From Glycomyces sambucus (GTDB taxonomy: Bacteria; Actinomycetota; Actinomycetes; Mycobacteriales; Micromonosporaceae): 64,000 bases of DNA. The stretch spans positions 124,001-188,000 of the forward strand of contig NZ_FNGF01000002.1 of the NCBI RefSeq assembly GCF_900102815.1, read 5' to 3'. A program made the translations under genes and the position numbers. Shown here piece after piece: positions 1 to 64,000 of this stretch. The notes beneath the pieces are model-generated. The model saw nothing but the letters and a program-made list of their open reading frames with translations. It did no database searches and was not told where the DNA came from. How positions within the stretch are numbered: the first letter of the stretch is position 1; each line of letters opens with the position of its first letter.

Positions 1-10
1 CGGCAGTTGC

Positions 11-376
11 GTGCATACCGTGGTCTGCGATGATGGAGACCGGATTGTCATCAATGCATGGAATGGCTGGCCCGGAATGAACGGACCCGACAACCCGCTC
101 CCGAGCGGGTACCCCGACCCCGAGGCCGTCGGCTGGCTCCGCACCGATGAGATCGAGTTCCTCGAACTCCACATCAGAATGACGATCACCCCCGGCGAGC
201 GCATCGTCCAGCTCTGGCAGCTCGCCGACGGCCACCCCGTCTCCTGGATCGGCAACGTCTTCCGCATCGACTCCGAACCCCCCGGCCTCTACCTCAACCA
301 CAAGTTCGAGACCACCCTCAACCGGCCCCAGCGCGACTCGCTCGCCCGCCTCGCCGCCAAGTTCTGGAAGTCCTGA
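11..376 (+). CDS. hypothetical protein, possibly partial at left edge
   Basis: Encodes 121 residues from a GTG. The frame stays open to the left edge of the window, so the true start may lie outside. No signal peptide or membrane segment is seen. The protein is rich in Trp and acidic residues and ends in a basic stretch near FWKS. I recognise no family. The codon use (G/C in third positions) and the clean stop at 374-376, followed by an intergenic region, support a real gene. Function unknown. Confidence 0.6.
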   Translation: MHTVVCDDGDRIVINAWNGWPGMNGPDNPLPSGYPDPEAVGWLRTDEIEFLELHIRMTITPGERIVQLWQLADGHPVSWIGNVFRIDSEPPGLYLNHKFETTLNRPQRDSLARLAAKFWKS

Positions 377-469
377 ACCGCCGTCACAACCGGCCCGGCA
401 CCCATCGACCCTTTTAGAGGCACCCAATACAGTGGTGGCCCTGCGGCACGCGATTCACTGGGGGGCAAC

Positions 470-1267
470 ATGGCGGCCAAGCAGGCGCGGGGACGGGAGA
501 CCGTCGAGCGGCTGCTCGACGCGGCCCTCGACCTCTACGACCGCACCGGACCCGAGGGCTACACGATGACCGGCGTCATCAACGCCAGCGGCGTCAGCGT
601 CGGCAGCCTCTACCACCACTTCGGGTCCTTCAACGGCCTCACCGCCGCCCTCTACACCCGACTGTCCGCCGAACTCCTCGACCGCCTCGTCGCAGCCGTC
701 GAACCCCGCCGCACCGCCAAGACCGGCGTCCAGGCGTGCGTCACCGCCTACCTCACCTGGTGCACCGAGCACCGCTCCAAGGCCCACTTCCTGCTCGCCA
801 TGCCCTACCAGGCGCACCTCATCACGCCGACCGAGGCGATGCTCGCCGAGACCGCGCCGCAGCTCGGGCGCATCCTCGCGTGGACCGCCCCGCACATCGC
901 CGCCGGACGCATCGTCGACGTCCCCGACAGCCTGCTCGGCTGCCTGCTCATCGGACCGGTCACCGAGGCGGTGACGCGCTGGCTCATCGGCATGCCCGGC
1001 GCCGACGACATCGCCGAGGCGTTCAAGTACCTGCCCGACCGGATCTGGGCGTCCGTGAAGGGCCCCAACGCTTTACTCGTCCACCCGCCGGCCGGCGCGC
1101 CCTCGTTCGCCTACGGCGCTCACCGGTCGAGGCGCTCCAGGGCCTCGACCAGCGGGCGGAAGTCCGGGTTCGCGCGCGCCTCGTCGAGCGCCTCGGCCAG
1201 CGCCCCGTCGTGGGTCGGCCGCGCGGCGTCGAGGAGCCGGCGGCCCTCCTCGGTGACGTTCGTGTAG
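470..1267 (+). CDS. TetR/AcrR family transcriptional regulator with unusual C-terminal tail
   Basis: DNA-binding repressor of the TetR type. The N-terminal helix-turn-helix spans about residues 32-52, with the typical YHHFGS recognition-helix end. Residues 60-195 look like a ligand-binding helical domain. The start ATG follows a GGGGGG ribosome-binding site. TetR proteins are normally about 190-210 aa; this frame runs to 265 aa because no stop occurs after residue ~200. Residues ~218-265 are antisense to the end of the convergent MarR gene and are Arg/Ser-rich low complexity. I infer that a natural stop was lost, or that the tail is read-through. The ligand and target are unknown; the gene could control itself or the neighbouring redox genes. 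Confidence 0.8.
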   Translation: MAAKQARGRETVERLLDAALDLYDRTGPEGYTMTGVINASGVSVGSLYHHFGSFNGLTAALYTRLSAELLDRLVAAVEPRRTAKTGVQACVTAYLTWCTEHRSKAHFLLAMPYQAHLITPTEAMLAETAPQLGRILAWTAPHIAAGRIVDVPDSLLGCLLIGPVTEAVTRWLIGMPGADDIAEAFKYLPDRIWASVKGPNALLVHPPAGAPSFAYGAHRSRRSRASTSGRKSGFARASSSASASAPSWVGRAASRSRRPSSVTFV

Positions 1268-1572
1268 ATCCCGCGCCGGTCGTCCTTGCAGATCGTGCGG
1301 GCGAGCAGCCCCCGGTCCTCCAGACGGGTCACCAGGCGCGTGGTCGCGCTCTGGCTCAGCACGATCGCCTCGGCGACCTGGCGCATCTGGAGATGCCCGG
1401 CCTTCCCCTCGTGCTGGCGGATCAGCACCGTGAGCAGTGAGAACTCCCGCACGCTCAGGTCGTGCTCGGCTTCGAGCCGGCGCCCGATGCGGTCGGCGAT
1501 GCGCTCGTGCAGGACCGACAGGGCGCACCAGCGCTGCGCTAGCGCGGTCATGGTCTCCGGGGCCGCGGTCAC
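1120..1572 (-). CDS. MarR family transcriptional regulator
   Basis: Encodes 150 aa from a GTG preceded by GGGAGG at good spacing; longer upstream starts lack a ribosome-binding site. A winged helix covers about residues 39-112: recognition helix in LSQSATTRLVTRLEDRG, wing around CKDDRRGIYT. MarR proteins bind palindromes as dimers and often respond to phenolics, electrophiles or oxidants. The gene is divergent from a cluster of three redox enzymes, with an inverted repeat between them, so it probably represses that cluster and itself. Its 3' end overlaps the tail of the convergent TetR frame by about 148 bp. Confidence 0.88.
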   Translation of the reverse strand: MTAAPETMTALAQRWCALSVLHERIADRIGRRLEAEHDLSVREFSLLTVLIRQHEGKAGHLQMRQVAEAIVLSQSATTRLVTRLEDRGLLARTICKDDRRGIYTNVTEEGRRLLDAARPTHDGALAEALDEARANPDFRPLVEALERLDR

Positions 1573-1649
1573 GGTGTTCCTCCCTCGGGCTCGGGCGATC
1601 CCGCCTATCCTAGCGTACGGCGATATACCCAACAGCTCAAATACCATCG

Positions 1650-1674
1650 CTTGCAATTAACCCGCGTCTGCAAG
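1650..1674. promoter_or_regulatory. candidate MarR operator (inverted repeat CTTGCA-N13-TGCAAG)
   Basis: A perfect 6-bp inverted repeat with a 13-bp spacer lies in the divergent region between the MarR gene and the oxidoreductase. It overlaps the forward promoter, as expected for repression. Assignment to this MarR protein is inference from position. Confidence 0.6.
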
Positions 1675-1680
1675 TATTAT
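1651..1680 (+). promoter_or_regulatory. sigma-70-type promoter for the redox cluster
   Basis: TTGCAA at 1651-1656 and TATTAT at 1675-1680 are separated by 18 bp, close to a primary sigma factor consensus. This is unusually AT-rich for the window. The promoter overlaps the inverted repeat and points at the oxidoreductase starting at 1719. Confidence 0.65.
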
Positions 1681-1718
1681 CGGCGGGTCACCGGGAACCA
1701 CCGACCGAAGGAGAACCG

Positions 1719-2588
1719 ATGAGCGAACGACGCCGCATCGCCGTGCTCGGCACCGGCATCATGGGCGCCGCCATGGCCCGCAACCTCGCCCGCGCCGGAC
1801 ACGACGTCACCGCCTGGAACCGCAGCCGCGACAAGGCCGAACCCCTCGCCGCCGACGGCATCCGCATCGCCGACACCCCCGCCGCGGCCGTCGACGGCGC
1901 CGACGCCGTCCTCACGATGCTCCACGACGGCCCCGCCGCCGCCGACGTCATCGCCCAGGCCGCCCCCGCACTGACCCCCGGCACCCGCTGGATCCAGTCC
2001 ACCACCGCCGGCATCGACGGCACCGCCGAACTCGCCGCCCTCGCCCGGCGACACGGCCTCGTCTTCTTCGACGCCCCCGTCCTCGGCACCCGCGCCCCCG
2101 CCGAAGCCGGACAGCTCACCGTCCTCGCCGCAGGACCCGCCGACGACCCGATCGCCGACGCCGTCTTCAACGCCGTCGGCGCCAAGACCGTCCGCACCGG
2201 CACCGACGCGGGCAGCGCCACCCGCCTCAAACTCGTCGCCAACAGCTGGGTCCTCGTCCTCACCCACGGCATCGGCGAAGTCCTCGCCCTCGCCGCGGGA
2301 CTCGGCGTCGACCCCCAGGACTTCTACGCCCTCATCCAAGGCGGCCCCCTCGACGCCGGATACGCCCACGCCAAAGGGGCCCTCATCCTCGACGGCACCA
2401 CCGCCCAGACCAGCTTCGGCCTCGACACCGCCGCCAAGGACACCCGGCTCATCATCGAGGCCGCCCAAGCCAACGGCGTCCGCCTCGACCTCGCCGAAGC
2501 CGGCGCCGAACGCTTCCGGCGCGCCTCCGCACAAGGCCACGGCGACGAGGACATGGCCGCGACCTACTACGCGAGCTTCGACGAATGA
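1719..2588 (+). CDS. NAD(P)-dependent oxidoreductase, beta-hydroxyacid dehydrogenase / imine reductase-like
   Basis: Soluble 289-aa enzyme of the 6-phosphogluconate/3-hydroxyisobutyrate dehydrogenase superfamily. The Rossmann motif GTGIMG is at residues 11-16. Asn-Arg-Ser at 34-36 suggests a preference for NADP. The substrate-binding segment FDAPVLGTRAPAEAGQLT (118-135) and the conserved catalytic Lys171 in RLKLVANSW are present. It is the first gene after the MarR-controlled promoter. The substrate is not evident: glyoxylate or succinate semialdehyde reductase and imine reductase are all possible in this family. Confidence 0.87.
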   Translation: MSERRRIAVLGTGIMGAAMARNLARAGHDVTAWNRSRDKAEPLAADGIRIADTPAAAVDGADAVLTMLHDGPAAADVIAQAAPALTPGTRWIQSTTAGIDGTAELAALARRHGLVFFDAPVLGTRAPAEAGQLTVLAAGPADDPIADAVFNAVGAKTVRTGTDAGSATRLKLVANSWVLVLTHGIGEVLALAAGLGVDPQDFYALIQGGPLDAGYAHAKGALILDGTTAQTSFGLDTAAKDTRLIIEAAQANGVRLDLAEAGAERFRRASAQGHGDEDMAATYYASFDE

Positions 2589-2720
2589 CCCGGAAGCACC
2601 CGGGAACCCGGACCACCGGGCCACCGGGCACGTGACGCCCGGGACCGCGAGCACCCGGCCCGCGACACCACCCGGCCCATGACACCGGGCCCGCGGCATC
2701 AGGCCCGCGACAGCACCGCC
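2589..2720 (+). repeat. degenerate GC-rich short tandem repeat after a stop codon
   Basis: The spacer after the oxidoreductase consists of loosely repeated CCCGGnaCC / GGCCCGCGACAnC units of about 15 bp, clearest at 2640-2715. It is one of several such arrays in this window that lie directly downstream of stop codons. Confidence 0.45.
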
Positions 2721-2753
2721 GAGCAACCGACCAGCACCAGGGGGAACAACGAC

Positions 2754-3449
2754 ATGGCGAAGATCCTGTTCATCATGACCGGCGCGAGCGAATGGACGCT
2801 CAACGACGGCACCAAGCACACCACCGGCTACTGGGCCGAGGAGGCCGTCGTCCCGCTCCAGGCGTTCAAGGACGCCGGCCACCAGGTCACCGTCGCCACA
2901 CCCGGCGGCACCGTCCCGCCCGTCGACCCCGTCAGCCTCGACCCCGACCTCGCCGGAGGCGCCGACAACGCCGCCCGCTACCGCGACGCCGTCGCCACCG
3001 CACCCGAGTTCGCCGCACCGCTCGACCTCGCGGCCGCCGACCTCGCCGACTACGACGCCGTCTACGTCCCCGGCGGCCACGGCCCCATGGAAGACCTCGC
3101 CGTCGACGACCGCACCGGCGTGCTCCTCGCCGACGCGCTGGCCTCCGGCAAGCCCGTCGGCCTCGTCTGCCACGGCCTCGCCGCACTGCTGCCCGCCACC
3201 GAACCCGACGGCGGCAACGCGTTCGCCGCCTACCGCATCACCGGGTTCACCGACCGCGAGGAACGCCTCGGCGCGCTGGCCGACAAGGCCCCGTGGCTGC
3301 TCCAGACCCGCCTTGAGCAGGCCGGACTCCACTTCGAGGCGGGGGAGCCGTTCGCCCCGCACGTCGTGGTCGACCGCACGGTGGTGACCGGCCAGAACCC
3401 GCAGTCGTCCCACACCGCCGCCGCCGAGCTGCTGAAACTCATCGGCTAG
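2754..3449 (+). CDS. DJ-1/PfpI family class I glutamine amidotransferase-like protein
   Basis: Encodes 231 aa; the start ATG follows AGGGGG. The nucleophile elbow has Cys139-His140 in GLVCHG, with YVPGGHG (104-110) forming the facing loop and Glu29/30 in the usual supporting position. The DJ-1/HchA-like family includes glyoxalase III, deglycase-type chaperones and proteases. Together with the Old Yellow Enzyme downstream and the oxidoreductase upstream, a role in detoxifying reactive carbonyls or quinones is a reasonable inference. It probably forms an operon with the oxidoreductase upstream (165-bp gap filled by repeats). Confidence 0.85.
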   Translation: MAKILFIMTGASEWTLNDGTKHTTGYWAEEAVVPLQAFKDAGHQVTVATPGGTVPPVDPVSLDPDLAGGADNAARYRDAVATAPEFAAPLDLAAADLADYDAVYVPGGHGPMEDLAVDDRTGVLLADALASGKPVGLVCHGLAALLPATEPDGGNAFAAYRITGFTDREERLGALADKAPWLLQTRLEQAGLHFEAGEPFAPHVVVDRTVVTGQNPQSSHTAAAELLKLIG

Positions 3450-3531
3450 ACGTACCCTTGGGGCCGCCGGTACCCGGCGGCCCCGCCGACCGCCCGACCC
3501 TCGTACACCGCCCACGCAGAAGGACCCGCAC

Positions 3532-4611
3532 GTGACCAGCAACCTGTTCTCGCCGCTCACCATCCGAGGCACCGAGATCCCCAACCGCGCCTGGATGGCC
3601 CCGATGTGCCAGTACAGCGCCGACACCACCGGTCCCGGCACCGGCGCCCCCAACGACTGGCACGTCCAGCACTACGGCTCCCGGGCCGTCGGCGGCGCCG
3701 GGCTCATCCTCACCGAGGCCACCGCGGTGACCGCCGAGGGCCGCATCAGCATCGGCGACCTCGGCATCTGGAACGACACCCAGGTCGAGGGCCACCGCCG
3801 CCTGACCGCCCTCATGCGCGCGCACAGCACCGTCCCCGGCATCCAGCTCGCCCACGCCGGCCGCAAGGCCACCTGCGACCTGGAGTTCCTCGGCGGGCGC
3901 ACGCTCGACCCCAGCGAGGGCGGCTGGGTCCCGGTCGCGCCGAGCGCCGTGGCCTTCAGCGAGGCCCGGCCCGTGCCGCACGCGCTCACCGTCGAGGAGA
4001 TCCGCGGCGTGGTCGACGCGTTCGCGGCCGCGGCGCGGCGCTCGATCGACGCCGGGTACGAGGTCATCGAGATCCACGGCGCCCACGGCTACCTCCTGCA
4101 CGAGTTCCTGTCGCCGGTGTCGAACCGGCGCGAGGACGAGTACGGCGGCTCGTTCGAGAACCGCACGCGCATCGCGATCGAGATCACCGACGCGGTCCGC
4201 GCCGAGGTGGGGGACCGGGTGCCGGTGCTCTTCCGCGTCTCGGCGACCGACTGGATCGAGCCCGAGGGCTGGACCGCCGACGAGACCGTGCGGCTCGCCG
4301 CGCTGCTGCGCGAGCACACGATCGACCTGCTCGACGTCTCCAGCGGCGGCAGCGTCGAGCGCGCCGACATCCCGACCGCGCCCGGCTACCAGGTGCCGTT
4401 CGCCGCGCGGGTGTGCCGCGAGACGGGCCTGCCGACCGGCGCGGTCGGCCTCATCACCGAGCCCCGCCAGGCGGAGAAGATCCTCGCCGACGGCGACGCG
4501 GACGCGATCTTCATCGGCCGCGAGCTCCTGCGCAACCCGTACTGGCCCCTCCAGGCCGCCCGCGAACTCGGCGACGCGGTCCCGGTCCCGGCCCCGTACC
4601 GCCGCGCCTGA
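3532..4611 (+). CDS. NADH:flavin oxidoreductase, Old Yellow Enzyme family (YqjM-like)
   Basis: A 359-aa FMN-dependent TIM-barrel ene-reductase. The YqjM-type Cys26 occurs in MAPMCQYSA and tunes the flavin potential. The substrate-anchoring motif HGAHGYLLHEFLSP begins near residue 181 and continues into SNRREDEYGGSFENR, all typical of the family. Length matches YqjM-like enzymes. It reduces activated C=C bonds of enones, quinones or nitro compounds with NAD(P)H. It is the last gene of the redox cluster and is presumably induced through the MarR regulator. Confidence 0.92.
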   Translation: MTSNLFSPLTIRGTEIPNRAWMAPMCQYSADTTGPGTGAPNDWHVQHYGSRAVGGAGLILTEATAVTAEGRISIGDLGIWNDTQVEGHRRLTALMRAHSTVPGIQLAHAGRKATCDLEFLGGRTLDPSEGGWVPVAPSAVAFSEARPVPHALTVEEIRGVVDAFAAAARRSIDAGYEVIEIHGAHGYLLHEFLSPVSNRREDEYGGSFENRTRIAIEITDAVRAEVGDRVPVLFRVSATDWIEPEGWTADETVRLAALLREHTIDLLDVSSGGSVERADIPTAPGYQVPFAARVCRETGLPTGAVGLITEPRQAEKILADGDADAIFIGRELLRNPYWPLQAARELGDAVPVPAPYRRA

Positions 4612-4621
4612 ACACGAAAAT

Positions 4622-4775
4622 GTCGGCCCCCGGTGCCACCCTTGTGCCGGGGGCCCGACGATGTCCGATTTGAAGGGCGACGCCGCAGAATCAGCGGTTT
4701 CACGTTTCCAGCGCCGCCCCAGGACTGTCGGACCCCCGTGTCACGGTCGTTGAACCGGGGGCCCGCGAATAAGTC
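4622..4775. repeat. two promoter-like GGGGGCCC hairpin modules without the palindrome
   Basis: On the minus strand 4622-4664 reads GTCGGGCCCCCGGCAC followed by AAGGGT and an inverted GGGGGCC arm. On the plus strand 4727-4770 reads CTGTCGGAC-N8-CACGGT, again followed by CCGGGGGCCCG. Both match the promoter-like part of the composite repeat seen at five other places, but lack the TGACATGTCA palindrome. The plus-strand copy points at the GH15 gene and could be its promoter (resembling the PafBC-dependent RecA-NDp class); that is inference. Confidence 0.5.
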
Positions 4776-4851
4776 GGGTCGTCCATCGTTTTCGAGTCCC
4801 TGCCGCCCCGCTCCCGACCGGTTACGCTGTCGCCCAGAGGAGAGGAGCGAC

Positions 4852-6723
4852 ATGGACCCGCACCCGGCGAACGGACGCCCCATCGAGGACTACGCCCTCC
4901 TCTCCGACCGCCACACTGCGGCGCTCGTCTCGTCCGACGGCTCCATCGACTGGCTGTGCCGCCCCCGCTTCGACAGCCCCGCCGTCCTCGGCCGCCTCCT
5001 CGACCCCGACGCCGGCCACTGGTCCATCCGCCCCACCGCGCCTTTCTGGAGCGAACGCGCCTACGTCGGCGACACCTTCGTCCTCCGCACCACCTTCACC
5101 ACCGACGCCGGCACCGCCGTCCTCACCGACGCCCTCGCCCTCGGGCCCGCCACCGACCGCGGCCGCATTCGCCTCGGCGCCGGGGCGCCCATCGCCACTC
5201 TCCGCGTGATCGAATGCACCGCAGGCGAAGTCGAGATCGACTTCGCGTTCCGGCCCCGCCCCGAGTACGGGCTCGTCAGCCCCATCTTCACGCCCGTGCC
5301 CGGCGGCGTCCTCGCCACCGGCGGCCCCGCCCGCTTCGTCCTCACCAGCCCCGTCCCGCTCGACTCCGGCGAGGACGGCGCCACCACCCGCACCACCCTC
5401 CACAAGGGCCATTCGCTCCACTTCGCCGTCCAGACCGCCGACCTCGCCCAGGACCCGCCCCCGGCCTGGTCCTCCGAGGCCGTCCAGGCCGCCCTCGACG
5501 AGACGATCCTCGCCTGGCAGGACTGGCACGACGCCCACCCGGGCTGGCCCGGTCCGTACGAAGCGCTCATCGACCGTTCCGTCCTCGTCCTCGAAGCCCT
5601 CCGCTACCAGCCCACCGGCGCGATCGTCGCCGCCCCGACCACCTCCCTGCCCGAAGCCGTCGGGGCCGGCCGCAACTGGGACTACCGCTACGCCTGGGTG
5701 CGCGACGCCAGCTTCACCGTGCAGGCCCTCGCCGCCGCCGGCTGTCACGGCGAGGCCGTCGAGTTCTTCGAGTTCATGACCCGCGCCGCCGCCCACTACC
5801 AGCCCGAGAAGCCGCTCCAGATCATGTTCGGCATCGGCGGCGAGCACGACCTCTCCGAACGCGAACTCGGCCACCTCGCGGGCTGGCGCGACTCGCGCCC
5901 CGTCCGCGTCGGCAACGCCGCCTGGCTCCAGCCGCAGCTCGACGTCTACGGCGAACTCCTCGACGCCGCCTGGCACCTGCGCGGCCACCTGCAAGGACTC
6001 GACGAGCCCGCGCGGCGCTTCCTCGCCGGGATCGCCGACGCCGCCGCCGACCAGTGGGAGCAGGCCGACCAGGGCATCTGGGAGTCCCGCGGCGAGCCGC
6101 GCCACTACGTGTACTCCAAGCTCATGTGCTGGGTCGCCCTCGACCGGGCCGTCAAGTTCGCCCACCGCCTGGGCGCCGCTGACCGGGCCGGCGACTGGGC
6201 CGCCGCCCGCGACCGGGTGCGCGAGGCCATCGAGACCCGGGGCTGGAACCCCGAGGTCGGCGCGTTCTGCGCGGCCTTCGGCGCCGACGACCTCGACGCC
6301 GCCGTCCTCGCCATGCCCGCCTCCGGGTTCCTCCCCGCCGACGACCCGCGCCTGATCTCCACTGTGGATGCGATCGACCGGCGGCTGCGCGACGCGCGGG
6401 GCCTGGTGCGCCGCTACGAGACCGGCAGCGACGGCCTCGACGGTGCCGAGGGCTCCTTCGTGATGTGCACGTTCTGGCTCGCCCAGGCGCTCGCGCTCAC
6501 CGGCCGCCCCGACCGCGCGGCCGAGGCGTTCGACCTGGCCGCCACCTGCGCCAACGACCTCGGGCTCCTCTCCGAGGAGATCGACACCGCCACCGGCGCG
6601 ATGCTCGGGAACTTCCCGCAGGCGTTCAGCCACATCGGACTCCTCAACGCGGCCATCGCCATCCGCGACGCCCGCCGGTCTTCCCCGGACCCGGAGGCGA
6701 CCCCGCCACCGCGATCGCCCTGA
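4852..6723 (+). CDS. glycoside hydrolase family 15 protein (glucoamylase or trehalase-like)
   Basis: A 623-aa cytoplasmic-looking enzyme with no signal peptide. The ATG follows GAGGAGAGGAG. The N-terminal segment IEDYALLSDRHTAALVSSDGSIDWLC and the (alpha/alpha)6-barrel motif NWDYRYAWVRDASF (about 274-287) are hallmarks of GH15. The catalytic region GAEGSFVMC lies near residue 533. In actinobacteria close relatives include the mycobacterial GH15 trehalase, so trehalose or maltose-type oligosaccharides are both plausible. It is preceded by a promoter-like module and not clearly in an operon. Confidence 0.88.
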   Translation: MDPHPANGRPIEDYALLSDRHTAALVSSDGSIDWLCRPRFDSPAVLGRLLDPDAGHWSIRPTAPFWSERAYVGDTFVLRTTFTTDAGTAVLTDALALGPATDRGRIRLGAGAPIATLRVIECTAGEVEIDFAFRPRPEYGLVSPIFTPVPGGVLATGGPARFVLTSPVPLDSGEDGATTRTTLHKGHSLHFAVQTADLAQDPPPAWSSEAVQAALDETILAWQDWHDAHPGWPGPYEALIDRSVLVLEALRYQPTGAIVAAPTTSLPEAVGAGRNWDYRYAWVRDASFTVQALAAAGCHGEAVEFFEFMTRAAAHYQPEKPLQIMFGIGGEHDLSERELGHLAGWRDSRPVRVGNAAWLQPQLDVYGELLDAAWHLRGHLQGLDEPARRFLAGIADAAADQWEQADQGIWESRGEPRHYVYSKLMCWVALDRAVKFAHRLGAADRAGDWAAARDRVREAIETRGWNPEVGAFCAAFGADDLDAAVLAMPASGFLPADDPRLISTVDAIDRRLRDARGLVRRYETGSDGLDGAEGSFVMCTFWLAQALALTGRPDRAAEAFDLAATCANDLGLLSEEIDTATGAMLGNFPQAFSHIGLLNAAIAIRDARRSSPDPEATPPPRSP

Positions 6724-6865
6724 ACGCCTGGGACCTCGGCGACCGGAAGGCGTACCGGCCCGCAACGGCGACGACCATTTCGGCGACGACGGCAACGGCG
6801 ACGACGCCATCCCCGGCATCCGTCGGCCCTCGACGCCGCGTCCGCACGCGACTACCCTCACTGCC

Positions 6866-7510
6866 GTGACGCTCTTGATGATCGACCTCGACAACACCCT
6901 CATCGACCGCGACGCCGGCTTCCGCACCGGCCTGGTCGCGCTCCTCGCCGAGCACGGCCTCCCCGCCGAGCACGCCGACTGGATCACCGCCGTCGACGAC
7001 CGCGGCTACACGCCCCGGCCCCAGGTCGCGCAGGCGATCCTCGACCGCCTCGACCTCGGCCTCACCGAGGACGACCTCATCACGGCGCTGCTGCGCTGCT
7101 CCCGCGACAACGCCCGCCTCGCCCCCGATACCGCGGACGCGCTCGCACGCGTGCGCGCCGCCGGGCACCGCGTCGTCATCGTCACCAACGGGCCCGTCGC
7201 CGGCCAGACCGGGAAGATCCGCAACGCCGGGCTCGACCAGCTCGTCGACGCCGCGATCGTCAGCGAGGCCGTCGGTGCCGACAAGCCCGAACCGGCCGTG
7301 TTCCACGCCGCCGCTGCCGCCGTCGACGGGACCCTGGAGGACGCCTGGATGATCGGCGACCGCGACGACACCGACATCCTCGGCGCCCACCGCCTCGGCG
7401 TCCCCAGCGTCTGGCTCCACCTCGGCCGCACCTGGGCCCCGGCCGACTACCGGCCCACGCACACCGCCGACACGATCGTCGAGGCCCTCGACCACGCCGC
7501 GCACGCCTGA
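6866..7510 (+). CDS. HAD family hydrolase
   Basis: A 214-aa haloacid dehalogenase-fold phosphatase. Motif I DLDNTLID holds the nucleophile Asp7 and acid/base Asp9. Motif II is VTNG, motif III Lys lies in VGADKPEP, and motif IV is IGDRDDTD, with an alpha-helical cap between motifs I and II. The start GTG lies 7 nt after a TACCCT -10 box and lacks a clear ribosome-binding site, so the mRNA is probably leaderless. Substrate unknown; a small phosphorylated metabolite is likely. Confidence 0.85.
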   Translation: MTLLMIDLDNTLIDRDAGFRTGLVALLAEHGLPAEHADWITAVDDRGYTPRPQVAQAILDRLDLGLTEDDLITALLRCSRDNARLAPDTADALARVRAAGHRVVIVTNGPVAGQTGKIRNAGLDQLVDAAIVSEAVGADKPEPAVFHAAAAAVDGTLEDAWMIGDRDDTDILGAHRLGVPSVWLHLGRTWAPADYRPTHTADTIVEALDHAAHA

Positions 7511-7650
7511 ACGCGCCCCGACTGTCGTGAACCCGTCGCTTCGCGATCGCGAAAGCCTCCGAACGGGCCCGCGCGCGCCGTTACGGTGACGAGCGAGCCG
7601 CGCCCAGGGCGCCGGCTCAGCAACACGGCACGATTGAGGAGGGCGGCGAC

Positions 7651-7815
7651 ATGGCCGCGCACAAGGAACACGCCGGACACGCGCACCGGCACGGCAAGGA
7701 CTGCGGACACACCGCGGTGCAGCACGGGGACCACACCGACTACATGCACGACGGGCACGTGCACCGGGTCCACGGCGACCACGTCGACGACTGCGAGGGC
7801 CGGGGCAAGAACTGA
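7651..7815 (+). CDS. small histidine-rich, probably metal-binding protein
   Basis: A 54-aa protein with about one quarter His plus two Cys: HAGHAHRHGKDCGH near the start and DYMHDGHVHRVHGDHVDDC at the end. It follows a strong GAGGAGG ribosome-binding site. Similar mini-proteins with a DCGHxAVxHGDHxDYxHDGHxH pattern are known in actinobacteria, often annotated as zinc-related. Zn or other transition-metal storage is inferred from composition only. Stand-alone gene, ended by the hairpin at 7832-7860. Confidence 0.75.
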   Translation: MAAHKEHAGHAHRHGKDCGHTAVQHGDHTDYMHDGHVHRVHGDHVDDCEGRGKN

Positions 7816-7831
7816 CCCGACGCACCGCACG

Positions 7832-7860
7832 ACGGCCGCGAGCGCACCACTCGCGGCCGT
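7832..7860 (+). terminator. hairpin terminator after the His-rich gene
   Basis: ACGGCCGCGAG and CTCGCGGCCGT form an 11-bp perfect stem with a 7-nt loop, 16 nt after the stop codon. There is no U tract, which is common in high-GC actinomycetes. Confidence 0.65.
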
Positions 7861-7869
7861 TGCCCGTGC

Positions 7870-7905
7870 AGTGATATGTGACGCGTGATGCGTGACGTGC
7901 CAGTG
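7870..7905. repeat. iterated palindrome copy a (degenerate)
   Basis: Reads CAGTGATATGTGACGCG followed by TGATGCGTGACGTGCC. It has the CAGTG flank and TATGTGAC core of the family, with a damaged right half. Intergenic. Confidence 0.55.
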
Positions 7906-7967
7906 CCCGCCGAGGCGCTGATCGACGCGCGGTCGGCGCCGGAGCGGCGTGTCAGCGCCTGAGAGGA

Positions 7968-7988
7968 CAGTGGCATGTCACATGCCAC
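7968..7988. repeat. iterated palindrome copy b
   Basis: CAGTGGCATGTCACATGCC plus AC: a near-perfect palindrome around TGTCACA. It sits 10 nt beyond the stop codon of the GntR gene. Confidence 0.75.
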
Positions 7989-7998
7989 CCAAGCTGCG

Positions 7999-8685
7999 TC
8001 AGGGCTGAGCCCATTTGCCGCGCACATGGCTCAGGTGCAGCTCCATGACGTTGCGCGTCGCCTTCGGGTCGCGGGTGAGGAGGCATTCGAGGAGTTCCAG
8101 GTGCTCCACCGCCGACTCCTCCAGCTCGCCGAGCTCCAGCAGCGCCGTCAGCCCGTACAGGCGCGAGCGCAGCCGCAGGTTCCGAACCGTCTCGACCAGG
8201 GTCCCGTTGCCCGACAAGGACAGCAGTGCCAGATGGAACCGCATGTCGGCTTCCACATACGCGAGCAGGTCCTCCTCGGATGCCGCGTCGACGATCGCCT
8301 GGGCGAGCGGGCGCAGCGCCTCGATCGCCTCCGGGTCCGCCGTCTCCGCGAGCGCCACCACCGTGGGGATCTCGATGAGTTCCCGCAGCCGCGTGTACTC
8401 GTCGAGCCGGTCCTCCGAGACCGTGGTGACCCGGAACCCCTTGTTGGGCACCGGTTCCAGCAGCTCCTCCTTGACCAGATCGAGCATGGCCTCGCGGACG
8501 GGCGTGGCGGAGACGCCGAACTGCTCGGCGAGCGCCGGGACCGAGTAGACCCGGCCCGGGGCGAGCTGCCCGGCGATGATGGCGGCGCGCAGGGCCTCGC
8601 CGACGCGCTCCCGGTAGCTGGCGCGGCGGCCGTCCAGTTCGGGCAGGGTCATCGGCGTGTCCGGCCGGGCGACTCGGGCGGGCAT
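7999..8685 (-). CDS. GntR family transcriptional regulator (FadR/FCD type)
   Basis: A 228-aa regulator. The winged helix occupies about residues 26-85 (YSVPALAEQFGVSATPVREAM is the helix-turn-helix). The C-terminal FCD-type helical domain contains ADMRFHLALL, whose Asp/His residues usually bind a metal. The ATG follows GAGGAG. FadR-type regulators respond to organic acids, sugar acids or acyl-CoA. Copies of the iterated palindrome flank the gene on both sides (7968-7988 and 8696-8720), the second within its promoter region. Target genes are not evident. Confidence 0.87.
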   Translation of the reverse strand: MPARVARPDTPMTLPELDGRRASYRERVGEALRAAIIAGQLAPGRVYSVPALAEQFGVSATPVREAMLDLVKEELLEPVPNKGFRVTTVSEDRLDEYTRLRELIEIPTVVALAETADPEAIEALRPLAQAIVDAASEEDLLAYVEADMRFHLALLSLSGNGTLVETVRNLRLRSRLYGLTALLELGELEESAVEHLELLECLLTRDPKATRNVMELHLSHVRGKWAQP

Positions 8686-8695
8686 CGTTGCTCCT

Positions 8696-8720
8696 CAGTG
8701 CTATGTGACATGGCGGTCAC
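8696..8720. repeat. iterated palindrome copy c, in the GntR promoter region
   Basis: CAGTGCTATGTGACATGG then CGGTCAC. The left half and core match the family consensus. Located 11 nt upstream of the GntR start codon, where it could act as an operator. Confidence 0.65.
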
Positions 8721-8750
8721 CCAGTATGAGGCCCGGCCCCGACGGCCGTC

Positions 8751-9464
8751 CTATCGCACCGAGCCGATCAGTCGCAGGTAGGCGCTGAGCTGCGCGGCCG
8801 CGTCGAGCATGGCCAGGCCCCGGCCCCGCAGGCGCCGGCCCCAGTCGTCGAGGGACGCCGCGAGCGCGTCGGTGCCGCCCGCGGTGCGCACCTGCTGCAC
8901 GACCGTCGCGATGTGCTCCAGCGGGTACCCGCCGCGCCGCAGCAGGTGGGCGAGTTCGGCGTCGCGCACGTCGGCCGCCGCGAACCGCCGGTAGCCGGTG
9001 GCCCGATCGCGCTCGGGCGCGAGGATCCCGGCCTCCTCCCAGTTCCGCAGCGTCGCCGGGGTGACCCGCAGCCGGTACGCGAGTTCGCCGACGGTGAAGG
9101 GCGTGAACGGCTTCGCCGCCTCCGCCGCGGGCCCGGCGGTGAGCCGGCCGACCGCGGCCCGCACCGACTCGAGCGTCGCCCGGTCCCGCAGCAGCTGCTC
9201 GTGCCCGCGGTCGACCACCATCAGGACCTCGTCGACACTGCCCTCCCCGGCCGCGTGCATGACCTCGCCCGCGACGGCGTGCCCGTACGCGCGCACCAAA
9301 GCCAGGAACGCGCGCAGCGCCGCCGCGTGCACCTCCGTGTAGACCCGGTACCCGCTCGCGGTGCGCTCGGCCACCGGCAGGTACCCGTCGCGCTCGTAGT
9401 TGCGCACCGCCTGGGCCGACAGGCCGTGCTCCCGCGCCAGGTCGGCGGGCCGAAGTCGCATCAT
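8751..9464 (-). CDS. MerR family regulator with two HTH domains (TioE-like)
   Basis: A 237-aa protein carrying two MerR-type helix-turn-helix units: residues about 3-70 (LREHGLSAQAVRNYERDGYLP-like core) and about 122-190 (LAYRLRVTPATLRNWEEAGILAPERD). A helical linker lies between. The start is placed at the tandem ATG-ATG at 9464; longer starts would run into the promoter repeat. Double-MerR proteins are known in actinomycetes, for example beside thiocoraline genes. The gene is divergent from an erythromycin-esterase-like gene with a large inverted repeat between, suggesting direct control of that gene. Confidence 0.82.
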   Translation of the reverse strand: MMRLRPADLAREHGLSAQAVRNYERDGYLPVAERTASGYRVYTEVHAAALRAFLALVRAYGHAVAGEVMHAAGEGSVDEVLMVVDRGHEQLLRDRATLESVRAAVGRLTAGPAAEAAKPFTPFTVGELAYRLRVTPATLRNWEEAGILAPERDRATGYRRFAAADVRDAELAHLLRRGGYPLEHIATVVQQVRTAGGTDALAASLDDWGRRLRGRGLAMLDAAAQLSAYLRLIGSVR

Positions 9465-9467
9465 GGT

Positions 9468-9516
9468 TTGAGACTTTACCTCACCGATCCGAGAGCAGAC
9501 CTGCTCCAAGTCTCAA
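9468..9516. promoter_or_regulatory. candidate operator for the double-MerR regulator
   Basis: TTGAGACTT at 9468-9476 and AAGTCTCAA at 9508-9516 are perfect inverted 9-mers, 31 bp apart, filling the divergent promoter region. The wide spacing could suit a protein with two DNA-binding domains; this is inference. Confidence 0.6.
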
Positions 9517-9544
9517 CGGTTCTTTCAACGATACGTTTCAGACC

Positions 9545-10573
9545 ATGCAACTCGACGATCTCGTGAACGACACCCATGAACTGGTCGGCGCCGGCGAGGC
9601 CGACCACCGCGAACCCGCCTTCCAAGAGGCCCGCAACGCCCTCTTCGCCCGCCTCGCCGACCGCGGGTTCCGCTCCTTCGCCCTGGAGACCGACCGGGCC
9701 GCCGCCTTCACTGTGGACGACTACGTGCGCGAGGGCACCGGCACCCTGGACGCCGCCATGGACGACGGCTTCTCGCACGGCTTCGGCGCCTTCGACGGCA
9801 ACCGGCGCCTGGTCGAATGGATGCGCGACTACAACCGGGACCGGGAGCCCGCCGACCGCCTCGCCTTCCACGGCATCGACGGCCCGTTCGAGTTCACCGC
9901 CCCCAGCCCCCGCGCCGCCCTCGAACACGTCCGCGACCACCTCGGCCTCGACCTCGACATCGCCTCCCTCGCAGGCGAGGACGAGCGCTGGAGCCGCACC
10001 GAGGCCGTCACCGACCCCGCCGCCTCACCCGGGGACACCCCCGAGGCCCGCGAACTCGGCGTGATCGCCGACCGGCTGCTCGCGGCCGTCCGCGACGCAC
10101 CGCCCGCCGCCCGGTCGCGGGCGGCGCACCACCGCGCGCTGGCCCACGCCCTCACCGCGCGCGGGCTGCTGCGCTACCACCGGCAGGCCGCGCAGCCCCT
10201 CGCCGAGGCCGAGCGCTGGAGCCGCCTCTCCGGCCTGCGGGACGCGCTCATGGCCGAGCACCTGCGAGCGATCCGCGACCAGGAGGCCGACCGGGGTCCG
10301 ACGCTCGTGGCCGGGCACAACATTCACTTGCAGCCCACCGAGAGCCGCTTGGAGATGGCGGGCATGAACCTCACCTGGACCGGCACCGGCGCCCTCATGG
10401 CGGCGCTGCTCGGCCCCAAGTACCTGTTCATCGCCGGGAGCCTCGGCCCCGCCGGGCCGGGCGACCACGGCGGCGCCGACGCGGTGCTCGTCGCCGGGGA
10501 CGAACCCGCACTGGTCCCCGTCTCCGGCGGCACTCGCGACCGCGCCAGCGGGTCCGAGCCCGTCAAGGAGTGA
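9545..10573 (+). CDS. erythromycin esterase family protein
   Basis: A 342-aa protein of the Ere superfamily. The N-terminal pattern HELVGAGEADHREPAFQEARNALF matches the GExxH...E region that holds the catalytic His/Glu, and GHNIHL near residue 258 matches the second conserved His region. Some family members hydrolyse the macrolide lactone; most chromosomal actinomycete members have unknown substrates, so resistance is not proven. Regulation probably runs through the adjacent MerR protein. Ends in a strong convergent terminator. Confidence 0.8.
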   Translation: MQLDDLVNDTHELVGAGEADHREPAFQEARNALFARLADRGFRSFALETDRAAAFTVDDYVREGTGTLDAAMDDGFSHGFGAFDGNRRLVEWMRDYNRDREPADRLAFHGIDGPFEFTAPSPRAALEHVRDHLGLDLDIASLAGEDERWSRTEAVTDPAASPGDTPEARELGVIADRLLAAVRDAPPAARSRAAHHRALAHALTARGLLRYHRQAAQPLAEAERWSRLSGLRDALMAEHLRAIRDQEADRGPTLVAGHNIHLQPTESRLEMAGMNLTWTGTGALMAALLGPKYLFIAGSLGPAGPGDHGGADAVLVAGDEPALVPVSGGTRDRASGSEPVKE

Positions 10574-10580
10574 ACGCGAA

Positions 10581-10610
10581 GGGCGGGAACGGCCCGAGCC
10601 GTTCCCGCCC
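10581..10610. terminator. bidirectional hairpin terminator
   Basis: GGGCGGGAACGGC and GCCGTTCCCGCCC form a perfect 13-bp stem with a CCGA loop between two convergent genes. Confidence 0.8.
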
Positions 10611-10618
10611 AGCGGATC

Positions 10619-12685
10619 TCAAGCGGACGCGTCCGCCTTCGCCTCGCGGCGGTCCGCCTCGTCGAAGGACTCCTGCTCGGCGATGTCCCGCGCCAGGTGC
10701 GCGACCGAGCGGTTGAACACCTCGCGGTCCTGCGGGTCGGCGAGGCTCCAGTCGTCCAGGTGCCGGTCGAGCCAGCGCTTCCAGGCCGTCACGAACAGCT
10801 CGAACTCGGCCCGCCCGCGCGGCGTCAGGCGCAACCGCCCGGCGTCGACGGCGAGGTAGCCCTCCCGGACCGCCTGCACGAACACCGGTTGCAGCACCTG
10901 CGGTGGCAGCCGGTGCGCCGCCGCGATCTTCACCAAGGTCGCCTCGGCCCCGGCGGCCTGCCGCATGTAGACCTGCCGCAGCGCCCAGGACCCGGCCCGG
11001 TCGAGGGCGCTCGCGCCCGCCGCCGACTCGTACACCTCGGTGTAGACGGTGCGCCGCTCGCGCTGCATGAGGTCGGCGACCATCCGCGCGAGGCGCTCCT
11101 CGGACGGCGACGGGTCGGGGGCCGCGAAGCCCTCGCCCATGTCGCCCGCGCGGCCGCGGGCCGCGTCGTGCAGCGGCCGCTCCTGGAGGAACCACGCGAC
11201 GAGGAACCCGAGGATCGCCACGGGGACGGTCCAGAAGAACACGAAGTTGATGGAGTCGGCGTAGGCGTTCACGATGGGCGCGATGACATTCTCGGGCAGC
11301 TCGTGCAGCGCCGCGGGGCTCGCCACCGCGGCCGGGTCGACGCCCGCCTCGGCGTACGCGGCCGCCAGCAGCGGCGTCGAGTGGTTCACGAACAGGGTCC
11401 CGAAGATCGCGGTGCCGAACGTCGAGCCGACGGTGCGGAAGAACGTCACGCCCGAGGTCGCGGCGCCCATCTGCGCGTACGGGACCGTGTTCTGGACGGC
11501 GATGGTGAGCACCTGCATCGCCAGGCCCAGCCCGAGTCCGAACACGAGCATGTACAGCGACTCCAGCCACACGCTCGTCGCCCTGTCCATGGTGGACATC
11601 AGGTAGAGGCCGAGGGCCATAACGCCGGTGCCCGCGACCGGGAACAGCTTGTACCTGCCGGTGCGGCTGACCACCGACCCCGACAGGATCGAGGTGGTGA
11701 GCATCCCGACGACCATCGGCAGCGTCCGGTACCCCGAGACCGTGGCCGACACGCCGTCGACGTACTGGAGGTAGGTCGGCAGGTACGTCATCGCCCCGAG
11801 CATCGCGAACCCGACGATGAAGCTGAGGATCGAGGACACGGTGAACACCGGGTTCCTGAACAGCCACATGGGCAGGATCGGCTCCGGGGCGCGGATCTCG
11901 ACGAGCACGAACACGACCAGCGCCGCGACGGCCCCGGCGAACATGCCGAGGATCGTCGCCGAGTCCCACGCGTAGTCGTCGCCGCCCCACTCCAGCGCCA
12001 GGATGAGCAGCGAGGTGCCGACCGCGACGAAGATGAGCCCCCAGTAGTCGATGATCGGGCGCACCGCCGAGCGCACGCGCGGCACCGTCGCGGCGGCCAT
12101 CGCGATCATGACCACTGCGATCGGGACGTTCACGTAGAAGCACCACCGCCACGACAGGTGGTCGGTGAACAGGCCGCCGAGCGTCGGCCCGAGCACCGTG
12201 GTCACGCCGAACACCGCGCCCATGGCGCCCTGGTACTTGCCGCGCTCGCGCAGCGGGATGACGTCGGCGATGAGCGCCATCGCGGTGACCATGAGGCCGC
12301 CGGCGCCCAGCCCCTGCACCGCGCGGGCGACGATGAGGAACACCATGTCGTCGCTGAACCCGGCCAGCGCCGACCCGCCGACGAACACGACCGCGCTGAT
12401 CTGGAAGATCGACTTGCGCCCGAACATGTCGCCGAACTTGCCGACGACCGCCGACGCGATCGCCTCCGCGAGCAGGTAGGACGTGACGACCCATGCCATG
12501 TGCCCGGCCCCGCCGAGGTCGGCGACGATCGTCGGCAGCGCCGTCGACACGATCGTCTGGTCCAGCGCCGCCATGAGCATCCCGAGGAGGATCGTGACGA
12601 ACACGAGGTTCCGGCGGGACCTGCTCAGGACCGGCGGGGCGGCCTCCGCGCCGGCCGGGCGCTCGGCGGTGTCGACAGTGCTCAT
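10619..12685 (-). CDS. DHA2-type MFS drug efflux transporter with C-terminal winged-helix extension
   Basis: A 688-aa membrane protein. The first ~500 residues are a 14-helix EmrB/QacA-like major facilitator: ALDQTIVSTALPTI is DHA2 motif D1, and GKFGDMFGRKSIF is the loop 2-3 motif A. Proton-driven export of drugs or hydrophobic compounds is expected. About residues 515-688 are soluble and look like a MarR-type winged helix (VKIAAAHRLPPQVLQPVFVQAVREGYL, then LRLTPRGRAEFE). The start is set at MSTVDTAERP. It is divergent from the antiporter gene, 95 bp apart. Confidence 0.88.
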   Translation of the reverse strand: MSTVDTAERPAGAEAAPPVLSRSRRNLVFVTILLGMLMAALDQTIVSTALPTIVADLGGAGHMAWVVTSYLLAEAIASAVVGKFGDMFGRKSIFQISAVVFVGGSALAGFSDDMVFLIVARAVQGLGAGGLMVTAMALIADVIPLRERGKYQGAMGAVFGVTTVLGPTLGGLFTDHLSWRWCFYVNVPIAVVMIAMAAATVPRVRSAVRPIIDYWGLIFVAVGTSLLILALEWGGDDYAWDSATILGMFAGAVAALVVFVLVEIRAPEPILPMWLFRNPVFTVSSILSFIVGFAMLGAMTYLPTYLQYVDGVSATVSGYRTLPMVVGMLTTSILSGSVVSRTGRYKLFPVAGTGVMALGLYLMSTMDRATSVWLESLYMLVFGLGLGLAMQVLTIAVQNTVPYAQMGAATSGVTFFRTVGSTFGTAIFGTLFVNHSTPLLAAAYAEAGVDPAAVASPAALHELPENVIAPIVNAYADSINFVFFWTVPVAILGFLVAWFLQERPLHDAARGRAGDMGEGFAAPDPSPSEERLARMVADLMQRERRTVYTEVYESAAGASALDRAGSWALRQVYMRQAAGAEATLVKIAAAHRLPPQVLQPVFVQAVREGYLAVDAGRLRLTPRGRAEFELFVTAWKRWLDRHLDDWSLADPQDREVFNRSVAHLARDIAEQESFDEADRREAKADASA

Positions 12686-12780
12686 AGGCCGAACGATAGC
12701 GGCATTCCATCCCATAATCTCCGGTTCGGCCGCTGGCCGCACGGCCTAAGATCGCTCCAGGCACAACCATTGGAGACCGG

Positions 12781-14367
12781 ATGGAACTGGTGGCGATTCT
12801 GTTCGCCCTCACCGTGGGCGGGCTCCTGCTGACCGCCGCCGCGGAGTGGATGCGCATCCCCGCGCCGGTCCTCATCTGCCTGTACGGGCTTGCGCTCGGC
12901 CTCGTCCCCGGCATGCCCGCGCTCGACCTGAACCCCGAGCACCTCCTCCCGGTGCTCCTGCCGCCGCTGCTGTGGGCCGCCGCCCGCAAGTACTCGTGGC
13001 GCCACTTCGCCGCGAACTGGCGGCCGATCATCTTCCTCGCGGTGGTCCTCGTCTTCGTCACCGCCGCCGCGGTCGCCCTGCTGGCGGCCACGATCAGCCC
13101 GGTCCTGCCGCTGACGGCCGCCGTCGTCCTCGGCGCGATCTGCGCCCCGCCCGACGCCGCCGCCGTCTCCGCGATCGCAGACCGGCTCGGCCTGCCCCGC
13201 CGCCTCGTCACCATCCTCGAAGGCGAGGGCCTGTTCAACGACGTCACCGCCCTGACCCTCTACAACGTCGCCGTCATCGGCGTCGTCACCGGCTCGGTCT
13301 CCGCGGCCTGGTCCGCGGGCCTGTTCGCCTACTCCGCGGTCGTCGCTGTCGCGATCGGCATCGGGGTCGGCTGGGTGCTCGTCAAGCTCGGGTCCCTCGT
13401 GGACGACAGCCGCGTCACCACCGCCCTGGGCCTGACCGGCCCCTACATCGCGTTCCTCCTCGCCGACGCCGTCAAGGCGTCCGGGGTCCTCGCGGTCATC
13501 TGCGCGGCGTTCTACCTCGTCGCCCGCTCCAACGACCCCGACGACTACGAGGGCCGCCTCGTCCAAGGGTCGGTCTGGGAGGTCCTGGAGACCGCCCTGA
13601 ACGCGCTCACGTTCGCGCTCGTCGGCATGGAGCTGGTCGACATCATCCAGGCCGTCGGCGACGGCGTCGGCGACCTCCTCTGGAAGGCCCTCGCCGTCGC
13701 GGGCGCCGTCATCGCCGTCCGCGCCCTCTGGCTCGGCCTCGCGATCCTCCTGGGGCGCACCGGCATCGGCTGGAAGCAGTTGGGGGAGCACCCGCGCCTG
13801 GCCGTCGTCACCGCCTGGGCCGGCATGCGCGGCGTCGTCACCATCGTCACCGCGCTCGCCCTCCCCGAGACGATCGCGGACGGCTCGCCGTTCCCCGGCC
13901 GCGAGCAGATCCAGTTCCTGTCCGTGGTCGTCGTCATCGCCACGCTCCTCGCCCAGGGCCTGACCCTGCCCGGCCTCATCGCCCTCCTCGGCGTCAAGGC
14001 CGACACCGACAAGGAGACCGAGGCCCTGCGCGCCATCATGATCGAGTCCGGGAAGGCCGCCACCCGCCGCCTGCGCGAACTCCGGCAGCAGGGCGAGATC
14101 GACGACGAGGTCGCCGCCCGCATGGAGCAGTGGTACGACCGCCGCGCCGGCCAGGTCGCCTCCCTCGTCGAGGACCGCGAGGACCCCGAGACCGAGCGGA
14201 TGGTCGAGAAGTTCGACGCCATGCAGCGCATCGAGAGCGAGATGCTCTCGGCCTCCACCGCCCAGCTCCTCCAGATGCGGTCCTCGCCCGGCAACGACCC
14301 GGCCCTCATCGACCAGGTCCTCGCCGCGCTCGACCACCGCGCGGTCGGCCGCCGCCGCCCCGCCTGA
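12781..14367 (+). CDS. Na+/H+ antiporter, CPA1/NhaP family
   Basis: A 528-aa protein with about 12 hydrophobic segments, followed by a soluble charged C-terminal tail (from about residue 415) with helical repeats. The conserved ion-binding regions CAPPDAAAVSAI and EGEGLFNDVTALTLYN are present. It would exchange cytoplasmic Na+ or K+ for H+ in pH and salt homeostasis. A TAAGAT -10 box is about 33 nt upstream and TTGGAGA serves as ribosome-binding site. Confidence 0.9.
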   Translation: MELVAILFALTVGGLLLTAAAEWMRIPAPVLICLYGLALGLVPGMPALDLNPEHLLPVLLPPLLWAAARKYSWRHFAANWRPIIFLAVVLVFVTAAAVALLAATISPVLPLTAAVVLGAICAPPDAAAVSAIADRLGLPRRLVTILEGEGLFNDVTALTLYNVAVIGVVTGSVSAAWSAGLFAYSAVVAVAIGIGVGWVLVKLGSLVDDSRVTTALGLTGPYIAFLLADAVKASGVLAVICAAFYLVARSNDPDDYEGRLVQGSVWEVLETALNALTFALVGMELVDIIQAVGDGVGDLLWKALAVAGAVIAVRALWLGLAILLGRTGIGWKQLGEHPRLAVVTAWAGMRGVVTIVTALALPETIADGSPFPGREQIQFLSVVVVIATLLAQGLTLPGLIALLGVKADTDKETEALRAIMIESGKAATRRLRELRQQGEIDDEVAARMEQWYDRRAGQVASLVEDREDPETERMVEKFDAMQRIESEMLSASTAQLLQMRSSPGNDPALIDQVLAALDHRAVGRRRPA

Positions 14368-14371
14368 ACCC

Positions 14372-14447
14372 GGGTGCCATGTGACATGTCACGTACTACC
14401 CGACCTGCGGGCCCCCGGGTTCCACCCTGCCGCGGGGGTACGACAAT
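14372..14447 (-). repeat. composite repeat R1 (promoter-like module, GGGGGCCC hairpin, palindrome copy d)
   Basis: On the minus strand it reads ATTGTCGTAC-N8-CAGGGT, then CCCGGGGGCCCGC, then GTACGTGACATGTCACAT. ATGTGACATGTCAC at 14379-14392 is the exact palindrome core. It starts 5 nt after the antiporter stop and would fire antisense into it. Confidence 0.75.
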
Positions 14448-14506
14448 GCGGACTCGCCGGTATGTCGTGCCCGGGTGCGGGCCTCGCGCGCAATTAAGGT
14501 GGCGCT

Positions 14507-15223
14507 GTGGAGAGACGAGACGCGAGGGCGGGCCGCCGGGCGGCTGCCGGACTGGTCGGGGCCGCGGCCCTGGCGCTGGCCCTGACCGGGTGCGGCGCCG
14601 GCCAGCACGCCGAGACCAGCAGGACGCAGCCGGCCATTTCCGGAGTCGACGCGGACGCGGGGGACCTCGTCCTGCGCGACCTCCAGATCGACTTCGGCGC
14701 CAACGGCTCCTATCCCGAGGGCGGCCAGGCCCCCCTGCGGGTCTGGATCGGCAACAAGGGCGAGACCGCCGTGGTCCTGGAGTCGGTGACGAGCCCCGAC
14801 GCGGCGGCCGTCGTCCTCGCCGCCGAGATCGTCATGGAAGAGGCCCCCGAGAGCCCCGCCGGCGCCGAGACCCCGAGTGGCGACGCCGCCGAGACCCCCA
14901 CGGGCGAGGCCACTGCCTCGCCCGGCGACGACGCCTCCGAGACCCCCGCGGGCGAGGACGAGGAGGCCGTCGCCGAGATCGTCGGCGAACCCGACTTCAC
15001 CGTCGAGATCCCCGCGGGCGACTTCGTGCGCCTGACCCCCACGACCGGCTCGTTCCTGCTCCTCGACGGCCTCGAACGCGACGTCGACATGGGGTCGGGC
15101 GTCGAACTCGTCTTCGAGTTCTCCAACGGCGAGACCGTCGAAGTCCTCGTCCCCGTGGGCGACCCGGGCACCTCCGGCGAGCGCTCCTACTTCGGCGACC
15201 CGCACGAGCCCGCCGCCGAATAG
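14507..15223 (+). CDS. secreted lipoprotein, DUF461/PCu(A)C-like fold
   Basis: A 238-aa protein with a lipoprotein signal: basic n-region, hydrophobic core, lipobox LTGC with Cys29. The mature part has the pattern VLRDLQIDFGANGSYPEGGQAPLRVWIGNKGETAVVLE seen in actinomycete lipoproteins of the PCu(A)C-related group, but the Met/His copper ligands of true PCu(A)C are not evident. An acidic Thr/Pro/Glu-rich insert (about 120-160) repeats ETPxGE. The GTG lies 6 nt after a TAAGGT -10 box: probably leaderless. Function unknown. Confidence 0.75.
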   Translation: MERRDARAGRRAAAGLVGAAALALALTGCGAGQHAETSRTQPAISGVDADAGDLVLRDLQIDFGANGSYPEGGQAPLRVWIGNKGETAVVLESVTSPDAAAVVLAAEIVMEEAPESPAGAETPSGDAAETPTGEATASPGDDASETPAGEDEEAVAEIVGEPDFTVEIPAGDFVRLTPTTGSFLLLDGLERDVDMGSGVELVFEFSNGETVEVLVPVGDPGTSGERSYFGDPHEPAAE

Positions 15224-15252
15224 CGGCCCGGCCACCACCGCACCGACTTCGA

Positions 15253-15280
15253 CGGCGGCCCCGCACTCGCGGGGCCGCCG
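15253..15280. terminator. bidirectional hairpin terminator
   Basis: CGGCGGCCCCGC and GCGGGGCCGCCG, 12-bp perfect stem, ACTC loop, between the lipoprotein gene and the convergent phosphatase gene. Confidence 0.8.
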
Positions 15281-15288
15281 CCGGCGTC

Positions 15289-16458
15289 TCACCGGGACGG
15301 CGCCGGCGGCACCTGGATGATGAGGATGGTCAGGTCGTCCTCGCGCAGGTACCCGCCGCCCTCGAAGTCCGCCTTGAGCTTGCGGTGCAGCCGCCCCGGG
15401 TCCCGCACCCCCGACGCGATGTGCGCGTTGACCATCGCGATGAGCGGGAACGACTGCCCGTCCGCGGTCCGGCCCTCCACCAGCCCGTCGGTGAACGCCA
15501 CCACCACGTCGCCGGGCATGATCGCGGCCTCCCGCACCACCGGCTGCTGGAGCCCGAAGTCGGTGAGGCCCAGCGGCGGACTCGGCCGGGCCGCGATCGG
15601 CTCGGCCGAACCGCGCACCAGGAGCGGCGCCGGGTGCCCGCACAGCACCACCCGGATCGTGTCGTGCCGGGGCGTGATCTCGATGAGCGCGGCGGTCGCG
15701 AACGACTGCTCCCACTCGCCCTTGCCCCGGTTGTGCAGCCGCACCCGCCGCTCCAGCCGCGCCGCGAGCGTCGGCAGGTCCGGGTCGTCCAGCGCCCGCT
15801 CCCGGAACGTCCCCAGCAGCGCCTCGGTCAGGTGCACCGTGCCCAGCCCGTGCCCCTGCACGTCGCCGACCACCGCCCTGATCCCCGCGTCCGTCTCCTG
15901 CACGTCGTAGAAGTCCCCGCCGACCAGGCCCGGACTGCCGTCGTGCGTCCGGTACGCCACCGCCACCGTCAGGCCGCCGATGCTCCCCGGCAGCTCGGGC
16001 AGGATCGCCCGCTGCACCGTCTCGGCGACCGCCGTCATCTTCACCAGGCGCACGATCGTCCGCGTCCGCACCCACGCCAGGATCGTGCACAGCACGCCCA
16101 CGGCGATCACCGGCGGCAGGTCCGACCAGGTCGACTGCGGATAGGGGAGCAGCCCCAGCGCCTCGTCCCCGGCGCTGATGACCGCGACCACGCACATCGT
16201 CGCCGCCACGGTCGCGAGCGGCCCGTTCAGCATCGCCGTGAACGCGGGCAGGAACACCAGCGCGAACTCCGCGAACTTGTCCATCTCCGGCACGAAGTAC
16301 ACCAGCGGGAGCGTCGCGACGACCAGGATCAGCGGCAGCAGCCGCAGCAGCAGCGCCGAGGCGGGATGGCCCGACGCGATCCGGTCCCACGGGGTCTCGG
16401 GCGCGACGTAGGACCGGATGTAGTCCTGTATCTGCGTGGTCTTCGCTCCCCGTGGCAT
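15289..16458 (-). CDS. membrane-anchored PP2C/SpoIIE-type serine phosphatase
   Basis: A 389-aa protein. About residues 35-145 contain several hydrophobic helices; residues ~150-389 form a SpoIIE (PPM) phosphatase domain with metal-binding Asp in GGDFYDV, then VGDVQGHG and FTDGLVEGR. Such proteins (RsbU/RsbP-like) dephosphorylate anti-anti-sigma factors. No kinase or anti-sigma partner is adjacent. There is no sensory domain beyond the membrane part. Confidence 0.88.
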   Translation of the reverse strand: MPRGAKTTQIQDYIRSYVAPETPWDRIASGHPASALLLRLLPLILVVATLPLVYFVPEMDKFAEFALVFLPAFTAMLNGPLATVAATMCVVAVISAGDEALGLLPYPQSTWSDLPPVIAVGVLCTILAWVRTRTIVRLVKMTAVAETVQRAILPELPGSIGGLTVAVAYRTHDGSPGLVGGDFYDVQETDAGIRAVVGDVQGHGLGTVHLTEALLGTFRERALDDPDLPTLAARLERRVRLHNRGKGEWEQSFATAALIEITPRHDTIRVVLCGHPAPLLVRGSAEPIAARPSPPLGLTDFGLQQPVVREAAIMPGDVVVAFTDGLVEGRTADGQSFPLIAMVNAHIASGVRDPGRLHRKLKADFEGGGYLREDDLTILIIQVPPAPSR

Positions 16459-16509
16459 GCCGAGAGCGTAGCCAGATCACGGATCGGGGGAGTTCTCAAC
16501 AGGGAAAAC

Positions 16510-16545
16510 GGACGGCGGCGGCGCTGGGAGCCGCCGCCGCCGTCC
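16510..16545 (-). terminator. strong hairpin terminator after DUF1269 gene
   Basis: GGACGGCGGCGGC and GCCGCCGCCGTCC pair in a 13-bp stem just after the DUF1269 stop codon, separating it from the phosphatase gene downstream on the same strand. Confidence 0.75.
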
Positions 16546-16556
16546 GCACCGTGCTC

Positions 16557-17060
16557 TCAGGAGGCGTTCGCCTGGACTGCGTCGATGGCCTCGCGCAGCC
16601 GCTGCTCGTCCTCCGAAGAGAGGTTCGTCTGGAGCAGGCGCCCCTGGTACTGGCCGCCGAGCTCCTCGACGACCTTGTCCTCGGTCGCGGAGACGACCAG
16701 CAGGACCAGTGCCGCCGTGCCCGGAGCGAGCTCGGTGCCGAGGTCCTTCATGAACGAGTCGTCCACGCCGATGTCGGTGAGCGCGCCGCCCGCGGCCCCC
16801 GCGGCCGCGCCGACGGCCATGCCGAGCAGCGGTGCGAAGAACAGCAGGCCGATGAGACCGCCCCACAGGGCCCCGCCCGCGGCGCTGACGCCGACCAGGG
16901 ACGTGGATTGGTGGAGCTTGACCTTGCCGTCGTCGCGGCGCTCGACCACCACGGCGTCGGCGAGCTTGATGAGCTCGCGTTTCTGCATGTCCGCGAGCTT
17001 GCCGAGGACCGTCTGGGCGGTGGGGACGTCCGGGTAGGCCACGGCGATGAGTTGGCTCAT
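16557..17060 (-). CDS. DUF1269 family membrane-associated protein
   Basis: A 167-aa protein starting MSQLIAVAYPDVPTAQTVL; the ATG follows GAAGGAAGG. The N-terminal ferredoxin-like segment is followed by a Gly/Ala-rich hydrophobic hairpin (about 57-95, GGALWGGLIGLLFFAPLLGMAVGAAAG-type), then a C-terminal alpha/beta part ending in EDEQRLREAIDAVQ. This arrangement is typical of DUF1269. Function unknown; often stress associated. The upstream start in the same frame was rejected for lack of a ribosome-binding site. Confidence 0.82.
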   Translation of the reverse strand: MSQLIAVAYPDVPTAQTVLGKLADMQKRELIKLADAVVVERRDDGKVKLHQSTSLVGVSAAGGALWGGLIGLLFFAPLLGMAVGAAAGAAGGALTDIGVDDSFMKDLGTELAPGTAALVLLVVSATEDKVVEELGGQYQGRLLQTNLSSEDEQRLREAIDAVQANAS

Positions 17061-17254
17061 GGGCGCCTTCCTTCCTGAGGTGCCGCCGGCGGCGGCTTCT
17101 GGGCCCGATTCTGGCCCCCGCGCGGTGCCGTGTCCGGCGTTCGCAAGGAAATCCCGGATCAGGTGACACCCGGCGCCCCGCGTCCCACACCCGTCACGCG
17201 ACCGGCCGCCGCTTCCCGCGGACCGGGACCTGCGGTTGACGTTCACCCCCATCC

Positions 17255-17290
17255 AATCTATATTTCCCATAGATTTGGTAGAGATATTCG
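17255..17290. promoter_or_regulatory. AT-rich regulatory segment upstream of tauE-like gene
   Basis: CTATATTTCCCATAGATTT then GGTAGAGATATT. It holds the partial inverted repeat CTAT-N6-ATAG and is markedly AT-rich for this window. Similar CCCAT-rich motifs occur near sulfur genes in actinobacteria, but I cannot assign a regulator. Confidence 0.45.
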
Positions 17291-17317
17291 CCCGGTCACG
17301 TCTCGGAAGGCAGCCCC

Positions 17318-18256
17318 GTGAAAACCCTCGTCCTCCTCGGCATCGTCGGCCTGGTCGCCCAGCTCGTCGACGGCAGCCTCGGCATGGCCTACGGCGTCAC
17401 GTCGACCACCCTGCTCCTGGCGATCGGCACCAACCCCGCCGCGGCCTCCGCCACCGTCCACCTCGCCGAGATCGGCACCACCCTCGCCTCCGGCGCCTCC
17501 CACTGGCGCTTCGGGAACGTCGACTGGAAGGTCGTCCTCAAGATCGGCATCCCCGGCGCCGTCGGCGCCTTCGCCGGCGCCACCTTCCTGTCCTGGCTCT
17601 CCACCGAGATCGCCGCCCCGGTCATGTCCACGATCCTCCTCGGCCTCGGCCTCTACCTGCTCATCCGCTTCACCCTCCGCGGCCTCGACAGCCGCAACCT
17701 CGGCAAGCCCCTGCGCAAGCGGTTCCTCACCCCGCTCGGCCTCGTCGGCGGCTTCCTCGACGCCACCGGCGGCGGCGGCTGGGGCCCGGTCGGCACGCCC
17801 GCCCTCCTCGCCAGCGGGCGCATCGAGCCCCGCAAGGTCATCGGCTCGATCGACACCTCCGAGTTCCTGGTCGCGCTGGCGGCCTCGCTCGGCTTCCTGT
17901 TCGCGCTCGGCAGCCAGGGCATCGACTTCGCGTGGGTCGGCGTGCTGCTCGTCGGCGGCCTCATCGCGGCGCCGATCGCGGCCTGGCTGGTGCGGCACAT
18001 CCCGCCGCGGGTCCTCGGGTCGGCCGTCGGCGGCGTCATCATCCTGACGAACGTGCGGACGCTGCTGCGCTCGGACTGGATCGGCGCCTCGAACACCGTC
18101 CAGATCATCGCCTACATCGCCATCGCGGTCGTGTGGATCGCGGCCGTGGCCTACTCGGTGCGCCGCCACCTCGCCGAGCGCGACGTGGGCGGCCCGGTCC
18201 TCGACAAGGCGAACCAGCCCGCCGAGAAGGACGAGCCGGCCGCCGAGTCCGCCTGA
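17318..18256 (+). CDS. TauE/SafE family sulfite/organosulfonate exporter
   Basis: A 312-aa integral membrane protein with about 8 helices. It has the duplicated TauE/SafE motif: VDGSLGMAYGVTSTTLLLAIG in the first half and GFLDATGGGGWGPVGTPALL in the second. Members export sulfite, sulfoacetate or related C1-C2 anions, or serve in sulfur assimilation. The GTG start follows an AT-rich leader. Single gene, ended by the hairpin at 18300-18339. The charged C-terminal tail is cytoplasmic. Confidence 0.88.
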   Translation: MKTLVLLGIVGLVAQLVDGSLGMAYGVTSTTLLLAIGTNPAAASATVHLAEIGTTLASGASHWRFGNVDWKVVLKIGIPGAVGAFAGATFLSWLSTEIAAPVMSTILLGLGLYLLIRFTLRGLDSRNLGKPLRKRFLTPLGLVGGFLDATGGGGWGPVGTPALLASGRIEPRKVIGSIDTSEFLVALAASLGFLFALGSQGIDFAWVGVLLVGGLIAAPIAAWLVRHIPPRVLGSAVGGVIILTNVRTLLRSDWIGASNTVQIIAYIAIAVVWIAAVAYSVRRHLAERDVGGPVLDKANQPAEKDEPAAESA

Positions 18257-18299
18257 GCCGCCGCACCGGCCACTTCGAGCCGTCAAGACACTGTCGAGC

Positions 18300-18339
18300 C
18301 GCGTCGGGCCCGCCTCCTGGAGGAGGCGGGCCCGACGCG
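18300..18339. terminator. long perfect hairpin terminator
   Basis: CGCGTCGGGCCCGCCTCCT and its exact complement are separated by only GG, so the folded stem is up to 18 bp with a tetraloop. Located 43 nt after the TauE stop. Confidence 0.8.
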
Positions 18340-18463
18340 TTCCCGGCACACCCCTGCTTCCGGCCCCCTTGTCCGTCCCTATTGGATTTGAGGGACGACG
18401 CGGCGCCCCGCCTCCCGTAGCATGTTCCCTCAACGTGGCCGCTGTAGGACCCCTGGAGGCACT

Positions 18464-20362
18464 GTGACGCTGTTCTACCAGGCAGTACTGCGCGACGGCG
18501 GGCAGCGGCTCGGCCCGCGCCTGCGGCGGTGCTTCGCCGCGTGGGCGGGCGTCGAGGACGACGGCGCGCCGCTCGTGGAGCGCACCAAGGGCCGCACCCG
18601 CGTCACCCTCGCCGACACCGCGGCCTGCGGCCGCTACACCCTCGACGAGCCGACCGGCCGGGGCCGACTGCGCACCACCGCGACCTGGGCCGAGGGCCGC
18701 AAGCCCGACCGGAACTGGGTGCTGGTCACCGTCGAGGGCGACCTGACCGAGACCGCCGGGGCCGTCCGCGCCCCCGGGTTCGTGGCCGCCTACCTCGCGA
18801 CCGGCCGCGCCACCGACGGCGCCGTCCCGGTCGAGGCCGGCGCTCACGTCGTCGGCCCCGAGGAGGTCCGGGACCTCACCGCGCGGCTCGCGCACCGCTC
18901 CCGGGCCGTCCCGGTCATCGTTCTCACCGTCGACCGCGCCGACCCGAACACCGCGGCCGCCTGCGCCGACCACCTCGCCGAGGCCCTCGCGGGCGTCGCC
19001 TCCGTGGTCCGCCTGTACGACACCAGGACCCAGGACGACCTGAACACCTGGCTCGGCGCCGACCTGAGCGTCTTCGGCGGGGGCCTGCGCACCTACCTGC
19101 CGGGCGTACGGCCCGGCGAGGAGTCCTACGCGATGCGCCACCAGCCGCGCGGCGGCAACGCCATCCGCGAGCACGGGACCCGCGCGCTCGACGTGGTCGT
19201 CACCGGGGTCGTGGAGCTGTCCGTGCACCGGCAGGTGCCCGCCGACATCCGCCAGACCGAGCAGCGGGTCGGCCGCGTCCTCGCCGGCGCCCTCGACCCG
19301 GCCGCGCTCCACGCCGCCCCGCCGAGCCCGGCCGCCATCGCCGTGCCGCGCCCGCCCAAGCCCCCCAAGCCGACCGCACCCCCCAAGGCCGAACCGCCCG
19401 CGGCCCCGGCCGCCCCCGAACCTCCCGCCGCGACCGCACCCGCCGTCCCCGAGCCGGCCGCGGCGGTCCTCGCCGCGCCCGCGGACGACGGCACCGGCGC
19501 GCTCGCGGCCGGGATCGCCGAACGGCTCGCCGACCACCTCGACGACGCCGTCCTGGGCGCGCTGGTCGACATGGCGCGCGGCGGCGACTCCGAGACCACC
19601 GCGCTCATCAGGACCATGTCCGCGCACCTCGAAGCGCTCACGCGCGCCGTCGAGACCACCGGGCTGCTGGGCCGACGCTCGCGCGGCGACGAGCACGACC
19701 GGCTCCGCCGCGAGTACGACCGGCTCGAACTCGACTTCGTGGAGCTCCAGGAGCAGGAGCGCAAGGCCCAGGACCGGATCCGCTGGCTGGAGGGGCGCCT
19801 GGCCGAGCACGCCGACCCCGTCTACGGGATCCAGGACGACGGCCCCGAGGGGCCCTTCGTCGCCGAGAGCCTCATGGACGTCGTCCAGCGCGCCCGCAAG
19901 CAGCTGCGCCGCGTGGAGCTGCCCGACGGGCTCGACACCGAGGTCTCGCGCCTCGACGTCACCTACCCGCGCCAGCGCCGCCGCTGGGCCTGGAAGGCGT
20001 GGGACGCCCTCCGCGCCCTCGACGCCTACGCCGCGGCCCGCGCGGAGGACCGCTTCACCGGCGGGTTCTACGACTGGTGCTCGCGCCCGCTCGCGGGCGA
20101 ACCGCACCTCACCCCGACCATGGTGTCCATGAAGGAGTCCGACTCGGTGTCGGGGAACCCGAAGTTCTACCGCGCCCGCGTCTTCCGCGTCGCCGCCGAG
20201 GTCGACCCGTCGGGGCGCGTCTACATGCCCGCGCACATCAAGCTCCAGCCCATCGGCTCGCCCGCGCCGCGCATGCACTTCCTCGACGACGCCGGCGGCG
20301 CCACCGGGAGGGTGTGGATCGGCTACCTCGGCGACCACCTCCCCAACACCCGCACCAACTAG
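18464..20362 (+). CDS. large multidomain protein of unknown function
   Basis: A 632-aa soluble protein from a GTG with GGAGG. Residues ~1-265 form an alpha/beta domain; VPVIVLTVDR and VVRLYDTRTQDDLNTWLG, followed by SVFGGGLRTYLPGVRPGEE, suggest a nucleotide- or nucleic-acid-related fold. Residues ~285-345 are a Pro/Ala linker (PKPPKPTAPPK). Residues ~350-400 are helical, ~412-450 a coiled coil (DRLRREYDRLELDFVELQEQE), and ~460-632 a C-terminal domain ending GYLGDHLPNTRTN. I do not recognise a named family. The architecture resembles proteins of defence or DNA-processing systems, but no partner gene is adjacent. Confidence 0.78.
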   Translation: MTLFYQAVLRDGGQRLGPRLRRCFAAWAGVEDDGAPLVERTKGRTRVTLADTAACGRYTLDEPTGRGRLRTTATWAEGRKPDRNWVLVTVEGDLTETAGAVRAPGFVAAYLATGRATDGAVPVEAGAHVVGPEEVRDLTARLAHRSRAVPVIVLTVDRADPNTAAACADHLAEALAGVASVVRLYDTRTQDDLNTWLGADLSVFGGGLRTYLPGVRPGEESYAMRHQPRGGNAIREHGTRALDVVVTGVVELSVHRQVPADIRQTEQRVGRVLAGALDPAALHAAPPSPAAIAVPRPPKPPKPTAPPKAEPPAAPAAPEPPAATAPAVPEPAAAVLAAPADDGTGALAAGIAERLADHLDDAVLGALVDMARGGDSETTALIRTMSAHLEALTRAVETTGLLGRRSRGDEHDRLRREYDRLELDFVELQEQERKAQDRIRWLEGRLAEHADPVYGIQDDGPEGPFVAESLMDVVQRARKQLRRVELPDGLDTEVSRLDVTYPRQRRRWAWKAWDALRALDAYAAARAEDRFTGGFYDWCSRPLAGEPHLTPTMVSMKESDSVSGNPKFYRARVFRVAAEVDPSGRVYMPAHIKLQPIGSPAPRMHFLDDAGGATGRVWIGYLGDHLPNTRTN

Positions 20363-20455
20363 GCTCTGAAGGGGACGGACCGGCACACCCCGGACCGGCG
20401 ACCCCGCCGGGCGCCGCGCTCCCGTAGGCTCGGTGTGAACCCGGGAGGAGCGCCG

Positions 20456-20644
20456 ATGGACTTCATGAGCCGCAACGCGAGGTGGATCGCCCTCACAGCG
20501 GTCCTGGTGATCATGGCACCGTTCCTCGCATGGGGCCTCAACGCCCTGTTCGCGGTCGACACCTTCCTCGTGGCCGTGATCCTGCTGCTGGCCATCGTGG
20601 TGGCCGTCGTCCTCCTGGCCCGGTCGCAGAACGACGAGGAGTGA
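20456..20644 (+). CDS. small two-helix membrane protein
   Basis: A 62-aa protein; the ATG follows GGGAGGAG. Two hydrophobic segments (about 8-26 and 33-53) with a short turn and a charged C-terminus RSQNDEE. It ends 2 nt before the methyltransferase start and shares its ribosome-binding region, so the two are translationally coupled. Function unknown. Confidence 0.75.
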   Translation: MDFMSRNARWIALTAVLVIMAPFLAWGLNALFAVDTFLVAVILLLAIVVAVVLLARSQNDEE

Positions 20645-20646
20645 TC

Positions 20647-21285
20647 ATGGCACGAAGGAGCCACCGCCTCTTCGCCCGCTGGTACCCCAAGGCCGCCGCG
20701 TCCCTCGAGGACCGCGGCCTCGGCGAGCAGCGGGCGCGGCTCCTGGCAGGACTCAGCGGACGGGTGCTCGAGGTCGGCAGCGGCCACGGCGCCAACTTCA
20801 CGCACTACCCCGGCGCCGTCACCGAACTGGTCGCCGTCGAACCCGAGGAGGCCATGCGGGAGCTCGGCCGCGAACGCGCCGAGGAGCTGGGCCTCAAGGC
20901 CGTCGTCCTCGACGGGCAGGCCGAGCAGCTCGCCTTCGAGAACGACTCCTTCGACGCGGTCGTGTGCACCCTGGTGCTCTGCTCGGTCGAGGACCAGGCG
21001 CGCGCCCTCGCCGAGGTGCACCGCGTCCTCAAGCCCGGCGGGCGACTCGTCCTCCTGGAGCACGTGGGCTCGGCGAACCGCAACATCCGCGCGTTCGAAT
21101 ACCTCTTCGACGTCGTGCTGTGGTCGCACGTGTTCGGCGGCTGCCACACCTCGCGCGACACCGGCGCCGCCCTCACCGCCGCCGGGTTCGACACCGCCGG
21201 CCTCGCCCCCGAGCGGCTCCCGTTCCTGCCCTACCCCCTCAAGGTCAGCCCCCACCTGGCCGGCGAGGCCCGCAAGCCCGCCTGA
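20647..21285 (+). CDS. class I SAM-dependent methyltransferase (UbiE/type 11)
   Basis: A 212-aa Rossmann-fold methyltransferase. SAM motif I VLEVGSGHGANF is near residues 39-50, acidic motif II is VAVEPEEAM, then VLDGQAEQLAFENDSFDAVVCTLVLCSV and LKPGGRLVLLEHV. The size and the HVGSANRN...YLFDVVLW...GGCHTSRDT region resemble small-molecule or thiol/lipid methyltransferases. Substrate unknown. Cotranscribed with the small membrane protein upstream. Confidence 0.87.
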   Translation: MARRSHRLFARWYPKAAASLEDRGLGEQRARLLAGLSGRVLEVGSGHGANFTHYPGAVTELVAVEPEEAMRELGRERAEELGLKAVVLDGQAEQLAFENDSFDAVVCTLVLCSVEDQARALAEVHRVLKPGGRLVLLEHVGSANRNIRAFEYLFDVVLWSHVFGGCHTSRDTGAALTAAGFDTAGLAPERLPFLPYPLKVSPHLAGEARKPA

Positions 21286-21298
21286 CCCGAACGCGTCT

Positions 21299-21326
21299 GC
21301 GGCCCCGCCTCCCGAGGCGGGGCCGC
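21299..21326. terminator. bidirectional hairpin terminator
   Basis: GCGGCCCCGCCT-CCCG-AGGCGGGGCCGC, 12-bp stem, between the convergent methyltransferase and alpha-barrel genes. Confidence 0.82.
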
Positions 21327-21327
21327 C

Positions 21328-22206
21328 TCACTTCCCGATGCGCCCGTACGCCTTGAGCGTCTTGAGCCGCGCGAGCGTCAGGTACCCGCCCCATTCGTGG
21401 GCGACCACGGGCGTCCACATCTCGAAGTTCGGGGCCCACCCGCCGTCCTCGCCCTGGTCGGCGATCACGCGGTCGAGGTGCAGGTCGATCTCGTCGTCGC
21501 TGAACAGGCGTCGCGCCAGCGTGTCCGGCGCGGGCGCGAGGTCGACGGGGGAGTGGACGTGCCCGGGCGCGTCCGGGTCGATCGCGGCCGCGCCGCGCAG
21601 CGAGGCCCGCAGCCGCTGGAACTCGGCCTCGGCGCGCTCGCGGTCCGGGACGCGTTCGAGGAAGTTGAGGATGCACATCGCGTCGTACGCCCCGACCTCG
21701 CTGATCTCGGCGATCGCCTTCCAGCAGAACGCGGTCGCCGGCTCCAGCCACGGGTGGTCGACGCCGTACGCGTGGAGCAGCCCGGCGAGGGGCCCGGTCG
21801 GGTTGAGCGCACCCGGGGGCCGCTCGCCCTGCGGCTGCCACCACGGGCCGCGCTCGTCGTCGAGGACGCTGGGCAGGACCCACGGCACGCCCCCGTCCTC
21901 GGCGGTGTGGGCGGCGAGCCAGTCGCACGCGCGCAGCAGCATCGGCTCCTCCGCGCCCGCGATGCCCTCGACCATCCACAGTGCGATCTCGGCGCCCTGC
22001 GGCTGGCTGCCCGAGCCGCGCAGGTCCGGTTCGAGCGCGTGCCCGAAACCGCCGTCGAGGTTCTGGTAGGCGGCGACGGCGTTGCGCACCAGTTCGCCCG
22101 GGGCGTCCAGGAACGCGTGCGCGAACCGGAGTCGGTCGACGAGCCTGGCGTGGAGTTCGAGATAGCGTTCCGCGGCGGCGAACGCGTCTTCGGTGAGCGT
22201 CTTCAT
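21328..22206 (-). CDS. alpha-barrel (terpenoid cyclase/prenyltransferase-like) protein
   Basis: A 292-aa protein with repeated helical pairs and motifs such as NLDGGFGHALEPDLRGSGSQP, DWLAAHTAEDGGVPW and DQGEDGGWAPNFEMWTP, the repeated DGGW/F pattern of alpha/alpha-toroid proteins. The catalytic Asp box of cyclases (DxDD) is not seen, so it may be a non-catalytic or divergent member. The start MKTLTEDAF at 22206 is chosen because upstream sequence is short tandem repeats. Function unknown. Confidence 0.72.
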   Translation of the reverse strand: MKTLTEDAFAAAERYLELHARLVDRLRFAHAFLDAPGELVRNAVAAYQNLDGGFGHALEPDLRGSGSQPQGAEIALWMVEGIAGAEEPMLLRACDWLAAHTAEDGGVPWVLPSVLDDERGPWWQPQGERPPGALNPTGPLAGLLHAYGVDHPWLEPATAFCWKAIAEISEVGAYDAMCILNFLERVPDRERAEAEFQRLRASLRGAAAIDPDAPGHVHSPVDLAPAPDTLARRLFSDDEIDLHLDRVIADQGEDGGWAPNFEMWTPVVAHEWGGYLTLARLKTLKAYGRIGK

Positions 22207-22260
22207 GCGGGTGACCCCTTCGTCGGTTGCGGGCGTCCGACCGTACCGGCAGGGTCCGAC

Positions 22261-22336
22261 AACGCCGCCTGACAGGAACGCCGCCTGACAGGAACGCCGC
22301 CCGACAAGAACGCCCCCCGGCAGGAACGCCCGCGCC
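22261..22336. repeat. 16-bp tandem repeat directly after macro-domain gene
   Basis: Four full and one partial copies of AACGCCGCCTGACAGG with increasing divergence. In the minus direction the array begins at the very base after the macro gene stop codon and ends 54 nt before the next gene on that strand. Confidence 0.8.
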
Positions 22337-22843
22337 TCAGCCCCTCGCCCGATCGAAGGCCGCGTAGACCTCGTCGGTGAAGAGCACGAAGCGGACGTCG
22401 TCCACTTCGGTTGCGGTCGCGCGCACCGTGTCCAACGCGATCCGCGCGGCCGAGTCGGCAGGCCAGCCGTATACCCCCGCCGAGACCGCCGGAAACGCCA
22501 CCGACCGGGCCCCGAGCCCGTCGGCGACCCGCAGCGACTCCCGGTAGCACGACGCCAGCAGCGCACTGCGCTCCTCCTCCGCCGAGTACACCGGGCCGAC
22601 GGTGTGGATCACCCAGCGCGCGTCCAGCCGCCCCGCCGTCGTCGCGACCGCCTGCCCGGTCGGCAGGCCCCTCCCGTACCGGGAGGCGCGCAGGTCACGG
22701 CACGCGTCGAGGATCGCGGGCCCGCCCGCGCGGTGGATCGCCCCGTCCACCCCGCCGCCGCCCAGGAGCGAGGAGTTCGCGGCGTTGACGATCGCGTCCA
22801 CCGACTGCCGGGTGATGTCGCCTTCGAGGATGGTGATGCCCAT
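22337..22843 (-). CDS. macro domain protein (O-acetyl-ADP-ribose deacetylase type)
   Basis: A 168-aa single macro domain. The ADP-ribose-binding NAANSSLLGGGGVDGAIHRAGG (about 20-41) and the phosphate loop FPAVSAGVYGWP are the MacroD-type signatures. It is expected to remove ADP-ribose or acetate from mono-ADP-ribosylated targets or O-acetyl-ADP-ribose. The start is set at MGITILEGDI; further upstream lies the promoter region of the divergent phosphofructokinase gene. No ADP-ribosyltransferase is nearby. Confidence 0.88.
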   Translation of the reverse strand: MGITILEGDITRQSVDAIVNAANSSLLGGGGVDGAIHRAGGPAILDACRDLRASRYGRGLPTGQAVATTAGRLDARWVIHTVGPVYSAEEERSALLASCYRESLRVADGLGARSVAFPAVSAGVYGWPADSAARIALDTVRATATEVDDVRFVLFTDEVYAAFDRARG

Positions 22844-22948
22844 GCCCGCATTCAAGCACGCGCCCCGGACGCCGTCGCGGCCGAAACGCGCCCGCCCGCC
22901 CGCACGGTGGGTACCGTTCGAAGAGCGCCGACCGGAAAGAGGAGCCGC

Positions 22949-23893
22949 ATGATCGTCACGGTCACCGCCAACCCCAGCCTCGACCGCACCATCGCCGTCG
23001 ACCGGCTCCGGCGCGGCCGGATCCACCGCGCCGCCTCCGACCACGTCGACCCGGGAGGCAAGGGCGTCAACGTGTCCCGCGCCCTCGTCGCCAACGGCCA
23101 CCCCACCCGCGCGGTCCTCACCACCGGCGGCCACGCCGGAGCCGAACTGCTCGACCTCCTCGCCGAAGCCGGCGTCCCGGTCGAGGAGGTGCCCGTCTCC
23201 CAGGGCATCCGCTCGAACCTCACCATCGCCGAAGCCGACGGCACGGTCACCAAACTCAACGAGTCCGGGCCCGCCCTGCGCCCCACCGAGATCGACGAAC
23301 TCCTCGTCGCCGCCATCGCCCCCACCCTCGACCGGGCCGCGTCCTGGATCGCCGGCTGCGGCAGCCTGCCCCCCGGGGTCGGCGCCGACTTCTACGCCGA
23401 CCTCGTCGCCCGCGCCCGCGACGCCGGCGTCCTCGCCGCCGTCGACACCTCCGGGCCCGCCCTCGCCGCCAGCCTCCGCGCCCGCCCCGACCTCGTCGCC
23501 CCCAACCGCGACGAACTCGCCGAAGCCGCCGGGACCACCGTCGCCACCCTCGGCGACGCCGTCACCGCCGCCGAAGCGCTCCGCACCGCCGGCGCCCACG
23601 CGGTCCTCGCCAGCCTCGGCCCCGACGGCGCGATCCTCGTCGACGCCCGCGGCGTCCACCACGCCGAGGCCCCGCTCACCGGACCGGTCGCGAGCCCCGT
23701 CGGCGCCGGAGACGCCGCCCTCGCCGGATTCCTCGCCGCCGGCGGCAGCGGACCCGACGCCCTCGCCGCCGCCGTGGCCTGGGGGACCGCCACCGTCGCC
23801 CTCCCCGGATCGACCATGCCCGGACCCGCCGACCTCCGCCTCGACACCGTCCGCCTCACCGCCGACCCCGACCGCGGCCGCCTCCTCCGCTGA
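22949..23893 (+). CDS. fruK: 1-phosphofructokinase family hexose kinase (PfkB)
   Basis: A 314-aa PfkB kinase. The GGKGVNVSRAL motif (36-46) is typical of the tagatose-6-P/1-phosphofructokinase group, and the catalytic PVGAGDAALAGF lies near residues 250-261. The ATG follows AAGAGGAG. It would phosphorylate fructose-1-phosphate or a related hexose phosphate. The usual fructose PTS partner is absent, so the symbol is provisional and another phospho-sugar substrate is possible. Confidence 0.8.
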   Translation: MIVTVTANPSLDRTIAVDRLRRGRIHRAASDHVDPGGKGVNVSRALVANGHPTRAVLTTGGHAGAELLDLLAEAGVPVEEVPVSQGIRSNLTIAEADGTVTKLNESGPALRPTEIDELLVAAIAPTLDRAASWIAGCGSLPPGVGADFYADLVARARDAGVLAAVDTSGPALAASLRARPDLVAPNRDELAEAAGTTVATLGDAVTAAEALRTAGAHAVLASLGPDGAILVDARGVHHAEAPLTGPVASPVGAGDAALAGFLAAGGSGPDALAAAVAWGTATVALPGSTMPGPADLRLDTVRLTADPDRGRLLR

Positions 23894-23938
23894 GGAAACC
23901 AGTTGCGTCCCCCGCCGCGGTGCGGTGAGATCGCCACC

Positions 23939-24799
23939 ATGACGACATCACTGGAACGACCGCGGCCCCACGAGACCCCCGCGGCCCTCACTGCCCTGCG
24001 CGACTGGCAGCACGACGGCGCCGTGATGCAGCTCCACCCCGGCGACCTCGGCTGGTACCACCGCTTCGGCGCCGACACCGCCGCCGACGCGACCCGCACC
24101 TGGAGCCGCGACGGCCGCATCCTCGCCGTCGGCCTCCTCGACGGCCCCGACCTCCTGCGCCTCACCACCGCACCCGACGCCCGCGACGACCGCGCCCTCG
24201 CCGAACGCATCGCCGACGACCTCGCCGACCCCGACCGCGGCGTCCTCCCCGCCGGCCGCGTCAACGTCGAAGCACCCGCCGACGCCGCCCTCCAAGACGT
24301 CCTCGCCGAACGCGGCTGGCCCACCGACGACCCCTGGACGCCCCTGCGCCGCGACCTCACCGACCCCGTCGAAGACCCGGGCGTCCACATCGAGACCGTC
24401 GGCCCCGACCGGGTGCAGGACCGAGTCGACATCCACGTCGCCTCCTTCGACCAGACCACCTTCACCGTCGAACGCTGGCACGCCATGGCCGCCGGCGCCG
24501 CCTACGCCGACGCGCGCTGCCTGGTCGCCTACGACGGCGGCGTCCCCGTCGCCGGAGTGACCGTGTGGTCGGCCGGACCCGGCCGGCCCGGCCTCCTCGA
24601 ACCGATGGGCGCCCACCGCGACCACCGCGGCCGCGGCTTCGGCCGCGCGATCACCATCGCCGCCGCCGCGGCCCTGCGCGACCTCGGCGCCTCCAGCGCC
24701 GTGGTCGCCACCCCCTCCGACAACCCCGGCGCCGTCGCCACCTACGCGTCCGGAGGCTTCACCGCCGGACCCGAGATCCGCGACCGGTACCGCCCCTAG
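23939..24799 (+). CDS. GNAT family N-acetyltransferase
   Basis: A 286-aa protein. The C-terminal half is a GNAT domain with acetyl-CoA loop EPMGAHRDHRGRGFGRAI and the later VVATPSDNPGAVATYASGGF. The N-terminal ~140 residues look like a degenerate second GNAT repeat. It starts 45 nt after fruK, so it is probably in the same operon. Acceptor substrate unknown. Confidence 0.83.
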   Translation: MTTSLERPRPHETPAALTALRDWQHDGAVMQLHPGDLGWYHRFGADTAADATRTWSRDGRILAVGLLDGPDLLRLTTAPDARDDRALAERIADDLADPDRGVLPAGRVNVEAPADAALQDVLAERGWPTDDPWTPLRRDLTDPVEDPGVHIETVGPDRVQDRVDIHVASFDQTTFTVERWHAMAAGAAYADARCLVAYDGGVPVAGVTVWSAGPGRPGLLEPMGAHRDHRGRGFGRAITIAAAAALRDLGASSAVVATPSDNPGAVATYASGGFTAGPEIRDRYRP

Positions 24800-24808
24800 C
24801 GATCGCCC

Positions 24809-24840
24809 GCGGACCGGCCGGGGCGACCCGGCCGGTCCGC
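24809..24840 (+). terminator. hairpin terminator with GNRA-type loop
   Basis: GCGGACCGGCCGGG-GCGA-CCCGGCCGGTCCGC: a perfect 14-bp stem, 9 nt after the GNAT stop codon. Confidence 0.82.
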
Positions 24841-24908
24841 AGGCGTCCTCGCCACCCGCGGCAGCGCACGCGGCGACCGGCGTCGGCAGGGCGATCTAGG
24901 CTGCCGGT

Positions 24909-25607
24909 ATGCCGAACTCCTCGTACCTGTGCGCCACCGACCTCCGCACCGTCTACCCCTCGACCACCGACAAGGGCTTCAACGCGGCCACCGACGTGGT
25001 CGCCTACGACGTCCGGTGCGTACCGCTGCTGTGGCTCGCCATGTTCCGGACCGCCGACCTCGTCACCCAGACCGTCGTCATCGAACCGGATCCCGACGCC
25101 GTCTACTACGAGCTCGGGCCGAACGGCGACTTCGTCGAGATACCCACTCCCGCAGCCGAGACCGTCGACCAGGTTGTGGAGGCCGTCGCCCCGCTCACCG
25201 CCAAGGAGCGCGCCCTCGCGCAGCTCGACGCCGCCGTCCCCGTCCTCAACCGGCTCTTCCCCGAAGGCCCCTTGGACGAGCACGCCGCGATGCTGCGCCG
25301 CGCCGTCGCCGAAGCGCCCGGCGCGCACCTCACGATCGAACTCGACGAGATCGAGGCGATGTGGGAGCCGGACACGTTCCAGCCCGCGCTGCGCGCCGCG
25401 CTGGCGGGCCTCGACGAGCCGGGCGAACCGAAGGCCGACCGGGCGCGCCTGGTCGAGCTCGCGCAGCTGCGCGAGGGCCGGCCGTTCCCGTCCGCGCTGG
25501 CGCTGCTCGGCGACCAGAACGGAATCGAGGACGACGACTACTGGAACCTCGTGCGCCTGCTGGGGGCGGGCTTCAGCGCCGCGGTCCCCTGGGAGCCCGC
25601 GGCCTGA
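24909..25607 (+). CDS. hypothetical protein (DUF7691-like)
   Basis: A 232-aa soluble acidic protein starting MPNSSYLCATD. No signal peptide or membrane helix. Residues ~100-200 are helical and charged. The ATG lies 6 nt after a TAGGCT -10 box (24897-24902) and has no ribosome-binding site, so it is probably leaderless. It loosely resembles actinomycete immunity-type or DUF7691-like proteins, but I am not sure. Function unknown. Confidence 0.7.
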   Translation: MPNSSYLCATDLRTVYPSTTDKGFNAATDVVAYDVRCVPLLWLAMFRTADLVTQTVVIEPDPDAVYYELGPNGDFVEIPTPAAETVDQVVEAVAPLTAKERALAQLDAAVPVLNRLFPEGPLDEHAAMLRRAVAEAPGAHLTIELDEIEAMWEPDTFQPALRAALAGLDEPGEPKADRARLVELAQLREGRPFPSALALLGDQNGIEDDDYWNLVRLLGAGFSAAVPWEPAA

Positions 25608-25623
25608 CCGCCGTCAGCGGGGG

Positions 25624-26601
25624 CTACCAGCGGTCGTGGACCTGGGGCCGGATGAGGTCGTCGTAGACCTTGCGGACCTCGTCGTGCAGGTCCTCGGGCA
25701 GTGGCGCGAAGGCGGCCGCGGCGGCGTTCGCCTCGGCCTGGGCGGCGTTGCGGGCACCGGGGATGACGACGCTGAGGCCGGGCTGGTCGAGGATCCAGCG
25801 GAGCGCGAACTGCGCCATGGTCATCCCCTCGGGGACGAGCGGCCGGATCCGCTCGACCGCGGCGAGGCCGGTTGCGAAGTCGACCCCCGCGAAGGTCTCG
25901 CCGACGTCGAACGCCTCGCCGCGGCGGTTGTAGTTGCGGTGGTCGTCGGCGGCGAACTCGGTCGCCGCGGTGTACTTGCCCGACAGGAGCCCCGAGGCGA
26001 GCGGGACGCGCGCGATGATGCCCACGCCGGCCTCGGCGGCGGCCGGGAGGACGCGCTCGAGGGGCTTCTGGCGGAACGGGTTCAGGATGATCTGCACGGT
26101 CGCGACGCCGGGACGCGCGATCGCGGCCAGCGCCTCCTCGCAGGTCTCGACGGACACGCCGTAGTGGGCGATGCGGCCGTCGGCGACCATGGCGTCGAGG
26201 ACGGCGAACACCGCGTCGTCGCCGTACACGCTCGTCGGCGGGCAGTGGAGCTGCACCAGGTCGAGGGGGGTCATGTCGAGGCGCGAGCGCGAGTCGTCGT
26301 TCCAGGACAGGAAGTTCGCCTCGCCGTAGTTCGCGTGGACCTGCTCGGCGCGCCGGCCCATCTTGGTGGCCACGAAGACCCCCGGGTGCGCCTTGCGGAA
26401 CGCGCCGACGATGCGCTCGGAGCGGCCGTCGCCGTAGACGTCGGCGGTGTCGTAGAACGTCACGCCCGCCGCGGCCGCGGCCTCCAGGGCCGCCGCGGCG
26501 TCGTCCTCGCTGACCTCGCTCCAGTCCGCGCCGATCTGCCAGGCGCCGAACCCCACGACGCCGACGCTCGCGCCGGTCCTGCCGAGCACTCGCTCTTCCA
26601 T
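25624..26601 (-). CDS. aldo/keto reductase
   Basis: A 325-aa NADPH-dependent TIM-barrel reductase. The catalytic tetrad can be traced: Asp in FYDTADVYGDG, Tyr in the same motif, Lys in VATKMGRR, and His in LDLVQLHCPP. The C-terminal VIPGARNAAQAEAN binds NADP. The start MEERVLGRTG has GAGGGG upstream. It would reduce aldehydes or ketones, or oxidise sugars. It is convergent with the preceding gene (16-bp gap) and divergent from the ROK regulator. Confidence 0.9.
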   Translation of the reverse strand: MEERVLGRTGASVGVVGFGAWQIGADWSEVSEDDAAAALEAAAAAGVTFYDTADVYGDGRSERIVGAFRKAHPGVFVATKMGRRAEQVHANYGEANFLSWNDDSRSRLDMTPLDLVQLHCPPTSVYGDDAVFAVLDAMVADGRIAHYGVSVETCEEALAAIARPGVATVQIILNPFRQKPLERVLPAAAEAGVGIIARVPLASGLLSGKYTAATEFAADDHRNYNRRGEAFDVGETFAGVDFATGLAAVERIRPLVPEGMTMAQFALRWILDQPGLSVVIPGARNAAQAEANAAAAAFAPLPEDLHDEVRKVYDDLIRPQVHDRW

Positions 26602-26693
26602 GCCGTCCACCCCTCGAATCCGCGGCCGAAACCGCTGCAGAGCATATCGGGTCGCGGGAACCGCCGCCCCCGTCGCCGGGTGAACCGCACCCG

Positions 26694-26739
26694 CCACTTC
26701 AACTAACCCATTTACAAAGTGACGCGTCCGCCGTAGCAT
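26694..26739 (+). promoter_or_regulatory. promoter and candidate ROK operator of the ROK gene
   Basis: TTTACA (26711-26716), 17-bp spacer, TAGCAT (26734-26739). The sequence CTTCAAC, then AACCCATTTACAAAGTGA across the -35, also occurs (as CTTCAACCCATTGACAAAGTGA split over the same element) before the ABC substrate-binding gene. It is a good candidate for the ROK binding site. Confidence 0.65.
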
Positions 26740-26745
26740 TCAGCC

Positions 26746-27948
26746 ATGAAGTCCACCTCGCGCGACATCCGCCTGCGCAACTGCTTCGCGGTCCTGCGCC
26801 ACCTCATCGCGGACGCGCCGACCTCCCGCCAGATCCTCGCCCGCGAGACCGACCTGTCCGTGGCGACGGTCTCCAACCTGGTCACCGACCTCATCGAGCT
26901 CGGCGTCGTCGTCGAGGTGGGCCGCGAGGACTCCGGCGGCGGACGGCCCCGCGCCCTCCTCGCCCCCCACGCGGGCGGCGGCGTCATGATCGGCGTCGAC
27001 GTCGCCGAGACCTACGTGCAACTGGAGGCCTACGACCTCGCCCTCACCGTGGTGGACCGGGCCGAGGAGCGCATGGAGGCCAGCGAGACCAGCCCCGACC
27101 AGGTCATCGGCCATATCGCCGCCGCCATGGACCAGGTCCGCGGGCGCCTCGGCGACCGCGCCATCCTCGGCGTCGGCGTCAGCCTCCCCGGGCAGGTCGA
27201 CGTCACCTGGGGCGTCTCCGGCTTCGCCCCCAACTGGGACTGGCACGACGTCCCCTTCCGCCGGCTCCTCACCGAGCGCCTCCGCCTCGACGTCCCCGTC
27301 TACCTCGACAACCCGCTCAAGACCATCACCGTCGGCGAGCTCTGGTTCGGCGACGGCCGCGGCGTCGACCGCCTCGCCGTCCTCATCCTCGGCACCGGCG
27401 TCGGCGCCGGCCTCGCCTTCGGCGGCCAGCTCTACCGCGGCGCCACCAACTCCGCGGGGGAGTGGGGCCACACCACCATCGACCCCGCCGGACCCCAGTG
27501 CCGCTGCGGTGCAACGGGATGCATCGAAGCCTATGTGGGCGCGCCCGCGATCCTGCGGCAGTGGGACGAGTTCGGCGGCCGCGCCGCCGGGTCCCAGACC
27601 GAGGCCATGGCCGCGCTCGCCGCCGCCTGGGAGGCCGGTGAGCCCGCCGCGGTGCGCACCGTGGAGACCGTCGCCGAGTCCCTGGCCGCGGGCGCCGCCA
27701 ACCTGCTCAACCTCGTCAACCCCGACCTGGTCGTGCTCGACGGCTGGGTCACCGCGGCCCTCGGCGACGCCCTCGTGCCCGAGTTCGAGCGCCGCCTCGC
27801 CGCCCACGCCCTTGAGGCCCCGCTCAAGGCCGCCCGCCTGAAGCGGAACACCCAGGAGCGCAACATGGTCGCGCTCGGCGCCGCCGCCCTCGCTCTCGAA
27901 GGCCATTTGAACCGCCTGAACACCGTCGGGTCCCGCAGCCGCCGCTGA
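26746..27948 (+). CDS. ROK family transcriptional regulator
   Basis: A 400-aa repressor. An N-terminal winged helix (about 10-65, DLSVATVSNLVTDLIELGVV) is followed by a sugar-kinase-like ROK domain with ILGTGVGAGLAFGG and the zinc-binding CRCGATGCIE near residue 251. It binds a sugar or sugar phosphate. The ATG sits 6 nt after the -10 box, so the mRNA is probably leaderless. It is followed by a sugar ABC importer whose promoter carries the same motif, arguing for direct control of that importer and itself. Confidence 0.9.
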   Translation: MKSTSRDIRLRNCFAVLRHLIADAPTSRQILARETDLSVATVSNLVTDLIELGVVVEVGREDSGGGRPRALLAPHAGGGVMIGVDVAETYVQLEAYDLALTVVDRAEERMEASETSPDQVIGHIAAAMDQVRGRLGDRAILGVGVSLPGQVDVTWGVSGFAPNWDWHDVPFRRLLTERLRLDVPVYLDNPLKTITVGELWFGDGRGVDRLAVLILGTGVGAGLAFGGQLYRGATNSAGEWGHTTIDPAGPQCRCGATGCIEAYVGAPAILRQWDEFGGRAAGSQTEAMAALAAAWEAGEPAAVRTVETVAESLAAGAANLLNLVNPDLVVLDGWVTAALGDALVPEFERRLAAHALEAPLKAARLKRNTQERNMVALGAAALALEGHLNRLNTVGSRSRR

Positions 27949-28012
27949 CCGGACCGGCCCCGCAACCGCACACCGCGCGGCCGCGGTCCCCGGACCGCCG
28001 CCGCGGCCACAC

Positions 28013-28045
28013 GCGCCCCACGCGTCACCTCAACGGGGCGCTTTT
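28013..28045 (+). terminator. intrinsic terminator of the ROK gene
   Basis: GCGCCCC, 15-nt loop, GGGGCGC, then TTTT. One of the few hairpins in the window with a U tract. Confidence 0.7.
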
Positions 28046-28132
28046 CATGCTGCACGCTGCGGGAACGCGGATCCCCAAAAACCGAGTGCTTCCAACGTGA
28101 TCGCGCACGAATCGTTACCCCGAGGCTTACTT

Positions 28133-28168
28133 CAACCCATTGACAAAGTGAGTGATGCTCGCAACACT
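28133..28168 (+). promoter_or_regulatory. promoter/operator of the sugar importer operon
   Basis: TTGACA at 28140-28145, 17-bp spacer, AACACT at 28163-28168. CAACCCATTGACA (28133-28145) overlaps the -35 and matches the ROK gene promoter and, exactly, the GH16 promoter at 51724-51736. Confidence 0.65.
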
Positions 28169-28268
28169 GGACAACGAATCGGCGCATGTCGATTCTCCGC
28201 TGCGACGTCGACCATGACCCGGCCTCGCCCCGGAGCCCACCGACCTCCCACGTAGCGAGGAGCTAGAA

Positions 28269-29567
28269 ATGGTCGCCCACAGCAACAACCGACCGTCCAG
28301 GCGGGCGCTCGCCGCTCTCGCGCTCGACCGCCGCCGCATGCTCGCGCTCGGCGGTCTCGCCGCGGGCGCCGGCGCGCTCGGCGCGTGCGGCTCCAACACC
28401 GGCCGCGGCTCCAGTGACGGCGTCAACCTCTACCAGTGGTACCACCAGTACGGCGAGGCCGGCACGAAGGAGGCCGCCGAGAAGTACGCCGCCGCATACG
28501 AAGACGCCACCGTCAGCATCAACTGGGTCCCCGGCGACTACGACACCACCCTCTCCTCCGGACTCCTCGCCGAGAACCCCGGCGACTACCCCGACGTCTT
28601 CGAGAGCCACCTCAACCGCTCCATGGTGGACTCCGGCCAGATCGTCCCCCTCGACGACCTGTTCGACGGCGTCCTCGACGACTTCACCGACATCGACGTC
28701 AAGCGCAACTCGATCGACGGCAAGATCTACGGCATCCAGATGATCGACGACCCGCAGTTCCTCTACTACCGGCCCTCGCTCCTCGCCGACGCCGGCGTCG
28801 CCGAGCCGGCCACGTTCGACGACCTCGCCGCCGCGGCGGCCGAACTCACCACCTCGGACGTCAAGGGCCTCTTCCTCGGCAACGACGACTCCGCGACCAA
28901 GCTGTTCCAGCCCATCGTCTTCTCCGCGGGCCAGACCCTCCTCACCGACGACTTCCAGATCGGCTTCGACAAGGACACCGTCATCGCCGGGGCCCTCCAG
29001 GTCAAGGCCCTCCACGAGTCCGGGTCGCTCCTCATCGGCGCCCCCACCGAAGCCTGGGACCCGTCCTCGATCATCCAGGGGCTGTGCGCGATCCAGTGGT
29101 GCGGCCTCTGGGCCCTCCCGCAGATCATCGACACCTACGGCGACGACATCGCCGTCATGCCCTTCCCCGGCTTCGCGGGCGGCGCCCAGACCGTCTACAA
29201 CGGCGGCTGGTCCACGTTCGTCAACGCCAAGTCCGAGCACGTGGACGAGGCCAAGGCGTTCGCCAAGTGGCTGTGGATCGACAACGAGGAGTACATCCAG
29301 GACTGGTGCCTCTCCTACGGCTTCCACATCCCGCCGCGCAAGTCCATGGCCGCCAACGCCGACGCCCTCGCCGAGGGCCCCGCCGCCACCGCCGTCCAGA
29401 TCTCCCAGGACTACGGCTGGGGCGACGACCCCAACTGGACCCCCACCATGGAGACCGCCGTCGACGACATGATGACCCACATCGTCCTCGAAGGCGCCGA
29501 CCCCTCCGCCGAGTTCGACACCGCCGCCCAGACCATCCAGACCGAGCTCGACTCGATCTTCGGCTGA
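28269..29567 (+). CDS. ABC transporter sugar-binding lipoprotein
   Basis: A 432-aa extracellular solute-binding protein (family 1). The long signal has basic RRRML, a hydrophobic stretch and lipobox LGAC with Cys40; the RRR suggests possible Tat export. The mature domain has the usual YGIQMIDDPQFLYYRPSLL and PGFAGGAQTVYNGGW features. It delivers a carbohydrate to the two permeases encoded downstream. The ATP-binding subunit is not here; such importers usually share an MsiK-type ATPase. Ligand unknown. Confidence 0.9.
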   Translation: MVAHSNNRPSRRALAALALDRRRMLALGGLAAGAGALGACGSNTGRGSSDGVNLYQWYHQYGEAGTKEAAEKYAAAYEDATVSINWVPGDYDTTLSSGLLAENPGDYPDVFESHLNRSMVDSGQIVPLDDLFDGVLDDFTDIDVKRNSIDGKIYGIQMIDDPQFLYYRPSLLADAGVAEPATFDDLAAAAAELTTSDVKGLFLGNDDSATKLFQPIVFSAGQTLLTDDFQIGFDKDTVIAGALQVKALHESGSLLIGAPTEAWDPSSIIQGLCAIQWCGLWALPQIIDTYGDDIAVMPFPGFAGGAQTVYNGGWSTFVNAKSEHVDEAKAFAKWLWIDNEEYIQDWCLSYGFHIPPRKSMAANADALAEGPAATAVQISQDYGWGDDPNWTPTMETAVDDMMTHIVLEGADPSAEFDTAAQTIQTELDSIFG

Positions 29568-29578
29568 CCGGAGGCACC

Positions 29579-30553
29579 GTGGCCGTCTCGACCGAGGCCG
29601 CCGCGCCCGACGCGGCGGCGGGTGCCGGGGGACGCGCTCCCCGGCCCCGCCGCCGCACGGGCGGCTGGCGGACCGCACTCACCTTCTGGTACTTCGTGGG
29701 GCCCTTCCTCATCGGGCTCCTCGTCTTCACGTACATCCCGGTGGTCTGGAGCGCCTACCTGTCGTTCTTCGACGCGCGCAACACCGTCACGCCCCTGCCC
29801 GAGGACTTCGTGGGCCTGGGCAACTACGCGCGGATGCTTCAGGACGCCGCATTCACCGACAGCCTGGTGACGTTCACCGTGTTCGCGGCCTTCGTCGTGC
29901 CGCTGACCTTCGCCTGCTCGCTCGGGCTGGCGCTGCTGCTCAACCGGGTGCGACTGATGCGGGCGTTCTTCCGGTCGGTGTTCTTCCTGCCGTTCTCGTG
30001 CTCCTATGTGGTGGCGTCGCTGGTGTGGAAGATGTCGATCTTCAACGGGGTGCGGTACGGGATGGCGAACTCGGTGCTCGACCTGTTCGGCATCGAGGAC
30101 GTGCCGTGGCTGTTCGACCCGAGCCCGCCGTGGTACTGGCTGGTCATCGTGTCGCTGCGCCTGTGGATCCAGTGCGGCTTCTACATGATCCTGTTCATCG
30201 CCGCGCTCCAGCAGATCCCCGAGCACCTGTACGAGGCCGCCTATGTGGACGGTGCGAAGCCGGGGAGGCAGACGTTCTGGCACATCACGCTCCCGCAGCT
30301 GCGGGCCACCTCGGTGGCGGTGCTCATGCTCATCCTCATCGCCGCGTACCAGGCGTTCGACGAGTTCTACAACCTCATCGGGAACCAGGCGTACGCCCGG
30401 CCGCCGCTGATGTACCTGTACACGACCGCCCTCGGCACGCAGCAGGACCTGGGCCGCGGCTCGGCCGGCGCGCTCATCCTGGCGCTCATCATCGCGATCG
30501 TGACGGTCCTCCAGGGCAGGTTCCTCGGATTCGGCAACGCGGAGGAGAAGTAG
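29579..30553 (+). CDS. sugar ABC transporter permease (MalF/UgpA type)
   Basis: A 324-aa membrane protein with six predicted helices. The EAA loop is EAAYVDGAKPGRQTFWHITLP. A GTG start with CGGAGG lies 11 nt after the binding-protein stop. It pairs with the next permease. The basic, Pro/Arg-rich N-terminus precedes the first helix. Confidence 0.9.
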   Translation: MAVSTEAAAPDAAAGAGGRAPRPRRRTGGWRTALTFWYFVGPFLIGLLVFTYIPVVWSAYLSFFDARNTVTPLPEDFVGLGNYARMLQDAAFTDSLVTFTVFAAFVVPLTFACSLGLALLLNRVRLMRAFFRSVFFLPFSCSYVVASLVWKMSIFNGVRYGMANSVLDLFGIEDVPWLFDPSPPWYWLVIVSLRLWIQCGFYMILFIAALQQIPEHLYEAAYVDGAKPGRQTFWHITLPQLRATSVAVLMLILIAAYQAFDEFYNLIGNQAYARPPLMYLYTTALGTQQDLGRGSAGALILALIIAIVTVLQGRFLGFGNAEEK

Positions 30554-30573
30554 CGCCATGTCACATACCACTG
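30554..30573. repeat. iterated palindrome copy e, at a start codon
   Basis: GCGCCATGTCACATACCACT; the reverse strand reads AGTGGTATGTGACATGG. The ATG of the second permease is part of the repeat, giving the N-terminus MSHTT. Confidence 0.7.
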
Positions 30574-31463
30574 CGTCACGCAGTACCGCGTCTCGTACCA
30601 CCGCGCGCAGCAAGCCGGTCGGCTACCGGCCCGGGGTCGGGTCGAAGGGCGCGAACATCGCGGTCTTCACCGTCCTCGCGGTGCTCGCCGTCCTGTTCCT
30701 CATCCCGTTCTACCTGATCCTGCGCAACGCGTTCGCCACGGACGCCGAGATCACGGCGCCCGGCTGGATGTGGTTCTCGCCGGACCCGGCCTGGGGCAAC
30801 CTGTCGCGGCTGTTCGACGACCCGGCGGTGCCCATGGCGCGGTCGCTGCTGAACTCGGCGATCGTGGCGGTCCTGACCACGGCCGGCACGCTGTTCCTGT
30901 GCACCACCGCGGGGTACGGGCTCGCCCGCATCCCGTGGCGGCACGCGAACAAGGTGTTCTACCTGGTGCTGGCCACGCTCATGATCCCCGGCGCGATCAC
31001 GTTCGTGCCGAGCTTCGTGATGGTGTCGAGCCTCGGCTGGCTCTCGGACTACCGGGGCCTCATCATCCCGGGCCTGTTCAGCGGCTTCGCGGCGTTCCTG
31101 TGCCGCCAGTACTTCCTGGGGTTCCCGCGGGAGCTGGAGGAGGCGGCGCGGGTGGACGGGCTGAGCCACTGGGGCGCGTTCTGGCGCATCGTGGTCCCGA
31201 ACTCGGGGAGCTTCCTCGCGGCGATCGCGGTGATCACGTTCGTGGGGGCGTGGAACTCGTTCCTGTGGCCCCTGGTGATCGGCCGGTCCCCGGAGTCGTG
31301 GACGGTGCAGGTCGCGCTGTCGACGTTCCTCACCGCGCAGACCGTGAGCCTCTCGCAGCTGTTCGCCGCGGCATTGGTCGCGATCCTCCCATTGGTGTTC
31401 GTATTCCTGTTCCTGCAGCGATTCCTCGTCCAAGGAGTGGCGCAAACAGGGCTAAAGGGCTGA
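30558..31463 (+). CDS. sugar ABC transporter permease (MalG/UgpE type)
   Basis: A 301-aa six-helix permease with EAA loop EEAARVDGLSHWGAFWRIVVP. It follows the first permease by 4 nt. The first ~22 residues (MSHTTASRSTASRTTARSK) are Ser/Thr/Arg-rich and arise from the repeat at the start codon; they precede the normal conserved N-terminus. Together with the two genes upstream it forms one importer. Confidence 0.9.
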   Translation: MSHTTASRSTASRTTARSKPVGYRPGVGSKGANIAVFTVLAVLAVLFLIPFYLILRNAFATDAEITAPGWMWFSPDPAWGNLSRLFDDPAVPMARSLLNSAIVAVLTTAGTLFLCTTAGYGLARIPWRHANKVFYLVLATLMIPGAITFVPSFVMVSSLGWLSDYRGLIIPGLFSGFAAFLCRQYFLGFPRELEEAARVDGLSHWGAFWRIVVPNSGSFLAAIAVITFVGAWNSFLWPLVIGRSPESWTVQVALSTFLTAQTVSLSQLFAAALVAILPLVFVFLFLQRFLVQGVAQTGLKG

Positions 31464-31539
31464 ATACAAGGGACGGCCTACCTCCAAAGCAGACGATCAC
31501 ACATGCTAATGTGAGCGCACTTCGGCCAGCGGGCCCAAC

Positions 31540-31565
31540 CGGCTGCGGGATGCGTCCCGCAGCCG
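31540..31565 (+). terminator. hairpin terminator of the importer operon
   Basis: CGGCTGCGGGA-TGCG-TCCCGCAGCCG, 11-bp perfect stem, 76 nt after the permease stop. Confidence 0.75.
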
Positions 31566-31614
31566 TGCGCTGTCGTCGAGCCCCGTTTCCCCTGTACGCA
31601 AGGAGCAGTGCCCC

Positions 31615-32016
31615 ATGCCCGAACTGAAGACCCGCGGCCCGTTCGCCGTCTGGATTCTGAGCATCGTGACCTTCGGCATCTACTACCTCGTGTGGTTCGC
31701 CAAGACCACCGCCGAGGTGAAGGCCGTGAACCCGAACGGCGAGAAGAACGTCAATCCGGCCCCCATGGTCTGGTCGCTCCTCATCGGCGCGCTCACGCTC
31801 TTCATCTGGCCGATCGTGAACTGGTTCAAGTTCTGCGCCTCGATCCGCCAGGAGCAGGAGGCCGCCGGTCTCACCCCGACCTTCTCCACCGGCCTCGCCA
31901 CGCTGTTCGTCTTCCTGGCGAGCACCCACGTCTGCTACGTCCAGTCGCAGCAGAACTTGGTCGTCGCGGCCGTCAGCGCCAAGCGTGCCGCGCCGGCGCA
32001 ACCCGTCGCGGCCTAG
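31615..32016 (+). CDS. DUF4234 family small membrane protein
   Basis: A 133-aa protein with about three hydrophobic helices. The start MPELKTRGPFAVWILSIVTFGIYYLVWF is the DUF4234 pattern (short basic lead, then a helix ending in the YxxYW-like motif). The ATG follows AAGGAG. Function unknown; probably a membrane protein. Followed by a composite repeat. Confidence 0.85.
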   Translation: MPELKTRGPFAVWILSIVTFGIYYLVWFAKTTAEVKAVNPNGEKNVNPAPMVWSLLIGALTLFIWPIVNWFKFCASIRQEQEAAGLTPTFSTGLATLFVFLASTHVCYVQSQQNLVVAAVSAKRAAPAQPVAA

Positions 32017-32070
32017 TGAGCCTCGTCGATTCCCGAGCCCCCGGCCCCGGCCGGGGGCTTCATCGTTCCC

Positions 32071-32146
32071 CAGTGCCGTGTGACATGTGATGTACTACCG
32101 GCATCACGGGCCCCCCGTCGCAACCCTGCCCCAGGGGTACGACAGT
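32071..32146 (-). repeat. composite repeat R2 (with palindrome copy f)
   Basis: On the minus strand: ACTGTCGTAC-N8-CAGGGT, then CGGGGGGCCCGTGAT, then TAGTACATCACATGTCACAC. It lies 55 nt after the DUF4234 stop and upstream of apt; the promoter-like module faces away from apt. Confidence 0.8.
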
Positions 32147-32235
32147 TCCGGCACTGGTGAGAGGGCTTCGGGTTCGTGGTGGCCGGTCCGGAGCGTCGGG
32201 TACTTCGGGGCCGGCGACCGGTTACCCTTGCCGTC

Positions 32236-32751
32236 GTGGACCTGACCGAATACGTGCCCGTCGTTCCCGACTTCCCCGAACCCGGGGTCGGCTTCCGCGA
32301 CATCACGCCGCTGCTCGCGGCCCCCGACGCGTTCCGCGCCTCGATCGACCGCCTCCAGGAGGCCGTCGAGGCGTACCCGTACGACTCGATCGCCGCGTTC
32401 GACGCGCGCGGGTTCCTCTGGGCCGCGCCGCTCGCCGACCGCACCGGGAAGCCGCTCCTGCCGATCCGCAAGGCCGGGAAACTGCCCCGCGAGGCCGCCG
32501 TCGAGACCTACCGCGGCGAGTACGCCGAGGTCCGCGTCGAACTCCACGCCGACGCCGTCAAGGACGGTGACCGGGTACTCCTCGTCGACGACGTTATCGC
32601 CACCGGCGAGTCCATGGCCGCAGGCGTGCGCCTCGTCGAGGGCCTCGGCGGCACCGTCGCCGCCTGCGCCGCCCTCCTGGAGATCGCCTCCCTCTCCGGC
32701 CGCGACCGCCTTGACGGCTACCCGATCGTCTCCCTGCTCGGCAAGCTCTAG
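32236..32751 (+). CDS. apt: adenine phosphoribosyltransferase
   Basis: A 171-aa type I phosphoribosyltransferase. FPEPGVGFRDITPLL is the Apt N-terminal signature; the PRPP loop VLLVDDVIATGES is near residues 115-127. It converts adenine plus PRPP to AMP. The GTG start is 7 nt after a TACCCT -10 box with no ribosome-binding site, so it is probably leaderless. In many actinobacteria apt lies next to relA and secDF; here it stands alone between two composite repeats. Confidence 0.92.
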   Translation: MDLTEYVPVVPDFPEPGVGFRDITPLLAAPDAFRASIDRLQEAVEAYPYDSIAAFDARGFLWAAPLADRTGKPLLPIRKAGKLPREAAVETYRGEYAEVRVELHADAVKDGDRVLLVDDVIATGESMAAGVRLVEGLGGTVAACAALLEIASLSGRDRLDGYPIVSLLGKL

Positions 32752-32833
<82 letters not shown>

Positions 32834-32887
32834 GCCGCAAGCGGCGGCGTCTCCCGCGATCGCGGTGTCCCCAGGCCCGAGAACCGA

Positions 32888-32919
32888 AAACGCGCGCAAC
32901 GGTCACGTTGCGCGCGTTT
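32888..32919. terminator. hairpin terminator after apt
   Basis: AAACGCGCGCAACG-GTCA-CGTTGCGCGCGTTT, a perfect 14-bp stem ending in TTT, usable in both directions. It overlaps by 2 nt the start of composite repeat R3. Confidence 0.85.
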
Positions 32920-32991
32920 GTCGTACCCCTAGGGCAGGGTTGCAGCGGGGGGCCCGTGATACCGGTGGTACATCACATGTCACACAGCACC
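32918..32991 (+). repeat. composite repeat R3 (with palindrome copy g)
   Basis: TTGTCGTAC-N8-CAGGGT, then CGGGGGGCCCGTGAT, then GTACATCACATGTCACACAG. Nearly identical to R4. It fills the gap between the convergent apt and aldolase genes. Confidence 0.85.
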
Positions 32992-33005
32992 GGGCCCCGC
33001 GCAGC

Positions 33006-33605
33006 TCAGGCCAGCAGCTTCTCGATGTTCGCCGGGTCGGCCAGGGCCGAGCCCATGCCGATCACCGCGGCGCCGGCCTTGCGGTACGCCTCGACCTCGT
33101 CGGGGGCGACGCCGCCGGTCGCCACGTACTTCACGTCGGGGAACGGCCCGGCCATCGCCTTGAACCAGTCCTTGCCGAGCGACGACGCGGGGAACACCTT
33201 CACCCACGTGCACCCCAGCTCCCGGGCCAGACCGACCTCGCTCGCCGTGGCCACGCCCGGCAGGTGCGGCAGGCCCGCCGCGTGCGACGCCGCCAGCACC
33301 TCCGGGTTCAGGCCCGGCGCGATCGTGTAGGCCGCGCCAGCCGCGGCCGCGCGCTCCACGTGGCCCGCTGTCACCACGGTCCCGGCACCGACCAGGTGCC
33401 CGCGCGGCGCGGCGGCCTTCACCGCCGCCGCGAGGGCCTCCTCCTGGCCCGGCCGCCCGATCGGCACCTCGACCAGTTCCACCCCGGCGTCCCACAGCCG
33501 CTCGGAGAGCGCCACGGTCTCGTCGGCGGGCAGGCCCCGCCAGATCGCCATGACGCGCTGCCCGGCGAAGAGGCGGTCGAAGAATGCGCCTTGGTCAAGG
33601 GTCAC
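33006..33605 (-). CDS. 2-keto-3-deoxy-6-phosphogluconate (or -galactonate) aldolase
   Basis: A 199-aa class I aldolase of the KDPG/KHG family. The Schiff-base Lys136 sits in WVKVFPAS and the catalytic Glu46 in VEVPIGRPG; GAGTV and PGVATASE line the phosphate site. It splits KDPG or KDPGal into pyruvate and glyceraldehyde-3-phosphate. The GTG start with GGAGG overlaps the kinase stop by 4 nt (translational coupling), so product of the kinase is its substrate. Confidence 0.9.
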   Translation of the reverse strand: MTLDQGAFFDRLFAGQRVMAIWRGLPADETVALSERLWDAGVELVEVPIGRPGQEEALAAAVKAAAPRGHLVGAGTVVTAGHVERAAAAGAAYTIAPGLNPEVLAASHAAGLPHLPGVATASEVGLARELGCTWVKVFPASSLGKDWFKAMAGPFPDVKYVATGGVAPDEVEAYRKAGAAVIGMGSALADPANIEKLLA

Positions 33606-34516
33606 TGGTCCTCCAGGATGGCTCGAACGGTCTCGGGTGCGGGCGGGGGCGCAAGGTCCCCGACGATCTGGAGGGCCCCGGCGGCGAGCCGGTGGCCCAG
33701 GCGCATCGACGCCGCGGCCGAGGCGCCGCGCAGGCGCCCGAACAGGAACCCGGCCGCGAACGCGTCGCCGGCGCCGACCGGCTCGACCACGTCGACCGGT
33801 TCGGCGGGGGAGTAGTGCGCCGCGTCGCCCTCGAACGCGGTGACGCCGTTCCCGCCGTCCTTGACGACGAGCACGCCCGCGCCCGGCACGCGCTCGCGCA
33901 CGTCCTCCGCGGTCTTGACGCCCCACAGGGTCTGCGCCTCGTCGAGGCCCACGAACGCGATGTCCGCCGCCCCCGCGAGCCGCGCCAGCACCGGCCCTGC
34001 CTCCTCGACCGGCCACAGCGCCGGCCGGTAGTTCACGTCGAAGCTCACGACCGCGGGCGCCAGCGCCCGCGCGACCATGAGCTCCTCGATCAGCGCCGCG
34101 CACGAGTCCGACAGCGCCGGCGTGATCCCCGACAGGTGCAGGATCTTCGGCGCCGCGACGCCCGCGAGGTGCCCGGGGGCCATGGTCGAGGCCGCGGAGC
34201 CGCGCCGGTAGTAGTGGACGACCGTGCCCTCGGGGCCCGGGTTCTTGAAGTACACGCCCGTCGGCCGCGCCGGGTCGGTCGCGGCGCCGGAGCAGTCGAC
34301 GCCCGCGGCCTCCAGGACGTCGCGGATGCGCAGCCCGAACGGGTCGGCGCCGACCTTCCCGTGCCAGGCGGCGCGCGCGCCCAGCCTCGCGAGCGCGACG
34401 GCGACGTTCGATTCGGCGCCGGCCACGCCGGCGTGCAGCTCGCCGGCGGTGCGCAGGGGTCCGGCGGTCGAGGGCGCGAACACGCACATCGACTCGCCGA
34501 GGCACAGGACGTCCAA
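33602..34516 (-). CDS. 2-keto-3-deoxy sugar acid kinase (PfkB family)
   Basis: A 304-aa ribokinase-type enzyme. The start LDVLCLGESMCVFAP and GVAGAESNVAVALARLG are typical of KDG kinases; the catalytic VEPVGAGDAFAAGF lies near residue 250. I choose the TTG at 34516, preceded by AGGGAG. It phosphorylates 2-keto-3-deoxygluconate or -galactonate. With the aldolase it ends a hexuronate/galactonate or glucosaminate route; upstream dehydratases are elsewhere. Confidence 0.88.
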   Translation of the reverse strand: MDVLCLGESMCVFAPSTAGPLRTAGELHAGVAGAESNVAVALARLGARAAWHGKVGADPFGLRIRDVLEAAGVDCSGAATDPARPTGVYFKNPGPEGTVVHYYRRGSAASTMAPGHLAGVAAPKILHLSGITPALSDSCAALIEELMVARALAPAVVSFDVNYRPALWPVEEAGPVLARLAGAADIAFVGLDEAQTLWGVKTAEDVRERVPGAGVLVVKDGGNGVTAFEGDAAHYSPAEPVDVVEPVGAGDAFAAGFLFGRLRGASAAASMRLGHRLAAGALQIVGDLAPPPAPETVRAILEDQ

Positions 34517-34662
34517 CAGGGGCTCCCTTCGTCCGCGGTCCACCCGCGGTCGGGGTCGGGGGGTCGCCTCAGCCTACCCACCGGAAAGCGCATTCTCAAA
34601 GCCGCGCCGAGCCGGAGTCCCGCGTAGACTGAAGCGGCCGGCCTCTCACGATGGGGGCGAAC

Positions 34663-35064
34663 ATGATCGACGTGCGCCTGGTCAAGCTCTTCGCCTGGGT
34701 CATCGGGGTGCTCATGCTCCTGTGGCTGCTCGCCGAGTGCCTCGGCGGCGTGGACGAGGCCGACCCCCGCAACCAGGACCTCGACCGCGACACCGAGCAG
34801 TACGCCGCCGACTGCGACCGCGCCTGGCAGGTCCTCGACCTCGTCGGCGGCGCCGACGGCGCGAGCATCGACGCGGTCGTCGACGAGATGGCGGTCCTCG
34901 GCAACGAGATCGAGGACCCCGCACTGAAGACCCTCGCCGAGTCCTACTCCCTGGACGTCCAGGACCTCGTCGCCGCCACCGCCCCCGAAGACCTCGACGA
35001 GGCCCGCTCCCAGTACCAGGACTCCGCCGCGTTCAACCTGGCCCTGCGCTGCCCCATCACCTGA
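34663..35064 (+). CDS. hypothetical membrane-anchored protein
   Basis: A 133-aa protein: a single N-terminal hydrophobic helix (LVKLFAWVIGVLMLLWLLAECL) followed by an acidic extracytoplasmic or cytoplasmic domain with three Cys. The ATG at 34663 follows GGGGG; a start 12 nt earlier is possible. It is divergent from the kinase gene. No family recognised. Confidence 0.65.
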   Translation: MIDVRLVKLFAWVIGVLMLLWLLAECLGGVDEADPRNQDLDRDTEQYAADCDRAWQVLDLVGGADGASIDAVVDEMAVLGNEIEDPALKTLAESYSLDVQDLVAATAPEDLDEARSQYQDSAAFNLALRCPIT

Positions 35065-35520
35065 ACCGCCGCGGCGGGCCCGCGGCGGCAGACCGAGGAC
35101 GGCAGGCCGGCGGCGGCACGCCCGCGACGTCAGGGCCGCGGCGGCACGCCCGCGATCCCACCTCCGAGATGTCGAAACCGGTATTGACAGTGTTCGAATT
35201 TACCGCTAACTTCTACACGTTCGAACATCCTTCTGTCCGAAGGATGCCGACTCGACCTCAATGTGGAGGGCCGCGGCCCCGGCGCACCGACGCCGCCCGC
35301 CCGGCGACGCCGGCCCTCCCGCAGACCTTGCTCTGGGGTTGACGGGGCGGGGCCGACCGGACCCGCTGCCGCCGCGGGCGACCGTGACGCAGCGCAACGG
35401 CGGGCCCGCCCCGTTCCTGCCGTGAAACCCCCAAAACATCCCATAACGGTTCGCGCGTTTGGGTTCGGGCCCGTGCTTGTGGCAAAATGGCACGTCTGCC
35501 TTCCCACCGTAGGAGCCTCG
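35065..35520 (+). promoter_or_regulatory. 456-bp intergenic region upstream of SNF2 gene
   Basis: First part: GC-rich, with CGGCGGCACGCCCGCG at 35111-35126 and 35139-35154. Then an AT-rich island with a consensus promoter, TTGACA (35184-35189), 17 bp, TAACTT (35207-35212). GTTCGAA repeats at 35192-35198 and 35219-35225 flank the -10, and a small hairpin CATCCTT/AAGGATG follows at 35226-35246. The remaining ~270 bp before the start hold no convincing gene. Confidence 0.6.
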
Positions 35521-37425
35521 TTGCCACCCAGCGAACTGCACGCCACCTTCCTGCCCGACCACGCCTCCCCGGCCGACGGGCGGCTCCTGTTCTTCGGCGG
35601 CGCGCGACCCGAGGCCGCGGTGGCCGAGCTCGGACTCCCCCCGGGCGACCCCGTCGACGCCGAGCTCTACCTCGACGGCGTGCTCCAGGACGTCGAAGGC
35701 GTCGCCATGCCCGTCCGCCCCGTCCTCCCCGCGCTCACCCGCATCGCCTCCCGACCCGACATCACCGAGTCCGTCGCGATCTGGGCCCGCATCGCCAACG
35801 CCGTCGACGACGACAAGTTCGACGACCTCGACCGCATCGCCGCCGAACTCCCCGCCGAAGGCCACAGCGCCCCCCACTCCGAAGGCCACGTCTGGACCGC
35901 CACCGCCCTCGTCGGCGCCTTCGTCGAGTCCTACACCGAACTCCTGCGCTCCGACTCCGGCCTCAACCTCCGCCTCATCACCGCCCAGCACGCCGACCCC
36001 GGCGACGTCCGCGTCAACGCCGACCTCCGCCGCTACCAGGCTCACGGCATCGCCTGGCTCGAAGCCGCCGCCGACGGCGGCGCCGGCGTCATCCTCGCCG
36101 ACGACATGGGCCTCGGCAAGACCCTCCAGTCCATCGGCCTCCTGGTCCGCCGCGCCGGCATCGCCCCCCACCTCGTCGTCTGCCCCACCTCCCTCGTCGG
36201 CAACTGGCAGCGCGAGATCGCCCGCTTCGCCCCCCAGCTCTCCGTCCACCTCCACCACGGCCCCGCCCGCAGCAAGTCCCCGGCGCCCCTCGCCGACGCC
36301 GACGTCGTCGTCACCTCCTACTCGATCGCCCTGCGCGACATCAAACTCCTGCGCGCCATCGGCTGGGACACCATCGTCATCGACGAGGCCCAGGCCATCA
36401 AGAACCACCGCTCCCGCACCGCCGGCGCCGTCCGCGACCTCACCGGCCGCGTCCGCATCGCCCTCACCGGCACGCCCGTCGAGAACCACCTCGCCGAGCT
36501 CTGGTCCATCTCCGAGTTCGTCAACCCCGGCCTCCTGGGCATCCAGGCCGACTTCAAGCGCCGCTTCGCCGACCCCATCGAGATCGGCCGCGACCCCGTC
36601 GCCGCCGCGACCCTCCGCGCCCGCATCGACCCCGTCGTCCTGCGCCGCATGAAAGAGGACGTCGCCGCCGACCTGCCCCCCAAGATCGAGTCCGTCGTCG
36701 CCTGCACCATGACCGACGAGCAGTCCGGTCTCTACCGCGAGGCCATCCGCGAAGCCTTCGACGAGGGCCTCGGCGACGGCATCACCCGCCGCGGCCGCGT
36801 CCTCAAGCTCCTCACCCGCCTCAAGCAGATCTGCAACCACCCCGCCCAGTACGTCGGGGTCGGCGACGGCGGCCTCGCCGAGCGCTCCGGCAAACTCGAC
36901 CGCGTCACCGAGATGCTCACCGAGGTCGTCGAGGAAGGCGACAAGACCCTCATCTTCACCCAGTACCGGCAGATGGGCGACCTCCTCTCCCGCCACCTCG
37001 AAGCCGAACTCGGCGTCGCCGCCCCCTTCCTCCACGGCGGCCTCGACCAGCCCGCCCGCGACAAGCTCGTCGACGAGTTCCAGACCGTCGAGGGCCCCGC
37101 GATCCTCCTCGTCTCCCTCCGCGCCGGCGGTACCGGTCTCAACCTCACCGGCGCCTCCCACGTCGTCCACTACGACCGCTGGTGGAATCCCGCCGTCGAG
37201 GACCAGGCCACCGACCGCGCCCACCGCATCGGCCAGACCCAGACCGTCCACGTCCACAAGCTCGTCACCGCCGGCTCCCTCGAAGAGCGCGTCGACGAAC
37301 TCCTCGCCCGCAAGCGCGCCATCGCCGAGGCCGTCGTCGGCTCCGGCGAGGACTGGCTCGGCGAACTCGACGACTCCCAGCTGCGCAAACTCATCGAACT
37401 CGACGACGAAGGGGGCCACCTGTGA
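35521..37425 (+). CDS. SNF2 family DEAD/DEAH-box ATPase (helicase)
   Basis: A 634-aa Swi2/Snf2 ATPase. Walker A DDMGLGKT is near residue 193, DEAQ box near 287, and the C-terminal helicase motif VI DRAHRIGQ near 565. The N-terminal ~170 residues hold a short bacterial SNF2-associated region. I choose TTG at 35521 because GTAGGAG precedes it and the earlier frame is low-complexity. It likely remodels or translocates on DNA with its coupled SWIM partner. The 4-bp overlap GTGA links it to the next gene. Confidence 0.92.
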   Translation: MPPSELHATFLPDHASPADGRLLFFGGARPEAAVAELGLPPGDPVDAELYLDGVLQDVEGVAMPVRPVLPALTRIASRPDITESVAIWARIANAVDDDKFDDLDRIAAELPAEGHSAPHSEGHVWTATALVGAFVESYTELLRSDSGLNLRLITAQHADPGDVRVNADLRRYQAHGIAWLEAAADGGAGVILADDMGLGKTLQSIGLLVRRAGIAPHLVVCPTSLVGNWQREIARFAPQLSVHLHHGPARSKSPAPLADADVVVTSYSIALRDIKLLRAIGWDTIVIDEAQAIKNHRSRTAGAVRDLTGRVRIALTGTPVENHLAELWSISEFVNPGLLGIQADFKRRFADPIEIGRDPVAAATLRARIDPVVLRRMKEDVAADLPPKIESVVACTMTDEQSGLYREAIREAFDEGLGDGITRRGRVLKLLTRLKQICNHPAQYVGVGDGGLAERSGKLDRVTEMLTEVVEEGDKTLIFTQYRQMGDLLSRHLEAELGVAAPFLHGGLDQPARDKLVDEFQTVEGPAILLVSLRAGGTGLNLTGASHVVHYDRWWNPAVEDQATDRAHRIGQTQTVHVHKLVTAGSLEERVDELLARKRAIAEAVVGSGEDWLGELDDSQLRKLIELDDEGGHL

Positions 37426-37997
37426 GCGACCCGTACGGCCGGACCTGGTGGGGCCGCAAATGGTGGCGCGCCCTGGAGACCATCGGCCTCAACTACCCCG
37501 ACCAGCGGATCGTCCGCGGCCGCGCCCTCGCCGGGCACGGCAGCGTCACCGGCCTCGCCATCGAACCCGGCCTCGTCTCCGGCAGGGTCGCCGACGCCAA
37601 CGGCGCCTTCGACGCCCAGATCGCCATCCCCGTCTACAACGCCTCCGCCTGGGCCGCGGGCATGACCGCCCTGTCCCTCTCACCCTCCTGCGTCGCCGGA
37701 CTCCTCGCCGGGCGCCTGCCCAAACGCATCGACGACGTCCTCGCCGAGACCGGCATGCGCCTGCTCCCCAAGAAGTTCGTCACCGAGGACCACAACCGCA
37801 TCACCACCTCCTGCGGCTGCGCCGACGCCCGCGAGGTCTGCGCCCACATCATGGCGCTCGCCCTCGTCTCCGCCGCCAGGATGGACGACGACCCGTGGCT
37901 GGTCCTGCTCCTGCGCGGCGGCCCAACCCGCGACCTCGCCGGACGCCTCCGCGCCGCCCGCCTCGCGAGCATGGAGGCCGCGCAGCCCGTCGCCTGA
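37422..37997 (+). CDS. SWIM zinc finger protein
   Basis: A 191-aa protein starting MSDPYGRTWWGRKWWRALE. The SWIM motif CGCADAREVCAH (C-x-C-x6-C-x-H) is near residue 130. SWIM fingers bind DNA or proteins. SNF2-SWIM gene pairs with overlapping ends are conserved in actinobacteria and other bacteria, implying one complex, perhaps in DNA repair or chromatin-like remodelling. Biological role unknown. Confidence 0.9.
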   Translation: MSDPYGRTWWGRKWWRALETIGLNYPDQRIVRGRALAGHGSVTGLAIEPGLVSGRVADANGAFDAQIAIPVYNASAWAAGMTALSLSPSCVAGLLAGRLPKRIDDVLAETGMRLLPKKFVTEDHNRITTSCGCADAREVCAHIMALALVSAARMDDDPWLVLLLRGGPTRDLAGRLRAARLASMEAAQPVA

Positions 37998-38029
37998 GCG
38001 GTCGATCCGCTGCCGCGCTGGCGTGGCGG

Positions 38030-38677
38030 TCAGGGCAGCGTCACCGACAGGGTCTCGCGGTCGAGGACCACCCGCACACCGGTCATGTCCGGGACGCGGG
38101 GGAGTCCCGCCGCGGCCTCGCCCCGGTAGCCGCCGACCACCACGGTCGCAGCGCCGGCGCCGGTCGCGGAGGCCAGGCCCGCGGGGGCGTCCTCGAACGC
38201 GATGGCGTCCGTGGCGTCGAACCCGAGCGCGCGGGCCGCGAGCCGGTACGGCTGCGGGTGGGGCTTGCCCCTGGTGACGTCGTCGGCGGCGACGAGGACC
38301 TTCGGGAGCGGGATGCCCACCGCCGCGAGCCGCTTGAGCGTGAGCGCGCGGGTCGCCGAGGTGACCACCGCCCACCGGGACGGGTCCAGGGACTGCAGGA
38401 GCGCCGCGGCGCCCGGGACCTCGCTGATCCCGTCGGTGCGGTCGATCTCCTCGGCCTCGATCCGGTCGGTCTCGGCGATCGCGTCGACACCCGCCGGCGC
38501 GAACTCCGTCACCACCTCGATCGTCGGGCGCCCGTGCGCCACCGCCAGGATCGCCCCGGCCTCCAGGCCGTGCCGGTCGGCGAACCGCCCCCACGCCCGC
38601 TCCACGGACGCCGTCGAGTCGACCAGCGTCCCGTCCATGTCGAACAGCAGCACCGAAGCCGTCAGCACCGAACCCAT
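38030..38677 (-). CDS. HAD family sugar phosphatase / beta-phosphoglucomutase-like
   Basis: A 215-aa HAD subfamily IA enzyme. DMDGTLVDS carries Asp13 and Asp15; VTSATRAL, GKPHPQPY and FEDAPAGLASA give motifs II-IV. This set matches sugar-phosphatases (GPP1/YfbT-like) more than true mutases. The ATG follows GGGAGG. Single gene, convergent with the SWIM gene (32-bp gap). Confidence 0.88.
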   Translation of the reverse strand: MGSVLTASVLLFDMDGTLVDSTASVERAWGRFADRHGLEAGAILAVAHGRPTIEVVTEFAPAGVDAIAETDRIEAEEIDRTDGISEVPGAAALLQSLDPSRWAVVTSATRALTLKRLAAVGIPLPKVLVAADDVTRGKPHPQPYRLAARALGFDATDAIAFEDAPAGLASATGAGAATVVVGGYRGEAAAGLPRVPDMTGVRVVLDRETLSVTLP

Positions 38678-38817
38678 CGCGAACCTCCCTAGAACCGACC
38701 CGCAACGCTACCAACGGAAGATGACGGACGCGCTACATTCCGCGCGCCGATCCGCGAACTCGCGGTGCGCCCGGGATTCCGGTTGCACCCGCGAACGGGG
38801 TCATTTAGCGTCGAACC

Positions 38818-39357
38818 GTGCCCGAACTGATCCTCCCCACCGCCGACCTCGCCGACACCTTCGCCGAGGCCGTCCGCGAGTTCATCGCCGAAGGCCGCGG
38901 CGGGCCCGGCGACCAGAGCCTCCTGGGCGACCTCGTCCAGCGGCTCGGGCCGCCCGACGACCCCGCGACGTGGATCGAGGGCGTCCTCGCGATCGAACGC
39001 GCCCTCACCGAGGACCCGCCCGCCGCGTTCGTCCCCGCCACCACCTTCTGGTGGGTCGACGGGCCGGTCTTCCTGGGCCGCATCAACATCCGGCACCGTC
39101 TCAACGAGCACCTGCGCGACTACGGCGGCCACATCGGCTACGACGTCCGCCCCTCGGCGCGCCGCCGCGGCCACGCCACCGCCATGCTCGCCGCCGCGCT
39201 CCCCGTCGCCGCGGCCCTCGGCATCGAGAAGGCCCTCATCACCTGCGACACCGACAACACCGGGTCCCGCAGGGTCATCGAGGCCAACGGCGGCCTCCTC
39301 GAGGACCGCCGCGGCGACAAGCTGCGATTCTGGGTCCCGACCGCGCCCGCCGCCTGA
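38818..39357 (+). CDS. GNAT family N-acetyltransferase
   Basis: A 179-aa acetyltransferase with the acetyl-CoA loop VRPSARRRGHATAM and the later CDTDNTGSRRVIEANGG. The GTG start is 6 nt after TAGCGT (38806-38811), with TTGCAC 17 bp further up: a leaderless promoter. The substrate is unknown. Confidence 0.88.
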   Translation: MPELILPTADLADTFAEAVREFIAEGRGGPGDQSLLGDLVQRLGPPDDPATWIEGVLAIERALTEDPPAAFVPATTFWWVDGPVFLGRINIRHRLNEHLRDYGGHIGYDVRPSARRRGHATAMLAAALPVAAALGIEKALITCDTDNTGSRRVIEANGGLLEDRRGDKLRFWVPTAPAA

Positions 39358-39428
39358 ACGAGGCCGCCCACGGCGCCGGCGGAAAGGTGCGGGGCGAGGA
39401 CTCGCCGGGCACCGGGCCCGCTACAAGG

Positions 39429-39501
39429 GTGCTGTGTGACATGTGATGTACCACTGGTATCACGGGCCCCCCGCTGCAACCCTGCCCCGCGGGTACGACA
39501 A
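39429..39501 (-). repeat. composite repeat R4 (with palindrome copy h)
   Basis: On the minus strand: CTTGTCGTAC-N8-CAGGGT, GCGGGGGGCCCGTGAT, then GTACATCACATGTCACACAG. It differs from R3 at only a few positions. Located between convergent GNAT and response-regulator genes. Confidence 0.85.
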
Positions 39502-39531
39502 GAACCGGGAGAGCGGGAACGCGAGGAGTGC

Positions 39532-40206
39532 TCAGTTGCCGTCGGGTGCGACGAGGCCGGTGTTGTAGGCGAAGATGACCGCCTGCACCCGGTCGCGGGC
39601 GCCGATCTTGGCGAGGATGCGGCCCACGTGGGTCTTCACCGTCGACTCGGCCAGGTGGAAGCGCTCGGCGATCTCGGTGTTGTTCCAGCCCTTGCCGATC
39701 GCCGTCAGCACCTCGCGCTCGCGCTCGGTGAGCACGTCGAGCTGCGCCGCCGCGGCCTTCGCCTCGTCCTCGCCCTCGACCGGGAACTGGTCGGCGAACC
39801 GGTCGAGGAGGCGCCGCGTGAGCTTCGGGGCCACCACCGCGTCGCCCGCGGCCACCACCCGGATACCCGACAAGAGCTCCTCGGGCTGCGCGTCCTTCAC
39901 CAGGAACCCGCTCGCGCCCGCCCGCAGCGCCGCGTACGCGTACTCGTCCAGGTCGAACGTCGTCAGCACCAGGACCCTGCTGCGCCCGCCCGCGGCGATG
40001 ATCCGCCGCGTCGCCTCGATCCCGTCCACACCTGGCATGCGCACGTCCATGAGGACCACATCCGGACCCAGCTCGGTCGCACGGCGCACCGCGTCCGCCC
40101 CGTTCTCGGCCTCGCCGAGCACCACCAGGTCCGGCTGGCTCTCCACCAGCATCCGGAACCCCATGCGCTGCAAGGGGTGGTCGTCAACGATGAGCAGGGT
40201 GGTCAC
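39532..40206 (-). CDS. NarL/FixJ family response regulator
   Basis: A 224-aa regulator. The receiver has Asp8/Asp9, phospho-acceptor Asp54 in VLMDVRMPG, and Lys in LVKDA. The LuxR-type HTH at the C-terminus is LTEREREVLTAIGKGWNNTEIAERFHLAESTVKTHV-like. The GTG start follows AAGGAG and overlaps the kinase stop by 4 nt. Together with the kinase and ABC exporter upstream it forms a four-gene set on one strand; the exporter genes are likely targets. Confidence 0.92.
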   Translation of the reverse strand: MTTLLIVDDHPLQRMGFRMLVESQPDLVVLGEAENGADAVRRATELGPDVVLMDVRMPGVDGIEATRRIIAAGGRSRVLVLTTFDLDEYAYAALRAGASGFLVKDAQPEELLSGIRVVAAGDAVVAPKLTRRLLDRFADQFPVEGEDEAKAAAAQLDVLTEREREVLTAIGKGWNNTEIAERFHLAESTVKTHVGRILAKIGARDRVQAVIFAYNTGLVAPDGN

Positions 40207-41411
40207 CGGCGCTCCTTCCCGTTCACGGGCATCCACAGGGCGACGCGCCAACCGCCGTGCGCCTCCGGCCCGGCCACCATTGTGCCGCCGAACGCCGCCG
40301 CCCGCTCGGCCAGCCCCGCCAGGCCCCGCGCGGTCCCCGCCTCGTCGACCCGGTTCCCCGTGTTCGACACCGTCACCGCCAGGCCCTCCTCGCGGTACGA
40401 CATCGACACCTCGGCCCGCTTCGGGCCCACCGCGTGCTTGAGGACGTTCGTCAGCGACTCCTGCACCGTCCGGTACACCGCGAGCTGCTGGTTCTCCGAC
40501 AGCTCCCACCGCTCGCCCGACGTCAGCAGCGTCACCGGCAGTCCCGCCTCCCGGACCCGCTCGATGAGCGCGTCCATGTCGGACAGCCCCGGCTGGGGCG
40601 CCAGCTCGACCTCCGCCGGATCCTCCGCCTTGAGCACCGACAGGACCCGCCGCAGCTCACCGAGCGCCTCCCGGCTGGTCCGCCCGATCACCTCCAGCGC
40701 CTCCTTCGCCTTGTCCGGCGAGGCCGCCGCCGCGTACGCGCCGCCGTCGGCGAGCGCGTTGATGACCGCCAGGTTGTGCCCGATGATGTCGTGCATCTCC
40801 CGCGCGATCCGGTTCCGCTCGTCCGCGACCGCCTCCCGCGTCGCCTGGTCCCGCTGCGAACTCTGGAAGTCCCGCCGCGTCCGCACCAGCAGCCCGATCG
40901 CGACGATGAACCCGAAGTACACCGCCGTCGGCACGAAGAACGCCAGGAAGCTCCCGACGCCCAGCCGGTGGTTCACCGTCCAGTCCACCAGCGACGGCAC
41001 CAGCGACACCAGCGCCGCCCACCACAGCAGCCGCAGCGGCCGCCGCAGCACGATGTTGTAGACCACCACCGTGAACGACAGCGCCGCCGCCCCGTCGACC
41101 ATGCCCGAACCGACCCCGGTCAGCGACAGCGGGATCGTGATGCACAGCGGCACGGCCTGGCTCAGCAGCACCGCGAACGGGTACCGGCGCCGCCAGATCG
41201 TCGGCACCAGGAACAGGACCGCGGCCACCAGCTGCCACACCGGGTGCCGGAGCTCCACCTGGCCGATCGCGGCCCCGATCGCGCCCAGGCACCCGAAGAA
41301 CACGTACAGGAAGATCGGGAAGAGATCCCAAAGCAGCGGGTGCCGTGAGTCGAACTCCGACACCCGCTGCCACAGCCCGCGCTTGCGGGACACGTTCACG
41401 GCCTGCGCCAC
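40203..41411 (-). CDS. HisKA_3 sensor histidine kinase
   Basis: A 402-aa kinase. About five hydrophobic helices occupy residues 25-180. The DHp motif REMHDIIGHNLAVI carries the phospho-His near 205. A HATPase domain follows (ENQQLAVYRTVQESLTNVLKHA, then GLAGLAERAAAFGG). There is no extracellular sensor loop of size, as in intramembrane-sensing kinases paired with ABC exporters. It lies 10 bp after the ABC permease gene. Confidence 0.92.
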   Translation of the reverse strand: MAQAVNVSRKRGLWQRVSEFDSRHPLLWDLFPIFLYVFFGCLGAIGAAIGQVELRHPVWQLVAAVLFLVPTIWRRRYPFAVLLSQAVPLCITIPLSLTGVGSGMVDGAAALSFTVVVYNIVLRRPLRLLWWAALVSLVPSLVDWTVNHRLGVGSFLAFFVPTAVYFGFIVAIGLLVRTRRDFQSSQRDQATREAVADERNRIAREMHDIIGHNLAVINALADGGAYAAAASPDKAKEALEVIGRTSREALGELRRVLSVLKAEDPAEVELAPQPGLSDMDALIERVREAGLPVTLLTSGERWELSENQQLAVYRTVQESLTNVLKHAVGPKRAEVSMSYREEGLAVTVSNTGNRVDEAGTARGLAGLAERAAAFGGTMVAGPEAHGGWRVALWMPVNGKERR

Positions 41412-41421
41412 AACGGGATTG

Positions 41422-42240
41422 TCACACGTCCCGGCGCTTGAGCAGCACGCCCGCCAGCCCGTAGGCGACGACCAGCCAGATCCCCATCCACAGCCACGAC
41501 TCGCCCAGGCCGAGCGTGCCCATCGACGTGTCGACCACCGCGATGGTGTTCGGGACGTTGCCCGGCGCGTACGGCACCACGTCGCTCACCCACTCCCACG
41601 GCAGCAGCGTCGCCAGCTGCGGCAGGATCATGATGACGCCGACGTAGAAGCCGATCGAACCGGCCGAGTTCCGCAGGATCGCACCGATCGCGATCGCCAG
41701 CAGCGCCAGGTACACGATCATCCCGACGTACCCGAACAGCGCCCGCAGCACGCCCTCGTCGCCCAGCGAGACGCCGCCGATCTCGGTGCCGCTCAGCAGC
41801 GCCTGCGACATGAAGAACGTCGCGAACACCATGGCGGTGAACAGGACCGCCACGACCGCGCCGAACACCAGCGCCTTCGAGAACAGCATGCCCAGGCGCT
41901 TCGGCGCCGCCGAGAGCGTCGAGCGGATCGAACCGGTCGTGTACTCGCCGGTGATCGTCAGGATGCCCAGCACCGCCACGAACACCGAGGAGAGCGACAC
42001 GCCCGCCATCGCGAACGACAGCGCCGCGTCGGCCCCGCCGACGGCCGCCTCGTCCGGCACGCTGGCCGAGATCAAGGCCCCGAGCCCGCCCGAGAACACG
42101 ACCGCGCACAGCAGCACGATCCACGTCGAGCGCAGCGACCACAGCTTGGTCCACTCCGAGCGCAGCTCGCCCACGAAGGTGAGCCGGTACTGCTGCGGCG
42201 GCGCGTACGCCGGCCGTTCGGTCATTGCCGCGGCGGTCAT
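41422..42240 (-). CDS. ABC-2 type transporter permease
   Basis: A 272-aa protein with six hydrophobic segments. The start SEWTKLWSLRSTWI is typical of ABC-2 permeases that work with DrrA-like ATPases. The ATG overlaps the ATPase stop (TGATG). Together they probably export a lipid, peptide or drug, under control of the downstream two-component system. Confidence 0.9.
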   Translation of the reverse strand: MTAAAMTERPAYAPPQQYRLTFVGELRSEWTKLWSLRSTWIVLLCAVVFSGGLGALISASVPDEAAVGGADAALSFAMAGVSLSSVFVAVLGILTITGEYTTGSIRSTLSAAPKRLGMLFSKALVFGAVVAVLFTAMVFATFFMSQALLSGTEIGGVSLGDEGVLRALFGYVGMIVYLALLAIAIGAILRNSAGSIGFYVGVIMILPQLATLLPWEWVSDVVPYAPGNVPNTIAVVDTSMGTLGLGESWLWMGIWLVVAYGLAGVLLKRRDV

Positions 42241-43157
42241 CACTTCGCCCCTTCCATGGTCTGTCGGTACTCGACCGCGTCGGCGGTCAGCTGCATGAAC
42301 GCGTCCTCGAGCGAGCCGCGGTCGGTCCGCAGCTCGTGCAGGACCAGGCCGTGCGCGGCGGCCGTCTGGCCCACCACCGCCGCCTCGGTCCCCGACACGT
42401 CCAGGACGCCCCGCTCGGGACTCGCGATCGTGATGCCCGGGCCGGCCAGGTGCTCGGCGAGACGCGCCGCGTCGGGGGAGACCACGCGCACGCGCGCCTT
42501 CCCGTTGCCCGACACGAAGTCGTCGACGGTCGTGTCGGCCAGGAGCTTGCCCTGCCCGATGACGATTAGGTGCTCGGCGGTCTGGGCCAGCTCGCTCATG
42601 AGGTGCGAGGACAGGAAGACCGTGCGGCCCTCCGAGGCCAGGCCCTTGAGCAGGAGGCGGATCCACTTCACGCCGTCGGGGTCGAGGCCGTTGACCGGCT
42701 CGTCCAGGATGAGCACGGCCGGGTCGCCCAGCAGCGCGACCGCGATGCCCAGGCGCTGGCCCATGCCGAGGCTGAAGCCGCCGACGCGCTTGCCCGCGAC
42801 CTCGTGCAGGCCGACGAGGTCGATGACCTCGTGGACGCGCTTGGTGGGGATGCCGTGCGTGCGGGCGAGCGCCAGCAGGTGCTTGTAGGCGCTGCGTCCG
42901 GCGTGCACCGACTTCGCCTCCAGGAGCGCGCCGACCTCGGTCAGCGGCGACCGGAACTCGGAGTAGTGCTTCCCGTTGACGCGGGCCAGGCCGGAGGTCG
43001 GGGCGTCCAGACCCACGATGGCGCGCATCGTGGTGGACTTCCCGGCGCCGTTCGGCCCCAGGAACCCGGTGACGACGCCGGGCTTGACGGCGAACGTCAG
43101 ATCGTCCACGGCCGTCTTCTTGCCGTAGCGCTTCGTCAAGTGCTCGATCTCGATCAT
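42240..43157 (-). CDS. ABC transporter ATP-binding protein
   Basis: A 305-aa ATPase of the bacitracin/drug-export type. Walker A GPNGAGKST (34-42), signature FSLGMGQRLGIA, Walker B VLILDEP and H-loop SSHLMSE are present. The C-terminal ~80 residues are the DrrA-like extension. The ATG is 7 nt from a TAGCGT -10 box (43165-43170, minus strand), so it is probably leaderless. First gene of the four-gene exporter/two-component set. Confidence 0.92.
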   Translation of the reverse strand: MIEIEHLTKRYGKKTAVDDLTFAVKPGVVTGFLGPNGAGKSTTMRAIVGLDAPTSGLARVNGKHYSEFRSPLTEVGALLEAKSVHAGRSAYKHLLALARTHGIPTKRVHEVIDLVGLHEVAGKRVGGFSLGMGQRLGIAVALLGDPAVLILDEPVNGLDPDGVKWIRLLLKGLASEGRTVFLSSHLMSELAQTAEHLIVIGQGKLLADTTVDDFVSGNGKARVRVVSPDAARLAEHLAGPGITIASPERGVLDVSGTEAAVVGQTAAAHGLVLHELRTDRGSLEDAFMQLTADAVEYRQTMEGAK

Positions 43158-43461
43158 GCCCACGACGCTACGGCCCGCGGCCCGGTCGTTCATCGGTTTC
43201 GGGAGCGATCTTCCGGGACGCGAGTGGTACCCGGGTACTACGACTCCAGGAGAAGAAAGCGCTGTCGCGACTCCTCCTCGCATTCGCCCGCAGCGGCGTC
43301 GCCCCAGCAAGGCGCCTACGCCTGCGCCGCCGCGCCCGGAAGACGGTGCCATATGACATGTCACATGGCACCCGACCGGTGGGCCCCCGGGTCCACCCTG
43401 ACACACGGGACCGACAGGGCCTTCCGGGGCGGATTCGGGTCCGCGGCCGGGGGCCTGCCGG
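43158..43461 (-). promoter_or_regulatory. 304-bp intergenic region with promoter and composite repeat
   Basis: Next to the ATPase start is the -10 box TAGCGT. Further up is the palindrome GGTACCCGGGTAC (43227-43239), then a GA-rich stretch and composite repeat R5. No gene is evident. Confidence 0.55.
43345..43417 (-). repeat. composite repeat R5 (with palindrome copy i)
   Basis: On the minus strand: CTGTCGGTC-N8-CAGGGT, CCCGGGGGCCCACC, then GTGCCATGTGACATGTCA and TATGGCACC. The palindrome here is the most symmetric: GGTGCCATATGACATG mirrored. It lies 45 nt after the DNA polymerase stop codon and points at the ABC ATPase gene. Confidence 0.75.
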
Positions 43462-45057
43462 TCATTTCGCTTCGGAGTAGCTGTCCACGACCTTGGGGCG
43501 CAGCGGGATGCGCACCGGGAGGGTGCCGAAGAGCGTCCGGGTGGCCTCCTCCGCCGCGCGTTCGATCGCCGCCGAGACCGCCGCCGCGTGCTCCTGCGGG
43601 CAGTGGACCATCACCTCGTCGTGGAGGAAGAACACCAGCTCGCCCAGGTCCCGCTCGTACAGCTCGTGCCGCAGCAGCGCCAGCAGCACCAGCGCCCACT
43701 CCGCGGCCGTCCCCTGCACGATGAAGTTCCGCGTGAACCGGCCCCGGCTCGCCGACGACCGCGTGCCGTCCTCAGAGCTCAGCGCCCGCCACCACCGCTC
43801 CGACGGCGCCGGCACCGTCCGCCCCAGCCACGTGCGCACCAGCCCGCCCTTCTCACCCGTGCGCGCCGCCGACTCGACCTTCTCGAACGCCGCCGGGAAC
43901 CGGTCCCGCATGAGCTGCACCAGCTGCCGCGCGTCCCCCGCCGTCCCCCCGTACATCGCCGAGATCAACGCGATCTTCGCCTTCGACCGCTCCCCGCCCA
44001 GGCTCGGCGCCAGCTCCGTGTACAGGTCGTCGGCGGCCGTCGCCGCCACCATCGCCCGGTCGCCGCTGATCGCCGCCAGCAGCCGCGGCTCCAGTTGCGC
44101 CGCGTCCGCCGCCACCAGCTTCCACCCCGGGTCCGCCCGGATCGCCTCCCGCACCGAATGGGGGAGCTGCAGCGCCCCGCCCCCGTCCGTGCCCCACCGC
44201 CCCGTATCGGCCCCGCCGACGATGTACACCGGCCGGAACCGGCTCACCACCCGCCCGCCCACGGGCTCCGGCGCGTCGAACACCCACGCGTCCGCCCAGT
44301 TCCACCCGAACGCCCCCCACACCCGCGCGTGCTCCCGGTACACCTTCAGCGCCTCCACCGCCGGATGGTCCACCGCGTGCAGCTCCCACGCGTGCGTCGT
44401 CTTCACCTCGACCCCCGCCGCATGGAACGCCGCCAGCACCTGCTTCGTCGAGTCCGGGTTCAACTGGTGCCCGAACGCCTCCGCCACCCGGTCCGCCAGC
44501 GCCTGGAGCTTCCGCGGCCGCAGCCCCTTCGACGGCCGCGGCCCCAGCAGGTCCCGCAGCAGCCGGTCGTGCACTTCCCGGTCGAACGGCACCCCCGTCC
44601 GCCCCATCTCCGCCGCCACCAGGGCCCCCGCCGACTCCGCCGCCAGCAGTGCCCCCAGGCCCGGGATCGCCGCGTTCGCCGTCCGCCGCCGCTGGTCCAG
44701 CCACGCCGCCTGGAGCCGCACCAGCTCGGCCGGACCGTCGACCGGCTCCGGCTCCCGCTCGAACAGCGTCCCCGCGTCGGGATCGGACGCCACCACGTAC
44801 GCCGGCGGCTCGTGCGCCTCCACCCGCGACAGGATCCGCTCGGCCAGGCGCAGGTCCCGCATCCGGTCCAGGCGCGCCCCCGCCTCCAGCAGCGGCGGGT
44901 AGTCCCGCGCACCGTCCGCCACCACCCACCGCGGCGCACCGGCCGCCTCCGCCTCGCTCACCGCCGCCGCCAGGTCCGCGTGGTACGCCACGGCCCCGCC
45001 GGGCAGGGGCATCGTCCAGCCCTCCCCGGCCCTCCCGTGCACCAGAGCGACCTCCAC
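43462..45057 (-). CDS. family A DNA polymerase (bifunctional 3'-5' exonuclease/DNA polymerase type)
   Basis: A 531-aa protein. Motif A ADAAQLEPRLLAA, the O-helix region RSKAKIALISAMYGGTAGDA and motif C FLHDEVMVH give a complete polymerase domain. The N-terminal ~170 residues look like a reduced 3'-5' exonuclease domain without the expected DxE metal ligands, so proofreading may be absent. It lacks the 5'-nuclease of PolA. This shortened PolA-like group is found in actinobacteria, with a presumed repair role. Codon use fits its surroundings. Confidence 0.87.
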   Translation of the reverse strand: MEVALVHGRAGEGWTMPLPGGAVAYHADLAAAVSEAEAAGAPRWVVADGARDYPPLLEAGARLDRMRDLRLAERILSRVEAHEPPAYVVASDPDAGTLFEREPEPVDGPAELVRLQAAWLDQRRRTANAAIPGLGALLAAESAGALVAAEMGRTGVPFDREVHDRLLRDLLGPRPSKGLRPRKLQALADRVAEAFGHQLNPDSTKQVLAAFHAAGVEVKTTHAWELHAVDHPAVEALKVYREHARVWGAFGWNWADAWVFDAPEPVGGRVVSRFRPVYIVGGADTGRWGTDGGGALQLPHSVREAIRADPGWKLVAADAAQLEPRLLAAISGDRAMVAATAADDLYTELAPSLGGERSKAKIALISAMYGGTAGDARQLVQLMRDRFPAAFEKVESAARTGEKGGLVRTWLGRTVPAPSERWWRALSSEDGTRSSASRGRFTRNFIVQGTAAEWALVLLALLRHELYERDLGELVFFLHDEVMVHCPQEHAAAVSAAIERAAEEATRTLFGTLPVRIPLRPKVVDSYSEAK

Positions 45058-45169
45058 GCCACCAGTGGACCACGACCCACCGACATCCCCGGCCCGCTCG
45101 CGGCGAACTCCGCGAAGCGAATCCGAGGAATGTAGACATATTCCTTCGGCCTATGGGTATACGGACCGC

Positions 45170-45313
45170 ATGGCATTGATTCTCTGGATCCTCGCGGTCC
45201 TACTCGTGGTTTACGGTATCTACATGATCTTCCGAGGCCAGGTGCTCCTCGGGATCGTGGTCATCATCGTCGGCCTGCTGGTCGGCCCCGGCGGGGTGAG
45301 CGTCTTCACCTAG
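45170..45313 (+). CDS. 47-aa hydrophobic membrane peptide
   Basis: MALILWILAVLLVVYGIYMI then FRGQVLLGIVVIIVGLLVGP, ending GGVSVFT. It has two membrane-spanning stretches joined by RGQ. Small proteins with this GPGG end occur in other actinomycetes. An AT-rich promoter-like region (TAGACA ... TATACG) lies just upstream, and no ribosome-binding site is clear. Function unknown. Confidence 0.65.
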   Translation: MALILWILAVLLVVYGIYMIFRGQVLLGIVVIIVGLLVGPGGVSVFT

Positions 45314-45389
45314 CCAGGCCGCCCCGCACGCGCCCTCAGGGCGCGCGGCGAGCGGCCACCAACCGGACAACAGGACACGAACGACCGGA

Positions 45390-45417
45390 AGCCCGGCCCG
45401 CAGCAGCGGGCCGGGCT
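45390..45417. terminator. hairpin terminator
   Basis: AGCCCGGCCCGC-AGCA-GCGGGCCGGGCT, 12-bp perfect stem, between the small membrane gene and the convergent LacI gene. Confidence 0.78.
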
Positions 45418-45485
45418 CCACTGCGTCTCAACGGCCTCGCCCCCGCGGAACCGGCGTCACCGCCGCACGCACCGGGCGCTTCTCG

Positions 45486-45545
45486 ACCGTGTCCTTTACA
45501 ACCATGTCCCTTACGACCGTGTCCTTCACGTCCGCATCCTTCATG
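45486..45545. repeat. 15-bp tandem repeat after LacI gene
   Basis: Four copies of ACCGTGTCCTTTACA with drift (45486, 45501, 45516, 45531). The array starts 9 nt beyond the LacI stop codon in the minus direction. The unit length is a multiple of three. Confidence 0.8.
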
Positions 45546-45554
45546 AACGTGCGC

Positions 45555-46586
45555 TCACGCCGACTCGCGGATCACCAGCTCCGTCGGCAGGATCGTCATC
45601 GGCGACACCTCGCCGCCCTCCAGCAGCCGCAGCATCGTCCGGGCCATCGTCCGCCCGATCTCCGCGATCGGCTGCCGCACCGTCGTCAACGGCGGATCCG
45701 AGTACGTCGCCAAGGCGATGTCGTCGAACCCCACCACCGCCACGTCCTCAGGCACCCGCCGCCCCGCCTCGCGCAGCGCCTGGAGCGCCCCGTGCGCCAT
45801 CAGGTCCGACGCGACGAACACCGCGTCCAGCTCCGGCTCGTCCGCCAGGAGCTGCCGCATCGCCGCCTGCCCCGACTCCGCCGTGAAGTCGCCGACCGCC
45901 ACGATCGAACGCCGGTCCGCGGCCGCGAGCGCCTCCCGGTACCCGTCCAGGCGCGCCCGCCCCGCCACCATGTCCAGCGGCCCCGCGATCGACGCGATCC
46001 GCCGCCGGCCCTGCGCGATCAGGTACTCCACCGCCGCCCGCACCCCGCCCAGGTGGTCGACGTCGATGCACGGCGCCTCCAGCTGCGGCAGCCCGTTGCA
46101 CACCACCGGCACGCCCCGCCGGATCATCAGCTCAGGCAGCAGGTCCGCGTCGTGCAGCGACGCGAACATGACGCCGTCGACGTGACCGCCCACCGCGTAC
46201 CGCTCCGCGCGCTGGCGCGCCTCGGCCGACCCGGTCGTCATGAGCACCAAGAGCTTCCCGGCCGCGTCGAGCTCGGTGGCGACGCCGCGGATGACGCTCG
46301 GGAAGAACTGGTCGTCCGAGAACACGCGGTTCGGGGACTCCGGGAGGATGAGCGCCACCGAGTCCGTCCGGTGCGTCACCAGCGACCTCGCGGCGGCGTG
46401 CGGGACGTACCCGAGCTCGTCGGCGGCGGCCTCCACGGCCCGCCGCAGGTCCTCGTTCACCGTGGTCTGCCCGTTCACCACCCGCGAGACCGTCGCGCGC
46501 GACACCCCCGCCCGCTCGGCGACCTCCTCCAGGGTCGGCCGCCCCAGGCGCGGGCTCCGCACCGGCCCCGCTTCCGCACGCCGCAT
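45555..46586 (-). CDS. LacI family transcriptional regulator of the beta-glucan locus
   Basis: A 343-aa repressor. The HTH is TLEEVAERAGVSRATVSRVVNG with hinge HAAARSL; a periplasmic-binding-type effector domain follows (SVALILPE, GVPVVCNG, VVGFDDI). The ATG at 46586 has GGAGG at 8 nt; the first codon is 23 nt past the permease stop. As the last gene of the importer operon it is probably autoregulated. The palindromes AGAGAGCGCTCTCT at the operon and GH16 promoters fit LacI/CebR-type sites. Effector: a beta-glucan oligosaccharide, by inference. Confidence 0.9.
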   Translation of the reverse strand: MRRAEAGPVRSPRLGRPTLEEVAERAGVSRATVSRVVNGQTTVNEDLRRAVEAAADELGYVPHAAARSLVTHRTDSVALILPESPNRVFSDDQFFPSVIRGVATELDAAGKLLVLMTTGSAEARQRAERYAVGGHVDGVMFASLHDADLLPELMIRRGVPVVCNGLPQLEAPCIDVDHLGGVRAAVEYLIAQGRRRIASIAGPLDMVAGRARLDGYREALAAADRRSIVAVGDFTAESGQAAMRQLLADEPELDAVFVASDLMAHGALQALREAGRRVPEDVAVVGFDDIALATYSDPPLTTVRQPIAEIGRTMARTMLRLLEGGEVSPMTILPTELVIRESA

Positions 46587-46608
46587 CGCGTCCGCCTCCG
46601 TCTCCGTG

Positions 46609-47532
46609 TCAGCCTTTGACCGCACCCTGCATGATCCCGCTGATCATGTACTTGCCCAAGAGCGCGAACACCGCCAGCAGAGGAAGCGTAGCCAGCATCG
46701 TCCCGGTCAGGACGAGCGACTGGTCGGTCACGTAACCGCCCGACAGCGTCGACAGCGCCACCTGCACCGTCTGCGTCTCGGGGCTGGAGAGGACGATGAG
46801 GGGCCAGAAGTAGTCGTTCCAGGCGGTCAGGAACGTCAGGACCCCGAGGACGACGGCCGCCGGCCGGGCCGCGGGCATGACGATCTGCCAGAAGATCCGG
46901 AACGTCGAGGCCCCGTCCATACGGGCCGACTCGATGAGCGAGCCCGGGAGCGCGCCGCGCAGGTACTGGGTCATGAAGAACACGCCGAACGCGTTCACCA
47001 GGCCCGGCGCGATCACCGCCCACAGCGTGTCCGTCCACTCCAGCTCCACCATGAGCATGAACAGCGGGATGACGCCGAGCTGCACCGGGACCATCATGGT
47101 CGCCACGACCGCCACCAGGAGCACCTTGGCGCCCTTGAACTCCAGCTTCGCGAACGCGAACCCGGCGAGCGTCGAGAAGAACACCACCGAGGCGGTCACG
47201 CTGCCGCTCACCAGCACCGAGTTGAGCAGGGCGGTCCCGAACGGGACCGTGTCGAACACGCGCTGGACGTTCTCGACGAGGTTTGCGCCCGGCAGCACCG
47301 GCGGCGGGACGGTGGCGAGCGCCGAGTTGTCCCGCGAGGCCACCACGAAGCTGTAGTACAGCGGGAACCCCGAGAAGAACAGGACCGCGACCAGGGTCAG
47401 GTAGGTCAGGCGTCCGGGCTGCTCGCGCAGGGCGCGCAGGCGGGCCCGGGCCCGGCGGCCGGGCCGCGGCGCGGGTGCGCGGTCCGCCCGCCGGGAGTCG
47501 TCGGCGGTGCGGTCGATGAGGTCGGCGGTCAC
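46609..47532 (-). CDS. ABC transporter permease, MalG type (beta-glucan importer)
   Basis: A 307-aa permease with six helices. EAA loop: ESARMDGASTFRIFWQIVMP. The GTG overlaps the MalF-type stop (GTGA). The N-terminal ~38 residues are Arg/Ala-rich. It partners with the permease upstream and the binding protein at 48.7-50 kb. No ATPase subunit is present, again pointing to a shared MsiK-like ATPase. Confidence 0.9.
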   Translation of the reverse strand: MTADLIDRTADDSRRADRAPAPRPGRRARARLRALREQPGRLTYLTLVAVLFFSGFPLYYSFVVASRDNSALATVPPPVLPGANLVENVQRVFDTVPFGTALLNSVLVSGSVTASVVFFSTLAGFAFAKLEFKGAKVLLVAVVATMMVPVQLGVIPLFMLMVELEWTDTLWAVIAPGLVNAFGVFFMTQYLRGALPGSLIESARMDGASTFRIFWQIVMPAARPAAVVLGVLTFLTAWNDYFWPLIVLSSPETQTVQVALSTLSGGYVTDQSLVLTGTMLATLPLLAVFALLGKYMISGIMQGAVKG

Positions 47533-48482
47533 GAGGCGCTCCTGATGCGGCGGATGAACAGGTAGTTGAGGAGGGCGACGAGGACGATGACGGCGAACAT
47601 CGTCCAGGCCACGGCCGAGGCGTACCCGAACTCGAAGCCGCGGTTGAAGCCGTGCTCGTACAGGTAGAGCGTGAGCGTCTGGAACTGGCGGGAGGCGCCG
47701 CCGGTGACGCCGTTCTGCCCGCCGCCGCCGAACAGCTGCGGCTCGGCGAAGATCTGGAGCCCGTAGATCGTCGAGACGATCACCGTGAACACGATGGTGG
47801 GCCGGATCATCGGCACCGTCACGTGGAACAGCTGCTGCATGCGGGAGGCGCCGTCGAGGTGCGCGGCCTCGTACACCTCGCGCGGCACGGCCTGCATCGC
47901 GGCGAGGTAGATGAGGGCGTTGTAGCCGGTCCACTTCCACGCCACCATGACCGCGATGGCGATATGTGACGTGGCACTGCCGGCCTGCCAGTCGATGCGG
48001 CCCGCGCCCAGGGACTCCAGGACCCAGTTGATGAGCCCGAAGTCGCGGCCGAACAGCTGGCTGAAGATCACCGCGACCGCGACCACGGAGGCGACGTTCG
48101 GCAGGAGCATCCCCATGCGCCAGAACGTCTGCGCGCGCAGCCGCATGGTGAGCAGGTGCGCCAGCAGGAGCGCGGCCAGCAGCTGCGGCACCGTCGCCAG
48201 CAGGAGGATCGACATGGTGTTGCCGAGGGCGTTCCAGAAGTACGGGTCGGTCAGCAGCGTCGTGTAGTTCCCGAACCCGACGAACACGTGGTCGTCGGAG
48301 AGCAGGCTCCACTCGTGGGTCGACACCCACGCGGTGAACGCCAGCGGGAACAGCCCGAACACGGCGAACAGCACGAAGAACGGGGCGATGTACAGGTACG
48401 GGGAGGCTTTCAGGTCCAGGCGGTAGCGCAGGAGGCCCGCGGGGCCGCCTCGCGCGCCGGTCCCCTTGGCGGCGATGGTCAT
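47529..48482 (-). CDS. ABC transporter permease, MalF type (beta-glucan importer)
   Basis: A 317-aa six-helix permease. EAA loop: YEAAHLDGASRMQQLFHVTVP. Residues ~168-175 (GSATSHIA) are encoded by a copy of the iterated palindrome, in a periplasmic loop before the helix IAIAVMVAWKW. It lies 244 nt after the binding-protein gene; that gap holds a hairpin and a 15-bp repeat. Confidence 0.9.
   Translation of the reverse strand: MTIAAKGTGARGGPAGLLRYRLDLKASPYLYIAPFFVLFAVFGLFPLAFTAWVSTHEWSLLSDDHVFVGFGNYTTLLTDPYFWNALGNTMSILLLATVPQLLAALLLAHLLTMRLRAQTFWRMGMLLPNVASVVAVAVIFSQLFGRDFGLINWVLESLGAGRIDWQAGSATSHIAIAVMVAWKWTGYNALIYLAAMQAVPREVYEAAHLDGASRMQQLFHVTVPMIRPTIVFTVIVSTIYGLQIFAEPQLFGGGGQNGVTGGASRQFQTLTLYLYEHGFNRGFEFGYASAVAWTMFAVIVLVALLNYLFIRRIRSAS
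47961..47980. repeat. iterated palindrome copy j, inside the MalF-type gene
   Basis: GATATGTGACGTGGCACTGC; the minus strand reads GCAGTGCCACGTCACATATC. Flank and core match the family, the second core half is shortened. In frame, encoding SATSHI. Confidence 0.65.
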
Positions 48483-48522
48483 CGGGTCGCTTTCACGGTG
48501 GGTCGGAACACGGTTCGAGTGG

Positions 48523-48610
48523 GCAGGGTTTCGAGAGGCAGGGTTTCAGGAGGCAGGGTTTCGGAATGCAGGGTCTCGGAGTGCAGGATGCCGGGAGGCA
48601 GGGCTTCGAC
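48523..48610. repeat. 15-bp tandem repeat between binding protein and permease genes
   Basis: Six units of GCAGGGTTTCGAGAG with drift (starts at 48523, 48538, 48553, 48568, 48583, 48598). Length again a multiple of three, intergenic within an operon. Confidence 0.85.
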
Positions 48611-48687
48611 ACACCGCTGCGAAGACGTGCTCCGCGGCGGTGCTTCGAGCATCGGCGGCCTCGGAGCGGCACGGGTCGCGAGGGGCC

Positions 48688-48715
48688 GGGCGGCGGGCCC
48701 GCGGGCCCGCCGCCC
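48688..48715 (-). terminator. hairpin attenuator after the binding-protein gene
   Basis: GGGCGGCGGGCCC-GC-GGGCCCGCCGCCC, a perfect 28-nt palindrome 11 nt after the binding-protein stop codon. Such hairpins often protect the binding-protein mRNA and reduce permease expression. Confidence 0.7.
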
Positions 48716-48726
48716 TCGCTCTGGGG

Positions 48727-49989
48727 CTAGAACGATTCGAGATCCGAGAGCACCTGGCTCCAGGCGTCCTCAGGGGACTGGCTGCCGTCCTCGATGCGGC
48801 CGAGGCCCTGGCCGATCGTGGCGAGCACGTCGCCCTGGAGCGGGCCCTGGTACTGCGGCTGCACCGCCTGCGCGGCGGCGGTGAAGATCTCGCCGACCGG
48901 CGCCTCGTTGAAGTACGTCTTGCTCAGGCCCGTCAGGGCCGGGTCCTCGTACAGCTCCGGCGTGGACGGGAAGTTCCCGGTCGCCTCGAACACCTTGAGC
49001 TGCTGCTCGGGTGCGGTCAGCCACTCGATGAACTCGTACGCCTCCTCGGCGTGCTCGCCCTGCTCGGGCAGGACCAGGTGCGAGCCGCCCATGTTCCCGG
49101 CGCCGCCGGGCACGGTGGCGATGTCCCACAGGCCGGCCGCGTCGGGCGCGTTCGTCTCGATGTAGGAGGTCATCCACGCGGGGCAGATGATCGTCGCGAA
49201 CGTGCCCTCGTTGAACCCGGCGTTCCACTCCGGGGTCCACGCGGTCAGCCGGTTCGACATGCCGGCCTCGATCGCGTCGACGGTGAGGTCCCACGCCTCG
49301 CCGATCGCGGGGTTCGACTCGACGATGAGGTTGTCCTCGCGGTCGTACACGCCCTCCTCGGCCTGCTCGACCATGGCGCGGAACATGTTCCCGGAGGACT
49401 CGAAGAAGAACCCGCCGGTGTCGGCGGTGTACTGCTCGCCGACGGCGACGTAGTCGACCCAGGACCCGGCCCACAGGGCCGAGACCTCGTCGCGCTCGAC
49501 CGGGAGCCCGGCGGCCTCGAACAGGTCGCGGCGGTAGCACATGGCCATCCCGCCGACGTCGGTGCCGAGGCCGATGAGCGACTCGCCGTCGGCCGACAGC
49601 GCCTGCTGCCACTTCCAGTCGAGCCACTGGCCTTCGAGCTCGTCGGCGCCGAGGTCGAGCAGGTTGTGGAAGCGGTCGGGCTGGGCGGTGTACTGCGAGA
49701 TGTACCCGACCTCGACCGCCTCGATGTCGGCCGCGCCGGAGCCGGTCGCCAGGTGCGTGGTCAGGTTCGTGTGGTGGTCGGCGAACTCGGCGATGCGCTC
49801 CTCGAACTCGATCTCGGGGTGGAGCTCCGAGTACTCCTCGTACAGCGGGCCGAAGCCGAAGTCGCCGAACAGGCCCACGCTCAAGGTGATCTTGCCGTCG
49901 TCGTCCCCGCCGGAGCAGGCGGTCAGGCCCGCCGCGGTGACGAGGGCCGCGGCGAGGGCCACCGCGCGGATCGGTCTGCTTGTGTTCAC
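48727..49989 (-). CDS. ABC transporter oligosaccharide-binding lipoprotein (beta-glucan importer)
   Basis: A 420-aa solute-binding protein. Signal peptide with lipobox LTAC and Cys25, then the mature domain starting SGGDDDGKITLSVGLFGDFGFG. CYRRDLFEAAGLP and GNMGGSHLVLPEQ are family 1 features. A GTG start with GGAG. The LacI-type operator at 50047-50060 lies about 58-71 nt upstream. The neighbouring secreted GH16 suggests beta-1,3-glucan fragments as ligand. Confidence 0.9.
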   Translation of the reverse strand: MNTSRPIRAVALAAALVTAAGLTACSGGDDDGKITLSVGLFGDFGFGPLYEEYSELHPEIEFEERIAEFADHHTNLTTHLATGSGAADIEAVEVGYISQYTAQPDRFHNLLDLGADELEGQWLDWKWQQALSADGESLIGLGTDVGGMAMCYRRDLFEAAGLPVERDEVSALWAGSWVDYVAVGEQYTADTGGFFFESSGNMFRAMVEQAEEGVYDREDNLIVESNPAIGEAWDLTVDAIEAGMSNRLTAWTPEWNAGFNEGTFATIICPAWMTSYIETNAPDAAGLWDIATVPGGAGNMGGSHLVLPEQGEHAEEAYEFIEWLTAPEQQLKVFEATGNFPSTPELYEDPALTGLSKTYFNEAPVGEIFTAAAQAVQPQYQGPLQGDVLATIGQGLGRIEDGSQSPEDAWSQVLSDLESF

Positions 49990-50046
49990 TGGTTCTCCAC
50001 TGTGTTCATCGGGATTCGGATGAGGGATTCACGCTCGCGCGCGATG

Positions 50047-50060
50047 AGAGAGCGCTCTCT
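50047..50060. promoter_or_regulatory. LacI-type operator of the importer operon
   Basis: AGAGAGCGCTCTCT is a perfect 14-bp palindrome upstream of the binding-protein gene. Its core GAGCGCTC is that of CebR-like LacI sites. The same core recurs before the GH16 gene. Confidence 0.75.
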
Positions 50061-50101
50061 GGGCGGAGGCGATCGCCGCCCTTCGAGTCGCTCAATCAAG
50101 C

Positions 50102-50127
50102 AATGTGTGACATGTGACGTGCCACTG
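50102..50127. repeat. iterated palindrome copy k
   Basis: AATGTGTGACATGTGACG, then TGCCACTG; the reverse strand reads CAGTGGCACGTCACATG. It sits between the GH16 stop codon and the importer promoter. Confidence 0.8.
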
Positions 50128-50184
50128 CCCCGGGGAGGCGGGCGGGCCGGAGAGGCCGCGGCCCGCCCGCACCCCCGGGCCGGA

Positions 50185-51600
50185 TCAGCGCCGGAAGTGG
50201 AACTGGTCCACGGACACGAAGTCCTGGGGCTGGCCGGAGGTGAACGTCAGGAACACGTCATGGACGCCGGTCACCGCGGACACGTTCCCGGGGATGTTGC
50301 TCCACGAGGTCCACCCGCCGGTGTTCGCGAGGGCGAACGAGCCGATCGGCGTCGCCGTCCGGGAGTCGATCCTGACCTCGATCAGGCCGCTCACCCCGCC
50401 CGCGGCGCCGGAGGCGACCCGCGCCATGAAGTCCAGCGGCGCCGTCGACCCGAAGTTCACGTCGTCGTAGCGGACCCAGTCGCCGTTCCCCAGCGGGCCG
50501 ATCGCCCCGCCCGAGGACGGCAGGCTCGCCGACGACGCGTCGAACGAGGTCGCCTCGATCGCGGCGTAGGCGTCGCGGTTCCCGCCCCCGCCGGGCGTCG
50601 TGGTCGGCTCCCCGGTCGGCTCGCCCGAGCCGGCCGCGGTGTAGACCCGCACGTAGTCGACGAGCATCGAGGCGCCCGGCTGCGTCGCCGAGGTCGGCGT
50701 CGCGTGGCCCGCGACCCCGTCGGGGAAGGCCCCGCCCATCGCCAGGTTGAGCAGGATGAAGTACCCCGCGTGGTTCGTCATCGACGCCCACGTGTCGGCG
50801 GGCAGGGCGCTCTCGTTCACGGTGTGGAACAGCTGCCCGTCGGCGTACCAGCGCAGCTGGCCCGACGCGCCGGAGTCGTCCCACTCGAACCGGTAGGTGT
50901 GGAACCCGTTGTGGCAGTTGCCGCCGCACTGGGTGGTCGCGCCGAGGCCGTTGAACTCGTTGCAGGGGCCGCCGGGGGCGACGCCGCAGTGCAGGACGCC
51001 GTGCACGGTGCTCTGCCCGTTGACGTTCTCCATGATGTCGTACTCGCCGATGCCCGGCCAGTTCCAGTAGTTGCCGCGGAACGGCGAGCCCAGGGCCCAG
51101 AACGCCGGCCAGTACCCGAGGGCGGCGTTCCCGCTGACCTGGGGGAGCTGGAGGCGGCCCTCGATGGCGAGGGTCCCGCCCGAGGGCGCCTTGAAGTCGG
51201 CGCGGGCGGTCTCGATGCGCGCGGAGGTCCACGCGCCCGCGCCGTCGCGCAGCGCGGTGATCTTGAGGTTGCCCGAGCCGTCCATGGAGACGTTCGCCGG
51301 ATTGTTGGTGTGGTAGGCGATCTCGCCGGTGCCCCAGTTGCCGGGCCCGCCGGGGTAGCCGTGGCCGATGTCGAACTGCCAGTTGGCGGTCGAGGGCAGC
51401 TGGCCCGCCGACCCGTTGAACTCGTCGGACCAGACGAGGTTCCACGCCTGCGCGGCCGCGGCGTCCTCGGTCTGGGCGTTGGCGTTGGCGATGGCCAGGC
51501 CGACGCTCGCGATGAGCGCGGCTCCTGCGGTGACGGCGGCGATCGCGCGGGCGAGCCGCCGCCCGGTCCTCGTGCGTACGGGGGTCTGAACGTCTGCCAT
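50185..51600 (-). CDS. secreted GH16 beta-glucanase with C-terminal CBM6-like domain
   Basis: A 471-aa exported enzyme. Signal peptide with RRLARAI and a hydrophobic core, cleavage near ANAQ (about 43). The GH16 catalytic motif GEYDIMEN gives Glu186 (nucleophile), Asp188 and Glu191 (acid/base). WSDEFNG and the Trp-rich cleft YWPAFWALG are typical of endo-1,3-beta-glucanases (laminarinases). A GEPTGEPTTTPGGGG linker leads to a CBM6-like domain (about 340-471). Repression by the LacI protein is inferred from two operators upstream. Confidence 0.93.
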   Translation of the reverse strand: MADVQTPVRTRTGRRLARAIAAVTAGAALIASVGLAIANANAQTEDAAAAQAWNLVWSDEFNGSAGQLPSTANWQFDIGHGYPGGPGNWGTGEIAYHTNNPANVSMDGSGNLKITALRDGAGAWTSARIETARADFKAPSGGTLAIEGRLQLPQVSGNAALGYWPAFWALGSPFRGNYWNWPGIGEYDIMENVNGQSTVHGVLHCGVAPGGPCNEFNGLGATTQCGGNCHNGFHTYRFEWDDSGASGQLRWYADGQLFHTVNESALPADTWASMTNHAGYFILLNLAMGGAFPDGVAGHATPTSATQPGASMLVDYVRVYTAAGSGEPTGEPTTTPGGGGNRDAYAAIEATSFDASSASLPSSGGAIGPLGNGDWVRYDDVNFGSTAPLDFMARVASGAAGGVSGLIEVRIDSRTATPIGSFALANTGGWTSWSNIPGNVSAVTGVHDVFLTFTSGQPQDFVSVDQFHFRR

Positions 51601-51620
51601 GAAGGCTCCTCTGCCGGGAT

Positions 51621-51640
51621 GGAGAGATCGCGCTCTCTCC
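51621..51640. promoter_or_regulatory. secondary LacI-type operator of GH16 gene
   Basis: GGAGAGA-TCGCGC-TCTCTCC, an imperfect version of the perfect operator with 2 bp added at the centre. Located 21-40 nt upstream of the start codon. Confidence 0.55.
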
Positions 51641-51665
51641 GGTCCGATCAGTGATCAGAGCCGAG

Positions 51666-51685
51666 ATGAGAGAGCGCTCTCTCAT
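51666..51685. promoter_or_regulatory. primary LacI-type operator of GH16 gene
   Basis: ATGAGAGAGCGCTCTCTCAT, a perfect 20-bp palindrome about 10-30 nt downstream of the predicted transcription start. It contains the importer operator sequence. Confidence 0.8.
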
Positions 51686-51882
51686 TCGTTCCAGGACTCA
51701 TTCGTACCCAACCGATAGGCACATGTCAATGGGTTGTGGCCGAAACGTTACCTTCGGCGGTCATCGCGCCCGAGGTAAGCCCTTGCAGCGCAACCGATCG
51801 GCGATGCGGTCCGAATGCGAGAAATGTCCGCCGCCGGTGCGGTCCCGGCCGGTGGCGCCAACCGGTCAGCGGCTCACTGCCA

Positions 51883-51942
51883 CCGGAAGCACCGGCGCCG
51901 GAAGCATCATCGCCGGAAGCACCGCCGTCGGCGGCACGCCCG
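51883..51942. repeat. 15-bp tandem repeat
   Basis: Units start at 51883, 51898, 51913 and 51928: CCGGAAGCACCGGCG with drift. The last overlaps a CGGCGGCACGCCCGCG 16-mer also found twice at 35111-35154. It lies 25 nt beyond the stop codon of the next gene on the minus strand. Confidence 0.75.
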
Positions 51943-51967
51943 CGCGGAGCAAGTCGGCGAGGCCGCG

Positions 51968-52423
51968 CTAGCGCGCGCCGTCCTCGCCGTCGTTCTGCGG
52001 CGGCCGCTGCGCCTCCTCGGCCCGGCGCCGCAGCTCGCCCATGCGCGCCTGCCGCTCCTCCCGGAGCCGCTCCAGCCGCTGGTGCCGCTCGATGCGCTCC
52101 TCCGGCGACTCGGTCCCGCCCAGGATCCGCTTGTCCAGCCACTCCAGGTGCTCGGCGTGCGCGGCCGCGTTGATCGCCCGCACGTCCTGGTAGGCGCCCC
52201 GCAGCGACTCCATCCGCTTGAGCGCGTCGTGGCACTGGGCGATGAGGATCTCGATGTCGGCGTGCTCGTCCTCGTCCGCGTCCGCCCGGCGGGCCTCCAG
52301 CCAGGCGATCCCCTCCCGGATCCGGTCCCGCGCCCGCAGATTGTGCATCGTCAGGTCCTCCACGAGACGGTCGCTCATCTCGAGGAAGCTCAGATGCGGA
52401 TCGGGCCGGTCGTCGGTGCCCAT
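51968..52423 (-). CDS. hypothetical coiled-coil protein
   Basis: A 151-aa charged, almost all-helical protein (RERIEGIAWLEARRAD-like, then ERIERHQRLERLREERQARMGELRRRAEE, a clear heptad pattern at about 105-140). The ATG follows GGAAGGA. It is divergent from the M50 gene. No family recognised. Confidence 0.7.
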   Translation of the reverse strand: MGTDDRPDPHLSFLEMSDRLVEDLTMHNLRARDRIREGIAWLEARRADADEDEHADIEILIAQCHDALKRMESLRGAYQDVRAINAAAHAEHLEWLDKRILGGTESPEERIERHQRLERLREERQARMGELRRRAEEAQRPPQNDGEDGAR

Positions 52424-52527
52424 GGGGCCGTCCTTCCACGAGGAGGTGCCTCTGCCTCCTCTACCATATGCCCGCCGCTAGGATCATCCTTCACCGCGCG
52501 TCCGTTTCACCCCGAAGACGAGGTCCT

Positions 52528-53259
52528 GTGGCACCGATCGAGTCCGTCATCGACACCCTCACCCAGACGCAGGACGCCCCGCCCGTCGGCGTCATGCTCG
52601 CGTGCCTCGCCGCCGCGGCGGCGGCCGTCCTCTCCGCGCCCGTCTGGCGCTGGAGCCGCGGCCTGGTCACCATCGCCCACGAAGGCGGCCACGCCCTCAT
52701 GGCGGTCCTCATGCGCCGCCGCCTCACCGGCATCCGCCTCCACGCCGACACCTCCGGCCTCACCTTCTCCCGCGGCCGCCCCACCGGCTTCGGCGCCGCC
52801 ATGACCCTCGTCGCCGGCTACACCGCCCCGGCCCTGCTCGGCCTCGGCGCCGCCGCCCTCGTCGGCGCGGGCCGGATCGTGCTGCTGCTGTGGATCACGC
52901 TGGTGCTCCTGGCGGTCATGCTCGTGTTCATCCGCAACTGGTACGGCGCGCTGGCGCTCCTCGTCGTCGGCGCGGGCGTGTTCGCCGCGACCTGGTACGG
53001 CAACGCGATCGTGCAGACCGTCGCCGCCTACGCGGGCGTGTGGCTGCTGCTCCTCGGCGCCGTCAAGCCCGTCATGGAGCTGGGGTCGCGCCGCCGCGGC
53101 GGGCGCGGCGCGGGCCAGTCCGACGCCGACCAGCTCGCCGGGATCACCCCGTTCCCGGCCGCGTTCTGGATCTTCGTGTTCATGCTCGCGACGATCGCCG
53201 CCGCGTTCTGGGGCACCTGGATGCTCCTGCCGGTCGACACCTGGCTCGACGCCGCCTGA
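52528..53259 (+). CDS. M50 family membrane metallopeptidase-like protein
   Basis: A 243-aa protein with about six hydrophobic helices. The zinc motif HEGGH is at residues 51-55. The usual second motif (NxxPxxxxDG) is not obvious, so activity is uncertain; this compact group (M50B-like, peptidase M50 in actinobacteria) is common. The GTG start follows GAGG; the earlier ATG is rejected. Substrate unknown. Confidence 0.85.
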   Translation: MAPIESVIDTLTQTQDAPPVGVMLACLAAAAAAVLSAPVWRWSRGLVTIAHEGGHALMAVLMRRRLTGIRLHADTSGLTFSRGRPTGFGAAMTLVAGYTAPALLGLGAAALVGAGRIVLLLWITLVLLAVMLVFIRNWYGALALLVVGAGVFAATWYGNAIVQTVAAYAGVWLLLLGAVKPVMELGSRRRGGRGAGQSDADQLAGITPFPAAFWIFVFMLATIAAAFWGTWMLLPVDTWLDAA

Positions 53260-53274
53260 TCGGCGGGACGGCCG

Positions 53275-55791
53275 CTAGCCGCCGCGCAGCCGCCGGTTCG
53301 TCCACGCGGTCGGCGCGGCCGACGCCGGGTCCTCGGGCCACGGGTGCTTCGGATACCGCCCGCGCATCTCCTTGCGCACCTGCAGGTACGACCCCTGCCA
53401 GAACGACGCGAGGTCGGAGGTCACCGCGAGCGGCCGCCCGGCCGGGTCGAGCAGGTGCGCCCGCACCTGGACGCCGCCGATCCGCGGGATCGCGGCGGCG
53501 CCGAAGAACAACTGGAGCTTCATCGACACCACCGGCCACCCGGTCGCGTAGTCGACCGCGGTCTCGGAGCCGTTGTCGAGGCGGAGCCGGACCGGCGCGG
53601 TCCGCTCCAGGTCCTCCGACCACGGGACCAGGTTCCTGAGCGCGGCGCCCGCCTCGATCCGCTCCAGGTCCCGGCGGCGCCGGGCGCGGCTCCACCACGG
53701 TTCGAGCCAGTCCGGGGAGGCCAGCAGCGCGGCGTCGGACACGTCCGGCCACTGGTCGCCGATCTCCCGGTGGCAGAACGCCATCCGCTCGCGCGTCCGC
53801 CGTGCCGCATCGGTCCACTTGAGCACGTCCAGGCCCTCCTCGCGGAGCCCGTCGAGGAGCGCCGCGCCGACGAGGGCCGGGTCGGGGTCCCGGAGCGGTT
53901 CGGACGCGTCCTCGATCGCCCCGACCATGCGCACCGACCGGGCGGCGACGTCGCGCCGCTCCCGGTCCCAGGCGACGCGCTCCTCGCGCCGCTCGCCCGC
54001 GATCTCGCGCGCGAGCCCGCCGTCGATCGGCACGCCCGCCCTGACCTGGGCCGCGGCCCGGCCGGGGTTCCGGGAGGCGTCGGCGATCGCGAGCCATTCG
54101 CTGCCCGCCAGCGGGGAGCCCTCGGCGCAGACCGCGCCGGTGCCGCCGACGGTGAGCCACTGGCCGCCGCTGCGCTTGGCGATCCGCTCGGGGAACGCGA
54201 GCGCGACCACGGTGGCCGCGGCCTCGTCGTCGCCCACGTGCCGGTCGGTCGCGGGGACCGTGCGGGACAGGCGCTTCACCTCCCGCTCCCACTGCCGGTC
54301 CCGGCTCGCGCGGAGCTGGCGCCATTGTGCGAGCAGGTCGTCGCCGCGGCCGCGCTTGTCGAGCCCGAGCAGGGCCGCGACCTCGGCGGCCTTCACGGAG
54401 CCGACGCGCGCGGCGCCGTCCACGAGCGCCCGCGCCAGCCGCGGATGCAGCCCGGCCCTGGCGAGGACGCGGCCGCGGTCGGTCGCCGCCCCATCGTCGT
54501 CGATGGCGCCCAAGGCTTGCAAGGTCGCCTCGGCGGCTTCGACCGCGCCCGCCGGGGGCGGGCCGGGCAGCGCGAGCTCGGCGACGGGGGTGCCCCAGCA
54601 GGCCGCCTGGAGGCGGAACGCGGTGAGGTCGGCGGCGGCCACGTCGGGCACGGGCTGGGCGGCGCGGCGCAGGTGCTCGGCCTCGCTCCAGCAGCGCCAC
54701 ACCGCACCGGGTCCCTCGCGCCCGGCGCGGCCCGCGCGCTGGTCGGCCGCGGCCCGGGAGGCGGGCGTGGTCGTCAGGCCCGGTAGCCCCCGGGCGTGGT
54801 CGACGACGGGGCGCCGCGCGAGCCCGGCGTCCACGACGATCCGCACCCCCGGCACGGTCAGGCTCGACTCGGCGATGGCGGTGGCGAGGACGACGCGGCG
54901 CCGGTCCCCGGCGCGCATCGCGCGGTCCTGCTCGGCCGGCGACACCGATCCGTGCAACTGATATATATCGGCATCAAGGTGTCTGAGTTGGTCGGCCACG
55001 CGCCTGATCTCGGCGGCACCGGGGAGGAAGACCAGCACGTCGCCGTCGTCCGCGTCCAGGGCCCGGTCGACGATATGTGACACATGACCGAGGAACCTGG
55101 GGTCGACCCGCAGCCCGTCGGGCGGGTCGAGGCGTTCGCGGGGCGGGACCCAGTGCATGGCGACGGGGTGGCGCATCGGCTCGGAGGCGACGGCGGGCGC
55201 GGGCCCCGCGTCCGCGGCGAGGAGGCCGGTCCACAGTGCGACGTCGGCGGTGGCGGAGGCGGCGACGAGGCCGAGGTCGGGCCGCAGGACCTGCCGGGAC
55301 TCGATGAGGAAGGCGCAGGCGGTGTCGGTCTCCAGGTGCCGCTCGTGGCACTCGTCCAGGACCACGAGATCGACGCCGGGCAGTTCGGGGTCGGCCAGGA
55401 GCCGGTTGAGCAGCACCCCGGTCGTGACGACCTCGACCCTGGTGGCGGCGGACCGGCGCGTCTCGCCCCGGATCTGGAACCCGACCCGCTCGCCGGGCTT
55501 CTCGCCGAGGATAGCCGCCATGCGGGCGGCGGCCGCGCGCGTGGCGAGCCGCCGCGGCTCGGCCACGAGGACCCGCCGCTGTGACATATCACGTGTCACA
55601 TATCGCGACCCGTCCGCGGCGCCCGCGTCGATGAGCCCGGCGAGGGCGAGCGGCGCGAGCGTGGTCTTCCCGGTGCCGGGCGGTGCGGCGAGGACCGCGG
55701 TCCCGGTGCGCGCCACGGCGTCGAGCAGGGCGGGCAGCGACTCCCGGATCGGCAGGTCGGGCAGCGCGGGCGGTTGCGGCATGCCGACCAT
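53275..55791 (-). CDS. hrpB: ATP-dependent helicase HrpB
   Basis: An 838-aa DEAH-box helicase of the HrpB group. Walker A PPGTGKTT (about 37-44), DECHER near 150, SATA, then QRAGRAGREGPG, and the C-terminal HrpB region with QLFFG...RAHLLDPAGRPLAVTSDLASFW. The role of HrpB is RNA-related but poorly defined. Two copies of the iterated palindrome lie in the gene and encode residues ~64-71 (YVTRDMSQ) and ~235-239 (HVSHI). The first lengthens the loop between Walker A and motif Ia. Confidence 0.92.
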   Translation of the reverse strand: MVGMPQPPALPDLPIRESLPALLDAVARTGTAVLAAPPGTGKTTLAPLALAGLIDAGAADGSRYVTRDMSQRRVLVAEPRRLATRAAAARMAAILGEKPGERVGFQIRGETRRSAATRVEVVTTGVLLNRLLADPELPGVDLVVLDECHERHLETDTACAFLIESRQVLRPDLGLVAASATADVALWTGLLAADAGPAPAVASEPMRHPVAMHWVPPRERLDPPDGLRVDPRFLGHVSHIVDRALDADDGDVLVFLPGAAEIRRVADQLRHLDADIYQLHGSVSPAEQDRAMRAGDRRRVVLATAIAESSLTVPGVRIVVDAGLARRPVVDHARGLPGLTTTPASRAAADQRAGRAGREGPGAVWRCWSEAEHLRRAAQPVPDVAAADLTAFRLQAACWGTPVAELALPGPPPAGAVEAAEATLQALGAIDDDGAATDRGRVLARAGLHPRLARALVDGAARVGSVKAAEVAALLGLDKRGRGDDLLAQWRQLRASRDRQWEREVKRLSRTVPATDRHVGDDEAAATVVALAFPERIAKRSGGQWLTVGGTGAVCAEGSPLAGSEWLAIADASRNPGRAAAQVRAGVPIDGGLAREIAGERREERVAWDRERRDVAARSVRMVGAIEDASEPLRDPDPALVGAALLDGLREEGLDVLKWTDAARRTRERMAFCHREIGDQWPDVSDAALLASPDWLEPWWSRARRRRDLERIEAGAALRNLVPWSEDLERTAPVRLRLDNGSETAVDYATGWPVVSMKLQLFFGAAAIPRIGGVQVRAHLLDPAGRPLAVTSDLASFWQGSYLQVRKEMRGRYPKHPWPEDPASAAPTAWTNRRLRGG
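55072..55088. repeat. iterated palindrome copy l, inside hrpB
   Basis: CGATATGTGACACATGAC. Core matches on the left, shortened right. In frame it encodes HVSHI of the helicase. Confidence 0.6.
55580..55603. repeat. iterated palindrome copy m, inside hrpB
   Basis: TGTGACATATCACGTGTC, then ACATAT. It contains two overlapping half palindromes and encodes YVTRDMSQ in the loop after Walker A. Confidence 0.7.
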
Positions 55792-55938
55792 TGTCGCCGA
55801 GCCGGCGCGGATCCGCCCCGCGGCCGGGAGGGGTGTGCCGTACCGCCGCCGGGCCCGGCGCGGGGCACCTGCACGGTCCGGCCTGGACGCGGTTCACTGT
55901 GCGTGCCGCGGTCCCCGCCCGAGGGCGGGAACCTGCGG

Positions 55939-57516
55939 TCAGACGTCGCCGCCGAGGTTCCCGTCCGGGCAGGCGTCGTCGTTGGCGATGTACTCCAGCT
56001 CGATCGGGGTGTCGTAGCCGACCTCGGCGCCGCCTTCGGGCGACTGGGAGACGACCTCGCAGGTGTCGTACTCCTCGCCCTCGGGGGCGAGCGGCGAGAC
56101 CGAGACCTCGTTGAAGCCCTCGTTCTCCAGCTCGTCGAGGGCGTCCCTGACGTCCTGGCCGGTGTAGTCGTCGAGGTCGGTGAGCGGAGGCTCGTCCTCG
56201 GAGGTCTGCTCCTCCTCCTCGGTGTTCTGGTCCTCCTCCTCTTCCCCGCCGTTGTCCTCGCCCTGGCTGTCCTCCTCGGCCTCGGAGGTCGTGGCCTCCT
56301 CCTCGGCGGCCGCGGTGGTCGTGGCGGTGTCCTCGGCGGCGCCCGACGGGTCGTCGTCCTCGTTGTCCCAGGGGGACCACATGAACAGGGCGATGAGGAT
56401 GACCGCGACACCCGCGATCGAGACGAGGATCGGCCCGGTCGGGTTCCGCTTGGGCTGCTCCGCATCACGCGGAGGCGGCAGCGGCCGCTCGCCGGCACCG
56501 CCGGCGCGGTACTGGCCGGTGCCCGCCGCGGGCCCGTAGTCGTCCTGGAACTGCTGCTGCATCGGGCTGGTGTGCGCGGCGACGACGCCGGCGCCCATGG
56601 CCGCGCCCATCGCCCCGCCGGCAGCGGGGCTCATGACGCGCGTGGACTGCGGCGACTGCGAGGGCGGTGGAGAGGCGAGGATCGCGGTCGTGCCCCCGGT
56701 GCCGCCGGCGCGGCACACGCGGGCGAGCTCGGCGGCCGAGGAGAAGCGCTGGCGCGGGTCCTTCGCGAGGCACCGCATGATGATGTTGGCGACCGGGCCG
56801 GGGACGTCGGCCGGGAGCGGGGCGGGCTGGCCGGTGAGGTGCCCGGCGATGGCGGCGGTCGGCTCGTTGCCCGCGAACGGCGGGCGCCCGGCGAGGGCCT
56901 CGTAGCCGACGATGCCCAGCGAGTACACGTCGGTCGCGCCGGTGAGCTGCGAGCCTTGGAGCTGCTCGGGCGAGGCGTACGCGAGGGTGCCCATGACGGT
57001 GCCGGTCTCGGTGAGTCCGGCGCCGCCCTTGGCCGCGGCGATGCCGAAGTCGACGATCTTGACGCTGCCGTCCTCGTTGACGAGGAGGTTGCCGGGCTTG
57101 ATGTCGCGGTGGATGATGTGGGCCTGGTGCGCGACGTCGAGGGCTTCGGCGGCCGAGGCCATGATCTTCAGGGTCTCGTTGGGGGACAGGCGCCTGCGCT
57201 GGCGCAGGACGTTGTCGAGCGCCTGGCCGCGCACGAGCTCCATGATGAGGTAGGAGACCAGGCCCTCGGGGGCGTGCTCCTCGCCGTAGTCGTAGAGGGC
57301 GACGATCCCGGGGGACTGGAGCTGGGCGACCGCCTGCGCCTCCTGGTGGAACCGGGCCCGGAACCGGTCGTTGCCGGACAGTCCGGAGTGGAGCAGTTTG
57401 ACGGCGACGATGCGGTTGAGCCGGGTGTCGGTCCCGCGCCACACCTCGCCCATGCCGCCCGCCGCCAGGCGCTGTTCAAGGCGGTAACGGCCAGCGATCA
57501 GGTTCCCGGGTTCCAC
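55939..57516 (-). CDS. serine/threonine protein kinase with one PASTA domain
   Basis: A 525-aa kinase. The kinase domain (10-270) shows GGMGEVW, VAVKLL, HRDIKPGNLL, DFGIA and the APE-like ASPEQLQGSQ. A Gln/Pro/Gly-rich juxtamembrane region follows, one transmembrane helix (about 363-383), a very acidic Glu/Asp/Thr linker, and a single C-terminal PASTA domain (LDDYTGQDVRDALDELENEGF...) outside the cell. PknB usually has 3-4 PASTA repeats. The GTG start is preceded by GAGGCTGAGGG. Upstream are two giant hairpins. Confidence 0.93.
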   Translation of the reverse strand: MEPGNLIAGRYRLEQRLAAGGMGEVWRGTDTRLNRIVAVKLLHSGLSGNDRFRARFHQEAQAVAQLQSPGIVALYDYGEEHAPEGLVSYLIMELVRGQALDNVLRQRRRLSPNETLKIMASAAEALDVAHQAHIIHRDIKPGNLLVNEDGSVKIVDFGIAAAKGGAGLTETGTVMGTLAYASPEQLQGSQLTGATDVYSLGIVGYEALAGRPPFAGNEPTAAIAGHLTGQPAPLPADVPGPVANIIMRCLAKDPRQRFSSAAELARVCRAGGTGGTTAILASPPPSQSPQSTRVMSPAAGGAMGAAMGAGVVAAHTSPMQQQFQDDYGPAAGTGQYRAGGAGERPLPPPRDAEQPKRNPTGPILVSIAGVAVILIALFMWSPWDNEDDDPSGAAEDTATTTAAAEEEATTSEAEEDSQGEDNGGEEEEDQNTEEEEQTSEDEPPLTDLDDYTGQDVRDALDELENEGFNEVSVSPLAPEGEEYDTCEVVSQSPEGGAEVGYDTPIELEYIANDDACPDGNLGGDV

Positions 57517-57581
57517 CCTCAGCCTCTTTCGTCATCGGAGCAGGGCACGAAGGTGAGCTTAGTCGGGTGCCGCGAGCGCGC

Positions 57582-57637
57582 CCTCGTCGAGCCCGCTGGG
57601 ACTCGCGTCCATGCGAGTCCCAGCGGGCTCGACGAGG
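57582..57637 (-). terminator. giant hairpin 1 between msrB and kinase
   Basis: 25-bp perfect inverted repeat: arms 57582-57606 and 57613-57637 (CCTCGTCGAGCCCGCTGG...), 6-nt loop GTCCAT. It is one of two tandem hairpins in the 237-bp gap. It may terminate msrB or form an mRNA structure upstream of the kinase; no U tract. Confidence 0.7.
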
Positions 57638-57660
57638 AGGAAGACCCCAGCTCAGAGCGC

Positions 57661-57712
57661 GATCACCGCTTCGGTGCGGTCGCGCTCTTGCGACCGCACC
57701 GAAGCGGCGATC
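57661..57712 (-). terminator. giant hairpin 2 between msrB and kinase
   Basis: Arms 57661-57683 and 57690-57712 (GATCACCGCTTCGGTGCG...), 23 bp with one A/C mismatch (a U-G wobble in the minus-strand RNA), 6-nt loop GCTCTT. It is 42 nt from the msrB stop codon. Confidence 0.75.
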
Positions 57713-57753
57713 ATGATGCCGCACCGAGACTTGTTGCGGCTCAAGCGAAATAC

Positions 57754-58167
57754 CTAAGCGGCCTGGTCCTCGACCGGCTCCAGCGTCAGGCTGATCGAGT
57801 TGATGCAGAAGCGAGCGTCGTCGGGGTTGTCCCAGCCCTCGCCGTAGAAGACGTGGCCCAGGTGCGAGTCGCAGTTGGCGCAGCGCACCTCGGTGCGCTG
57901 CATGCCGAGGCTGTCGTCGGTGAGCAGCCGCACCTTGTCGCCGGCCATGGGCGTCCAGAAGGACGGCCACCCGCAGCGGGAGTCGAACTTCGTGTCGGAC
58001 GCGAACAGCTCGGCGCCGCACGCGCGGCAGCGGTAGACGCCGCGGCGCTTCTCGTCGACGTACTCGCCCGTCCAGGGCGCCTCGGTGCCGCCTTCGCGCA
58101 GCACCCGGTACTCGTCGCGCGTGAGCTTCTCGCGCCACCGCTCGTCATTTCCGCGTTCTGGACCCAT
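57754..58167 (-). CDS. msrB: peptide-methionine (R)-S-oxide reductase
   Basis: A 137-aa MsrB. Zinc Cys47-Cys50 and Cys96-Cys99 (RCRACG, CANC), catalytic Cys121 in RFCINS, and resolving Cys65 in SRCGWPSFW. It reduces methionine-R-sulfoxide in proteins with thioredoxin. No msrA is adjacent. The ATG start lacks a strong ribosome-binding site. Confidence 0.95.
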   Translation of the reverse strand: MGPERGNDERWREKLTRDEYRVLREGGTEAPWTGEYVDEKRRGVYRCRACGAELFASDTKFDSRCGWPSFWTPMAGDKVRLLTDDSLGMQRTEVRCANCDSHLGHVFYGEGWDNPDDARFCINSISLTLEPVEDQAA

Positions 58168-58271
58168 GCCCCCAGTCTAGGACCTGCCGGGGCGGACCGG
58201 TCCCGGCCGCGCGACGGGCCCGGGCGCCCGAGCCCGCGCCGCTCTGTGACGGGGCGGCTAGGATTTGGCGC

Positions 58272-59300
58272 ATGCGGTACCTCCTTGGCGACTACACCAC
58301 TGAAGGCGGCCCCGGTCTGGTCGCGGCCGGACCCGACGGGCTCGGCGAGCCGGCGGCGGTGGTGAACCCGTCGTGGGTCCACGTCGGGCCCGAAGCGGTC
58401 TACACCCTGACCGAGACCGAGCCGGGTTTCGCCGGTGCCTGGCACCTGAGCGAGGACTTCGCGCTCGACCGCGCCGGGCAGGGCCGCTCGACCGGCGGCA
58501 ACAACCCGTGCCACGCCACGGTGGACCCGTCGGGGCGCTGGCTGCTGGTCGCGAACTACGGCTCCGGTGAGGGCGCGGGCGCCTCGGTCGCGTCGCTGCC
58601 GATCGGGGAGGACGGCACGCTCGGCGAGGCCGCCGACGTCTTCCGGCTCTCCGGTTCGGGCCCGGTGCCCGACCGCCAGTCCGGCCCCCACGCCCACCAA
58701 GTGGTATGTCACATGTCACGCGTGCTGGTGGTGGACCTGGGCTCGGACCGCATCCACGCGCTCGACCTCGGCGAGGACGGCACCCTGACCCCGGCCGCGA
58801 CCACGCAGCTCGAGCCCGGGTTCGGGCCGCGCCACCTCGCGTTCGTGGGCGACCGGGCGGTGATCGCGGGGGAGCTCGCGAACGCGTTCGCGGTCGGCTC
58901 CTATGACGACCGCTCCGCCACGTTCTCTTTCGGGCCCGCGGTGCCCCTGCCCACGGGTGAGGCCGTGGACTTCGCGGCGATGCCCGACATCGGCCTCGAC
59001 GAGGACGCCCCCGGGTCGCTGCCGGCCGCGGTGGTCCCCGACCCCGAGCGCGGCCTCGTCTACATCACCGTGCGCGGCCCCGACCAGCTCGCCGTGGTCG
59101 ACCCGGCGACGAGCACGCTGGTCCGGTCGGTCCCGGTCGGCGCGGCGTGGCCGCGCGACGCGGTGCTCACCGGCGACGGCACGCTCCTGGTCGCGTGCCA
59201 GCACGGCGGGGTGGTGACGCGGGTCGACCCGACCGGCGAGCGGCCGCCCGTCACCGAGTGGACCGTGCCCGGTGTGACGTGCGTGGCGCCTCTCACATAG
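58272..59300 (+). CDS. lactonase family protein (beta-propeller, 6-phosphogluconolactonase-like)
   Basis: A 342-aa seven-bladed propeller of the YbhE/Pgl type: NPCHATVDPSGRWLLVANYGSG, GPHAHQVV and GPRHLAF are conserved. It would hydrolyse 6-phosphogluconolactone or a related lactone. Residues 146-149 (CHMS) come from an iterated palindrome that replaces the usual TDPGGR-like turn after HAHQVV. The ATG is 7 nt after TAGGAT (58259-58264), so it is probably leaderless. Confidence 0.87.
   Translation: MRYLLGDYTTEGGPGLVAAGPDGLGEPAAVVNPSWVHVGPEAVYTLTETEPGFAGAWHLSEDFALDRAGQGRSTGGNNPCHATVDPSGRWLLVANYGSGEGAGASVASLPIGEDGTLGEAADVFRLSGSGPVPDRQSGPHAHQVVCHMSRVLVVDLGSDRIHALDLGEDGTLTPAATTQLEPGFGPRHLAFVGDRAVIAGELANAFAVGSYDDRSATFSFGPAVPLPTGEAVDFAAMPDIGLDEDAPGSLPAAVVPDPERGLVYITVRGPDQLAVVDPATSTLVRSVPVGAAWPRDAVLTGDGTLLVACQHGGVVTRVDPTGERPPVTEWTVPGVTCVAPLT
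58701..58720. repeat. iterated palindrome copy n, inside the lactonase gene
   Basis: GTGGTATGTCACATGTCACG: a near-consensus half plus core, in frame, encoding VVCHMSR. Confidence 0.75.
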
Positions 59301-59339
59301 CCAAACTTGCGTGATCTGCAAAATTTCATCCTGGGCATC

Positions 59340-59368
59340 TTGTGAACACCGGCGACCCCCGTTAGTGT
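59340..59368 (+). promoter_or_regulatory. promoter of TetR-MMPL pair (leaderless)
   Basis: TTGTGA (59340-59345), 17-bp spacer, TAGTGT (59363-59368), with the ATG 6 nt further on. The preceding AT-rich GATCTGCAAAATTTCATC is a possible operator area. Confidence 0.65.
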
Positions 59369-59374
59369 TACGTC

Positions 59375-59992
59375 ATGGCCGAATCGACCGGACTCCGCGA
59401 GCGCAAGAAGGCCGCCACCAAGGCGGCCCTCAGCGAGGCAGCGCTGCGCCTGGCGATCGCCAAGGAGGGCATCGAGTCGGTCACCGCCGAGGAGATCGCC
59501 GCCGAAGCCGGCGTCTCCACCCGCACCTTCCACAACTACTTCCCCTCCAAGGAAGCCGCGCTCCTCTACGACTTCCACGAGACCACCGGCCGCCTCCTCG
59601 CCGACCTGCGCGAGCGCGCCCGCACCCAGCCGATCTGGGACGCCTTCCGCGACGCCACGATCGACATGCACTTCGACGAGAAGTTCGACATCGACGACAT
59701 GCGCTGCCGCGAGCAGCTCATCCACTCCTCGCCCTCCCTCATCAAAGAGCAGTCCGGCCAGTTCATGGAGCTGTTCGCCGAGGCCATCGACATCGTCGCC
59801 GCCTCCACCGGCACCAGCAAGGACGACCTCTACCCGCGGCTCCTCCTCGGCGCCGCCCTCGTGACCATGAAGTCCTCGACCGAGCACTGGCTCTCCGACC
59901 CCGGCGAACGCACCCTCGCCGAGGCCATCACCGAGGCGTTCGCACTCTTCGAACGCGGCATCACCCAGCCGCCGCCCGCGCCCGCGACCTGA
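59375..59992 (+). CDS. TetR/AcrR family regulator of the MMPL pump
   Basis: A 205-aa TetR repressor. The HTH is AEEIAAEAGVSTRTFHNYFPSKEAAL near residues 38-63. It lies directly upstream of an MMPL transporter on the same strand (172-bp gap), the usual arrangement for local control of such pumps. ATG leaderless. Confidence 0.9.
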   Translation: MAESTGLRERKKAATKAALSEAALRLAIAKEGIESVTAEEIAAEAGVSTRTFHNYFPSKEAALLYDFHETTGRLLADLRERARTQPIWDAFRDATIDMHFDEKFDIDDMRCREQLIHSSPSLIKEQSGQFMELFAEAIDIVAASTGTSKDDLYPRLLLGAALVTMKSSTEHWLSDPGERTLAEAITEAFALFERGITQPPPAPAT

Positions 59993-60164
59993 ACCGCCCG
60001 GACGCCCGAACGCACAACTGAACAAGGAACCACCAGGAAACCCACCGCCGACGACGCTGTCGGCGAACACCACCCGACCGGTCCCGCCGCACACACACCC
60101 ACCGCGCTGCCGTGCAGCGCACCCTCTGGCGGGGCCGGCCAATCATCCGATTGGAGCACCCACC

Positions 60165-62405
60165 GTGGCCACCTTCCTCTACCGCCTCGGCAGAGGGTCC
60201 TACCGACTGCGCTGGCTCGTCCTCGCCGTCTGGATCCTCGTCGTCGGCGGCGTCGGCGCCGCAGCCGCCACCCTCCAGCAGGAGACGAACCCCGAGTTCG
60301 TCCTCCCCGGCACCGAGTCCCAGGAGGCGTTCGACCTCCTCGAAGAACGCTTCCCGGAGATGGACGCCGACGGCGGGACCGCGCAGATCGTCATCGAGTC
60401 CGAAGACGGGCAGCCCCTCACCGCCGAGGCCAACGCCGCGGCCGTCGACGCGCTCGCCGCCGTCATGGCCGACTCCCCGCAGATCGCCGGCGTCACCAGT
60501 CCCCTCGCGACCGGCCCGAACGGCGAACCGGTCGGCATGCTCTCGGCCGAGGACCAGACCATCGGCGTCATGCAGGTCGCCTACGCTGAGCCCTCCATGG
60601 AACTCGACGAGTCCACCGTCGACTACCTCGAGGACGCCGTCGCGGACGCCGAGGACCAGGGCATCCGCGTCGAAGTCGGCGGCGACGTCCTCCAGGCCAT
60701 GCCCGAGACCAGCGCCACCGAGCTCATCGGCATCGGCGTCGCCCTCGTCGTCCTCATCATCACCTTCGGCGCGCTCCTCGCCGCCGGACTCCCGATCATC
60801 ACCGCCGTCCTCGGCGTCATGCTCACCACCGCGGGCATCCTCGCCGCCACGTCCTTCATGAACGTCAGCGAGTCCACCGGCACCCTCGCCTCGATGATCG
60901 GCCTCGCCGTCGGCATCGACTACGCGCTGTTCATCCTCTCCCGCTACCGCTCCGAACTCGCCAAGGACGGCCGCGTCGAGGACAAGCGGGCCCGCGCCGA
61001 CGCCATGGGCCGCGCCGTCGGCACCGCCGGCTCGGCCGTGTTCTTCGCCGGCCTCACCGTCATCGTCGCCCTCCTGGGCCTGTCGGTCGTGAACATCCCG
61101 TTCCTCACCGAGATGGCCGTGGCCGCCGCCGTCACCGTCGCGATCGCCGTGGTCATCGCCGTGACGCTCCTGCCCGCCTTCGCCGGGTTCGCCGGCAAGC
61201 GCATCTTCACCGGCCGCCAGCGCCGCCGCATCGCCTCGGGCGTCCACGGCAGCAAGCCCAACGGCGGCAAGCGCTGGGCCGGGTTCGTCACCCGCCACCC
61301 GATCCTCGTGGCGCTCGTCGGCATCGTCGGCCTCGGCGCGCTCGCCTACCCGGCCACCGACCTCGAACTCGGTCTCCCCGACGCCAGCTCCTACGGCGAG
61401 GAGACCACCCAGCGGCAGGCGTACGAGCTCATCAGCGACGGCTTCGGCGAGGGCTTCAACGGGCAGCTCATGCTCGTCGGCGACCTCCACGACGGCGTCG
61501 ACGCGGCCACCGCCGCGGCCGACGTGACCGCCGCGCTCGGCGACGTCGACGGCATCGCCGTGACCGGCCAGGCCGTCCCCAACGAGGCCGGCGACACGCT
61601 CCTGGTCACCGTCATCCCCGAGACCGCGCCCGCGGCCGAGGCGACCAACCAGCTCGTCCACGACATCCGCGGCGTCCTCGCCGACGACGCCGACGCGGAC
61701 TGGGCCGTCACCGGCGCGACCGCGCTCAACATCGACATCTCCGACAACCTCAACGACGCGCTGCTGCCGTACATGCTCATCGTCGTCGGCCTCGCGGCGC
61801 TCATCCTGCTGCTGGTGTTCCGCTCGATCCTGGTGCCGGTCATGGCCACGCTCGGGTTCATGCTCAGCGTGTTCGCGGCCCTGGGCGCGCTCGTCGCGGT
61901 CTTCCAGTGGGGCTGGGGCGCCGAGCTGTTCAACGTCGACCAGCCGGGTCCGATCATGTCGATGATGCCGATCCTCATGATCGGCCTCGTCTTCGGCCTC
62001 GCGATGGACTACCAGATCTTCCTGGTCACGCGGGTCCGCGAGGCGTACGTGCACGGCGCCGACCCCAAGGCCGCGATCGTGGAGGGCTACGGCCACTCCT
62101 CGCGGGTCGTGGTCGCGGCGGCGCTCATCATGATCAGCGTGTTCGCGGCGTTCATCTTCAGCGCCGAGTCGCTCATCGCCTCGATGGGCTTCGCGCTGGC
62201 CGCGGCGGTCGTGTTCGACGCGTTCGTGGTCCGCATGGCGATCATCCCCGCGGTCATGGCCCTGGTGGGCCGGGGCGCGTGGTGGATCCCGCGGTGGCTG
62301 GACCGGATCCTGCCGAACGTCGACGTCGAAGGGGAGCGCCTGCAGCGGCACCTCGCCGCGGACGCCCCCGAGGACGAGCGCGAGCTCGTCGGAGCGACCA
62401 AGTAG
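60165..62405 (+). CDS. MMPL/RND family transporter
   Basis: A 746-aa membrane protein with about 12 helices in two MMPL halves: a first helix, extracytoplasmic loop (45-185), then SMIGLAVGIDYALFILSRYR with the Asp-Tyr proton relay, and in the second half GLVFGLAMDYQIFLVTRVRE. It is expected to export lipids, siderophores or drugs using the proton gradient. GTG start after TTGGAG. Paired with the TetR gene upstream. Confidence 0.93.
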   Translation: MATFLYRLGRGSYRLRWLVLAVWILVVGGVGAAAATLQQETNPEFVLPGTESQEAFDLLEERFPEMDADGGTAQIVIESEDGQPLTAEANAAAVDALAAVMADSPQIAGVTSPLATGPNGEPVGMLSAEDQTIGVMQVAYAEPSMELDESTVDYLEDAVADAEDQGIRVEVGGDVLQAMPETSATELIGIGVALVVLIITFGALLAAGLPIITAVLGVMLTTAGILAATSFMNVSESTGTLASMIGLAVGIDYALFILSRYRSELAKDGRVEDKRARADAMGRAVGTAGSAVFFAGLTVIVALLGLSVVNIPFLTEMAVAAAVTVAIAVVIAVTLLPAFAGFAGKRIFTGRQRRRIASGVHGSKPNGGKRWAGFVTRHPILVALVGIVGLGALAYPATDLELGLPDASSYGEETTQRQAYELISDGFGEGFNGQLMLVGDLHDGVDAATAAADVTAALGDVDGIAVTGQAVPNEAGDTLLVTVIPETAPAAEATNQLVHDIRGVLADDADADWAVTGATALNIDISDNLNDALLPYMLIVVGLAALILLLVFRSILVPVMATLGFMLSVFAALGALVAVFQWGWGAELFNVDQPGPIMSMMPILMIGLVFGLAMDYQIFLVTRVREAYVHGADPKAAIVEGYGHSSRVVVAAALIMISVFAAFIFSAESLIASMGFALAAAVVFDAFVVRMAIIPAVMALVGRGAWWIPRWLDRILPNVDVEGERLQRHLAADAPEDERELVGATK

Positions 62406-62418
62406 CCGAAGCCCCGAT

Positions 62419-62451
62419 GGGGACTCGGGCCGACCCCCGGCCCGGGTCCCC
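62419..62451 (+). terminator. hairpin terminator after MMPL gene
   Basis: GGGGACTCGGGCCG pairs with CGGCCCGGGTCCCC (one wobble, 14 bp, 5-nt loop), 13 nt after the stop codon. Confidence 0.7.
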
Positions 62452-62478
62452 GCGGGGGTTCGGTGAACGGGGGACCCC

Positions 62479-63537
62479 ATGGTCTTCTTCTGGGCGCTGC
62501 TGATCCTGATCGGCATGATCACCGCGGACTTCTTCGTCCCGATGCTCCCGAGCGCGACGCTGGTGACCGCCGCGGCGGGGCTCGTGCTGGGGAACCCGTG
62601 GCTGATCCTCGTGCTGCTCGTCGGGGCGGCGGGCTCGTCGTGGTTCGGCGAGTTCATGGGCTACAAGGTGTTCCGCGCGGTGCGGGCCGGGCTGCGGCGG
62701 CGCCCGACCGGCTTCGCCGCGCGGGTCGCGCAGCGGACGGTGGGCGGTGCGGTGCTGAAGCTCGAGAAGCTGCTCCAGGGCAGTGTCGAGCGGCATCCCT
62801 ACCGCACCACGATCGTCGCCCGCTTCCTTCCCGCCGGCCGCACCACACTCGCGTGGATCGCGGCCGGCGCCGGTCGTGTGCCGTACGGGCGGATGGCGGC
62901 GCTCGGCGGGGTGCTGTGGGCGGTGTACACGGTCAGCCTCGGCCTGCTCATCGCCTGGATCGCCGGTCCGGGCCTGCAGTCGCTGCTGGGGTCGGTGCTG
63001 ACGGTCCTGGCGGTCGGGTTCGTTTTGGGGTGGGTCGCCAAGCGCTGGCAGCGGAGCCAGGTCGGCGAGCACATCGACGAGGTCGATCCTGCGGAACCGC
63101 GGGCGATCGTCGCCGGTTCCGGCGCGGCGTCGGCCCTCGATGCCGATCTGGGGGAGTCGGGTGCGGCCGGCCTGCGCGCGGCCGGGCCGGGTGCCGCTGA
63201 TCGGAGCGCGGGAGAGTCGGGTGTTGATGGTCTGGGGGCCGCTGATCGGGGCGCGCTGGGCGCGGCCGAGCCGGGCAGGAGCGATCCTGGCAAGAGCGAT
63301 CGGGGCGCGGCCGCTTCGGCCCGCCGGATCGATCCGGGCCGATCCGCGCGGTTCACCGGGGCTTCGGGCTCCGGCGCCGCCTGGAACGCTGCCGATTCGA
63401 GCGGCGATCTCGACACTGGCAGCGGGTCGCTCCCGAGCGATCCCGCGGTGTGCCGCCCGCGACCGGGCGGCGCCGCCGAACCCGGTTTCGGCGCGGATTC
63501 GGGACCGGCGCAGGCGGCATTACCGGCGTACAAGTAG
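62479..63537 (+). CDS. DedA family (VTT domain) membrane protein with long low-complexity tail
   Basis: A 352-aa protein. Residues 1-205 are a DedA/VTT membrane domain (LPSATLVTAAAGLVLGNPW, then RFLPAGRTTLAWIAAGAGRVPYGRM), proposed to flip lipids or act in membrane homeostasis. Residues ~205-352 are an extra Ala/Gly/Asp/Ser-rich tail built from loose repeats (GAADRSAGESGVDGLGAADRG), unusual for DedA. The ATG follows GGGGGACC. Ends in an iterated palindrome. Confidence 0.85.
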   Translation: MVFFWALLILIGMITADFFVPMLPSATLVTAAAGLVLGNPWLILVLLVGAAGSSWFGEFMGYKVFRAVRAGLRRRPTGFAARVAQRTVGGAVLKLEKLLQGSVERHPYRTTIVARFLPAGRTTLAWIAAGAGRVPYGRMAALGGVLWAVYTVSLGLLIAWIAGPGLQSLLGSVLTVLAVGFVLGWVAKRWQRSQVGEHIDEVDPAEPRAIVAGSGAASALDADLGESGAAGLRAAGPGAADRSAGESGVDGLGAADRGALGAAEPGRSDPGKSDRGAAASARRIDPGRSARFTGASGSGAAWNAADSSGDLDTGSGSLPSDPAVCRPRPGGAAEPGFGADSGPAQAALPAYK

Positions 63538-63559
63538 CACATCACATGTCACACAGCAC
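63533..63559. repeat. iterated palindrome copy o
   Basis: AGTAGCACATCACATGTC, then ACACAGCAC. It overlaps the DedA stop codon and leads into the hairpin. Confidence 0.8.
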
Positions 63560-63587
63560 GGGCCCGTCCGGAATGGACGGGCCCGTG
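63557..63587. terminator. bidirectional hairpin between two palindromes
   Basis: CACGGGCCCGTCC-GGAAT-GGACGGGCCCGTG, 13-bp perfect stem, between the convergent DedA and pirin genes. Confidence 0.82.
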
Positions 63588-63604
63588 CCATGTCACACAC
63601 TACT
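63585..63604. repeat. iterated palindrome copy p
   Basis: GTGCCATGTCACACACTACT, half-palindrome on the far side of the hairpin, so that AGTAG...CTACT bracket the whole element. Confidence 0.7.
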
Positions 63605-63621
63605 GAGCGTCTTCAGGCGCC

Positions 63622-64000
63622 TCAGAGCTGCTCGCAGCCGCCGGGGACCTCCGGCAGCCACGGGTCCTCCGGGTCGGGCGCGAACTCGCGGCCCTGCCGG
63701 CCGGCCGGGATCTCGCCCATCCGGCCCGCCTGGAAGTCCTCGACCGCCTGGACGATCTCGGACCGGGTGTTCATGACGAACGGCCCGTACCGTGCGACCG
63801 GCTCGTTGATCGGCTCGCCGCCGAGGAGGAGGACCTCCATGGCGCCGGTCGTGTGGTGCTGCTCGGGTCCGGCGCCGACGGTGATGTAGTCGCCGCCCGG
63901 CGCGAACTGCGCGAGCTGCGACTCCTTCAGCGCCCGCTTCTCGTCTCCGGCGTACCCGTCGCCGTGGAGCGCGAAGGCCATCGCCGAATACGAGTGCTGC
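63622..64000 (-). CDS. pirin family protein, C-terminal part (runs off the right edge)
   Basis: The visible ~126 residues continue beyond the window (frame open to 64000). YITVGAGPEQHHTTGAMEVLLLGGEPINEPVARYGPFVMNTRSEIVQAVEDFQAGRMG is the conserved C-terminal cupin region of pirins: GGEPINEP followed by the GPFVMN motif. Pirins are Fe-binding cupins, some with quercetinase activity, others regulators. The N-terminal metal site is outside the window. Confidence 0.88.
   Translation of the reverse strand, partial: QHSYSAMAFALHGDGYAGDEKRALKESQLAQFAPGGDYITVGAGPEQHHTTGAMEVLLLGGEPINEPVARYGPFVMNTRSEIVQAVEDFQAGRMGEIPAGRQGREFAPDPEDPWLPEVPGGCEQL

Follow-up and report, generated by a model that had tools for sequence, protein, structure and literature searches.

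Heptad-array sites at gene ends around a HypR-like GntR/FCD regulator gene in Glycomyces

HIP1 and the REP/BIME elements are iterated near-palindromes that occur genome-wide. HypR of Streptomyces coelicolor represses the hydroxyproline operon, and its footprinted operator comprises TACAATGTCAC in its own promoter and TGC(A/C)ATGTCAC elsewhere (PMC6608401); three dimers of NanR bind the repeat (GGTATA)3 cooperatively (PMC8012715); and matS is a 13-bp site with 23 copies in 800 kb (PMC3330122). Judged by sequence, the boxes of the Glycomyces sites described here are the HypR operator box in its form given there. The box and the protein family were already known; of a conserved, gene-centred group of array sites at gene ends (hereafter the cloud) we found no description among open papers.

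The window analysed is a stretch of 64,000 nucleotides (G000:C6:124001-188000) from a Glycomyces assembly of 5.60 Mb in 16 contigs, hereafter the source genome. An earlier note on this DNA had claimed about 16 copies of a palindrome with the core TSACATGTSA, in excess of chance. An iterated weight-matrix scan gave a match at every one of the 16 places listed there, with scores of 15.6-39.5 that are somewhat inflated, since the training sites of the matrix came from the same contig; throughout, some of the sites scored had also served to train the matrices, and the site thresholds were chosen by us. A score of 20 was exceeded by 12 of the 16 places, the weak four (15.6-19.3) being 8697, 30545, 47958 and 55069, and the top windows of five simulated 308-kb sequences (fourth-order Markov) scored 9.1-15.1. 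The excess was confirmed as well: the window holds eight exact copies of the core, where dinucleotide shuffles expect 0.04 and yielded one at most.

Genome-wide, 19 places in the 5.60 Mb carry the core, versus two for a reversed control pattern, and 11 of the 19 fall in the 141 kb of C6:46371-187551. When C6:1-308000 was scanned with the weight matrix, 30 places scoring at least 15 were found from C6:46362 to 193092, and elsewhere in that range a single place reached this level (15.4). At scores of at least 20, 22 sites fell in the eight 20-kb tiles that make up the cloud and none in 22 other tiles of the contig; these sites span about -86 to +61 kb relative to the gene of the regulator GntR-A. 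The corresponding counts were 24 sites in seven tiles near the gene versus one in six tiles farther out for genome G007, and 14 in six versus two in five for G008. The motif is real; it is regional rather than genome-wide, and palindromic in consensus only. Because the 19 core places are so few and clustered, the suggestions of a HIP1-type iterated palindrome and of a dispersed methylase target are unsupported, and tile counts joined the core counts in rejecting a HIP1-like genome-wide repeat. Among the readings suggested at the outset, a regulator or a chromosome-organising protein fits best, and the spacing indeed differs from that of the CRP site, as had been pointed out. The features of the window are listed below in window coordinates, with weight-matrix scores.

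7870-7897: site, score 29.0, convergent spacer downstream of GntR-A
7962-7989: site, 22.6, three-heptad form, same convergent spacer downstream of GntR-A
7999-8685, minus strand: GntR-A, 228-residue GntR/FCD (FadR-type) regulator, HypR-like (Pfam GntR and FCD)
8697-8724: weak site, 17.9, roughly 11 bp before the start of GntR-A; orthologous position occupied in 9 of 10 orthologues
14373-14400: site, 38.1, 6 bp past a Na/H-exchanger gene; also in orthologous spacers of G008, G007 and G002
30545-30572: weak site, 19.3, overlapping a start codon within a sugar-transporter operon
32072-32099: site, 36.1, tandem spacer, behind a GC hairpin resembling a terminator; also in G008, G007, G002 and G014
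32964-32991: site, 35.7, convergent spacer; also in G008, G007, G002 and G014, and weakly (17) in G018
39428-39455: site, 37.9, convergent spacer; also in G008, G007, G002 and G014
43345-43372: site, 39.5, tandem spacer; also in G008, G007, G002 and G014, not in G018, G013 and G003
47958-47985: weak match, 15.6, intragenic
50099-50126: site, 34.6, tandem spacer; also in G008, G007 and G002, not in G018, G013 and G003
55069-55096: weak match, 17.5, intragenic, HrpB-type helicase gene
55580-55607: match, 30.1, intragenic, HrpB-type helicase gene
58700-58727: match, 30.3, intragenic, lactonase-type gene
63533-63560: site, 34.4, 3' end of a gene, convergent spacer
63577-63604: site, 22.2, convergent spacer shared with the site at 63533

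Four of the 16 listed places are thus intragenic (47958, 55069, 55580 and 58700); in other genomes the lactonase-type gene also carries matches, weaker ones, partly shaped by coding. A second repeat, some 45 bp long (GGGCCCCC...ACCCTGN..GGGTACGACA), accompanies several sites at a fixed distance, with copies at window positions 14425, 32124, 32920 (minus strand) and 39480, a variant near 43345, and further copies on contig C11 near 38 kb and 318 kb. It is partly kept in orthologous spacers, and two C11 copies near 318 kb stand alone. A short tandem array of GCGAACC units lies at 32738-32847, in the convergent spacer adjoining the site at 32964. Local arrays of short-form sites were also seen: five sites 69-78 bp apart at C6:80496-80817 and four sites 50-57 bp apart at C12:186172-186363.

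The sites consist of abutting 7-bp boxes, the forms of 21, 28 and 35 bp representing three, four and five heptads. One inner heptad was counted in 37 sites, two in 41, three in 8, four in 1 and none in 1, and the oriented consensus over 28 columns is about NRGTGCCGYGTGACATGTGAYRTGCCACY minus its first base. The claim of a palindrome holds for the consensus, which is near-palindromic, and fails for the individual sites, whose arms do not covary and whose inner heptads mostly run in the same direction. Among 67 distinct sites scoring at least 26 in five genomes, 13 of 14 column pairs were at or below the shuffle mean. Pairing lay well under the shuffle at columns 5/24, 7/22, 8/21, 9/20 and 11/18 (the last pairing in 19 of the 67 sites versus a shuffled-arm mean of 33.5), and above it only at the central pair 14/15. 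Moreover, the two S bases on one strand were direct (GG or CC) in 47 of 68 sites, mirror-like in 20 and neither in 1. The lack of covariation and the direct-repeat heptads favour tandem protein binding and disfavour a hairpin; an RNA hairpin was rejected since the arms do not covary. No clear bias in the orientation of sites relative to genes was found (12 same and 7 opposite in tandem spacers; 9 and 7 in convergent ones). A ribbon-helix-helix reader of the Omega/MetJ type, to which the heptads had pointed, was dropped on the GntR profile match.

That match concerns the GntR-A gene, which sits within the cloud and whose product matches PF00392 and PF07729. Aligned to Thermotoga chains, GntR-A keeps a D-x3-H and two later histidines, presumably metal ligands. 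A protein search found orthologues (77-100% identity) in 10 of 22 Glycomyces genomes. Among the matches listed by the model searches, in which 150 of 196-1415 candidates per genome were scored, nine of the ten genomes with GntR-A were motif-rich, versus none of the 12 without it: the former had 9-39 matches, both strands counted, and the latter 0 or 2. The probability of such agreement by chance is about 2 in 100,000 if the genomes are treated as independent, which they are not. Nine of the ten orthologues are preceded, at a short distance from the start, by a site scoring 13.9-26.1. The exception is G017, whose orthologue, at 77% identity and with a racemase gene adjacent, has no upstream site and whose genome gave no listed match in the model search. 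Genome G018, without GntR-A, retains one site of 29.7. The exact sequence TRCMATGTSAC occurs nine times in C6:1-308000, always within listed sites, and, allowing one mismatch, in 15 of the 22 source-genome sites scoring at least 20, the other seven being without it. From the sequences we conclude that GntR-A very probably reads the sites; it is the predicted and well-supported binder in Glycomyces, and its output is what we infer below.

In order to place the sites relative to genes, genes were called with our own codon model in five Glycomyces genomes, and sites scoring at least 20 were counted. Convergent spacers contained 30 sites in 12.2 kb, tandem spacers 39 in 35.9 kb (31 of the 39 closer to a gene end) and divergent spacers only 4 in 17.3 kb; 13 sites fell in 471 kb of genes, and two more at tile edges. 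This is not the promoter placement expected of HypR-type sites, as most Glycomyces sites lie in convergent or tandem spacers. The neighbouring genes are mixed by Pfam (sugar transport, kinases, helicases, efflux and others), no pathway common to the window's genes was found by Pfam, and the neighbours of the sites share no one metabolic function, in agreement with the earlier note.

The positions of the sites are conserved between species. Where a spacer of the source genome has a site, so did 25 of 27 orthologous spacers (G008 9/11, G007 6/6, G002 6/6 and G014 4/4); where it has none, a site was found in 5 of 146 (G008 0/60, G007 3/44, G002 1/24 and G014 1/18), with the reservation that orthologous spacers are not independent of each other. 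In the genomes without GntR-A, in which the region is also syntenic, one of 12 orthologous spacers was occupied (G018 1/5, G013 0/5 and G003 0/2). Among the spacer alignments listed, some of which are poor, the site is kept while the flanks largely diverge.

The relatives of GntR-A were compared in a tree, which gave separate groups for GntR-A (83/99), for the paralogue GntR-B (100/100) and for two Streptomyces classes (72/71 and 99/95); because these groups are separate, GntR-A is counted as a relative of SCO6294 rather than as its established orthologue. A homologue at E 1e-60 or better was present in 48 of 61 Streptomyces genomes, many with the box upstream: a matrix match precedes the homologue in 10 of 16 members of the class of 65-69% identity, and ACATTGTACG does so in at least 8 of 13 members of the class of about 60%. 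Streptomyces genomes G054 and G048 have three sites each, all within about 6 kb of the gene and 16-89 nt before gene starts, and the G048 neighbours are, by Pfam, racemase, DHDPS, oxidoreductase, Fer2_4 and DAO. Streptomyces G050 has one clear site, and four control tiles gave one weak match.

In the source genome, GntR-B lies at C12:183900 (51% identity to GntR-A), the full-length proline racemase gene at C12:177764 is by GntR-B rather than GntR-A, and a site of 40.1 occupies a divergent spacer at C12:196027. The six genomes with GntR-B only (G004, G009, G011, G012, G015 and G021) have a single listed model site about 11 kb from GntR-B, and this site therefore looks like a conserved ordinary operator. 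GntR-B, at about 50% identity, may bind the same boxes as GntR-A. A full-length racemase gene lies beside GntR-A in G002, G005, G007, G014, G016 and G017, no more than about 6 kb from GntR-B in ten genomes including the source genome, and beside neither paralogue in G001, G006 and G010. According to this distribution, the cloud persists around GntR-A without an adjacent racemase in the source genome, G008 and G019; G006 likewise has a cloud without a racemase beside GntR-A, its racemase being on another contig.

It is important to mention the exceptions to this centring on the gene. Among the matches listed, strong sites of the source genome outside the cloud occur on C11 (five places), C12 and C15, and strong sites lie beyond the cloud at 417 kb in G008 and at -105 kb in G007. 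In G006, about 115 kb (contig C1, about 220-343 kb) separate genes whose distance in the source genome is 8 kb, and 40 kb sampled of this insert contained no gene of the source region and no site above 13.3. The core sites past the insert persist about 165-180 kb from the gene, if C1 and C27 adjoin, as we infer, so nearness to the gene is not strictly needed. Scanning named genomes for the pattern returned 11 stretches, ten from Glycomyces and one from Streptomyces blattellae. The S. blattellae arrays are spread over several contigs, some at gene ends and some intragenic or in a divergent spacer, the longest listed arrays being on contigs other than that of the closest homologue. Given the outside sites, the S. 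blattellae arrays and the far sites of G006, the cloud follows old core positions rather than a strict distance law. Long heptad runs were also observed in S. blattellae gene-end spacers (L121 near 10220-10290 and L122 near 9960-10030), and a viral scan for three abutting TGTSACA heptads returned two IMG/VR contigs of AT-rich DNA (L119 and L120).

Several other explanations of the cloud were weighed. GntR-A might be a promoter repressor and the sites its regulon, some of them at unseen antisense or internal promoters. We consider this unlikely: the box is a known promoter operator (PMC6608401), the Streptomyces G054 and G048 sites stand before gene starts beside the regulator, and the source-genome site at C12:196027 and a pair at C11:325.9 kb are in divergent spacers, but the scarcity of sites in divergent relative to convergent spacers of the five Glycomyces genomes, and the lack of a common pathway, speak against it. 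The earlier note had named confinement to the window, or operators of one regulon, as findings that would contradict its reading; the copies are indeed largely regional, and the operator of a single regulator family provides their building blocks, but ordinary operator places are not where most of them lie. We also regard as improbable that the sites are left over from local duplication, or act as a repressor sink, and are tolerated at gene ends as harmless there. Their avoidance of promoters and genes fits such tolerance, and some local arrays, such as the five short-form sites at C6:80496-80817, point the same way; however, positions kept in 25 of 27 orthologous spacers despite flank divergence, and mostly empty in genomes without GntR-A, do not.

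A terminus-domain system of the MatP/matS kind appears very unlikely. It would share a protein-read motif confined to one chromosomal region, and the GTSAC-type half-sites of the cloud are ones we take to resemble matS, but the correlated protein is of the GntR/FCD family and the cloud is centred on the GntR-A gene, not on the likely terminus. The position of the latter is tentative, as it rests on two tiles flanking dnaA on contig C14 (60-80 kb and 150-170 kb), where the GC skew appears inverted, positive before dnaA and negative after it. On C6 the sign of the skew flips around 330-450 kb, and none of the tiles sampled there contains a site. A search for dif gave no matches at up to three mismatches, and none in C6:1-308000 with looser patterns, which left the skew as the sole guide to the terminus. 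ParB was rejected as a reader: seven of the eight places with parS-like sequence are close to dnaA on C14, the eighth (one mismatch) being C6:91522. Finally, a hairpin, a terminator or a REP/BIME-like mobile palindrome acting at the RNA level would suit the 3'-end placement and the near-palindromic consensus, but it is extremely improbable with 13 of 14 column pairs showing no covariation above the shuffle and with presence following the gene of a DNA-binding protein; no Rfam match was found in the window.

The explanation that we prefer, and hold to be likely as a whole, is that the HypR-like GntR-A binds the arrays and that the sites at gene ends around its gene may insulate or organise the region. 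Each array, mostly three to five unspaced heptads with end caps, would be bound by GntR-A. Two adjoining heptads (TGCCA-TGTSAC) form one published HypR box, so that each array offers several overlapping boxes; GntR-A dimers would be expected to occupy these cooperatively, in the manner of NanR dimers on the NanR repeat operator. GntR-A would control its own gene via the site at its start, and the sites were presumably multiplied around the gene in this Glycomyces lineage and would now be held by selection at gene 3' ends. Bound GntR-A could act as a block between adjacent transcription units (insulator or roadblock) rather than as a promoter switch, and/or as a folding point of a domain of roughly 150 kb. 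It is quite probable that selection maintains the cloud for a role outside the control of promoters. Insulation or folding is judged the most likely role since the sites are found where genes converge, seldom occur at divergent promoters and keep their positions; whether insulation or architecture is the role, as opposed to something else, seems to us evenly balanced. More tentatively, and short of an even balance, we propose that a metabolic one-component repressor became a regional chromatin-like protein: its operator, turned into a multi-box array, would have reached gene ends up to about 85 kb from the gene, marking a lineage-specific domain, and the gene was kept though its former metabolic neighbours are gone from its side in this branch.

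If this is true, an everyday repressor can give rise to a system that organises or insulates DNA over a whole region. Possible living intermediates are promoter sites only (Streptomyces G054 and G048), the gene without a cloud (G017), a cloud with an adjacent racemase (G007 and G002) and a cloud without one (source genome). The locus offers a testable case of why the sites of a regulator gather near its own gene and what the bound protein does at gene ends.

Among known systems, HIP1 and REP/BIME resemble the Glycomyces sites as iterated near-palindromes, but the Glycomyces sites are regional and their arms do not covary. The MatP/matS Ter macrodomain is similar in that a protein reads a motif restricted to one region of the chromosome; the cloud differs in its protein family, in centring on the gene of the protein and in occurring in part of one genus only. 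NanR on (GGTATA)3 in Escherichia coli is likewise a GntR protein of the FCD type that binds short direct repeats in tandem, whereas its repeats are of 6 bp, form one operator and are bound cooperatively via an N-terminal extension. The closest comparison is HypR (SCO6294), to which GntR-A is likened indirectly, its nearest relatives being the Streptomyces class of 65-69% identity: both are GntR/FCD proteins with the box TGC(A/C)ATGTCAC and a site just upstream of their own gene, and relatives adjoin proline racemase and DHDPS genes. Whereas the published HypR sites are in promoters, Glycomyces has about 30 multi-heptad arrays, mostly in gene-end spacers around the gene.
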